Shown one piece after another: positions 1 through 29,823 of a DNA stretch of 29,823 bases. Source of the DNA: a virus. A program made the position numbers and the translations under genes. The notes beneath the pieces are model-generated. The model worked only from the letters and a program-made list of their open reading frames with translations, was not told the DNA's origin and ran no database searches. Every line of letters starts with the position of its first letter. The stretch's first letter is position 1. The stretch covers positions 1 to 29,823 of the IMG/VR virus record IMGVR_UViG_3300022743_000014; one strand, written 5' to 3'.

Positions 1-209
1 GAATAATAGCGACCGAACTCATTCAACTCTTGTTTAGACTTGCATTCTTTTAGAATCGTAGTCGTAAAATCAAACCCATGTTCTACTAAGTGTGGTAACC
101 AATCTTTTCCAGATCCAGGATAAGTGTATGGATCTTGCTTGGATGTTTGTCCGAGATACCTTAACCCAGTCTTATTGTGGGTCTTCACATAGAGGTAATA
201 AATATTCAT
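1..209 (-). CDS. GIY-YIG-type endonuclease, partial
   Basis: The reading frame starts at the ATG complementary to 207-209 and runs off the left edge, so only the N-terminal 69 or so residues are visible. It begins MNIYYLYVKTHNKTG and continues GLRYLGQT, then DPYTYPGSGKDW. This is the arrangement of the GIY-YIG nuclease superfamily in its phage form (Y-x-Y near the N-terminus, then YLGQT in place of YVGxT). An AGGAG ribosome site lies 8 nt upstream on the minus strand (218-222). Phage members are often free-standing homing endonucleases of the Seg type, cutting related phage DNA and spreading by repair. The catalytic Arg/Glu region lies outside the window. It is transcribed divergently from the gene at 300. 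Confidence 0.75.
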   Translation of the reverse strand, partial: MNIYYLYVKTHNKTGLRYLGQTSKQDPYTYPGSGKDWLPHLVEHGFDFTTTILKECKSKQELNEFGRYY

Positions 210-286
210 GCTGATTGCTCCTGTTAAGCATTAGAGTAGTTGGGGGAATTCCAGCTCCGCGAACTACACTCTTATTTATCTTTTGG

Positions 287-294
287 GCTAAATA
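287..294 (+). promoter_or_regulatory. T4-late-like promoter (GCTAAATA)
   Basis: GCTAAATA shares the TAAATA core of the T4 late consensus TATAAATA and sits 5 nt before the ATG at 300. The same core lies 4-7 nt before the tagged genes at 9773, 21781 and 29637. The first two bases deviate, so alone it would be weak; the recurring position is the argument. Confidence 0.45.
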
Positions 295-299
295 TTTCT

Positions 300-677
300 A
301 TGAAGATATATGAAATAACAGAATCCTTGGAGTTTTCGCAACCAGCTCAACAGTTTAATACAGACTTTCGCCCAGACATGGAACTGGCTGAAGATGACTT
401 AGAAGAAGGGCCGGTTCTCGACAAAGCGAAGAAAGCAGTAGCAGTAGCAGGTGCAGCTATTGGTCTTGCTGCAATGGCCCCGCAAGCACATGCAGATACA
501 TCGTTTAATGCACGTGCCGGGGATGCAAAATACGCTCAAATGCAACAACTGCAAAACTCTTATTTCCAACAGTTTTTACAAGATGCCAAAGAGTCTGGTG
601 CACCGATCACAGCAGATTTGATTAGACGGTTGCGAACTAAAGCTCAGATGAAAGCAGTAGATCAACTATCGACTTGA
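300..677 (+). CDS. Tagged small protein with internal signal-peptide-like segment
   Basis: 125 residues from the ATG at 300. An in-frame start at 240 is possible, but MKIYEITE matches the N-termini of MKINEITE (14612) and MQIKEIITE (29637), so 300 is preferred. Residues 1-8 resemble the T4 capsid-targeting tag ending in [IL]-x-E. Residues 30-36 hold another such site (DLEE before G37). Straight after come a basic stretch (DKAKK, 41-45), a hydrophobic run (AVAVAGAAIGLAAM, 46-59) and APQAHA at 60-65, the exact layout of a Sec signal peptide. The C-terminal 60 residues are polar and helical (Gln/Lys-rich). I do not recognise a family. I infer a capsid-packed protein whose export signal is exposed after prohead cleavage. 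Confidence 0.75.
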   Translation: MKIYEITESLEFSQPAQQFNTDFRPDMELAEDDLEEGPVLDKAKKAVAVAGAAIGLAAMAPQAHADTSFNARAGDAKYAQMQQLQNSYFQQFLQDAKESGAPITADLIRRLRTKAQMKAVDQLST

Positions 678-682
678 ATTTG

Positions 683-1747
683 CTAAATTTGTAGATAGCT
701 TATAAACGCAGGCATAAAATACTCTGCATACCAATCCGTCCGCATGATGTGAGCATAATTGTGTTCACACGCCGGGCGGATTTTTTCTAATATGTCTTGT
801 TGATTTTGGGTTGCTAGATAACGCACTTGCTCAAGTGCCAAATCAAATCGCTGTGTTAATGGCTCAGTGCTGTCGTAGCTTTCGTCAATTACGTTTCCGA
901 AAGTTTTGAATCCGATGTTGCGCAGATTCTGTAAACTATGCTGACTACTGAGTGAAATAAACAATCGTTTGCCAAGAATTGGTTTGACTGTCTTTTCTGT
1001 GTAAAAGGTATAGTGATTGCTATAACTTGTTTCTGCCACAAGACTGTATGCAGATTCATTGTAGATTTCAATGGGCACAATCTGACTTAAACTCATTCTG
1101 TATCCATGATAGTTCACACGATCAACTGTCCATTCTACTGGTTTCTCAAGCACTAGCCCATTGCTTTCCCAACGCCACCTCTCTGGATCATCAAACTCAC
1201 AATCGTGAGTGTCCAAGTAAGTGACTACATTCTTTTCACGGTCTAGTTGCTGATATGCAATATCTCTGTGAAATTTCTTTCTGCCCAATAACGCATCAAA
1301 CATCTTGGGTTTTCTAACAAATGGTTGTAGTTGGTTGGTCAGTAACTGTGGACGTTCATGTTTGTAAAAGTGAACTGTGGTACTGAACCAATCATAGAAC
1401 TTGTGAACTGGACTGTGTTCAAGCTGCCAATTAAAGTCACCACAGATAAAGTAGCTGATTTGTCTGTTGTCATTGCGTTCAACAAACTCAACAGTGCGGT
1501 CATGTAATTCACTCATTAAGATGAGTACATGGTCACAGTGCGCTAGTAAATCTCTTACTGTGCTGTCAAATGCGCTATCAACGGGATAAGGCATTTGAAA
1601 ACACGCAACTTTGCGTGGATGCTTGCTGGCTTTGAAACTATCAATGTCTGTGTAAACTTCAATTGCATGAGTGAGCCAACACTTGGTAAAGTGAAAATGG
1701 AAAAGGGCGTCTGTAGCCTGAGTTACAAACACCCCTGTCTTCTGCAT
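683..1747 (-). CDS. Glycosyltransferase-like phage protein
   Basis: 354 residues from the ATG at 1747; a TTG at 1753, directly after the upstream stop, would add two residues. The C-terminal third carries FYTEKTVKPILGKR, then LRNIGFKTFGNVIDESYD. This EKT-x-KPI followed by GFxTFxxxIDExYD pattern recurs in viral proteins related to fucosyltransferase/exostosin-type glycosyltransferases, where EKT-KPI is near the nucleotide-sugar site. The N-terminal half is rich in aromatic residues and His and shows no obvious domain. It is translated directly behind the H1-like gene (7 nt apart), so the two form a minus-strand pair. A sugar-modifying role on DNA, virion or host surface is possible; the substrate cannot be read from sequence. 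Confidence 0.6.
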   Translation of the reverse strand: MQKTGVFVTQATDALFHFHFTKCWLTHAIEVYTDIDSFKASKHPRKVACFQMPYPVDSAFDSTVRDLLAHCDHVLILMSELHDRTVEFVERNDNRQISYFICGDFNWQLEHSPVHKFYDWFSTTVHFYKHERPQLLTNQLQPFVRKPKMFDALLGRKKFHRDIAYQQLDREKNVVTYLDTHDCEFDDPERWRWESNGLVLEKPVEWTVDRVNYHGYRMSLSQIVPIEIYNESAYSLVAETSYSNHYTFYTEKTVKPILGKRLFISLSSQHSLQNLRNIGFKTFGNVIDESYDSTEPLTQRFDLALEQVRYLATQNQQDILEKIRPACEHNYAHIMRTDWYAEYFMPAFISYLQI

Positions 1748-1753
1748 GATCAA

Positions 1754-2065
1754 TTACTTGGTTGCAGTCTTCTTAGCTTTAGCTGCTGGCTTCTTTGCAG
1801 TTGCCTTAGCTGGTGCTTTCTTTGCTGGTTTAGCAGCTGGTTTCTTGGCCGCAGTTGGCTTAGCAACGCGAGGCTTTTTAGCCGGCTTAGTAGTTTCAGA
1901 AATCACCTCCTTTGCAGGCTCAGCTACTGGGGTAGATTCCTGAGCAGGTGTCTCAACTACTGTAGACACGGGTTCGACTGTTGCAGCCTTCTTTGGTTTG
2001 TGAGTGACAATAACTACCAAAACCAATAGACCCAAAAGGGCTAAACTGATTGTTAAAAAATCCAT
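1754..2065 (-). CDS. Membrane-anchored histone-H1-like Lys/Ala/Pro protein
   Basis: 103 residues. The start at 2065 (MDFLTISLALL) is chosen over 2083 because AGGAGAT lies 7 nt before it. Residues 4-22 form one strongly hydrophobic helix, followed by HKPKKAA and a Pro/Glu/Thr linker (about 27-60). The last 40 residues are a Lys-Pro-Ala repeat of histone H1/AlgP type (KKPAAKPAKKAPAK), expected to bind DNA or another polyanion. I infer a membrane-tethered, cytoplasm-facing basic tail. Low complexity makes homology claims weak. It precedes the glycosyltransferase-like gene on the same strand and is divergent from the phasin-like gene at 2238. Confidence 0.7.
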   Translation of the reverse strand: MDFLTISLALLGLLVLVVIVTHKPKKAATVEPVSTVVETPAQESTPVAEPAKEVISETTKPAKKPRVAKPTAAKKPAAKPAKKAPAKATAKKPAAKAKKTATK

Positions 2066-2142
2066 TCTTTGATCTCCTTGCAAGTTTGAATGTACAGTTA
2101 TTTAATTAGAGACCACTGTCTAGTAAAAATTTCCCATCTTTG

Positions 2143-2171
2143 TTGCAGTGCAGCATAAGTAAATATATAAT
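2143..2171 (+). promoter_or_regulatory. sigma70-type promoter for phasin-like gene
   Basis: TTGCAG (2143-2148), 17 nt, TATAAT (2166-2171). It lacks the AATGATTTTGGTTG spacer of the early promoter series. It leaves a leader of about 60 nt before the ATG at 2238. Confidence 0.65.
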
Positions 2172-2237
2172 AGGACATAAGATGCTGCATAGGGCAGGTC
2201 TTATAAAATCGTAAACTCGCTTAATAAGGAGAAATAC

Positions 2238-2507
2238 ATGTTTACACTTGACACCGCAATCGACTTCATCCAAACTGGCAAAAAGAACTTTGTCAACACG
2301 GTTTTCGCAAACCAAGAAAAGGTCGCAGAAGCTCTTAACCAATTTGTTGATGCACAAACTGCATACACAAAGGGCGCAGTTAAAGCTGGTACTGACGTTG
2401 CAACTAAGTTGTCCAGCGAAGCTGTTAAGGCAGCTCAAGAAGTCTCTAAGTTTGATTACTCTAAGGCTTACACTCAGTTCACTGAGTCTTTCAAAGCCAA
2501 GAAGTAA
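2238..2507 (+). CDS. Phasin-like small helical protein
   Basis: 89 residues, start supported by AAGGAGA 7 nt upstream. The sequence MFTLDTAIDFIQTGKKNFVN, followed by AEALNQFVDAQTAYTKGAVKAG and a C-terminal amphipathic stretch (EAVKAAQEVSKFDYSKAYTQ), is Ala/Lys/Gln-rich, Cys-free and fully helical in appearance, like the phasin family that coats polyhydroxyalkanoate granules. It is shorter than many phasins (often 110-190 residues). Any amphipathic coiled-coil protein could look similar, so the assignment is tentative. It is monocistronic: its own promoter upstream and a strong terminator 24 nt after the stop, suggesting abundant independent expression. Confidence 0.6.
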   Translation: MFTLDTAIDFIQTGKKNFVNTVFANQEKVAEALNQFVDAQTAYTKGAVKAGTDVATKLSSEAVKAAQEVSKFDYSKAYTQFTESFKAKK

Positions 2508-2530
2508 TTTACTTTAATCCCCAATCTAAA

Positions 2531-2550
2531 CCCGCTTCGGCGGGTTTTTT
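2531..2550 (+). terminator. Rho-independent terminator
   Basis: CCCGC, loop TTCG, GCGGG, then six T. A tight tetraloop hairpin ending the phasin-like transcript. Confidence 0.9.
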
Positions 2551-2554
2551 ATTT

Positions 2555-2562
2555 TATAAATA
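2555..2562 (+). promoter_or_regulatory. T4-type late promoter TATAAATA
   Basis: Exact TATAAATA followed by CAT, directly after the terminator and 19 nt before the ATG at 2582. Matches the T4 late consensus. Confidence 0.65.
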
Positions 2563-2581
2563 CATAAAATGAGGATTCGGA

Positions 2582-2986
2582 ATGCAAGTAGAATACAAAC
2601 GTATTGATGGTACAGTAATAGTTTTCAGTGCCAATACTAAAATTTTTACCAAGACACACGTGGGCAGTATTATTCCCGGAGTAACAACACCTGAGCATAT
2701 TGCTAAATTAGAAGCTCTCCCAGACGCCAAAATTTTGGTAAAGCTACAGACAATCAACGGAGTTCCAAACGTGCCAGTCAAAGTGTTTGTAGTCACCAGC
2801 GAAGTGTATGTAACTGACTATGGTTTACATATTTGGGCTGGCGAACGACTTACACAAGCAGAGCAAGTTGCATTTGCTGCACAAGTCAACAACCCCATTA
2901 AAGTAAGACCAGACAACGAAAATCCGGGATTCTTGCATTGGTGGCAACGATATATCACAGATCCAAACGTGAAAGTCACTGAATAA
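2582..2986 (+). CDS. Unknown protein, late-promoter gene
   Basis: 134 residues, starting after GAGGA 8 nt upstream. It begins MQVEYKRIDGTVIVFSANTK and is rich in beta-forming Val/Ile/Thr stretches (KILVKLQTINGVPNVPVKVF, about 50-69), with an aromatic C-terminal part (FLHWWQRYI, about 117-125). There is no signal peptide or membrane helix. I recognise no family. It stands alone between two terminators and behind an exact TATAAATA box, so a late, possibly structural or virion-associated role is the best inference. Confidence 0.7.
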   Translation: MQVEYKRIDGTVIVFSANTKIFTKTHVGSIIPGVTTPEHIAKLEALPDAKILVKLQTINGVPNVPVKVFVVTSEVYVTDYGLHIWAGERLTQAEQVAFAAQVNNPIKVRPDNENPGFLHWWQRYITDPNVKVTE

Positions 2987-2992
2987 ATTTAC

Positions 2993-3024
2993 AAAACCGT
3001 TGTTTTTATACAACGGTTTTTATT
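2993..3024 (+). terminator. Rho-independent terminator
   Basis: AAAACCGTTGT, loop TTTTAT, ACAACGGTTTT, then TATTT. The 11-bp perfect stem with A-run and T-run could work in both directions. Confidence 0.85.
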
Positions 3025-3052
3025 TGGGGTTTAATGATTTTGGTTGTATAAT
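3024..3052 (+). promoter_or_regulatory. Early-series promoter, leaderless type
   Basis: Weak -35 TTGGGG (3024-3029), the conserved 17-nt spacer ending AATGATTTTGGTTG, TATAAT (3047-3052). Only 6 nt separate the -10 box from the ATG at 3059. Confidence 0.75.
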
Positions 3053-3058
3053 ACATAC

Positions 3059-3349
3059 ATGAAACAAATTATCGCAATCTGTATCCTAGTTGCAATCGCT
3101 GGCACGGCCCAAGCTAAGGGCGGTGGTGGAGGTGGTGGCGGTCATGGTAGTTCGGGTGGACATGCTAGTTCAAGCTCGGGTCACGCTACTTCTGCACCAG
3201 CAAAAAGTACTACTAGCTCGTCAAGTAAAAGTACTAGCACTGCTCCTGTAAACGAAACTACTAATCGCAGCAGCTGGTTTCCTTTCTGGGGCGGCAGTCA
3301 TGGATCTACACCTGCTTGCGATAAAAACAAAGACAAAAATTGCAAATAA
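3059..3349 (+). CDS. Secreted Gly/Ser-rich protein
   Basis: 96 residues. The in-frame TTG at 3044 lies inside the promoter -10 region, so the ATG at 3059 is the start. Residues 1-19 (MKQIIAICILVAIAGTAQA) are a textbook Sec signal peptide with AQA cleavage. A poly-Gly/His stretch, a Ser/Thr/Ala-rich low-complexity middle (about 30-70) and a short WFPFWGG segment follow; the tail has two Cys (CDKNKDKNC). No enzyme motif. An exported, flexible protein acting in the periplasm or outside the cell is inferred. The ATG is where transcription should begin, so the mRNA is probably leaderless. Confidence 0.75.
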   Translation: MKQIIAICILVAIAGTAQAKGGGGGGGGHGSSGGHASSSSGHATSAPAKSTTSSSSKSTSTAPVNETTNRSSWFPFWGGSHGSTPACDKNKDKNCK

Positions 3350-3352
3350 CGG

Positions 3353-3381
3353 TTGACATTTTAATCATCTGGTTGTAGAAT
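3353..3381 (+). promoter_or_regulatory. Early-series promoter variant
   Basis: TTGACA (3353-3358), 17-nt spacer TTTTAATCATCTGGTTG, TAGAAT (3376-3381). The spacer is a diverged copy of the repeated early-promoter spacer. Confidence 0.8.
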
Positions 3382-3401
3382 ACAATTTTGAGGACAAACA
3401 A

Positions 3402-3728
3402 ATGAGCATTCTTTATCGCGGCAATCGCCCACTGATTTCGTTTGATGTTGACAATGCAGAGCACCGCAAATGGTACGCAGAATTTGTTAAATATAACACT
3501 TGGGGTAAATGTCCCGTACGCTTCTTGTCAGAAAGTTTGGATCAAGACTTAGTAACACATATCAACGGGAAGATGTTGAGTTACTATATCAAACAGGAAT
3601 TTGGAAATGGAAAAGCTAAAACTAAAAATCAAACAAAACCCAAATCCAAGAGCACACCACGTGTTGTTCGCCGAGAACAGCCCGTTCAAGCAAAAGGTAG
3701 TAAAATCAAAGCTACAGTATCAGCGTAA
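3402..3728 (+). CDS. Unknown protein with basic C-terminal tail
   Basis: 108 residues; GAGGA 8 nt before the ATG. The N-terminal 70 residues look globular (MSILYRGNRPLISFDVDNAE, then HRKWYAEFVKYNTWGKCPVRF). From about residue 71 on the chain is a highly basic, Lys/Ser/Pro-rich tail (KAKTKNQTKPKSKS, RVVRREQ), which suggests nucleic-acid or membrane-surface contact. I do not recognise the family. It has its own promoter and begins a run of small genes read through to 4793. Confidence 0.7.
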   Translation: MSILYRGNRPLISFDVDNAEHRKWYAEFVKYNTWGKCPVRFLSESLDQDLVTHINGKMLSYYIKQEFGNGKAKTKNQTKPKSKSTPRVVRREQPVQAKGSKIKATVSA

Positions 3729-3754
3729 CCCAAAACATCGTAAGGGCAATGACC

Positions 3755-4000
3755 ATGAATGAACATGACCGCAACAATCTGCACTTCATTCTTTCTTTGA
3801 AAGATCCAGAAGATTGGGAAGCATGGGCAGAGACACTGAGCGAAGATGACTTGCGCTATGCTTTGGAATTGATTAAAACTGCACAAGCAGAGGGTCTTGT
3901 GCAGATGATGGAACTGCAGGAAGCAATGCAAGCAGAAGATGGCTTGGATTGTTCAGAGGCAAACGATTTTATCAACCGCGTCAAAAAGGAGTCCCTATGA
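3755..4000 (+). CDS. Small acidic helical protein
   Basis: 81 residues from the second of two in-frame ATGs. The start at 3755 is chosen because AAGGG at 3742-3746 is 8 nt away, against 2 nt for the ATG at 3749. Rich in Glu/Asp/Leu (DPEDWEAWAETLSEDDLRYA, then LIKTAQAEGLVQMMELQEAM), so almost certainly all-helical. Function unknown. Its stop overlaps the next start (ATGA). Confidence 0.65.
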   Translation: MNEHDRNNLHFILSLKDPEDWEAWAETLSEDDLRYALELIKTAQAEGLVQMMELQEAMQAEDGLDCSEANDFINRVKKESL

Positions 4001-4152
4001 ACGCACAAGTGGAACGCTTCGCCAACGAAGCAATCTTTACCCTTCAATTCAACACTCGCGAGGCAGTGAACTATGTTCGCCGCAATGCGCAGGTGACAGA
4101 GGCCCAAGCAGTCAAGGCCATCAAAGAGACTGTAACATTCCATAAACGCTAA
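3997..4152 (+). CDS. Small unknown protein, 51 residues
   Basis: Starts at ATG 3997, overlapping the upstream stop, with AAAGGAG 6 nt before it. An in-frame upstream ATG at 3949 is rejected because it lies deep in the previous gene. Sequence MNAQVERFANEAIFTLQFNT, then VTEAQAVKAIKETVTFHKR. Looks like a short helix-turn-helix-length fold but carries no recognisable motif. Function unknown. Confidence 0.6.
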   Translation: MNAQVERFANEAIFTLQFNTREAVNYVRRNAQVTEAQAVKAIKETVTFHKR

Positions 4153-4155
4153 TCC

Positions 4156-4404
4156 ATGTGTCTGCTTATAGCAGTCATGATGGGGTGGTCAGACTGCTTG
4201 CCGACATATCGTCCTTATTATCAGGAGTTGTGGGAAGTTTATGGCCCCACTCCTGATTGTATCAATCGTGATCGCCACATTCATTACATGCGAGAACTAA
4301 AAACTGTTCGTGTTCGCAGTGATGATTCAGTCACGTTGGTGCAATATGATCGTGCGTTGGATTTGTATATTGAAAGACTAGAATGGTACTGCAAAGATCG
4401 TTGA
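4156..4404 (+). CDS. Small unknown protein upstream of lipoprotein
   Basis: 82 residues, start 3 nt after the previous stop, no clear ribosome site, so translation is probably coupled. The first eight residues (MCLLIAVM) are hydrophobic. A later start at the MMGWSDCLPTYR methionines is possible. The body is aromatic and charged (YRPYYQELWEVYGPTPDC, RDRHIHYMRELK). The last 22 nt overlap the lipoprotein gene in another frame. An Rz/Rz1-like spanin pair comes to mind from the overlap, but there is no strong N-terminal membrane anchor with coiled coil, so I do not claim it. Confidence 0.55.
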   Translation: MCLLIAVMMGWSDCLPTYRPYYQELWEVYGPTPDCINRDRHIHYMRELKTVRVRSDDSVTLVQYDRALDLYIERLEWYCKDR

Positions 4405-4793
4405 TCACGCTAGCGGCGCTATCCCTGAGTGCGTGTAGCACAGCTTTTTGGTATACACCAACTCCGCATCAAGTCGCATTTCAAGACTTGAACTATTTTA
4501 AGTGGGACTGTGGCCACTCAAAAGAACAGATGGCATTTTTGCAACAACAGCTTGCAATGACAAGTCCGTTTCCAAGTGATGCACCTCGTCGTGCTATCAT
4601 CTATAAGAACATGAATGAAATGAAAATGTACTGCCCAAGAACTGCACGAACTGTGCCGATTGGATGTACTCATGTTCGTGAAGATATGACAAATGGTTCA
4701 GCGCAGGCCACTGTTTGTAATAGTAATGGCAAACTCGGGCCTGCCGAGCGTCCTGTGATCAATCGTTGGGATCCATTGGTTGAAACCAAGTAA
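4383..4793 (+). CDS. Putative lipoprotein
   Basis: 136 residues. MVLQRSLITLAALSLSACST is a lipoprotein signal with lipobox LSAC, Cys18 being the lipidated residue. The mature part has Cys at several positions (DCGHSKEQ, MKMYCPRTAR, IGCTHV, TVCNSN), which suggests disulfides in the periplasm. It overlaps the preceding gene by 22 nt. A phage lipoprotein may block superinfection or alter the envelope, or may serve in lysis; the sequence does not decide. No known domain recognised. Confidence 0.7.
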   Translation: MVLQRSLITLAALSLSACSTAFWYTPTPHQVAFQDLNYFKWDCGHSKEQMAFLQQQLAMTSPFPSDAPRRAIIYKNMNEMKMYCPRTARTVPIGCTHVREDMTNGSAQATVCNSNGKLGPAERPVINRWDPLVETK

Positions 4794-4797
4794 GTCC

Positions 4798-4826
4798 TTG
4801 ACTCAAAAATAAAACGGTGATATACT
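4798..4826 (+). promoter_or_regulatory. sigma70-type promoter
   Basis: TTGACT (4798-4803), 17 nt, TATACT (4821-4826), followed by AAGGAG before the ATG at 4860. The spacer is unlike the early-series spacer. Confidence 0.75.
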
Positions 4827-4859
4827 ATCACTATCTTTAATCCACGCAAGGAGAATCAA

Positions 4860-5561
4860 ATGCGTAATCTGTTAGTTTGTTTGGCCGTATTAAGTTTGGC
4901 GGCATGTAGTACAACCCAACCTCAGCCAGTGGTTCAACCGCAAGCACAGGTACAACAAGTGCAACCAGCACAAGTTCCTGGAACTAGTATTCCAGATTGG
5001 TTCGTAGATGTACCCAAGAGTGAAGACTATTTGTTCAGCGTCGGTGATGGTGTCAGTGGTAGTGTAAGTGGTGCACTGGGCAATGCTCGCGCCAATGCTT
5101 TTGAGGGCATCTGTCAGGGCGCTGGAGGCACTGTTCGCAGTCAAACTAAAGTCTTCCGACAAGACACTGAGAACAACAGCACAAGTATCAGCACTACAGC
5201 AATTCGCAACTTTTGTGCAGACGTAAGCGTGGCTGGAGCGACAGTTGACAAGTCCAAGATCGTTGTAGAAAACGGGCGTTATCATGCTTATGTCTTGGTT
5301 TCGTTGCCCTTGGGTGATAAGAACAAAGTCACAAAAGCACAGCGAGAGCAAGCCCGCGATAATGCAGTCAAGACTACAGCAGAACGCGAGTTCCGTGAAC
5401 TGGATCAATTGAATGACAAATCAAAGGCCCCAGTCAGCGAGTCGTCAAGTCGTGTTGAAGGTATTACATTGATGCCAGTAGACAATGAAGAATACAAGCG
5501 CAAGCGTGATGAAGCTCTGCAAAAACCAGGTGCAGTCATCGGTCAATCAGTAGTACGATAA
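4860..5561 (+). CDS. LPP20-like lipoprotein
   Basis: 233 residues. MRNLLVCLAVLSLAACSTTQ is a lipoprotein signal (lipobox LAAC, Cys16). A Gln/Pro/Val-rich linker follows (about 20-40), then IPDWFVDVPKSEDYLFSVG and ARANAFEGICQGAGGTVRSQ. The P-x-W-[FY]...P...Y-[LI]-x-[AS]-V-G pattern and repeated Ala-rich helix are typical of the LPP20 lipoprotein family of Gram-negative outer membranes, whose role is poorly known. The C-terminal part is charged and probably helical (ARDNAVKTTAEREFRELDQ). It is monocistronic, with its own promoter and terminator, and may have been acquired from a host. Outer-membrane or periplasmic action is expected. Confidence 0.7.
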   Translation: MRNLLVCLAVLSLAACSTTQPQPVVQPQAQVQQVQPAQVPGTSIPDWFVDVPKSEDYLFSVGDGVSGSVSGALGNARANAFEGICQGAGGTVRSQTKVFRQDTENNSTSISTTAIRNFCADVSVAGATVDKSKIVVENGRYHAYVLVSLPLGDKNKVTKAQREQARDNAVKTTAEREFRELDQLNDKSKAPVSESSSRVEGITLMPVDNEEYKRKRDEALQKPGAVIGQSVVR

Positions 5562-5578
5562 ACAGCATACTTAATAAG

Positions 5579-5621
5579 CCCCCGCGACTGTCTTAAATAC
5601 TGACAGTTAGCGGGGGTTTTT
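5579..5621 (+). terminator. Rho-independent terminator overlapping next start
   Basis: CCCCCGC GACTGTC, loop, GACAGTTA GCGGGGG, then five T. A long strong hairpin. The 3' arm GCGGGGG lies just before the GTG at 5623, so terminator and a possible ribosome site share sequence. Confidence 0.9.
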
Positions 5622-5622
5622 C

Positions 5623-6120
5623 GTGCCTAGACCAAATCCGATTCGTAGAATGATGGAAGCGCCACTTCCAAGTATTACAGAGCAACGTTATAAAGTGTTT
5701 CGCCCAAACGAGCTAGACATTATATACGCATATAATACAATCAACAGGCACGTATTCAAAAACCAATTACGCAGACCCGACATACGCACGGGAAGAGTAA
5801 ATCGTGCATGGGGCGAATGTGCTTGGCATTGGGACGAACAGGCCAGTGGTTCGTACTGTGATCTTTGGGTAGCTGATAAATGGTTTTGTCAGCAATGGTT
5901 TCTAAATGTACTTGCTCATGAAATGGTTCACCAATGGCAGTGGGACATTTATCGCTGGGAGCATCAAGAGATTTACGGTCGTGACCCAAACACTCAGACC
6001 AGCGGACATGGGCCCAGCTTTCATTGCTGGCGTGACGAATTTGAATATTATGGACTCAATCTCAAAGGTTGGTTCAGAACTAAAAAGTGGTTCAAATATC
6101 AAGACTTTACAAAGTGCTGA
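5623..6120 (+). CDS. SprT-like zinc metalloprotease
   Basis: 165 residues from GTG 5623, or about 155 from ATG 5653. NELDIIYAYNTINRHVFKNQL (residues 29-49) is the typical N-terminal SprT helix. The active site is H99-E100-M-V-H103 with the third zinc ligand at H129 in SGHGPSF. Lone SprT-like proteases (Spartan/SprT family) cut DNA-bound or unfolded proteins; in phages the target is unknown. The C-terminus (FRTKKWFKYQDFTKC) contains the -35 box of the next gene's promoter. Residues 17-20 (SITE) resemble the [IL]-x-E site of tagged proteins, but they are not N-terminal, so I give this no weight. Confidence 0.8.
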   Translation: MPRPNPIRRMMEAPLPSITEQRYKVFRPNELDIIYAYNTINRHVFKNQLRRPDIRTGRVNRAWGECAWHWDEQASGSYCDLWVADKWFCQQWFLNVLAHEMVHQWQWDIYRWEHQEIYGRDPNTQTSGHGPSFHCWRDEFEYYGLNLKGWFRTKKWFKYQDFTKC

Positions 6121-6139
6121 GTTCTTGCTATAATAGCAA
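6106..6139 (+). promoter_or_regulatory. Promoter with palindromic -10, leaderless type
   Basis: TTTACA (6106-6111), 17 nt, TATAAT (6129-6134), ATG only 5 nt later. The -10 is the centre of a perfect palindrome TTGCTATAATAGCAA (6125-6139) that touches the start codon. It looks like an operator and a leaderless start combined. There is no ribosome site. Confidence 0.7.
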
Positions 6140-7288
6140 ATGGGCCCAGAAAACAAGATTTTTTGTGCGGCACCTTTTGCCGCATTACGCATTGAGACCA
6201 ACAATCACGGTATAACGTATAAGCCGGGCTGTGTGTATCTACCACAAAACAAGATAAGCAGTCTTGAAGAATTCATGAATGGGTCAGAAATGACAGAGCA
6301 TAGGACAAATCTATGCAATGGGTCTGTGCCAAGTCCCGGGTGTGCGCGAGGCCGAGACACTGAGAAGTTGGGGCTAACAAGTACACGACAGCATCTTAAT
6401 AAAAAGTTGCCACTATCAGACACTGTGGATATAAAGTTGTTGGACATTATGTACAGCAACATTTGCAACCTCAGTTGTTTTATGTGCAATCCTGAATCAA
6501 GTTCAGCCATATCCAGTGAGCGATCTACCATTGGTCTTATAGAAAAGCCAGTGCCATTTTTTGACAATTCAAATTATGCTATACAGGCCATTGACAGTCT
6601 GCCAAGTTTGGCTAAGGTAGACTTGATAGGTGGTGAGTTCTTTTTGTTCAAGCAGAATCAAATGATTTTGGACAAGATCGTAGAACGAAACCTTGCTTGT
6701 AGAATCATTACCAATGCAACCATCGTATCTGATGCAGTGATTCAGCGTCTGCAAAATATTGAAAATCTCGAATTAGAGGTCAGTGTAGATGGGGTTAGAG
6801 ACTGCTATGAATTCATGCGGTATCCTGCGAATTGGGCAACAACATCCGATAATATTCACAAGCTGCGACAAGCACTACCAAATGCAAAGATGAAGTTTGT
6901 TATGGTAGTTCAGCCATTGAATATTCAGCATATAGTTGACACTCTGGAAACTCTAAACACTTTCCGTCTTGCAACACACTTCCAAGACTTATCAACTCCC
7001 AAATACTTGTCTTGGTCAATTCTGACTGAGCAAGAGAAAACAGACCTAGACACATTGGTCAGAAATCAATTACCAAATGCCAAGATAACCAGCAAACAGC
7101 GTTTAGAAATAGAAAGCACATTATCGGCAATTTCAAACTCTGTGCATAATGGTCAACTCAGACATATGGCTATAGACTTTTTGGTTAAAACACTCAAGCA
7201 TAGAAATATAAAACCTGCTATAATCTCTAGACAATTCGGAATTTTCGAATCTTTCACAACTCAACTACTATCAGGATATCATGCCTAA
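6140..7288 (+). CDS. Radical SAM protein, phage twitch-type
   Basis: 382 residues. The radical-SAM cluster motif is C109-x3-C113-x2-C116 (ICNLSCFMC), followed by GGEFF at 164-168 in the position of the GGEP motif, which contacts S-adenosylmethionine, and ELEVSVDG (about 213-220). Upstream Cys (C9 in CAAPF, C31 in KPGC, C59, C68 in PGCARG) look like ligands of a second iron-sulfur cluster, as in the SPASM/twitch families. The reaction is a radical modification of an unknown protein, peptide or base. The promoter lies in the end of the SprT gene. The last 8 nt overlap clpP, so the two are probably co-expressed. Confidence 0.85.
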
Positions 7289-7904
7289 TTACGTACCTAC
7301 CGTACTTGAAAAAACCTCCAATGGCGAACGTGCATACGACATTTACAGTCGATTGCTCAAAGATCGTATCGTTATGCTAGACACGGATGTTAACGAACAT
7401 TCAGCAAGTTTAATTGTCAGTCAACTTCTTTATCTTGAAAGTGAAAATCCAGATGCCGATATCCTATTCTACATTAACAGTCCCGGTGGCTCAGTCACTG
7501 CTGGCTTGGCAATATATGACACTATGCAGTTTATCAAGCCTGATGTTAGCACCATTGTATTGGGCCAAGCCTGCTCTATGGGAAGTTTCCTCGCACAAGC
7601 AGGAGCCGCAGGCAAGCGATACGTTCTCCCCGAATCACGCACAATGATTCACCGTGTGAGTTCAGGTACTCCTGGAACTCGTGGCAGTGTACACGTTCAA
7701 GAACTTCAATTTGAAGATGCTAAACGCAGCTTTGAAGAAAGCCAACGTTTGAATGAGCGTTTGACTTATCTTTATACCAAGCATAACACTGCTGGTAAGA
7801 CTTATCAAGAGTTCTTTGAAGCCATGAAGTTTGATACCTTCTTGAGCGCCGAAGAAGCTGTTGCCTATGGTCTTGCTGATGAGGTTGTTGAAAAACGCAA
7901 GTAA
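7281..7904 (+). CDS. clpP: ATP-dependent Clp protease proteolytic subunit
   Basis: 207 residues, full family length. [20 protein letters not shown] at the N-terminus and [20 protein letters not shown] are nearly canonical for bacterial ClpP. Catalytic Ser99 (GQACSMGSF), His124 (TMIHRVSS) and Asp185 ([10 protein letters not shown]) are all present. The handle region after His124 diverges from usual ClpP ([12 protein letters not shown] instead of HQPxGGxxGQ), which could alter ring assembly or partner choice. ClpP needs an AAA+ partner (ClpX/ClpA); none is seen here, so a host partner is assumed. It starts inside the end of the radical SAM gene. Confidence 0.95.
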
Positions 7905-8149
7905 TGACTGTTCGTATGTCAATGGCCATGATGACTAGTCAAGTTCCTATTAATGGCACTCGCATTCAGCTGCCAACTAAGTGGGATAAGATTGTAGCGG
8001 CAGGGGCTTGGCTAAGTGAAAATGTGCCAAATCCTCCGCTGCCCCAGTCACAACGATACAATATCTATAACGACACAGACGGATCTGTGATCGTTGAGTT
8101 TGCTGATGAACAAGATGCCATCATGTTCAGTCTAAGTTGTAATCTATGA
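7904..8149 (+). CDS. Small paralog 1 of DEDA/F-L-W family
   Basis: 81 residues, starting in a TAATG overlap with clpP. After a Met-rich N-terminus ([15 protein letters not shown]) it has KIVAAGAWLSENVPNPPLP and ends VEFADEQDAIMFSLSCNL. The W-L-x-E-N-V helix and the closing strand-helix with D-E-x-D-A-x-x-F-x-L are shared with the next two genes and with 25211 and 26709. Function unknown; probably a small alpha/beta domain. Confidence 0.75.
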   Translation: MTVRMSMAMMTSQVPINGTRIQLPTKWDKIVAAGAWLSENVPNPPLPQSQRYNIYNDTDGSVIVEFADEQDAIMFSLSCNL

Positions 8150-8430
8150 CCGAGTTTAACGTTTCACGTTATGTAATCCCCACTCGCAGAGATTCTAACA
8201 ACGGTCTACACGACCTAGTTGAGTGGCTAGACGAGAATGTTGGCGAGTGGGATAAGAATGTCTACAATAGAACCAGTAACATTGTCAGAGAGGGTAAGGG
8301 CTGGACTATTAGAACGCTCAAGAACGGCAGAGAAACCTCAGATGGTGAGGGCTATTCTGTGATTTCATGGCATGCGCACATTGAAGACGAAGAAAAAGCA
8401 GTTTTGTTCGCACTCAAGTGGGTCAAGTAA
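8146..8430 (+). CDS. Small paralog 2 of DEDA/F-L-W family
   Basis: 94 residues, ATGA overlap with paralog 1. LHDLVEWLDENVGEWDK is the conserved helix, followed by GKGWTIRTLKNGRET and the C-terminal signature HIEDEEKAVLFALKWVK. Its similarity to the 8431 protein is clear by eye (WLxENVGE, then DExKAxLFALKW), so these are tandem duplicates. Function unknown. Confidence 0.8.
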   Translation: MTEFNVSRYVIPTRRDSNNGLHDLVEWLDENVGEWDKNVYNRTSNIVREGKGWTIRTLKNGRETSDGEGYSVISWHAHIEDEEKAVLFALKWVK

Positions 8431-8745
8431 ATGGCTGTATTTGACATTACCCAAGTAGTCACTCATACAGAAACGATTTGGGATAGATCCGACAGTCGCT
8501 ATAAGAACATTAAAGCAATGGTGGATTGGCTTACGGAGAATGTAGGCGAATACTACGGGCGTGGTGATGACCACACTGATCACGATACAAAGGGCAAGGG
8601 ATCAATTGCAATTCGCATAGGCAGCGGCTGGGAAATCACCAGAGATTGGAAAGGTGACCCTGACGGTTATGTTGAAGTGTGGTGGAAAGTGGATATCACT
8701 GACGAAGCCAAAGCCACACTGTTTGCATTGAAGTGGATTAGATAG
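8431..8745 (+). CDS. Small paralog 3 of DEDA/F-L-W family
   Basis: 104 residues, starting directly after the previous stop. Contains IKAMVDWLTENVGEYYGRGD, RIGSGWEITRDWKGD and closes DITDEAKATLFALKWIR. The closest relative is the gene immediately upstream. The extra Asp/His-rich loop (DDHTDHDTKG, about 50-59) may bind metal but no motif is certain. It ends the operon that starts at 6140. Confidence 0.8.
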   Translation: MAVFDITQVVTHTETIWDRSDSRYKNIKAMVDWLTENVGEYYGRGDDHTDHDTKGKGSIAIRIGSGWEITRDWKGDPDGYVEVWWKVDITDEAKATLFALKWIR

Positions 8746-8781
8746 CCGACTCTAAAGAGTAGTTTGTGCATTGCAATAGGG

Positions 8782-8789
8782 CATAAATA
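8782..8789 (+). promoter_or_regulatory. Late-like promoter CATAAATA
   Basis: CATAAATATTAG matches the late consensus except the first base; it leads a transcript of mini-genes. Nearby CACTAATAGTG (8800-8810) is a small palindrome of unknown meaning. Confidence 0.45.
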
Positions 8790-8834
8790 TTAGTACAATC
8801 ACTAATAGTGAAAACACTAATAAGGAACTTCAAA

Positions 8835-8990
8835 ATGCAACTATTACAATGGATCAAAAGTCTATTTGCAGAACGCTCATACCAAACCAGCGTTGAGCAT
8901 TACGTCACAAGCAAAAACCCAACTACCCCAAGCGAAGTAGAATACTGGATTCGTCAGTATGATCAACATCAAAAGGATTGGTCACTATGA
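8835..8990 (+). CDS. Small phage protein, 51 residues
   Basis: ATG at 8835 follows AAGGA by 8 nt; a GTG at 8808 is rejected because it lacks a ribosome site. MQLLQWIKSLFAERSYQTSV is amphipathic. YVTSKNPTTPSEVEYWIRQY then matches a small conserved phage/prophage protein pattern (SKNPxxxxEVEYWxRxY) that I recall but cannot name. Function unknown. Stop overlaps the next start. Confidence 0.7.
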   Translation: MQLLQWIKSLFAERSYQTSVEHYVTSKNPTTPSEVEYWIRQYDQHQKDWSL

Positions 8991-9085
8991 AAAACATTCT
9001 ATGCAAAGTATGGGACTTCTTACTCTATTTGGGTGAGCAACGCGCCAAGCACTATCGCAGAAACAACTACAAGTACTGGTATTAA
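8987..9085 (+). CDS. Mini-protein, 32 residues
   Basis: MKNILCKVWDFLLYLGEQRA then KHYRRNNYKYWY. The ATGA overlap with the preceding gene supports coupled translation. The N-terminal half is amphipathic, the C-terminal half basic and aromatic; a membrane-surface role is possible. Too short to classify. Confidence 0.6.
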   Translation: MKNILCKVWDFLLYLGEQRAKHYRRNNYKYWY

Positions 9086-9086
9086 T

Positions 9087-9197
9087 ATGTCTCAAGCACC
9101 ACTTCAATCTAAAAGCGAAATGAAAGAACACATCGGGCCAAAGATTGCAGCTTGGGGCATTGTCGCAATGATAATTTACTTGGTTATTGTGCAATGA
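9087..9197 (+). CDS. Mini membrane protein, 36 residues
   Basis: MSQAPLQSKSEMKEHIGPKI then AAWGIVAMIIYLVIVQ, one transmembrane helix at the C-terminus. It sits one nucleotide after the previous stop and overlaps the GNAT start (ATGA), so it belongs to a coupled chain. No clear ribosome site of its own. Function unknown. Confidence 0.6.
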   Translation: MSQAPLQSKSEMKEHIGPKIAAWGIVAMIIYLVIVQ

Positions 9198-9751
9198 TTA
9201 CCACCCGATTCTTACACAAGCACGAGTACCCACAATATGCTGATTGGGTCAAGAAACTTGATAAAGAGACTCGTGCCACTTATTTCGGCGTTCAATATAC
9301 GGACGAACAAATCGACAATCTTGTGAAATCTATCGTAGAACATAGTGATAAACACCATTTTTTAGTCGCTGAATATAAGAATGATTGGATCGGTACGATA
9401 CACATTGCAGAAGTTCACTCAGAAGAGGTTGAATTCGGATTCATCGTTGATGCCGAACACAGAGGCAACGGCATAGCCGACCGTATGATGAAAGAAGCAA
9501 TTGTCTGGAGCAGAAATCGTGGCTATCATAGTCTGTACATGCACTGTTTGAGTTGGAATCAGCCCATCAAGAAATTGTGCATTAAAAACGGTATGGAACT
9601 ACATACTGAATACGGTGAAACTGATACCAAGTTAGAACTTGAGCCAGCAGATATCAATTCAATCACACAAGAAGTCTGGCAGCGCAATCGTCAAGCATAT
9701 CGCATGATCTTGCAGACATTTAACCCATTACTTAAAGAAATTTACAATTGA
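9194..9751 (+). CDS. GNAT-family N-acetyltransferase
   Basis: 185 residues from ATG 9194, which overlaps the upstream stop. Acetyl-CoA binding motif A is EFGFIVDAEHRGNGIADRMM (R-G-N-G-I-A matches R/Q-x-x-G-x-G/A), preceded by WIGTIHIAEV (beta4) and followed by NQPIKKLCIKNGMELHTEY (beta6-beta7). The fold transfers acetyl from acetyl-CoA to an amine of a small molecule or protein; the substrate is unknown. The N-terminal 45 residues are family-specific. A late promoter palindrome begins at its stop codon. Confidence 0.85.
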   Translation: MITTRFLHKHEYPQYADWVKKLDKETRATYFGVQYTDEQIDNLVKSIVEHSDKHHFLVAEYKNDWIGTIHIAEVHSEEVEFGFIVDAEHRGNGIADRMMKEAIVWSRNRGYHSLYMHCLSWNQPIKKLCIKNGMELHTEYGETDTKLELEPADINSITQEVWQRNRQAYRMILQTFNPLLKEIYN

Positions 9752-9772
9752 TAGAGTTATAAATACTCTATC
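9750..9772 (+). promoter_or_regulatory. Late promoter inside perfect inverted repeat
   Basis: TATAAATA (9758-9765) is the loop of GATAGAGT (9750-9757) and ACTCTATC (9765-9772), arms of 8 bp; the ATG follows immediately at 9773. A T4-type late promoter fused to a palindrome, with a leader of a few nucleotides at most. Confidence 0.7.
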
Positions 9773-10747
9773 ATGAAATTCTTAGAATACACAAACGGCT
9801 ACAACGCCATTCCAGAAGTCTACGTGGACATGGATGGGGTTCTAGCCGATATGTTTGGCGAAGTGGCTCGTCATCACGGTGTTAAGCACTGGCGTGATGC
9901 ACGAAAAGAACGCAGAAAGCAAAACAGTAAAATAGACAAACTCGCCAAGAAAGCGGGATTTTTCAAAAATTTACCACCGCTGCCCAACGCAGGCAAATTG
10001 ATTAAAGGGGTCTTGCAGGTCGCAGAAGACTATAACATCCTGAGTAGCCCCATGCTTAGTTGCGTAGAGCAAAGCAGCAGAGAAAAAGCGGATTGGCTAC
10101 AACGTCATCTGCGCAAGAATCCACCACGTAGCGTGTTATTTGATCACGAGAAGTTCAAGTTTGCCAAACAAGCTGATGGGACTCCCAACATTCTAATCGA
10201 CGACTACGATACTAATATCAAACTATGGGAAGCCAACGGCGGTATCGGTATTTTGTACAAAGACTCTGAATGTGACCGTGCATTAAGGCAATTGAATGCT
10301 GCAATGCAGGGCAAGTTCAAGCGCACATTCAATCTACCATTGGCAATCTTGAATAAAGAGCAAGAGCAACGTACTGAAAGCGCGGATGCCCCGACACTAG
10401 ACCTGAGCAAGCGTTATTTCACAAACAAAGAAGTGTTAAAGTATGTAAAGGGTATTCACGTTGATGGGTATAGTCTTGATGAACCCATTGAAGAATACAA
10501 AATCTGGGAACTCAAGATGTATCCAACCAGCAAAATGAGTAGCCCAGAGAAGTATGATCAAGACGACCGCTATCGTCGTGTGATTGATCTTGATTGGGAC
10601 CACATACAAGATATCACCAAACAAGACCTAAAAGAAAAGCCTGTAGTCATAGATGACAAGGGGTGGGTACTTGACGGAAACCACAGAGTAACAGCAGCCA
10701 GAGCAGCTGGTTACAAGCGAATCCCCACACTAGTTCCGCATAAATAA
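9773..10747 (+). CDS. HAD phosphatase-like / ParB-like fusion protein
   Basis: 324 residues. The N-terminal half is a HAD 5'-nucleotidase-like domain: motif I VDMDGVLAD (nucleophile D19, acid D21), motif II SS (91-92), a Lys in motif III (EKFKFAK, about 126-132) and acidic motif IV IDDYD (142-146). The C-terminal 100 residues end in KGWVLDGNHRVTAARAAGYK, the ParB/Srx-type nuclease-like signature (L-D-G-N-H-R). I infer nucleotide dephosphorylation plus DNA or NTP binding. MKFLEY at the start loosely resembles the tag on other late genes. Late promoter immediately upstream, no ribosome site. Confidence 0.8.
   Translation: MKFLEYTNGYNAIPEVYVDMDGVLADMFGEVARHHGVKHWRDARKERRKQNSKIDKLAKKAGFFKNLPPLPNAGKLIKGVLQVAEDYNILSSPMLSCVEQSSREKADWLQRHLRKNPPRSVLFDHEKFKFAKQADGTPNILIDDYDTNIKLWEANGGIGILYKDSECDRALRQLNAAMQGKFKRTFNLPLAILNKEQEQRTESADAPTLDLSKRYFTNKEVLKYVKGIHVDGYSLDEPIEEYKIWELKMYPTSKMSSPEKYDQDDRYRRVIDLDWDHIQDITKQDLKEKPVVIDDKGWVLDGNHRVTAARAAGYKRIPTLVPHK
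10739..10746 (+). promoter_or_regulatory. Possible late promoter CATAAATA
   Basis: CATAAATAAAC spans the end of the HAD-ParB gene, 23 nt before the nuclease ATG. Core TAAATA matches; overlap with coding sequence lowers certainty. Confidence 0.35.
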
Positions 10748-10769
10748 ACGGTAACTAGAAAGGTTTTCA

Positions 10770-11591
10770 ATGAAAAAGTTGCTCTTATCAGTATTATTAG
10801 TCATGGCTGCACTCCCAGCATTTGCTTGGAATCAACGTGCACCATTCCCCGTAGAACAATGTAAGGTACATAGCCCTTATGGTTGGCCACAAACACAGGG
10901 AGTTCAGCCCTTGTGTCAGCAAGCATATCTTGTAGGATACGATGCTGCTGCAAAATTACCAAAGTATGTAACTTATGAACTACTACCACAAAACGCTCTG
11001 GGCTGTGTCGCTCGTACTAATGCTTTCGCTACTAATCAGTTTATTCCAGGTGGAGCCACTCCCCAAGATTACGCTGGTACAGGATACGACAAGGGGCACA
11101 TGTCTCCAGATGGTGACTTATCGTGGGACGTTCAAGTGGAGTATGAGTCATTCTTAATGACCAACATGAGTCCACAAGCTGGCTCGTTGAACAGAGGTAT
11201 TTGGAAGCTACTTGAAACTAGTGTTCGTGGTTGGGCAGTACAACGCAATCAATCATATACAGTGTATGTTGGTGGTATCTATGATGCACAAGACAAAAAG
11301 ATTGGCAATGGAGTAGTTGTCCCACATGCATTCTACAAGATTGTTGTAAACAATCAGACCAATGAAGTCGCAGGTTGGATGTTCCCGCATACAGCCCCAT
11401 ATCCTAACTTGGGCAATGACTTGACCAAGTTCCGTTTACCAATCGCACAGATTGAACAGACAGCAGGGGTCAAATATGCTTTCCCAGCAACAGCCAAAGA
11501 ACTTGCTCCGGGACAAGAGTGGCCAGTAGACTTTGGTGCATTGACCAACGCCAAGCGTCAGAAGTGTGGAGCCAACGCTTCCTCAGATTAA
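10770..11591 (+). CDS. Exported DNA/RNA non-specific endonuclease
   Basis: 273 residues. Residues 1-19 (MKKLLLSVLLVMAALPAFA) are a Sec signal peptide with AFA cleavage. The Serratia/NucA-type catalytic motif is D107-K-G-H110 (variant of DRGH), followed by MTNMSPQAGSLNRGIWKLLE, with N141 as the predicted magnesium ligand and E149. The enzyme cuts DNA and RNA without sequence preference, here in the periplasm or outside the cell. Roles could include destroying incoming competitor DNA, nucleotide scavenging, or slime breakdown. AAAGG lies 6 nt before the ATG. Confidence 0.9.
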   Translation: MKKLLLSVLLVMAALPAFAWNQRAPFPVEQCKVHSPYGWPQTQGVQPLCQQAYLVGYDAAAKLPKYVTYELLPQNALGCVARTNAFATNQFIPGGATPQDYAGTGYDKGHMSPDGDLSWDVQVEYESFLMTNMSPQAGSLNRGIWKLLETSVRGWAVQRNQSYTVYVGGIYDAQDKKIGNGVVVPHAFYKIVVNNQTNEVAGWMFPHTAPYPNLGNDLTKFRLPIAQIEQTAGVKYAFPATAKELAPGQEWPVDFGALTNAKRQKCGANASSD

Positions 11592-11610
11592 TATCTGAAA
11601 ACACTGCGGC

Positions 11611-11618
11611 GATAAATA
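11611..11618 (+). promoter_or_regulatory. Late-like promoter GATAAATA
   Basis: GATAAATA has the TAAATA core and lies 33 nt before the ATG of the amidoligase operon, at the edge of an inverted repeat. Confidence 0.45.
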
Positions 11619-11646
11619 AGGATATACTAAAAATATATCCTTTTTT
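11618..11646 (+). terminator. AT-rich hairpin with T-run
   Basis: AAGGATATA, loop CTAAAAA, TATATCCTT, then TTTT: 9-bp arms plus T-run. It may end the nuclease transcript, or it may be an operator palindrome like those at 6125 and 9750. A smaller palindrome, TCAGAT-TAAT-ATCTGA (11583-11598), covers the nuclease stop. Confidence 0.55.
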
Positions 11647-11651
11647 AACCT

Positions 11652-14612
11652 ATGAGATACCAAGAATTTTTATCCGAAGACGAACTGTTTGAAATTAACA
11701 TGAGCCCGGGCAATTTGACCAAGCTAGTCAAAAACATTCCCGGAGCGATGGTTGGTCTGGAATTTGAAATGATCGTACCCGACGCTAAAATCACAGATGA
11801 CAGCGAAAGCGGAGAAAATGATTATGATCAAGATGAGAGTTGTGATGATATTGATGATATCGTAGACTTCTTTCAACGTGGTAATGGTAGTGATTATAAC
11901 AATGCCAATAGACTACGCGACAGACTACAAGAAGCATACTATGATTGGATGAGTGAACAAAGTAGTGAAGCGTGGGCTCAGAATGCCTCTAGTGAAGTTC
12001 GTAACTGGATCAGAGAAAACACCAGCATCCGAGAAGATGCAATGGAAGAATATCGTGATGAAAATCCAGGTGCAGATGATGATGAAGTGGAATCAGCGGG
12101 CGAGGCTGCTTTTGAAACTGCTTATGATGAAGCCATGGATGAGGCTTGGGGTAACACACACTACGATTCAGCACACGAGCAATGGCGTGACGATTACGAA
12201 AGCGATTTGAGTGAGCGTGATTGGTTGCGTGATCAGGGCTATCGCTACATGTCGGACATTGAAAACAACTTTGATGAAACTTATTGGCCTTATCAGCATT
12301 CGGCAGAAAGCGAAACCAATATTGAAGCCATTGGCGAAGAATTCAGTGATGCAGTTGGTCGTGAAGTAAAAGCCAGTGCTGGATATCATAATATCAATCG
12401 CGGTGATCAGGCCGAAGAAGGTTTCTACATTTTAGAAACAGACGGTAGTCTAGATCCAGATGATCCAGACGATGAAGCAGGGCTTGAGTTTGTCAGTCCC
12501 CCATTGCCAGTCAGTGAAATGATAGACGAGATTCGTAAGGTCGCTGCTTGGGCCAAAACTCGCGGTGCTTATACTGGTAAGCGCAACAAGACTGGTCTTC
12601 ACATGAACGTCAGCGTTCCAGGATACGATCAATCCAAGTTAGACTTTGTTAAGTTGGCACTATTGTTGGGCGACAATCACATTCTGGAAGAGTTTGATCG
12701 TGTAAGCTATACCTATGCCAAGAGTAGTTTTGATTTGTTATCTAGCAGACTGAAAAATAGCCCAGATACTGTCAAGAAAGCACTTGAAGCCATGAAGGGT
12801 CATTTTAACATGGCAGCGAGTAAAGCCATACACAGTGGCAGTACTGACAAATATACAAGTATCAACGTCAAAGGAAATCGCGTAGAGTTCCGTGGTCCCG
12901 GTGGCAACTATTTGCAAATGTTTGAATCTAATCCAAACAAACTACTAGCACCAATGATGCGTATGGTAGTTGCCCTAGAAGCAGCCTGTGATCCAGAAAA
13001 GTATCGCAACGAATATCAAAAGAAACTCTACAAGATGTTGAGCAGCAGCGTCAAGAGTAAAGACTTGTTAGAACTCTTTACCAACTATGCTGCTGGCAAA
13101 GGCATGCCAGGCAGCGCTTTCAAATCATTCTTGAAGCAACGCAAGACTGAACGAGAACTATCCAAAGGCATCAGCCCAGATGATACTACTGTGGGTGGTC
13201 GTAAGACTAACCCAGACGGTGATTGGATCTTGTTCAGACAGCATAGAACTGGCGACACTGTTGCGCCATACGATGTTGAAGTGTTGTATCGCTTTAACGC
13301 AGCAAGTCAAGACGACGCCACAGTGGTCATGGATCAATATGTCAGACAGTATAAGCCTGATTTCCAAGTTAAGGTGGGCAGTGACCCATCTAAGAAATGG
13401 GGCCAACCAAAGTCAGCGGGTGGCAATTGGGGCATCTATCGTAAGAGTGATAACACACGTATGAAATACCGTGGGGAATATATACGTTATGATAACATGA
13501 GCAAAGAAGCGGCTGAGAAAGAAATGCGAGATTTGTTCAGCACAGCACACATAACAGCGGCTATCAACGATTATGAACTTCGTCCTCTAACAAAATACGA
13601 AATCTATTCAACGAGTGATGGACGGGCAGTCAACGGCACTGATGGCAAACCATTACAGTTTGATGCAGGCAGTGAAGCAGAGGCAAACTTTAGATATCCA
13701 AGCATACTAAGCGATTTTAATATCAGCGCAACCCCTGGTGATTATGATATTCGCAGTGTTCTAACCCCACCAGCACATACTACAACTACAAGTAGCACTA
13801 GAACAGAACAACGTGCATGGCAGATTATCAACCAAAGAACTAATCTTGTAGCAGAAGAATTCCTCGCACATGATCGTGCTCATGCGGTTCAAAAGTTCCA
13901 AGACTTTTTATCAAGAGCGCAACAGGTTGGGCGTAATCCAAACGATTACACTCTACGACTAAAAGGTTCTGACGATGGCGAAACTCCCACACAGACAGCG
14001 CCAACGGCAACAGGCGCACCACAGGCAACAGCAGCAAACGGTGTTCCTATGTGGGTCATCTACCGTATCAGTGATGGTGAGGTTGTTCACAGATTTGCAG
14101 ACCATGCAACTAGTCACAGCCGCACAGCACTAAGTTGGTTACGTGACCAGAACTACGAAAACCCAGCAATTTTGTTCAGAGTTCGTGCCATGACACAAGA
14201 CGAATATAGCAGAGAGCGAGATCCAACTGCTGTTCAAAGCACTCCGCCAGCATCTCAAACTCCAAATTGGGAGACAGTAAACGACCGCACTGGTCAAGTT
14301 GTTCACCGTTTCTACGCAGACAATCAGAACAATGCCATTGCTGCTCAATTTGATTACTTAACAAGTCAAGGGTTGACAACAGATGATTTCACTTTGCAAT
14401 CTATTGAACGAGCGCCGCAAGCTCAACAAGCAAGACAAGAGCCAGGCAGACAGTTCACTGGCACTTGGTTAGTCAAAGATAATGACGGCCGTGAGTTGTA
14501 TAGATTCAATGGTGTAGGCAACAATCAAGCAGATGCCAACAGAGTAGCAGCGCAGTGGGCTCAACGAAATATGGTAAGTGGTGAATTTGATGTTGTTCCG
14601 GAGATGGCATAA
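11652..14612 (+). CDS. Tagged amidoligase-like protein with C-terminal repeats
   Basis: 986 residues. MRYQEFLSE at the N-terminus closely resembles the T4 internal-protein tag MKTYQEFIAE, with L-S-E as possible cleavage site. VGLEFEM (34-40), ILETDGSLDPDD (about 258-269), LEFVSPPLP, TGLHMNVSV (about 313) and VEFRGPGGNYL (about 411) are the motifs of carboxylate-amine ligases of the COOH-NH2 ligase fold (putative amidoligase family), which form amide bonds using ATP. A very acidic insert (about 50-230) splits the domain. Residues 520-986 hold about seven repeats of 60-78 residues, each starting W/Y-x-[IV]. First gene of a four-gene operon; no ribosome site at the ATG. Confidence 0.8.
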   Translation: MRYQEFLSEDELFEINMSPGNLTKLVKNIPGAMVGLEFEMIVPDAKITDDSESGENDYDQDESCDDIDDIVDFFQRGNGSDYNNANRLRDRLQEAYYDWMSEQSSEAWAQNASSEVRNWIRENTSIREDAMEEYRDENPGADDDEVESAGEAAFETAYDEAMDEAWGNTHYDSAHEQWRDDYESDLSERDWLRDQGYRYMSDIENNFDETYWPYQHSAESETNIEAIGEEFSDAVGREVKASAGYHNINRGDQAEEGFYILETDGSLDPDDPDDEAGLEFVSPPLPVSEMIDEIRKVAAWAKTRGAYTGKRNKTGLHMNVSVPGYDQSKLDFVKLALLLGDNHILEEFDRVSYTYAKSSFDLLSSRLKNSPDTVKKALEAMKGHFNMAASKAIHSGSTDKYTSINVKGNRVEFRGPGGNYLQMFESNPNKLLAPMMRMVVALEAACDPEKYRNEYQKKLYKMLSSSVKSKDLLELFTNYAAGKGMPGSAFKSFLKQRKTERELSKGISPDDTTVGGRKTNPDGDWILFRQHRTGDTVAPYDVEVLYRFNAASQDDATVVMDQYVRQYKPDFQVKVGSDPSKKWGQPKSAGGNWGIYRKSDNTRMKYRGEYIRYDNMSKEAAEKEMRDLFSTAHITAAINDYELRPLTKYEIYSTSDGRAVNGTDGKPLQFDAGSEAEANFRYPSILSDFNISATPGDYDIRSVLTPPAHTTTTSSTRTEQRAWQIINQRTNLVAEEFLAHDRAHAVQKFQDFLSRAQQVGRNPNDYTLRLKGSDDGETPTQTAPTATGAPQATAANGVPMWVIYRISDGEVVHRFADHATSHSRTALSWLRDQNYENPAILFRVRAMTQDEYSRERDPTAVQSTPPASQTPNWETVNDRTGQVVHRFYADNQNNAIAAQFDYLTSQGLTTDDFTLQSIERAPQAQQARQEPGRQFTGTWLVKDNDGRELYRFNGVGNNQADANRVAAQWAQRNMVSGEFDVVPEMA

Positions 14613-15124
14613 TGAAGATAAATGAAATCACAGAAGGTCGTAACGGCGATGTACCAGTATATTACTTTGCCTATGGCATGCTCACGGACCCACAAATCAT
14701 GCAGGGACTACATCTTGTGGGCGTGGCAGAGTTACGCAATTTTGAATACAAGATGTACAACTGGGCCAATGTAGAGCCAACTCCTGGCAGCAAAGTTCTT
14801 GGCTGTTTGTGGGCCATTGACCGACAAGAGATTGCTAGATTAGATCAAGCAGAAGGCTATCCAAGTTTGTATGACCGCAGAACATATCCTGTGTATGTTG
14901 ATGGTAACAAAGTCGCAGCAGAAGTCTATATCATGACTCCATCTACACTTGAGCAACAGCAAGGTGAAGCACCAAGTAGAGGTTATGTAGCACGAGTTGT
15001 TCGTGGTTACAGTAATGCTGGTATTCCATTGACACAACTTGAAAACGCGATTCAGGTCAGCGGCATCGCACCTGACGCACCGCAACACGATTACGATCCA
15101 AGTCCCTGGGCAGACGAAGCATGA
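14612..15124 (+). CDS. Tagged gamma-glutamylcyclotransferase-like protein
   Basis: 170 residues, TAATG overlap with the amidoligase. MKINEITE (1-8) is the tag, nearly identical in DNA and protein to that at 300. YYFAYGML (17-24) is the GGCT/AIG2 substrate loop and E81 in LDQAEGYPSLYDRRTYPV the catalytic glutamate. GGCT enzymes release 5-oxoproline from gamma-glutamyl-amines. Next to an amidoligase it plausibly trims or cyclises gamma-glutamyl bonds that the ligase makes. Stop overlaps the next start by 4 nt (ATGA). Confidence 0.85.
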   Translation: MKINEITEGRNGDVPVYYFAYGMLTDPQIMQGLHLVGVAELRNFEYKMYNWANVEPTPGSKVLGCLWAIDRQEIARLDQAEGYPSLYDRRTYPVYVDGNKVAAEVYIMTPSTLEQQQGEAPSRGYVARVVRGYSNAGIPLTQLENAIQVSGIAPDAPQHDYDPSPWADEA

Positions 15125-15666
15125 AGATAAACGAAGTCATGCAGCTTACTAAAGGCAAGTGGGAGCTACTGCTCACTGCCGCAGATAAACAAGAAGCGGG
15201 CCCAGAACTTGTTAACTTGGTCGGTCGTGCCTACTCTAACACAGACAAAGGTAGTATGATACAGAGTCTGCGTGATGTTGTACCCAGTGATTGGGAAGTT
15301 ATTGATTGGGATCAAGATCCAGACATTGATGCATGTGTCTTCTATCGTAAGCCCAGAGGCAACGAAGCATGGATCGGACACAAGCTACAGGGTCTTGGGC
15401 ATGATGGTACAAGAATTAGCAAGCACAAAGCAATTGAACACATCTTACAACTGCTTGCCAAGCCAGGAGTTTGGATTGAGTCAAGTGATGCATTACGCCA
15501 TGTGTTAAATAAGTTACATGCTCCGTCAGTGACAGGTCAAGACTTCTTGCGTAAGTTGTTCAATGACCCAAGATTGGAAATGGTAGATGAAAATACCTAT
15601 GTTAGAACTCTACAAGACGGCACAAAGATTAAAGAAACAGTATTTGGACACCCGAGACTAAAATGA
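15121..15666 (+). CDS. Conserved phage protein, tagged
   Basis: 181 residues. The tag-like MKINEV begins it, in an ATGA overlap. SDWEVIDWDQDPDIDACVFY, WIGHKLQGLGHDGTRISKHK and IKETVFGHPRLK are strong patterns of a phage protein family that I remember as widely conserved but uncharacterised. The closing ETVFGxPxLK and the GLGHDG loop followed by a helix hint at a GNAT-like or nucleotide-binding fold, but I cannot assign a reaction. Its position inside the amidoligase operon links it to that pathway. Confidence 0.75.
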   Translation: MKINEVMQLTKGKWELLLTAADKQEAGPELVNLVGRAYSNTDKGSMIQSLRDVVPSDWEVIDWDQDPDIDACVFYRKPRGNEAWIGHKLQGLGHDGTRISKHKAIEHILQLLAKPGVWIESSDALRHVLNKLHAPSVTGQDFLRKLFNDPRLEMVDENTYVRTLQDGTKIKETVFGHPRLK

Positions 15667-16808
15667 AAGCACAAGATTTTGTAAGAGCAACAGCAGCATA
15701 TCACGACGAATTATGTCCAGTCGCGTGGACAAATACTAGTATGCGCCCAGAAGTACGCGCCCGCTTAATTGAGATTGCTGAATTGTTTGTGCAATATCTT
15801 GAAGTTCCTGGATTTGAAGTCTATGACGTTGTTTTAACTGGATCATTGGCAAACTATAACTGGACGCAGTTCAGTGATTTTGATTTGCATGTGGTTACAG
15901 ACTATGCAGACTTGAATGCCGATGACTTGGCAGAGAAATTTTATAGAGCAAAGAAGACCATCTGGAATGATCGTCACGACATTACAATTTATGGTCATGA
16001 GGTAGAACTATATGTTGAAGATATCAATGAGCCTCCTGTTAGCGGTGGTGTGTTTAGTGTATACAACGGTGAATGGATCAAAACACCTGATCATAAAAAC
16101 CCCAATGTCAATGACACTGCTGTGGTAAGAAAAGTTCAAGAACTAAGTGATCAAGTTGAGCGTTGTATTACGACAGCAGACGATCCCATGGACTTGAGAA
16201 GATTGACAGATAAACTGCGCAAGATGCGCCAAGCCGGTCTAGATGCTGGTGGCGAGTTTAGTGTAGAGAATCTTGCATACAAGACAATCAGAAACATGGG
16301 CTTGATTAAAGCCCTACATGATGCTTATATTGAAAAACAGGATGATAGTATGAGATTAAACGAATTTGCTCCAGGTGGTGGATTTGAGCCTCCGAAGCGT
16401 CCCCCAGTTCCGGGTAATCGTCGTGACGATGATGACGAGCGTCCAGAAATCATGCCACTTGAAGATGTAGCCAAAGCCATTATGATGCACATTGGCGATG
16501 CATTCACTTGTGAGCGTATGCGTGATCACAGAGGCAAGTTTAACCCAGCACAGCCTGGCTTCAAGTTTGTTCCAAAAGACAAGACAAAGTTTGGCATGGC
16601 CAAGATTTGGTGTCAAGGTGATCGTCGCGGTGAGTTCCCAGTTTATCACACAAGTCTTTACAACTACTTCATGGGCAGTGACGGCAAAGTATTGGCTACT
16701 GGTCAGATGGTAGAGAAGATGAAGCAAAAGACTAATCAGAATGCAATGCACACAGCAGAGCTAATCTATAATCACACTGCTGGCGCGTTGCAACAAAGCA
16801 ACAACTAA
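15663..16808 (+). CDS. Nucleotidyltransferase-like protein with second tagged module
   Basis: 381 residues. TGSLANYNWTQFSDFDLHVV (59-78) is the polymerase-beta-type nucleotidyltransferase motif G-S-x9-S-D-x-D, with Ser61, Asp72 and Asp74; a later acidic residue (VELYVED, about 114-120) completes the metal site. Such enzymes attach a nucleotide to a protein, RNA or antibiotic. Residue 230 is a Met with AGGA 7 nt upstream, opening MRLNEFAPGGGFEPPKRPPV, a tag-like N-terminus in mid-protein, so an internal start is likely. The C-terminal module (DVAKAIMMHIGDAFTCERMR) is a separate unknown domain. Last gene of the operon. Confidence 0.8.
   Translation: MKAQDFVRATAAYHDELCPVAWTNTSMRPEVRARLIEIAELFVQYLEVPGFEVYDVVLTGSLANYNWTQFSDFDLHVVTDYADLNADDLAEKFYRAKKTIWNDRHDITIYGHEVELYVEDINEPPVSGGVFSVYNGEWIKTPDHKNPNVNDTAVVRKVQELSDQVERCITTADDPMDLRRLTDKLRKMRQAGLDAGGEFSVENLAYKTIRNMGLIKALHDAYIEKQDDSMRLNEFAPGGGFEPPKRPPVPGNRRDDDDERPEIMPLEDVAKAIMMHIGDAFTCERMRDHRGKFNPAQPGFKFVPKDKTKFGMAKIWCQGDRRGEFPVYHTSLYNYFMGSDGKVLATGQMVEKMKQKTNQNAMHTAELIYNHTAGALQQSNN
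16350..16808 (+). CDS. Possible internally started C-terminal product
   Basis: In-frame ATG at 16350 with AGGA at 16339-16342, spacing 7 nt. It would give 152 residues beginning MRLNEFAPGGG, containing L-N-E and a Pro/Gly/Asp-rich linker (PPKRPPVPGNRRDDDDERPE), then the unknown domain. Not shown to be used; reported because the tag-like start and ribosome site coincide. Confidence 0.4.
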   Translation: MRLNEFAPGGGFEPPKRPPVPGNRRDDDDERPEIMPLEDVAKAIMMHIGDAFTCERMRDHRGKFNPAQPGFKFVPKDKTKFGMAKIWCQGDRRGEFPVYHTSLYNYFMGSDGKVLATGQMVEKMKQKTNQNAMHTAELIYNHTAGALQQSNN

Positions 16809-16809
16809 C

Positions 16810-16837
16810 TTGACAAACATCCTACTTCTGTTATACT
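16810..16837 (+). promoter_or_regulatory. sigma70-type promoter
   Basis: TTGACA (16810-16815), 16 nt, TATACT (16832-16837), then AAGGAG before the ATG at 16863. It marks the switch from the tagged late-type operon to the early-type region. Confidence 0.75.
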
Positions 16838-16862
16838 GAAACTGTAGAGAAAGGAGTAGGAT

Positions 16863-17057
16863 ATGGCAGAAGTCAAACTTACAGGACTGTATAAAGTCAC
16901 AGTTACTGAATTCGAGCGTGGGTGGGGTCAACGTGTTGATCCAAACGATACCAAGTTCTTTACTACTCGTGAAGAGGCTGAAAAATACGCAGCACATTGG
17001 GAAGAAGGTGGCACACCTGATTACTTCTGGCGTGCAAGTATCGAACGAGTAAACTAA
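16863..17057 (+). CDS. Small unknown protein, 64 residues
   Basis: AAAGGAG supports the start. YKVTVTEFERGWGQRVDPND then TKFFTTREEAEKYAAHWEEG: a beta-strand pair followed by an EEAxxYA helix, the look of a small host-takeover protein. Family not recognised. Monocistronic, between two promoters. Confidence 0.75.
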   Translation: MAEVKLTGLYKVTVTEFERGWGQRVDPNDTKFFTTREEAEKYAAHWEEGGTPDYFWRASIERVN

Positions 17058-17077
17058 AGTATATCGTGTAATACGAT

Positions 17078-17106
17078 TTGACAAGTAATTCCAAAAGTGT
17101 TATAAT
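17078..17106 (+). promoter_or_regulatory. sigma70-type promoter
   Basis: TTGACA (17078-17083), 17 nt, TATAAT (17101-17106). Consensus boxes, but the spacer differs from the repeated series. A small hairpin, ATCGT-GTAAT-ACGAT, lies just upstream. Confidence 0.85.
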
Positions 17107-17136
17107 ACTTGTATTGTAAAAACTTTGGAGGATTAA

Positions 17137-17574
17137 ATGTTATACTTTGCCTATGGCATGAACACTAACGTAGACGGTATGGCTCGTCGTTGCCCAAATG
17201 CAATCAGTTTGGGCTATGCCAAACTGCTAGAACACAAATTTCGCTTTGCTGGCCCTGCTGACGTTATTCGTCACCCTGGTAGCATGGTGCATGGAGTGCT
17301 TTGGGACATAACTCCTGAATGCTTGAAATCACTAGATGGTCTTGAAGGGTTCCCCCATTTCTACAATCGTGAATATCGTAAAGTAGAACATTGGGGCGAA
17401 GAAATTGAAGCAATGGTTTACTTTATGCAGCCCGGGCACAATGAATCTGCTCCAGGTATGGGCTACTACAAATGTTTGCAAGAAGGCTATCACGAACATG
17501 GTGTGCCTACAAAGCAAATCAAACGTGCCGCTCGTCGTGCGAAAAAAGTTCGTGACTACGGCTATTATTTCTAA
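17137..17574 (+). CDS. Gamma-glutamylcyclotransferase, untagged
   Basis: 145 residues; GGAGG 5 nt before the ATG. It opens directly with MLYFAYGMNTN, the GGCT substrate loop, and has catalytic E70 in LDGLEGFPHFYNREYRKVEH. The C-terminus is basic (IKRAARRAKKVRDYGYYF). It is a second, divergent GGCT besides 14612, this one without a tag and behind an early-type promoter. Predicted to act on gamma-glutamyl compounds such as glutathione breakdown products during early infection. Confidence 0.85.
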   Translation: MLYFAYGMNTNVDGMARRCPNAISLGYAKLLEHKFRFAGPADVIRHPGSMVHGVLWDITPECLKSLDGLEGFPHFYNREYRKVEHWGEEIEAMVYFMQPGHNESAPGMGYYKCLQEGYHEHGVPTKQIKRAARRAKKVRDYGYYF

Positions 17575-17581
17575 CCAAAAT

Positions 17582-17610
17582 TTGACAGATAAACTTTTTG
17601 GTTGTATAAT
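17582..17610 (+). promoter_or_regulatory. Early-series promoter, leaderless type
   Basis: TTGACA (17582-17587), spacer GATAAACTTTTTGGTTG, TATAAT (17605-17610); the ATG is 6 nt after the -10 box. Confidence 0.85.
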
Positions 17611-17616
17611 ACAGGT

Positions 17617-17844
17617 ATGAACTTAAAAACAAACGATATCCTACAGTGGACTGGCACAGTCTGTTTCATGGCGATGTATACTCTTATGTCGCTGAATCTC
17701 TACCCCTGGAACATCGTAGCTGGTGCTCTGGGTAGCACTTGTTACTTAATTTGGTGCATTCGTGTTGCCAACAAGCCACAGATGATTGTCAACAGTGTGG
17801 GCATTGTCATGTGCTTGGCTGGTTTAATTAAGGCTTTTGGTTGA
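17617..17844 (+). CDS. Small three-helix membrane protein
   Basis: 75 residues from ATG 17617; a TTG at 17602 lies inside the -10 region and is rejected. Three hydrophobic segments (about 10-28, 32-50, 55-73), with LYPWNIVAGALGSTCYLIW and RVANKPQMIVNSVGIV, resemble a small phage membrane family, perhaps distantly related to half-size transporters, but no transport function can be claimed. Probably translated from a leaderless mRNA. Its last codons overlap the next promoter. Confidence 0.75.
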   Translation: MNLKTNDILQWTGTVCFMAMYTLMSLNLYPWNIVAGALGSTCYLIWCIRVANKPQMIVNSVGIVMCLAGLIKAFG

Positions 17845-17869
17845 CATTAAATGATTTTGGTTGTATAAT
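17841..17869 (+). promoter_or_regulatory. Early-series promoter
   Basis: TTGACA (17841-17846), spacer TTAAATGATTTTGGTTG, TATAAT (17864-17869), then ACTACATAG. Overlaps the stop of the upstream gene. Confidence 0.9.
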
Positions 17870-17897
17870 AACTACATAGCAACAAAAGGATAACTCG

Positions 17898-18233
17898 ATG
17901 TTTGTAATTCGTGAAACAGAAACTGGCGCATTTTGTACGGGTCAAAACTTCCGTTCATTTAGTATGGACATGCAAGGTGCAGCACAATTCGTATCCCGAG
18001 CCAATGCTGAAAAAGCCATCAAGAACATGTTTAAGGGTGAGAAAAACGGTCAACAGTATAACATCTGGACTGTTGATGGTAATAATTACCATCCCGATAA
18101 ACAAGCATACATTGACCAATGTATCAATGCCAACAGCCCACATTCGGCTGTTATGGCTGATCAGGTTCGTAACACATTCACTCAAAAAACAGCACACCTG
18201 GAAGTTGTTGAAGTCAAACTAACTTTGGTTTGA
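17898..18233 (+). CDS. Unknown early-type protein, 111 residues
   Basis: AAAGGAT lies 8 nt before the ATG. MFVIRETETGAFCTGQNFRS has the strand-turn-strand opening common in small phage proteins. RANAEKAIKNMFKGEKNGQQ follows, then an Asn/Tyr-rich middle (NNYHPDKQAYIDQC) and a C-terminal strand LEVVEVKLTLV. I recognise no family; a compact alpha/beta fold with no membrane segment. Its stop overlaps the next promoter's -35. Confidence 0.7.
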   Translation: MFVIRETETGAFCTGQNFRSFSMDMQGAAQFVSRANAEKAIKNMFKGEKNGQQYNIWTVDGNNYHPDKQAYIDQCINANSPHSAVMADQVRNTFTQKTAHLEVVEVKLTLV

Positions 18234-18258
18234 CAATAAATTATTTTGGTTGTATAAT
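18230..18258 (+). promoter_or_regulatory. Early-series promoter
   Basis: TTGACA (18230-18235), spacer ATAAATTATTTTGGTTG, TATAAT (18253-18258), then ACTACATAG. The -35 overlaps the upstream stop codon. Confidence 0.9.
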
Positions 18259-18284
18259 AACTACATAGCAACAAGGAGTAGGCA

Positions 18285-18569
18285 ATGCGTGTAGAAACCA
18301 AAGCAACAATCATTATTTGGACTGTGACATTAGTTAGTACTTTTGTTGCAGGTTTCTTACTGCTACTAATGATAAACGAAGCATTTGGCACAGAAACTCC
18401 CGTTGGCGAACCCTATGTTGCTAGTTACAGCTATTGCTCACACACTGTATATGGCGTCAAATCAAGCTATTGCAGTGAGTACAAAACGGGTCATGAAATG
18501 CGCCAGAAAACACTGATCAAAGGCTTGTTTTTTGACGGGCAGGGCGATCATTTGGTTGACACTAAATGA
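18285..18569 (+). CDS. Membrane-anchored small protein
   Basis: 94 residues; AAGGAG upstream. Residues 7-30 (ATIIIWTVTLVSTFVAGFLL) form one transmembrane helix. The rest is outside, with paired Cys (SYSYCSHTVYGVKSSYCSEY) that could form a disulfide, and a C-terminal segment GLFFDGQGDHLVDTK. Cytoplasmic N-terminus and periplasmic domain are inferred from charge. Unknown family. The next promoter sits within its last codons. Confidence 0.75.
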   Translation: MRVETKATIIIWTVTLVSTFVAGFLLLLMINEAFGTETPVGEPYVASYSYCSHTVYGVKSSYCSEYKTGHEMRQKTLIKGLFFDGQGDHLVDTK

Positions 18570-18584
18570 TTTTGGTTGTATAAT
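18556..18584 (+). promoter_or_regulatory. Early-series promoter
   Basis: TTGACA (18556-18561), spacer CTAAATGATTTTGGTTG, TATAAT (18579-18584), then AGACACATA. The -35 is coding sequence of the upstream gene. Confidence 0.9.
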
Positions 18585-18616
18585 AGACACATATAAACAG
18601 CAAACAGGAGTTAACG

Positions 18617-18838
18617 ATGACTTTTACCAAAGAACAAATTGCCCAAGCACTTGACGCATTGCCAAAAGAAAATCGTCCAGTGATGACTGCGATTATTGGT
18701 CAACTGCAAGCTGAACTGGAGAAGTTTGCTGAGGAGACTATTCAGTATAATGCTGAGTTTGTTCGCCATCATAGCAATGAAATGCCTGCTGATGTGCTGG
18801 ATGTTGCATCGGCAATCAAACAACATTTTGGAGTTTAA
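18617..18838 (+). CDS. HFGV-tail family member
   Basis: 73 residues; AGGAG upstream. FTKEQIAQALDALPKENRPV then a long helix (IIGQLQAELEKFAEETIQYN), ending ASAIKQHFGV. It shares the KFAE core and IKQHFGV tail with 19794, 23626 and 24408 but lacks their MNERIKEL head. Function unknown; helical. The tail DNA carries the ribosome site GGAG for the next gene. Confidence 0.75.
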   Translation: MTFTKEQIAQALDALPKENRPVMTAIIGQLQAELEKFAEETIQYNAEFVRHHSNEMPADVLDVASAIKQHFGV

Positions 18839-18840
18839 TA

Positions 18841-19023
18841 ATGACAAAACACCCATTCACACTGTTAGATGAACTCAACTCCGGGGAACTGGATATGACT
18901 CACGATGAATTTATGGACTGGTTACGAAAAGCCCAGTTTGTGCCCGGCATGTGTGCTGGCATCAAGTTGGCAAAAGATAATCCAGAAATGGCAGAACGCT
19001 TTTTGAAAGAACAATCCGAATGA
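18841..19023 (+). CDS. Small acidic unknown protein, 60 residues
   Basis: Starts 2 nt after the preceding stop, using GGAG in the upstream tail. HPFTLLDELNSGELDMTHDE, FMDWLRKAQFVPGMCAGIKL and DNPEMAERFLKEQSE: helical, acidic, no motif recognised. ATGA overlap with the next mini-gene. Confidence 0.7.
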   Translation: MTKHPFTLLDELNSGELDMTHDEFMDWLRKAQFVPGMCAGIKLAKDNPEMAERFLKEQSE

Positions 19024-19121
19024 ACTTCTGGACAGTAATGCTCATTGTAATCCTAGTATTGCTCGGAGCACTTTTAATGTTAAAACCTCTGGCATCAACA
19101 AAGGAGGAAAATGATGAATAA
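19020..19121 (+). CDS. Mini membrane protein, 33 residues
   Basis: MNFWTVMLIVILVLLGALLM then LKPLASTKEENDE: one transmembrane helix with a short acidic tail. Starts in an ATGA overlap. Its end encodes AAGGAGG, the ribosome site of the next gene. Function unknown. Confidence 0.65.
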   Translation: MNFWTVMLIVILVLLGALLMLKPLASTKEENDE

Positions 19122-19341
19122 ACGTCAACGCCGTGAACAGTATTTGGCCACTCGCCGCCCTGCTGAATATCTTGAAAAGCGAAAAGCATGGAAGGAATAC
19201 GGCAAAAAGGTAGATACGTTTTTTACCAAACATCCTGGTTTCTATGATCTTCCCATGAAGGAGCGTTACATCCTTGCCGTTCAAGAAGGTCTTATTGACC
19301 CCAATGAGCCGATACCAAAACATTTCGGAATTGAACTATGA
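19114..19341 (+). CDS. Small basic protein with HFGIE tail
   Basis: 75 residues from the second of two adjacent ATGs (19114 is 6 nt from AAGGAGG). MNKRQRREQYLATRRPAEYL is strongly basic and helical. KVDTFFTKHPGFYDLPMKER follows, and the C-terminus KHFGIEL is a variant of the HFGVE tail of the MNER family. No enzyme motif; possible nucleic-acid contact. Overlaps the next start (ATGA). Confidence 0.7.
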   Translation: MNKRQRREQYLATRRPAEYLEKRKAWKEYGKKVDTFFTKHPGFYDLPMKERYILAVQEGLIDPNEPIPKHFGIEL

Positions 19342-19565
19342 CATTAGCGTGTTCCTGGGAAGAGTTTAAGCAGCGTACTCGTGAGTTTCACCTTGCGGCA
19401 CCTACTTTGAATTTTGATGAACTTGACAATGCCTTCAAAGCATTGGCATTGAGTTATCTGGGTATGCGTGAAGACATGTGGCGCCATAGTGCCGCAGTTG
19501 TGTTGAAGATGGCAACAAAAACCTATATTGAACGAGAAGTGGAGTTGAACTATGAGCAAAGGTAG
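19338..19565 (+). CDS. Small unknown protein, 75 residues
   Basis: TLACSWEEFKQRTREFHLAA, LNFDELDNAFKALALSYLGM and KTYIEREVELNYEQR: an all-helical protein with no recognisable motif. Starts in an ATGA overlap. Its last 14 nt overlap the next gene in another frame, with GGAGTTGAA as that gene's ribosome site. Confidence 0.7.
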   Translation: MTLACSWEEFKQRTREFHLAAPTLNFDELDNAFKALALSYLGMREDMWRHSAAVVLKMATKTYIEREVELNYEQR

Positions 19566-19797
19566 CGAACTGTTTGATAAAGTGACCAGCTTGGATCATC
19601 CCATGGCACGTAAATTGAAAGAACTACATGCAGAGGCTTTTGCGTTGCCAACCACCGATGATGCCGAAAAGTTTTTAACAGAGTGGAAAAAGAACAACCC
19701 CGAACAAGCAACGGCCATGCGTGAGTTTATCATGGAAATTGAAATTGAATACCGAGAAGACGGCGGCTACAGTCGCATTGGGAGGAACAATGTATGA
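19552..19797 (+). CDS. Small unknown protein, 81 residues
   Basis: GSELFDKVTSLDHPMARKLK, then DAEKFLTEWKKNNPEQATAM and IEIEYREDGGYSRIGRNNV. Charged, helical, Cys-free. I recognise no family. Overlaps both neighbours. GGAGG near its end serves the MNER gene that follows. Confidence 0.7.
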   Translation: MSKGSELFDKVTSLDHPMARKLKELHAEAFALPTTDDAEKFLTEWKKNNPEQATAMREFIMEIEIEYREDGGYSRIGRNNV

Positions 19798-20045
19798 ACG
19801 AACGAATGCTTGAACTTTACAGACAGGCTTTTGTGCCTCACACAACAATTTGTCCGGATAACAACATGCCCTATGAGACAGTTCTTTTCAGCACCGAAAA
19901 GTTCGCCGAGTTGATCGTCAAGGAATGTATCGGATGTTGTGAACAAGTTATTAGTGATACTGTTCCTAAATCAATTGATACTTTTGAACAAGGTGGTATC
20001 CATTGTATGGACGAGATTAAACAACATTTCGGAGTTGAAGAATGA
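19794..20045 (+). CDS. MNER/HFGVE family member A
   Basis: 83 residues. Head MNERMLELYRQAF, core FSTEKFAELIVKECIGCCEQ (Cys-rich after the core) and tail IKQHFGVEE. The same head-core-tail plan appears at 20230, 23626 and 24408. The variable middle differs in length between members. Function unknown; helical. The tail DNA (GGAGTTGA) is the ribosome site for the next gene, which starts inside its stop (ATGA). Confidence 0.8.
   Translation: MNERMLELYRQAFVPHTTICPDNNMPYETVLFSTEKFAELIVKECIGCCEQVISDTVPKSIDTFEQGGIHCMDEIKQHFGVEE
20016..20043 (+). repeat. 28-nt direct repeat, copy 1
   Basis: Identical to 24660-24687. It encodes the IKQHFGVEE tail and contains GGAGTTGA, the ribosome site of the next gene. 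Shorter variants occur at 18819-18840, 23851-23875 and 19318-19337. Confidence 0.85.
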
Positions 20046-20233
20046 AAGCACACAAACACGCAGAAATTTTAATCAAGTGGATTAACGGCGCTGACATTCA
20101 GGTTCAGAGTCCCACGACTGATGAATGGATGGATGTGCCCAATGTGAATGAGTTGGGTGAAGGTAATAATTACCTCAAACCCAATCCACTGCATCCTGAC
20201 TACGATTACAATCAAAATTGGAGAGTGAAATGA
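20042..20233 (+). CDS. Small unknown protein, 63 residues
   Basis: KHAEILIKWINGADIQVQSP then DEWMDVPNVNELGEGNNYLK. It resembles small phage/prophage proteins of the pattern KWxNGxxIQ...W.D that likely form a compact beta fold. Function unknown. Starts in the upstream stop and overlaps the next start (ATGA). Confidence 0.7.
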   Translation: MKAHKHAEILIKWINGADIQVQSPTTDEWMDVPNVNELGEGNNYLKPNPLHPDYDYNQNWRVK

Positions 20234-20505
20234 ACAAACGAATTAAAGAACTTGCTCTACAGGCTGGGTTTGAAACCAATGGTGCTATCTACACAGTTGG
20301 TAATTACCAAAACGGTCACGAATACTTTTGGGCTGAAGATTTTATTGAAAACGAGTTGGAAAAGTTCGCCAAGTTGATTCTTGCCAATGCTGATGAACTC
20401 AAGCGTGGTATGAACACTGATCCAATCAACAAGCCATTTGAATTGAATCCAAAGTTTGTTGCTAAATGTGACGAAATCGGTCGTAGCCGTCGTCAATTTC
20501 AATAA
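20230..20505 (+). CDS. MNER family member B, tail lost
   Basis: 91 residues. Head MNKRIKELALQAGFETNG, core ELEKFAKLILANADELKRGM. It ends SRRQFQ without the HFGVE tail, yet the noncoding DNA right after the stop reads AAGGAGTTGAAGAATG, the tail's ribosome-site sequence. So the tail seems to have dropped out of frame while its regulatory part stayed. Function unknown. Confidence 0.75.
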   Translation: MNKRIKELALQAGFETNGAIYTVGNYQNGHEYFWAEDFIENELEKFAKLILANADELKRGMNTDPINKPFELNPKFVAKCDEIGRSRRQFQ

Positions 20506-20516
20506 GGAGTTGAAGA

Positions 20517-20660
20517 ATGATCGACAATAATGATATCCTTGCAAAGATTCGTGCCCGTAGCGTGAATGATTTACCCCGGCGTGAACCAGAACCCAGCTGG
20601 GCTTACTTTTTGCTGGGCGTGTTTGTTGCCTGTGCATTTTTAGCAAAACTTTTCGGATAA
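20517..20660 (+). CDS. Mini membrane protein, 47 residues
   Basis: MIDNNDILAKIRARSVNDLP, RREPEPSW, then one transmembrane helix AYFLLGVFVACAFLAKLFG. GGAG lies 8 nt upstream. A cytoplasmic N-terminus and C-terminal membrane anchor are inferred. Function unknown. Confidence 0.65.
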   Translation: MIDNNDILAKIRARSVNDLPRREPEPSWAYFLLGVFVACAFLAKLFG

Positions 20661-20684
20661 CAAATTAGTAGTACTTTTTACTAT

Positions 20685-20713
20685 TTGACAGTTAAAGATT
20701 TTGGTTGTATAAT
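20685..20713 (+). promoter_or_regulatory. Early-series promoter
   Basis: TTGACA (20685-20690), spacer GTTAAAGATTTTGGTTG, TATAAT (20708-20713), then AGACACATAG. Confidence 0.9.
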
Positions 20714-20745
20714 AGACACATAGACAGCAACGAATAGGACTTAAA

Positions 20746-21012
20746 ATGGCACGCAAAATGAATCAACCCAAGACTATTTTGAAGAACATCATGGAAGAAG
20801 CTGCTTGGCCCAGCGAAGCCCGTGCAAAAGCAGCTTGGACTGATGAAAAGATTGCCGCTGATTTGGCAGACTTTGCCGAGCAAATGTGGCACAATGCGTA
20901 TGTTTTAGTGGATGTCAGCCGAGTAACTGGCGACGCCTTCCGCAAAGCAGCAGTAAAGCGTGAAGAATATCTCAAGGAATTGTGGGCCGGATGCCCCGAA
21001 GAAAACATGTAA
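20746..21012 (+). CDS. Small unknown protein, 88 residues
   Basis: AGGA upstream of the ATG. ARKMNQPKTILKNIMEEAAW, KAAWTDEKIAADLADFAEQM and KAAVKREEYLKELWAGCPEE form Ala/Lys/Glu-rich helices. No motif recognised. It has its own early-series promoter and is the only gene before the next promoter. Confidence 0.75.
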   Translation: MARKMNQPKTILKNIMEEAAWPSEARAKAAWTDEKIAADLADFAEQMWHNAYVLVDVSRVTGDAFRKAAVKREEYLKELWAGCPEENM

Positions 21013-21018
21013 AAACGG

Positions 21019-21047
21019 TTGACAACTAATGATTTTGGTTGTATAAT
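21019..21047 (+). promoter_or_regulatory. Early-series promoter, leaderless type
   Basis: TTGACA (21019-21024), spacer ACTAATGATTTTGGTTG, TATAAT (21042-21047), ACTTAC, then ATG at 21054. Confidence 0.9.
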
Positions 21048-21053
21048 ACTTAC

Positions 21054-21380
21054 ATGATGACACAAAAGACAACTCGCAAACGCCGTCAAGACACTAAACA
21101 TGCTGTTTATATGTTAGTGAACACTAACACAAATGAGCACTATGTTGGAATCACAGTCTGTGGCAATGCTGTTAAGCAAGCGTTAAAAGTTCGTTTGCAA
21201 AAGCATGTTCGCCGCGCACTAACCGAGAACAAATCTTGGGCCTTGTGCGAGAGTATCCGCGAACATGGTGTCGAAGCGTTTTCAATGTTGTTGGTTGACG
21301 TTGTTCGCGGTCGTAAAGCAGCACATGCCTACGAGCGTGAGATTATCAACGGCAGCATGCCAGAATTGAACACACATTAA
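21054..21380 (+). CDS. GIY-YIG nuclease-fold protein
   Basis: 108 residues. After a basic N-terminus (KTTRKRRQDTK) comes HAVYMLVNTNTNEHYVGITV, the VYxL...YVGIT form of the GIY-YIG motif. LQKHVRRALTENKSWALCES supplies the catalytic Arg region and AYEREIINGSMPELNTH the glutamate helix. It is the minimal domain only, without the DNA-binding extension usual for homing enzymes, so it may be a defence-related or structure-specific nuclease. ATG doublet at 21054/21057; leaderless promoter. Confidence 0.8.
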   Translation: MMTQKTTRKRRQDTKHAVYMLVNTNTNEHYVGITVCGNAVKQALKVRLQKHVRRALTENKSWALCESIREHGVEAFSMLLVDVVRGRKAAHAYEREIINGSMPELNTH

Positions 21381-21386
21381 GGTCAA

Positions 21387-21563
21387 ATGATGAAAGTTTA
21401 TCAATTGACTGGCACACATAAAAGTGGTGAGGATTGGAATTTCAGTCCCGTATTTGACTCATACGAAAAGGCAGAAGCAAAACGTCAAATTGAAATCAAC
21501 GCATATACTTACAAAGGGGTATGTGATTGGACTTTCGAAATTAACGAAATTGAAGTTGCGTAA
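21387..21563 (+). CDS. Small unknown protein, 58 residues
   Basis: ATG doublet at 21387/21390 after AAGG. MMKVYQLTGTHKSGEDWNFS then FDSYEKAEAKRQIEINAYTY and CDWTFEINEIEVA. The pattern strand, F-D-[ST]-Y-E-K-A-E-A helix, strand resembles the small strand-helix-strand proteins at 16863 and 24247. Function unknown. Confidence 0.7.
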   Translation: MMKVYQLTGTHKSGEDWNFSPVFDSYEKAEAKRQIEINAYTYKGVCDWTFEINEIEVA

Positions 21564-21574
21564 AGGAAATAATT

Positions 21575-21769
21575 ATGAGTTGCGAATGTTACAAAGTTGG
21601 TGGTCGTTTCATTGCAGAAGATCCAGACTGTCCCGCCCACGGACGTGATGCACAGGCAGCTGAACGCAGTCGCGACCGCAGCAAAGACTACCTGCGAGAA
21701 TGTATTGATCAAGCTGCCACCGTTGAAGAACTCAAGGCTTGCTTGTATGACATGTTGGAACTAATCTAA
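21575..21769 (+). CDS. Small Cys/His protein, possible zinc ribbon
   Basis: 64 residues; AAAGGA upstream. SCECYKVGGRFIAEDPDCPA followed by HGRD: C-x-C-x13-C-x2-H could bind zinc. A charged helix follows (QAAERSRDRSKDYLRECIDQ) and a hydrophobic C-terminus. A similar pattern is common in small phage proteins. Function unknown. Confidence 0.7.
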   Translation: MSCECYKVGGRFIAEDPDCPAHGRDAQAAERSRDRSKDYLRECIDQAATVEELKACLYDMLELI

Positions 21770-21775
21770 TAAATA
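21768..21775 (+). promoter_or_regulatory. Late-like box AATAAATA
   Basis: AATAAATA overlaps the upstream stop and lies 5 nt before the ATG at 21781, the same spacing as at 300. It is the only late-like box in the early-type region. Confidence 0.4.
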
Positions 21776-21780
21776 AAGAT

Positions 21781-21981
21781 ATGAAAATCACAGAAGCAAC
21801 CCAACCAACAGATGCAACATTGTTAGAAGCATTGAGCAAAGACAACGACACAGGTGTTCTCGCAGAAGACTTGGCAAAAGTTGTTCGCACTCATGGCTCT
21901 GCACAATGGAGCGAGGCTATGACACTTGAGGAATCTCTTTCTGTGGATCGCATGATCGCAGAAGGTAAATTCCCACAATGA
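21781..21981 (+). CDS. Tagged small protein, antitoxin-like position
   Basis: 66 residues. MKITEATQPTDATLLEALSK opens with a tag-like MKITEA. The rest (GVLAEDLAKVVRTHGSAQWS, then MTLEESLSVDRMIAEGKFPQ) is acidic and helical. It lies just upstream of, and overlaps by 4 nt (ATGA), a RelE-like gene, the usual antitoxin position. I infer a partner of that gene, but an antitoxin DNA-binding domain is not evident. Late-like box 5 nt upstream, no ribosome site. Confidence 0.65.
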   Translation: MKITEATQPTDATLLEALSKDNDTGVLAEDLAKVVRTHGSAQWSEAMTLEESLSVDRMIAEGKFPQ

Positions 21982-22346
21982 GCGTAGTTTTTAAGCACAG
22001 TCCAGAATACGTCAGTACACTGGCTAAACATGCGGTCAACAATCCCATGTTGATCAGTAAGATTGAAGAATTCAAGCGAACAAAGGCACAGAATCCCATG
22101 CAGCCGTTTGGCAAAAACGACACGCGCATGGTTGCAGATGCGCCCTTGGGCAAAGCAGTTCCGGGTATCAGGCACGTACATCTTACACAAGACTTGAGCT
22201 TGTTCTATACACTGGGTGGAGCCAATCCACACGTATTCAACTTGTATGGCATCTACAGTCACAACGAGAGTGGCACTGGCAATAGTCAAAACATCAAAGT
22301 ACAAAAGAACTTGGGCAAGCGTTTGTCAAATCAGACGTTTAACTAA
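21978..22346 (+). CDS. RelE/YafQ-like toxin-fold protein
   Basis: 122 residues. FKHSPEYVSTLAKHAVNNPM, LISKIEEFKRTKAQNPMQPF and GIRHVHLTQDLSLFYTLGGA, then LYGIYSHNESGTGN, follow the RelE/ParE fold plan: two helices, then an antiparallel sheet with G-[IV]-R-H-x-H-L-x-x-D-x-x-[LI]-x-Y. RelE-type toxins cut ribosome-bound mRNA. It is longer than YafQ, ends in a basic tail (IKVQKNLGKRLSNQTFN), and could have another nucleic-acid role. Similar phage proteins exist, to my memory. Confidence 0.65.
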   Translation: MSVVFKHSPEYVSTLAKHAVNNPMLISKIEEFKRTKAQNPMQPFGKNDTRMVADAPLGKAVPGIRHVHLTQDLSLFYTLGGANPHVFNLYGIYSHNESGTGNSQNIKVQKNLGKRLSNQTFN

Positions 22347-22365
22347 TACTAGAGTATTCATTTCA

Positions 22366-22401
22366 GGGGCGTTGTATTTTTACAACTGCCCCTATTATTT
22401 T
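22366..22401 (+). terminator. Rho-independent terminator
   Basis: GGGGC GTTGT, loop ATTTTT, ACAAC T GCCCC, then TATTATTTT. One unpaired T in the stem. Preceded by a small palindrome AATACT-AG-AGTATT (22345-22358). Confidence 0.8.
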
Positions 22402-22420
22402 GCCCAAAAGGATGTATAAT
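22392..22420 (+). promoter_or_regulatory. Weak promoter, TATAAT box
   Basis: TATAAT (22415-22420) followed by ACATG, but the -35 region (CTATTA) is poor and the conserved spacer is absent. It lies in the terminator's downstream flank. Confidence 0.4.
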
Positions 22421-22451
22421 ACATGTATAGCAAAACAAAACAAGGATCAAC

Positions 22452-22655
22452 ATGTCTCATATTTTCACTGAAGGTAACGTGATTCGCGGCAAGCGCACTG
22501 GCACAGTCTACACTGTGGCCAAATCTGATATTGCACTTGGTTTTGCTTTTGTGGAAGATGCTGATGGCAATGCTCGTGCAGTAGATTGGATGTGGGGTTC
22601 GGGTGTTGAAAATACTGAAATGCTCAACTCGTTTGAATTAGTGAAGGAAGCATAA
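22452..22655 (+). CDS. Small beta-type unknown protein, 67 residues
   Basis: AAGGA upstream. SHIFTEGNVIRGKRTGTVYT, VAKSDIALGFAFVEDADGNA and a C-terminal FELVKEA. Strand-rich, like an SH3- or KOW-type small barrel, but I claim no family. Its stop overlaps the next start (TAATG). Confidence 0.7.
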   Translation: MSHIFTEGNVIRGKRTGTVYTVAKSDIALGFAFVEDADGNARAVDWMWGSGVENTEMLNSFELVKEA

Positions 22656-22732
22656 TGCTTGAAAAAGTGAGTATATTCTTGCTTGGTGTGTTTATTGGCA
22701 TGAACATCATTGTTTGGGGGTTTATGGTATGA
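22655..22732 (+). CDS. Mini membrane protein, 25 residues
   Basis: MLEKVSIFLLGVFIGMNIIV then WGFMV: essentially a single transmembrane helix. Starts in the upstream stop and overlaps the next start (ATGA). AAGGAAG is 8 nt before the start. Function unknown. Confidence 0.55.
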   Translation: MLEKVSIFLLGVFIGMNIIVWGFMV

Positions 22733-22920
22733 TCAAAGAACGAAATGAAATGCGCCGCAAACAAATTGCACTGATTCGTCAAAGTCAATTTCATGTAGGC
22801 CAAGCGCTTGACAAGTTCAAGCAAGCCACATCAAAGAGTCCCAGCATTGCTGAGAAATTAGTAAACCTATTGGTTGAAATGGACGTTGAAATGGACATGA
22901 TTCACGAACAAATGGAATAA
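22729..22920 (+). CDS. Small helical protein, 63 residues
   Basis: ATG 22729 overlaps the mini-gene's stop; a TTG at 22714 is rejected. IKERNEMRRKQIALIRQSQF then HVGQALDKFKQATSKSPSIA and VEMDVEMDMIHEQME. A basic N-terminal and acidic C-terminal helix, probably a coiled-coil hairpin. Function unknown. Confidence 0.65.
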   Translation: MIKERNEMRRKQIALIRQSQFHVGQALDKFKQATSKSPSIAEKLVNLLVEMDVEMDMIHEQME

Positions 22921-22925
22921 TCAAC

Positions 22926-23444
22926 ATGATTGACTTTAATAACATCACAGCGAAATCACACGACTATCTGAACAAGCAGATTGACGAACTCAAGCAAAGT
23001 TGTGAGCGTGATCCTGGCGTAGCAGAAATGGTGCGTTACATCGTTGCTTACAGTGATCAAATGGCTTATTCTCGTCCCGGTGATGAAGATGCACAAATCG
23101 GTCGTGGAATCATTCAACACATTTGGGAAATCTGTGGCATTGACTTGAGCAACATGGCTAATAGTAGCCACTTTAGTCCCAATTGGGCTTCTAACCTCAA
23201 CTTCTTTATTGGCAACTTCATCTATGATGACAGTGGCTTTGATTTTGAAGTCAGTGATTTTAATGGCACAGTTAATTTTAAGGCTGCTGGTGATGCTGGA
23301 CGTTGGCTCCAACGTCCCGAGATTATCATCGAAGCTGCTAAAGCAAATCGTGCTTACTACAAAAAGATGGATCAAAGTGATGTGTTCACACGTATCCGTG
23401 GCGAGAAGGCAGACATTAGCAAAGTTTTGGAGTTGGTAAAATGA
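22926..23444 (+). CDS. Unknown protein, 172 residues
   Basis: IDFNNITAKSHDYLNKQIDE, a helical section around 35-75 (AEMVRYIVAYSDQMAYSRPG) and a beta-rich middle (FDFEVSDFNGTVNFKAAGDA), ending GEKADISKVLELVK. One of the larger proteins in this region. No catalytic motif or signal peptide is visible and I do not recognise it. Its stop overlaps the next start. Confidence 0.75.
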   Translation: MIDFNNITAKSHDYLNKQIDELKQSCERDPGVAEMVRYIVAYSDQMAYSRPGDEDAQIGRGIIQHIWEICGIDLSNMANSSHFSPNWASNLNFFIGNFIYDDSGFDFEVSDFNGTVNFKAAGDAGRWLQRPEIIIEAAKANRAYYKKMDQSDVFTRIRGEKADISKVLELVK

Positions 23445-23629
23445 AGCAGTATACATTACACTTGTATTTCACAAACTTGGATGAAAACCTCAATACCAAA
23501 CATCAAGCGGCAGCAGTCTTTGATATTTGGGCAGACACTCTGGATCATGCAGAGCTATTGGCACAACGCATGGAAAAAGTTCATGGTGCCGACAACTACA
23601 AACTCGTTGACATGACGGCTGGCGTATGA
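23441..23629 (+). CDS. Small unknown protein, 62 residues
   Basis: MKQYTLHLYFTNLDENLNTK, then AAVFDIWADTLDHAELLAQR and NYKLVDMTAGV. A strand-helix-strand protein, similar in plan to other small genes here. Starts in an ATGA overlap and overlaps the MNER gene that follows. Confidence 0.7.
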   Translation: MKQYTLHLYFTNLDENLNTKHQAAAVFDIWADTLDHAELLAQRMEKVHGADNYKLVDMTAGV

Positions 23630-23877
23630 ACGAACGAATTAAAGAGCTTGCTGACAGGCTTTGGAGAGTTCACCCATCCGACATTGATGCTATGGGTTTG
23701 AAAACTCGCACCGAGTTTTACGAACACGAACTTAAAAAGTTCGCCGAGTTGATTGTTCAGGAATGTGCTTTAGTAGCATATAAAACAGCATGGGATGATT
23801 TAACTCTTGATTATGGAATTGGTACTATTCCGTTACATATTCACAATACAATCAAAGAACATTTCGGAGTTGAATGA
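23626..23877 (+). CDS. MNER/HFGVE family member C
   Basis: 83 residues. Head MNERIKELADRLWRVHPSDI, core ELKKFAELIVQECALVAYKT, variable middle (DDLTLDYGIGTIPLHIHNTI) and tail IKEHFGVE. The first 18 nt are identical to those of 24408. Function unknown. Its tail carries GGAGTTGA before the mini-gene at 23880. Confidence 0.8.
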   Translation: MNERIKELADRLWRVHPSDIDAMGLKTRTEFYEHELKKFAELIVQECALVAYKTAWDDLTLDYGIGTIPLHIHNTIKEHFGVE

Positions 23878-23879
23878 TT

Positions 23880-23969
23880 ATGGAATTTCTTTTTATACTT
23901 GTTACTGCTTTTGGTTTGTGCGGAGCATTGTTTTCCTTAGGGTATCTGTTAGCAAAAGGAATTGAATGA
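23880..23969 (+). CDS. Mini membrane protein, 29 residues
   Basis: MEFLFILVTAFGLCGALFSL then GYLLAKGIE: one transmembrane helix. It uses GGAG in the upstream tail and overlaps the next start (ATGA). GGAATTGA at its end is the next gene's ribosome site, another tail-like motif. Confidence 0.6.
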   Translation: MEFLFILVTAFGLCGALFSLGYLLAKGIE

Positions 23970-24160
23970 TGACCCCCGAGCGAGTTACTAACAAGACATT
24001 AAACGGGCAGGGATGGTTTTGGGCGGCAAAATTTGATAATCAAGCGGAAGCCGAATCAGTGATTTCAACCTTACCATTGGGCACGAAACAATATTACTTG
24101 TCCAAAACCTCCTCTAAACCATATTGGGTTTTAGTTAAAAACACAGTATTTCAGAGTTGA
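23966..24160 (+). CDS. Small unknown protein, 63-64 residues
   Basis: ATG doublet at 23966/23969. MTPERVTNKTLNGQGWFWAA, KFDNQAEAESVISTLPLGTK and SSKPYWVLVKNTVFQS: strand, helix with Q-A-E-A-E, strand. No known family. Monocistronic end of the chain beginning at 22452. Confidence 0.65.
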   Translation: MMTPERVTNKTLNGQGWFWAAKFDNQAEAESVISTLPLGTKQYYLSKTSSKPYWVLVKNTVFQS

Positions 24161-24185
24161 AGAAAACTAATACTTTTTGCTACGG

Positions 24186-24214
24186 TTGCACCAAAATGAT
24201 TTTGGTTGTATAAT
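24186..24214 (+). promoter_or_regulatory. Early-series promoter
   Basis: Weak -35 TTGCAC (24186-24191), spacer CAAAATGATTTTGGTTG, TATAAT (24209-24214), then ATACACATAC. Confidence 0.85.
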
Positions 24215-24246
24215 ATACACATACAGCAATAAAGCAGGAGTAGAAA

Positions 24247-24408
24247 ATGACAAAATATGTTGTTTATCAAGTAGAGTTTGGTGGCGATGTAGATGGTACC
24301 GGTCCAGAGCGTTGGCGCGGCATGGAAGTAGGTCGCTTTGACACTGAAGCCGAAGCAGAAGCCTTCATGGATCAATATAACGACTACTGCGAAATGGATG
24401 TAGAATGA
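24247..24408 (+). CDS. Small acidic protein, 53 residues
   Basis: AGGAG upstream of the ATG. MTKYVVYQVEFGGDVDGTGP then WRGMEVGRFDTEAEAEAFMD and YNDYCEMDVE. Strand, then F-D-T-E-A-E-A-E-A-F helix, like 16863 and 21387. Function unknown. Stop overlaps the next start. Confidence 0.7.
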   Translation: MTKYVVYQVEFGGDVDGTGPERWRGMEVGRFDTEAEAEAFMDQYNDYCEMDVE

Positions 24409-24689
24409 TGAACGAACGAATTAAACAACTTATCTACAAAGCCGATGAAGTGGAAATTCTCCCGGATGAGGATTTTTGCGATACAGACTTTTTAGCAGAT
24501 ATGGATCCTCGCCGAGTTAAAATCTTCGCCGAGTTGATTGTTCGAGAATGTCTCAAAGAATTGCGATATACAGTTGTTGATACACAGGAATGTCGTCAGG
24601 ACAAAAGCACTGATTATCAAGTAGGTTGGGAAGACGGTATGTTTGATGCTGGTGAAACGATTAAACAACATTTCGGAGTTGAAGAATAA
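24408..24689 (+). CDS. MNER/HFGVE family member D
   Basis: 93 residues from ATG 24408 (24405 is also possible; relatives start MNER). Head MNERIKQLIYKADEVEILPD, an acidic insert, core RVKIFAELIVRECLKELRYT, variable middle, tail IKQHFGVEE. Closest in head to 23626 and in tail to 19794. Function unknown. Stop overlaps the next start (TAATG). Confidence 0.8.
   Translation: MNERIKQLIYKADEVEILPDEDFCDTDFLADMDPRRVKIFAELIVRECLKELRYTVVDTQECRQDKSTDYQVGWEDGMFDAGETIKQHFGVEE
24660..24687 (+). repeat. 28-nt direct repeat, copy 2
   Basis: Identical to 20016-20043, encoding IKQHFGVEE and the GGAGTTGA ribosome site. The flanking genes differ. Confidence 0.85.
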
Positions 24690-24976
24690 TGGCATTAGAT
24701 AAAAATATCGCACCGGGCACACAGATTCGGGTCAAGAGTCTCAAAAGTAAGACTGCGGGCATCGTTGTAGATGGGTCAATTATGAATGAGATTACACTTT
24801 GGGATAGTAATGCTTTGGGTCAGGCCAAATTGGCAACGGCACAAGTCGGTGACACGTTGACTGTAATTAAAAAACCCCGTAAAGTGTATGGGATCAATGT
24901 GTGTCAGGTCGAAACCGTAAATGGTATTCAAGGTGAAGTGTATTGGACCGAACTCCGTTCCAACTGTGAGGTATAA
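24689..24976 (+). CDS. Beta-rich small protein, 95 residues
   Basis: Starts in TAATG using the tail ribosome site. LDKNIAPGTQIRVKSLKSKT, AGIVVDGSIMNEITLW and VGDTLTVIKKPRKVY read as consecutive strands, like a small SH3-type barrel. The close pairing of Gly and Val suggests binding rather than catalysis. Function unknown. Confidence 0.7.
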   Translation: MALDKNIAPGTQIRVKSLKSKTAGIVVDGSIMNEITLWDSNALGQAKLATAQVGDTLTVIKKPRKVYGINVCQVETVNGIQGEVYWTELRSNCEV

Positions 24977-24977
24977 A

Positions 24978-25208
24978 ATGAACATCCAAACTGTAGCAAC
25001 GAATCTGCGTAACACAATCGCCGGCAAGGAAAAATATCTTGCTGAATGTAAGGATGCTCTTGACAAAGGTATTACCAGTACCGGTGTTCATATTGCGGTA
25101 GACACGACCCGAGAGTTCCTTGAAATCAACATTGACGAACTCAAGCGTATCCTTAAGGATGTAGAACAGTGCATTGACAACCAAGACCCAGGTCAACGAG
25201 GATTCTAA
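24978..25208 (+). CDS. Small helical protein, 76 residues
   Basis: ATG 24978 with GAGG 6 nt upstream; an earlier in-frame start at 24921 lies inside the previous gene. IQTVATNLRNTIAGKEKYLA, VHIAVDTTREFLEINIDELK and RILKDVEQCIDNQ. This matches a common small phage protein pattern (T-I-A-G-K-E-x-Y, then EFLEINxxEL-x-x-IL) that I recall without a name or function. Confidence 0.75.
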   Translation: MNIQTVATNLRNTIAGKEKYLAECKDALDKGITSTGVHIAVDTTREFLEINIDELKRILKDVEQCIDNQDPGQRGF

Positions 25209-25210
25209 CA

Positions 25211-25468
25211 ATGAAACACTACATCGTCCCACGTACGCCGCACACAGCATTTGAGCAAATGATTAAGATTCATGACTGGTGCCGAGAAGCGTTTGGCAGA
25301 GAGGATTATGTTCGTTGGAATATAAACTTTGCTCGTGGCACTGAGGATTATGTGGAGTTTGATTTTCGGGATGATGCAGATGCAAGTGCGTTTGTATTTC
25401 AGTGGGGCGACTATTGCCTGACAAATGAAAAACAACGCAAACTTGGTTTACGTAATTGGGATGAGTGA
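25211..25468 (+). CDS. Small paralog of DEDA/F-L-W family
   Basis: 85 residues. HDWCREAFGREDYVRWNINF and FDFRDDADASAFVFQWGDYC match the helix (x-W-x-x-E-x-x-G) and closing D-D-A-D-A-x-x-F-x-F-x-W of the proteins at 8146 and 8431, with an added C-terminal stretch (CLTNEKQRKLGLRNWDE). Function unknown. Stop overlaps the next start (TGATG). Confidence 0.7.
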   Translation: MKHYIVPRTPHTAFEQMIKIHDWCREAFGREDYVRWNINFARGTEDYVEFDFRDDADASAFVFQWGDYCLTNEKQRKLGLRNWDE

Positions 25469-25752
25469 TGAAAGCAATAGTTACACATGTTGACTATGAC
25501 AAAGCAAACCACATTACCTTCATTGAAGACTTGTCCAATATTACTGGTAGTGTTACAATTACAAACGATGCCGAAAATGTCGTAGATTGGTGTCGTTCAA
25601 TCTACGGAAATCGTGTTAGAATTGTCTACAAAGACACAGACATGGAATGGTGGGAAATTGTGTGGTCATTGGAACTTGACCGTGGCACAGTAGTCACGTT
25701 CAAACCTTGGCATGGATTAGAATGGGACATTTTGTCTCGTGTGGAGAAATAA
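25468..25752 (+). CDS. Small unknown protein, 94 residues
   Basis: ATG 25468; a GTG at 25465 is possible. MKAIVTHVDYDKANHITFIE then NVVDWCRSIYGNRVRIVYKD and VWSLELDRGTVVTFKPWHGL. The V-V-D-W-C helix and following strands recall the DEDA family, but the closing motif is different, so membership is uncertain. Function unknown. Confidence 0.65.
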   Translation: MKAIVTHVDYDKANHITFIEDLSNITGSVTITNDAENVVDWCRSIYGNRVRIVYKDTDMEWWEIVWSLELDRGTVVTFKPWHGLEWDILSRVEK

Positions 25753-25753
25753 A

Positions 25754-26473
25754 ATGCAAATTATTTGTTGGAAAAGTGAAACAGACGGTAAGATTTTTGA
25801 AGACAAACACAAGTATCAACTGCACCTGCGTAAGCTGGCACGTCATCGTCTTGCGCAACGGCGACTGACTATTGACGAAGCAGAGAAAGATGCCATCTGG
25901 GCAGAACTTTATGAACGTGAGCAAAGCATTGAACAATGGGCACAGATGGTTATTGACTACCAGCACTTGTTCTGGGCAGAGGCTGCAAAAGGTGATCCAT
26001 ACGATTGGGAACGTGTCGGTAAGAAAATTGGTCGTGGCAAGGATGCTATCGTCATGCCATGTCCCAAGTTGCTAAGGATTGTAACCAATCTGCGGTGGAG
26101 CGATAGTGTTAGTAACAGTCATAGTTGCCCCCACGATGGTAAAACAAACTGGGGTGGCCACGAAACCAAGAATGGCGTCCCCACTGGGTATCCTGGTTGG
26201 CAAGGTTCAGTTACCTGGATTGCTGAATGGCCCAAAGAGCTTGATGGCATCTATCTTGCCAGTGACTTGTTTGCTAAAGGCACATTTCGTACAGGTCGTC
26301 AACGTGCTAACACTGGCACAGGTGGTGGAGGCGGTGGACACTTCAACAAAGAGTTCAACACTTACTGCCAACAGCCCAGCTACGACTTCAAGTTGTTTGC
26401 CAGTGACTGGCCCGGGCTTGCTCGTTACCATGAAAAGCAAAAGATGTGGAACGTATTAAAGGAAGTAGCATGA
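25754..26473 (+). CDS. Unknown phage protein, 239 residues
   Basis: ATG 25754 with GGAG 7 nt upstream. ICWKSETDGKIFEDKHKYQL, then a long charged helix (RKLARHRLAQRRLTIDEAEK, about 28-47), a Cys/His/Gly-rich middle (SHSCPHDGKTNWGGHETK), a Gly run (GTGGGGGGHF) and aromatic C-terminus (FASDWPGLARYHEKQKMW). One of the longest genes in the early-type region. It resembles uncharacterised phage proteins; no catalytic motif is certain. Its 3' end overlaps the next gene by 4 nt. Confidence 0.7.
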   Translation: MQIICWKSETDGKIFEDKHKYQLHLRKLARHRLAQRRLTIDEAEKDAIWAELYEREQSIEQWAQMVIDYQHLFWAEAAKGDPYDWERVGKKIGRGKDAIVMPCPKLLRIVTNLRWSDSVSNSHSCPHDGKTNWGGHETKNGVPTGYPGWQGSVTWIAEWPKELDGIYLASDLFAKGTFRTGRQRANTGTGGGGGGHFNKEFNTYCQQPSYDFKLFASDWPGLARYHEKQKMWNVLKEVA

Positions 26474-26712
26474 GCGAAGTTTTAGATATTGTTGATCGTC
26501 CGATTCACGTAGATGACTTTGTGGCATTCTACTCCAACGTTTACAAAGTCATTGGCTTGGGCAAACCCAACCATTACGGCTCTGCGCAAGTTCGTATCAA
26601 ACTGGCAGAGCCCAGCAAGACAACAAAAAGTGTAGTAAAATACAGCAGAGACATGTGCGTAATCCCTGCAGCCGATGTGACCATGTGGTTACTCAAGAAA
26701 GGTTATTCGTGA
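26470..26712 (+). CDS. Small beta-type protein, 80 residues
   Basis: AAGGAAG upstream, ATGA overlap. LDIVDRPIHVDDFVAFYSNV, YKVIGLGKPNHYGSAQVRIK and VIPAADVTMWLLKKGYS. The strand pattern D-x-V-x-F-x-x-x-x-x-Y-x-V-I recalls small SH3-like or adaptor proteins in phages. Function unknown. Ends overlapping a GTG start. Confidence 0.7.
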   Translation: MSEVLDIVDRPIHVDDFVAFYSNVYKVIGLGKPNHYGSAQVRIKLAEPSKTTKSVVKYSRDMCVIPAADVTMWLLKKGYS

Positions 26713-26987
26713 GATTAGTAAAATTAAACAAAACACACAAAGCCTACAAAGAGTATCACCACGCTTGGGCTTTTAGATTCAGCAGCTACGACAGCAAGCA
26801 ATGCTCAAAGATTGAAAGAATCTTGCACGACATGCACGGTAGTCAATATTCGTATTACATGCATAACCCAACTTGGAAGTCTGGCTTTGGCTCCATTTCT
26901 CGTGACACTGGCTATCGTACTTATTGGGTCAGTTTCACAAACGAAACTGATGCCACAGCAGTTTTGCTGCGCTTGACAGATAATTAA
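26709..26987 (+). CDS. Small DEDA-like protein, GTG start
   Basis: 92 residues from GTG 26709 in a GTGA overlap; an upstream in-frame start lies within the previous gene. RLVKLNKTHKAYKEYHHAWA, IERILHDMHGSQYSYYMHNP and SFTNETDATAVLLRLTDN. The closing F-x-N-E-T-D-A-x-x-x-L-x-L resembles the DEDA family motif. Function unknown. Promoter for the next gene overlaps its stop. Confidence 0.65.
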   Translation: MRLVKLNKTHKAYKEYHHAWAFRFSSYDSKQCSKIERILHDMHGSQYSYYMHNPTWKSGFGSISRDTGYRTYWVSFTNETDATAVLLRLTDN

Positions 26988-27001
26988 ATTGGTTGTATAA
27001 T
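26973..27001 (+). promoter_or_regulatory. Early-series promoter variant
   Basis: TTGACA (26973-26978), spacer GATAATTAAATTGGTTG, TATAAT (26996-27001), then AGATACATC. Lies within the end of the upstream gene. Confidence 0.85.
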
Positions 27002-27031
27002 AGATACATCTAAACAGCACAGAGAACAAGA

Positions 27032-27262
27032 ATGTCACTGCAATCTATTGAAAACAAGTTTTACTTTGATCTTTGGGCAGAGTCTCATCCACTGATGACT
27101 GTGACATTCTTCTGGCGCAATCTGCGTGGCGATGAAATGGAATGCCGTTTGCACAACACCACATACAACAAGGCTTTGGCTGTGGCTAAATCAATGGGCT
27201 ACATAGAGCCAAAGTGGTACAATCCCCTGTCTTGGCTCAATGGCGTAGTCACAGTGGGTTGA
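27032..27262 (+). CDS. Small aromatic protein, 76 residues
   Basis: ATG 27032, with only a weak GAGAAC upstream. SLQSIENKFYFDLWAESHPL, MTVTFFWRNLRGDEMECRLH and KSMGYIEPKWYNPLSWLNGV. Rich in Trp/Phe/Tyr; strand pair, then helix. No family recognised. Next promoter overlaps its stop. Confidence 0.7.
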   Translation: MSLQSIENKFYFDLWAESHPLMTVTFFWRNLRGDEMECRLHNTTYNKALAVAKSMGYIEPKWYNPLSWLNGVVTVG

Positions 27263-27287
27263 CAGATAATTAAATTGGTGTTACAAT
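27259..27287 (+). promoter_or_regulatory. Early-series promoter, decayed
   Basis: TTGACA (27259-27264), spacer GATAATTAAATTGGTGT, TACAAT (27282-27287). The spacer is a near copy of the one at 26979, differing only in its last two bases. Confidence 0.75.
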
Positions 27288-27310
27288 CAGATTTTAACAA
27301 AGGAAATATC

Positions 27311-27541
27311 ATGCTAGTTCTTTCAAAGAAGCAAAAAGCATTTGCAATGACCACAGCCATCTTTGCATTTGCAGTAGTCGTGGGCATGGCGATCCAGTTT
27401 ATCGCTGAAAACGTTCCGGGATATGTAATACTTTATATTGCAGGGTTTGCCATGTTCTGCGTCCTGTTTAACCTGATGTATACTATTATGATTGCCAAGT
27501 TGGAATACGACGAACGATTTGAAAAATCAGTTGACAAATAA
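27311..27541 (+). CDS. Small two-helix membrane protein
   Basis: 76 residues from ATG 27311 with AAAGG 8 nt upstream; an earlier in-frame start at 27275 overlaps the promoter. Two transmembrane segments (about 11-31 and 38-60), then a charged tail (KLEYDERFEKSVDK). Topology suggests a short periplasmic loop. Function unknown; no transporter motif seen. Confidence 0.75.
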   Translation: MLVLSKKQKAFAMTTAIFAFAVVVGMAIQFIAENVPGYVILYIAGFAMFCVLFNLMYTIMIAKLEYDERFEKSVDK

Positions 27542-27556
27542 ACAGAAAGTAGATTT

Positions 27557-27757
27557 ATGAGTAAAAATGTTGTCCCAGTTGTCTTCGGTAACAAGACCTT
27601 TTTTGTAACTAAAAGTTCTAATTTTGTTGTCTGTGAAAGCAAAGAAGATGGAACTCGTATTTCAGACGGCATCCACAACAACGGTGGTTGGGTGGTGGGT
27701 GAGTCCTATCAAACAGTAGTCAAAAAGATCACAGAAGCCTACGAACAATTAGCCTAA
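27557..27757 (+). CDS. Small beta-type protein, 66 residues
   Basis: SKNVVPVVFGNKTFFVTKSS, then FVVCESKEDGTRISDGIHNN and VVGESYQTVVKKITEAYEQL. Strands followed by one C-terminal helix. No clear ribosome site, so translation may depend on the upstream gene. Function unknown. Confidence 0.65.
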   Translation: MSKNVVPVVFGNKTFFVTKSSNFVVCESKEDGTRISDGIHNNGGWVVGESYQTVVKKITEAYEQLA

Positions 27758-27773
27758 TTATTTGTCAAAACGG

Positions 27774-27802
27774 TTGACAAATAAACTTTTTGGTTGTATA
27801 AT
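27774..27802 (+). promoter_or_regulatory. Early-series promoter
   Basis: TTGACA (27774-27779), spacer AATAAACTTTTTGGTTG, TATAAT (27797-27802), then AGATACATC. Its spacer is nearly that of 17588-17604. Confidence 0.9.
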
Positions 27803-27833
27803 AGATACATCTTAAACGAATCAGGAGTTGAAA

Positions 27834-28244
27834 ATGGCCTACGTATCACAAGAACGCAAAGCAGCTATCGCACCCCAAGTCAAAGCAATCTGCAAGAAAT
27901 ACGGTGTGAAAGCAAGTCTTGCGGTTCGCCATCATTCAACTCTTGTGCTAAACATCAAGCAAGGCGATATTGACTTTATCGGCAACTATAACGAGACAGT
28001 TGAAGGTCGTCGCTATAACTATCAAGCCAAAGACAGTCTTCAGGTCAATACATATTGGTATCACGAACACTTTTCTGGCAAAGCCAAAAACTTCTTGGAA
28101 GAAGTGATCCGTGCTATGAACGCGGGCAATCATGACAACAGCGATATCCAAACTGACTACTTTGACGTGGGTTGGTATGTTGATGTGAACATCGGCAAGT
28201 GGAATCAGCCCTACGCTCTGGTCAAATTATTTGACAATAAATGA
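27834..28244 (+). CDS. Conserved phage/plasmid protein, 136 residues
   Basis: ATG 27834, AGGAG 8 nt upstream. MAYVSQERKAAIAPQVKAIC, KKYGVKASLAVRHHSTLVLN and YFDVGWYVDVNIGKWNQPYA. The opening A-Y-V-S-Q-E-x-K...K-K-Y-G-V-K...RHHSTLV is a pattern I recall from many phages and plasmids, uncharacterised, perhaps associated with large polyvalent proteins. No catalytic motif can be named. Promoter of the next gene overlaps its stop. Confidence 0.75.
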   Translation: MAYVSQERKAAIAPQVKAICKKYGVKASLAVRHHSTLVLNIKQGDIDFIGNYNETVEGRRYNYQAKDSLQVNTYWYHEHFSGKAKNFLEEVIRAMNAGNHDNSDIQTDYFDVGWYVDVNIGKWNQPYALVKLFDNK

Positions 28245-28259
28245 TTTTGGTTGTATAAT
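28231..28259 (+). promoter_or_regulatory. Early-series promoter
   Basis: TTGACA (28231-28236), spacer ATAAATGATTTTGGTTG, TATAAT (28254-28259), then AGTTACAAG. The upstream gene's stop (28242-28244) lies in the spacer. Confidence 0.9.
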
Positions 28260-28289
28260 AGTTACAAGTAAACAAAACAAGGAAGCAAA

Positions 28290-28766
28290 ATGTCAACACG
28301 TTCAGCAATCGGTGTAATGCATGGTAATAAAGCCAAAGTTGTTTATTGTCACCATGACGGATACCTGAATTTTAATGGTGTTATTCTGCAAGAACACTAC
28401 GACAGCCCAAAGGCCAATAACTTGGTAGCATTGGGTGACATGAGTTCATTGGGTCAGAATCTTGCGCCACCAGAAGGTGTCGTTCACTCATATCGTGACC
28501 CATTGATGGGCGTTTGTGTGTTCTATGACCGTGATCGCGGTGAACGATTTGGCACCGAATTCCGCGTATGTCAAAGCGACAAAGAGTTGTTTGATACATA
28601 CACTGATTGTGATTATTTCTACATCATGAAAGATGGTGTGTGGTTCGTGTCTCAGGGCGCAGATTCAGAGTGGAAACTTTTATCTGATGCTTTGCAGGAA
28701 GAGCGTGATGCCAGCTACAAGGCACTTAGCATCACTCGTTTAATTGGAATGTCTGAGGAGGCATAA
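28290..28766 (+). CDS. Conserved phage protein, MSTRSAIG family
   Basis: 158 residues; AAGGAAG upstream. MSTRSAIGVMHGNKAKVVYC then HHDGYLNFNGVILQEHYDSP is a pattern seen in many phages and some plasmids, where the protein has no assigned function. C-H-H-D-G-Y with the following Asn/Glu is a plausible metal or nucleotide site, but unproven. CDYFYIMKDGVWFVSQGADS forms the C-terminal strands. Confidence 0.8.
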   Translation: MSTRSAIGVMHGNKAKVVYCHHDGYLNFNGVILQEHYDSPKANNLVALGDMSSLGQNLAPPEGVVHSYRDPLMGVCVFYDRDRGERFGTEFRVCQSDKELFDTYTDCDYFYIMKDGVWFVSQGADSEWKLLSDALQEERDASYKALSITRLIGMSEEA

Positions 28767-28767
28767 A

Positions 28768-28968
28768 ATGGAAAAACTTATCGCATTACTTATTGGCATT
28801 GCAACTCTGATCTTTATCAGCTTTTTGCTATCCTGGCCAGTATTCATGTTGTGGAATGGTTGCTTGGTTGATGCAGTCAGTGGTGCAAAAGAAATCACTT
28901 GGTTGCAGGGCTGGGGACTTTCATTCTTGTTTGGCATTTTGTTCAAGCAAGGCGCTACTACTAAGTAA
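28768..28968 (+). CDS. Small membrane protein, 66 residues
   Basis: ATG 28768 with GAGGAGG 6 nt before it. EKLIALLIGIATLIFISFLL spans the first helix. A Trp/Phe segment (WPVFMLWNGCL), a short polar loop, then a second hydrophobic region (WLQGWGLSFLFGILFKQ). Resembles a common small phage inner-membrane protein; function unknown. Confidence 0.75.
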   Translation: MEKLIALLIGIATLIFISFLLSWPVFMLWNGCLVDAVSGAKEITWLQGWGLSFLFGILFKQGATTK

Positions 28969-28977
28969 GGAATAATC

Positions 28978-29106
28978 ATGCGTGTATTTCTCACTGGATT
29001 TGTTTTAGGCATTGTTGTGGCCACAGTTGGCTTCAGCGGTGTCGCACGTATTCTGGACAATGGTATTTCTACAGTGAAATCCCAAAGTCAGGAACTGGCC
29101 AAATAA
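28978..29106 (+). CDS. Mini membrane protein, 42 residues
   Basis: MRVFLTGFVLGIVVATVGFS then GVARILDNGISTVKSQSQEL. One transmembrane helix and a short polar tail. AAGGAA lies 6 nt upstream. I recall similar phage proteins (VATVGFSGVAR), uncharacterised. Confidence 0.65.
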   Translation: MRVFLTGFVLGIVVATVGFSGVARILDNGISTVKSQSQELAK

Positions 29107-29119
29107 TCGGTCAACCAAG

Positions 29120-29167
29120 ATTTGAATTATAGTTGACTAGTAATCCAATGTCTGCTATAATTCAAAT
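29120..29167 (+). promoter_or_regulatory. Promoter bracketed by 13-bp inverted repeat
   Basis: TTGACT (29133-29138), 17 nt, TATAAT (29156-29161). ATTTGAATTATAG (29120-29132) and CTATAATTCAAAT (29155-29167) are a perfect inverted pair abutting the -35 and covering the -10. A smaller hairpin, TGTCGT-ATTGAA-ACGACA (29169-29186), lies in the leader. A likely operator arrangement. Confidence 0.75.
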
Positions 29168-29221
29168 GTGTCGTATTGAAACGACATTTCAACTCAACTA
29201 ACTTTTCGGAGTATATCTCAA

Positions 29222-29569
29222 ATGACTGACAAACTTTATTCTGTCGCTGGTGTTTCTAAACTCAATGGTGCTTACAAGGTGCGTTTCGCAAACGACTTGG
29301 TTGGCCGTATCAAGGCTCTTGCAAAATCTCATGAGGACGTTCAATTGTTTGAATTGCCCCGTGAAATGAGTAAGGCAGAAGTCGTGAGTTTCTTGAAGGC
29401 ACACGAACTCTACGCAAACCCAACTTATCGTGAGGCGATTGATAACGCCGATGAGAAGTACAACGGCACCAAGACCGTCAAGGTCAAGGCTACTAAGGCA
29501 GCAACAGCAAAGCCAAGCATGGAGTCTATCAAGGCTCGTGCTGAAGCCAAAACTGAAGCAGCCGAGTAA
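29222..29569 (+). CDS. Unknown protein with Lys/Ala-rich tail
   Basis: 115 residues; CGGAG upstream. LYSVAGVSKLNGAYKVRFAN, DLVGRIKALAKSHEDVQLFE and PREMSKAEVVSFLKAHELYA form a compact alpha/beta domain. The last 35 residues (TKTVKVKATKAATAKPSMES) are Lys/Ala/Thr-rich and probably bind nucleic acid or are disordered. A phage family I recall only as conserved. Long leader with promoter repeats and hairpin implies tight control and strong expression. Confidence 0.75.
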   Translation: MTDKLYSVAGVSKLNGAYKVRFANDLVGRIKALAKSHEDVQLFELPREMSKAEVVSFLKAHELYANPTYREAIDNADEKYNGTKTVKVKATKAATAKPSMESIKARAEAKTEAAE

Positions 29570-29597
29570 GCGGTAACGGTTTCATTTATTTCCTTTA

Positions 29598-29619
29598 GCC
29601 CTCTTAGGAGGGCTTTTTT
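29598..29619 (+). terminator. Rho-independent terminator
   Basis: GCCCTC, loop TTAG, GAGGGC, then six T. Closes the early-type region. Confidence 0.9.
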
Positions 29620-29624
29620 GCCTG

Positions 29625-29632
29625 CATAAATA
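29625..29632 (+). promoter_or_regulatory. T4-like late promoter CATAAATA
   Basis: CATAAATACTAG, with the ATG at 29637 only 4 nt after the box; directly after a terminator. Transcription would start at or near the start codon. Confidence 0.65.
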
Positions 29633-29636
29633 CTAG

Positions 29637-29823
29637 ATGCAGATTAAAGAAATCATCACCGAGAGTCTGAGCAGAATTGCTTATCACTATACAAATACTG
29701 CCTCTGCGCTAAAGATCATCAAAACAGGTGTTTTTGAACTTAGCAGTAGTTTGGGCAGCATTGAACAGCAATACGCACCGCCAGGTTACAATTACTTCCT
29801 AAGCACAACACGAACCAAGATGG
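29637..29823 (+). CDS. Tagged ADP-ribosyltransferase-like protein, partial
   Basis: The first 62 residues only; the frame is open at the right edge. MQIKEIITE is the tag, with I-T-E as cleavage site. SRIAYHYTNTASALKIIKTG then FELSS and NYFLSTTRTK match the start of ADP-ribosyltransferases of the H-Y type (YHxT...A..IL..G, then FLSTTR), which move ADP-ribose from NAD to proteins or nucleic acid. T4 packs such an enzyme (Alt) in its head and injects it; the same logic fits here. Late promoter 4 nt before the ATG. Confidence 0.65.
   Translation, partial: MQIKEIITESLSRIAYHYTNTASALKIIKTGVFELSSSLGSIEQQYAPPGYNYFLSTTRTKM

Follow-up and report, generated by a model that had tools for sequence, protein, structure and literature searches.

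Tagged genes in the window

The stretch of DNA analysed here (the window; 29,823 nucleotides, 29.8 kb) belongs to an uncultured jumbo T4-like phage and covers a fragment of its genome. The genes are simple ORF calls, some of whose starts may be wrong, and all window features described below lie on the plus strand. Four genes begin with a full tag, defined as M[KRQ]..E[FI]..E in which [IL]-x-E stands directly before the expected cut. MKIYEITE (300..323; cleavage predicted at I-T-E|S, behind residue 8) heads a 125 residue protein (300..677) that matches no known family, and in which an acidic linker is followed by a hydrophobic segment ending A-x-A (residues ~42-65). MRYQEFLSE (11652..11678; predicted cut L-S-E|D) heads an amidoligase of 986 residues (11652..14612) that matches Amidoligase_2 (PF12224) with 28 bits, above the curated cut-off of 22, and carries another conserved site further on, L-F-E|I at residue 14 (nt 11693). 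MKINEITE (14612..14635; predicted cut I-T-E|G) begins a 170 residue gamma-glutamyl cyclotransferase-like protein (GGACT, 14612..15124; PF06094, 56.7 bits, curated cut-off 22.8). MQIKEIITE (29637..29663; predicted cut I-T-E|S) begins a protein with a predicted ADP-ribosyltransferase fold, of which only the start is present (29637..29823) as it is cut by the window end. The domains behind the tags are unrelated, as had been claimed, and each tagged window protein has at most one known domain; a multidomain (polyvalent) layout was not found among them.

Three further genes have a partial tag. MKFLEY begins a deoxyribonucleotidase (NT5C) with a ParB-like C-terminal part (9773..10747); only these residues are tag-like and there is no [IL]xE site, and its relatives keep M[KR]..[EQ][FYL] and likewise lack the cut site. 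MKINEV begins a protein of a family without assigned function (15121..15666), and MKITE|A, a short or degenerate tag, begins a 66 residue protein (21781..21981). The sequence-only reading had listed the seven N-termini as one set, that at 9773 only tentatively. All are where it placed them, but the full tag is confined to 300, 11652, 14612 and 29637. These four tags end in the gp21 motif L/I-x-E, and the gene at 21781 has the motif in its short form; it is absent from 9773 and 15121, although relatives of 15121 possess it within full tags (MRAIEFVTE|A and MRAREFITE|L). Of these seven genes, two or three are doubtful members.

The gene at 15121 is followed in the same operon by a nucleotidyltransferase-like protein (15663..16808), which contains a tag-like MRLNEF internally, at residue 230 (nt 16350). 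A second GGACT copy (17137..17574) is untagged and starts at the domain itself (MLYFAYGM); it is a natural untagged counterpart of the tagged copy. Untagged versions of some families, of which GGACT is one, occur in the same phages. Late-promoter-like TAAATA elements lie 4-7 nt before four of the genes: GCTAAATA (287..294) ends 5 nt upstream of the start codon at 300, TATAAATA (9758..9765) lies 7 nt before that at 9773, AATAAATA (21768..21775) 5 nt before that at 21781 and CATAAATA (29625..29632) 4 nt before that at 29637. The assignment at 287..294 also draws on a histogram of TAAATA distances before genes of relatives.

To count tags throughout the window, every ATG on both strands that opens at least 50 codons was scanned, with [ILFVM]-x-E allowed within the first 13 residues. 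The full tag occurred exactly four times, each at a gene start, and at no other ATG of an ORF of at least 50 residues in the whole window. About 0.03 full-tag starts are expected among the ~57 window genes from the strict internal-Met rate in relatives (3/5195), giving a Poisson P of ~5e-8; for M[KRQ] starts only, 0.07 are expected and P is ~8e-7. With a looser definition, which has a higher background, P for the window is 0.002. The pattern was written after the tags had been seen, so the weight falls on independent sets, namely T4 and the relatives.

Enrichment at N-termini of relatives and T4

A search of the phage collection for close DNA relatives found none, and GGACT alone as query retrieved no related loci. 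In four jumbo relatives, the tag was present at 17 of 1329 N-termini and at 3 of 5195 internal Met sites (P 1e-9); within-peptide shuffles gave a mean of 1.8 and a maximum of 7, compared with the 17 observed. For T4, DSL-LC02 and Atu_ph07 together, the values were 11/810 and 1/2567 (P 1e-6). There was no significant enrichment in phiKZ and P1 (1/410 versus 2/1887; P 0.45). In the neighbourhoods of relatives, 174 of 2197 N-termini and 40 of 7697 internal Met sites carried the tag (P 3e-77), and given M[KRQ] the enrichment was retained (174/671 versus 40/1301; P 2e-51). T4 internal proteins had been said to start MKTYQEFIAE, and the same pattern scan does recover T4 IPII and IPIII; IPI begins MKTFKEFTSTTTPVSTITE and falls outside the strict pattern.

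The relatives contain 182 tagged proteins in ~86 protein clusters, including amidoligase, GGACT, DarT-fold ADP-ribosyltransferase, GNAT, NUDIX, HD, kinase-like and GH19 families. Cultured phages with related tagged proteins are Agrobacterium phage Atu_ph07, Synechococcus phage DSL-LC02, Salicola phage SCTP-2 and Alishewanella phage Slickus01. Homologs keep their tags while the codons differ. The consensus is M[KR][AI]xEF[IL]xE. In the 174 tags with a site, I or L occupies P3 150 times and the cut-site E is residue 9 in 133; A and S are the commonest residues at P1′. T4 gp21 cuts after L/I-X-E, and ten CTS residues suffice (PMC9026906). Several small basic tagged proteins occur, and some tagged proteins are enzymes of peptidoglycan or the cell wall (GH19), for which a role as cytoplasmic effector is not obvious.

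The window has neither a head region nor gp21, because it is a fragment. The sequence-only reading had treated a genome lacking a gp21-like protease as evidence against itself. This objection fails, since gp21 is present in three of the four jumbo relatives, the fourth ending inside gp23; in relatives of 320-354 kb, gp21 adjoins gp23. gp22 is also encoded in relatives together with gp21 and gp23, and of 14 other large contigs, 10 have gp21. The nucleotide pattern ATG-AAR-ATH-NNN-GAR-ATH matched 34 stretches across viral contigs; these were largely unrelated and only three of the contigs had gp21, so this short DNA pattern on its own is a poor detector.

ADP-ribosyltransferase-like family

The start of the protein at 29637 is 52% identical over 61 residues to a full-length relative, L326:2252-3118. 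When a model of this relative was compared with the PDB, its eight best matches were DarT proteins and tRNA 2′-phosphotransferase, with E values of 7e-4 to 6e-3 and low query-normalised TM-scores (0.29-0.36). In the AlphaFold model the first eight residues have low confidence and the fold begins at residue 14. A PDB sequence search with an ART-like profile gave nothing useful. The modelled structure assigns the 29637 family to the ADP-ribosyltransferase fold, DarT type, with a putative NAD-dependent DNA-modifying activity. Homologs in three phages having gp21 and gp23 begin with the tag or with a short MNLNE|S, and the homolog in Dickeya phage JA13, which is without gp21 and gp23, is untagged; this contrast rests on one untagged case, possibly reflects phylogeny, and comes from four phages found by search, not drawn at random.

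Amidoligase locus and fused proteins

The gene after the amidoligase varies among relatives (GGACT, two GNATs or a 327 residue protein), and its start stays tag-like. GGACT proteins of other phages align from query residue 17 onward at the earliest, a further contrast between tagged and untagged homologs. Of 60 distinct amidoligases, about half follow a nucleotidyltransferase as a fusion within a single ORF (roughly 1200-2400 residues). The fusion junction keeps a conserved L-x-E|[ILV]-x-M site, some fusions have a nearly complete internal tag there (REFSEFVTE), and [LIVMF]-x-E-x-x-M is found at the junction position in 60/60 amidoligases. Tags are also placed before Tat-type export signals, as in MRANEFVTE|DMSRRGFLGALGAGAMAASGVAQA. 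Because of these junction sites and of the tags before Tat-type signals, we tentatively raise the possibility that the prohead protease also matures effector polyproteins, and that the head might serve as a processing compartment, where a large kit of injected enzymes is cut and sorted.

Interpretation of the tag

T-even phages are already known to use capsid-targeting sequences. The shared N-terminus is very probably a T4-type capsid-targeting sequence, which would lead to packaging, gp21-type cleavage and injection of the proteins as effectors. The capsid-targeting reading is well supported by the sequence tests, since the tag is enriched at starts, gp21 is present in relatives and T4 IPII and IPIII are recovered. 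Weighing against it are the three partial tags, the untagged versions of some families, the cell-wall enzymes among the tagged proteins, the lack of gp21 in the window fragment and the single untagged case behind the JA13 contrast. Of the earlier proposal that these proteins are packed, trimmed and injected, capsid targeting with gp21 cleavage is the supported part; packaging, trimming, injection and effector action are what we infer from it. The tagged proteins would be made late in infection along with head proteins, and an N-terminal stretch of 8-10 residues, M-[KR]-x-x-E-[FI]-[IL]-x-E, would dock them into the prohead scaffold core. A gp21-type prohead protease would then cleave behind [IL]-x-E, so that the enzymes would be released within the head and pass into the next host together with the DNA. 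The amidoligase, the cyclotransferase and the DarT-fold ADP-ribosyltransferase, and in relatives also GNAT, NUDIX, HD and kinase-like proteins, may thus be effectors of the first minute.

The tag could instead pack proteins for head assembly or DNA condensation, or as passive cargo, and not as injected effectors. The small basic tagged proteins fit such a role, as does the effect of T4 IPIII on head assembly (PMC9026906). We consider it unlikely: most tagged proteins of the window and relatives that have an assigned domain resemble protein-, nucleotide- or signal-modifying enzymes, the genes of the locus vary between close relatives, unlike structural genes, and T4 Ip1-3 are anti-restriction effectors (PMC12373910). 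Targeting to another destination (tail or baseplate, membrane, protease adaptor), with [IL]-x-E coincidental, would accommodate the peptidoglycan enzymes and the ClpP that the phage encodes. It is highly improbable given that the motif equals the T4 CTS minus one residue (MRYQEFLSE versus MKTYQEFIAE), that it is enriched in phages with gp21 and that it ends in the gp21 site, including the preference at P3. A chance pattern, or a general preference for MK and AT-rich codons at starts, is scarcely credible. In its favour, proteins often start with MK, the pattern was set up once the tags had been seen, and the loosest definition gives a P of 0.002 for the window alone; nevertheless the enrichment holds among M[KRQ] starts, the shuffles fall far below the observed count and homologs repeat the tags with different codons.

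The likeness of the DNA at 300 and 14612 had suggested the spread of a tag cassette between genes. That likeness is real, and in one relative locus (L386) an adjacent pair of unrelated genes shares 29 identical bases from the ATG, which would suit a promoter and tag recently copied as DNA and pasted onto genes. As a general account this is very unlikely, since codon sharing speaks against it: among the seven tags of the window, identical residues use the same codon in 33 of 55 cases, with 27 expected, and sharing within loci (0.652) is barely higher than between loci (0.617), with 23 of 300 random samples as high. Within-locus codon sharing (329/500 versus 243 expected) looks by itself like a sign of a cassette, but the between-locus control removes that reading.

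Comparison with known systems

The capsid-targeting interpretation places these proteins beside T4 IPI, IPII and IPIII, in which a peptide of about ten residues ending in L/I-x-E also precedes otherwise unrelated proteins; a variable locus is common to both, as are, putatively, late-type genes. The tag here is usually one residue shorter, the cargo consists mostly of predicted enzymes, some of them large (986 residues), whereas T4 internal proteins are small, many more families occur in the relatives, and the phages are jumbo environmental ones. T4 Alt, a packaged ADP-ribosyltransferase (MELITELFDE), resembles the protein at 29637 in having this fold behind a probable head-targeting propeptide; however, the 29637 family best matches DarT and tRNA 2′-phosphotransferase structures, and no Alt relative was among its top matches. 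Polyvalent proteins of phages and conjugative elements, too, have been proposed to be injected and to act early as effectors, with ART among their enzyme domains (Iyer et al. 2017, PMC5512222). Here the proteins are mostly separate behind a common tag, and only the nucleotidyltransferase-amidoligase fusions of relatives approach the multidomain layout; matches to Kinase-PolyVal were weak and below threshold. Heads of the phiKZ and SPN3US type also contain many packaged proteins trimmed after Glu by a prohead protease, but the phiKZ site is S/A-x-E (PMC9026906) and the present tag is not significantly enriched in phiKZ and P1. A search of the literature, from which most subscription journals were excluded, found no account of this tag outside T-even phages. 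Both breadth and enzyme repertoire are new here, and the processing of fused effectors in the head may be as well.

To learn which proteins enter a host with phage DNA, one normally needs virion proteomics of phages in culture. Should the tag report packaging, sequence would suffice to predict what many uncultured T4-like and jumbo phages inject, and the T-even internal-protein principle would extend to a large and changing enzyme set. Its amidoligases, cyclotransferases, ADP-ribosyltransferases, acetyltransferases, NUDIX proteins and HD hydrolases are candidates for takeover or counter-defence in the first minute of infection, and the peptides themselves would offer a natural means of loading T4-type heads with proteins.

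Occurrence of the tag

All seven gene starts at which the sequence-only reading had placed a capsid-targeting-like tag (300, 11652, 14612, 15121, 21781, 29637 and, perhaps, 9773) are present, but the whole tag is found at only four of them, 300, 11652, 14612 and 29637; scanning both strands for ORFs of at least 50 aa gave no further case. The internal-methionine rate of relatives predicts about 0.03 whole-tag starts (strict), or 0.07 when M[KRQ] starts only are counted. For a broader tag definition, P was 0.002 in the window alone.

Because the pattern was written after tags had been seen, independent genomes were tested. In four jumbo relatives the tag occurred at 17 of 1329 distinct N-termini, compared with 3 among 5195 internal Met contexts; the corresponding counts were 11/810 and 1/2567 in T4, DSL-LC02 and Atu_ph07, and 1/410 and 2/1887 in phiKZ and P1. 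When the jumbo relatives were searched for residue-class triples without bias, basic-2, acidic-5, hydrophobic-6/7 and Glu-9 likewise emerged. The T4 matches were IPII, IPIII, gp61.1 and one more start. Around relatives of ClpP, the 15121 product and the amidoligase, tagged N-termini numbered 174 among 2197 distinct ones and made up 26% of the M[KRQ] starts; this rate applies where effectors sit rather than genome-wide, most neighbourhoods having been picked for kinship to tagged genes. The 182 tagged proteins from these neighbourhoods fall into 46 clusters under loose criteria, or about 86 under stricter ones. Their logo is M-R/K-A/I-x-E-F/I-I/L-x-E↓A/S (↓, predicted gp21 cut), with E at residue 9 in 133/174 and I or L at P3 in 150/174.

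T4 gp21 cleaves after L/I-X-E, 10 residues of IPIII are enough for targeting, targeting depends on residues 4 and 7 and processing on 8 and 10, and such sequences may allow T4-like phages to pack various proteins (PMC9026906). The present tag reads as the T4 sequence minus one residue (MRYQEFLSE at 11652, MKTYQEFIAE in T4). T4 gp61.1 (NC_000866 18966-19130), annotated as hypothetical, starts MKTFKEFIKED, near the IP targeting sequence, and is possibly an unrecognised internal protein; L393:9559-9777 (L and G numbers denote loci and contigs of relatives) and other small tagged proteins resemble it.

Head genes and putative expression signals

For the 29.8 kb IMG/VR virus record, no closely related DNA turned up in the phage collection searched. 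Its ClpP (7281-7904) led to contigs with ClpP up to 90% identical, four of them of 320-354 kb. A gp21-type prohead protease, which trimming of the tags would call for, was found there: PF03420 adjoins gp23 in three of the four, and the contig of the fourth stops inside gp23. In G014 and G016 the called genes run portal, gp68-like, gp67-like, gp21, gp22-like, gp23 (gp68, gp67 and gp22 being named by resemblance). By eye, QLSE↓SATAGG at the G006 gp23 start matches the place of FLTE↓AEIGG in T4 gp23, the known T4 gp21 site.

The genes at 300, 9773, 21781 and 29637 each have a late-promoter-like TAAATA element (at 287, 9758, 21768 and 29625, respectively) whose end is 4-7 nt upstream of the ATG. 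In the jumbo relatives (G005, G006, G014, G016), TAAATA is found at two distances upstream of the start codon, 4-8 nt and about 16-28 nt, and seldom in between. This placement fits late expression, and transcripts from elements only 4-8 nt before many starts would have almost no leader.

Small proteins with a common '..FxLKW/LRW' tail contain gp23-resembling pieces (L141, G006:209041-209406 and 210563-210961; L173/L128, G005:151496-151894; L125, G001:38109; L127, G022:92963). One piece, KILIPMIRKVMPTMIATDIIGVQ, matches the phage major capsid protein gp23 at 56% over 25 aa, another stretch of 60 aa is at 43%, and L125 seems to join two separated gp23 pieces. Such proteins could possibly act in capsid interference or as decoys. 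Small window proteins at 7904-8745 and 25211-25468 have a similar FALKW-type C-terminus, with gp23 pieces not obvious.

Tagged and untagged homologues

The 29637 protein shares 52% identity over 61 aa with L326:2252-3118, whose model (mean pLDDT 76, low in the first 8 residues) best matched DarT proteins and tRNA 2'-phosphotransferase; the model thus supports the earlier ADP-ribosyltransferase-like assignment. In three phages that encode both gp21 and gp23, more distant family members begin with MQKLQDLLFE↓A, MKIEQLYE↓S and MNLNE↓S. The member in Dickeya phage JA13, where neither gp21 nor gp23 was found, starts directly at the domain, with no tag. GGACT relatives of 14612 in G005 and G006 are also tagged (MKITDVLDEA), and matches in other phages align from residue 17 or later; the second window GGACT (17137) and its relatives begin at the domain.

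In the amidoligase, [LIVMF]-x-E-x-x-M is kept before the domain in 60/60 distinct relatives examined, and the stretch ahead of it varies in length and letters; this conservation may be partly structural. Single-ORF nucleotidyltransferase-amidoligase fusions (L322, L324, L328, L364, L393, L399 and others) keep L-x-E↓[ILV]-x-M at the junction, and that of L368 has REFSEFVTE. The nucleotidyltransferase-like window CDS 15663-16808 has an internal tag-like MRLNEFAPGGG at 16350, after which its C-terminal part lies outside the coverage of phage relatives.

Elsewhere a Tat-type signal (SRRGFLGALGAGAMAASG..A) comes immediately after the tag (L270:3324-3998, L313:1394-2068, L314:1344-2012), with a GH19 domain downstream in L270. 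Window 300-677 has a tag, an acidic linker and a hydrophobic stretch closing in A-x-A, similar to an export signal but at an unusual internal position.

Locus variation and the proposed spread of the tag

Behind NT5C/nuclease/amidoligase the window has GGACT; the same place holds two GNAT-like proteins (MKIIELTE↓S; MKINEVIITEIITE↓A) in L006 and a 327-aa protein (MLISELFLNE↓I) in L005. This variation recalls that of internal-protein loci in T-even phages (PMC12373910). Both G005 and G006 have MKINEILTEA at this place, and what follows it differs between them. The proposed spread of a DNA tag cassette found no general support. Codons differ among tags, and codon sharing within loci does not clearly exceed sharing between them; the likeness of tags is therefore better explained by protein-level selection than by recent copying. 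The one clear case of recent copying, to judge by its bases, is the pair of adjacent unrelated genes at L386:8434 and 9087, identical for 29 bases from ATG (MRATEFLAEG).

Proposed pathway

Most likely, tagged proteins would be made late in infection, dock onto the scaffold core through the tag, be cut by gp21 after [IL]-x-E and be delivered along with the DNA. The fit of the sequences is observed; from it we infer packaging, cutting and injection, as had been proposed. The amidoligase and GGACT genes are adjacent, which may point to coupled reactions at the carboxyl groups of peptides or proteins. Capsid-targeting sequences per se are already known. New here are the extent and kind of cargo in jumbo T4-like phages from the environment and, possibly, that fused effectors are processed.
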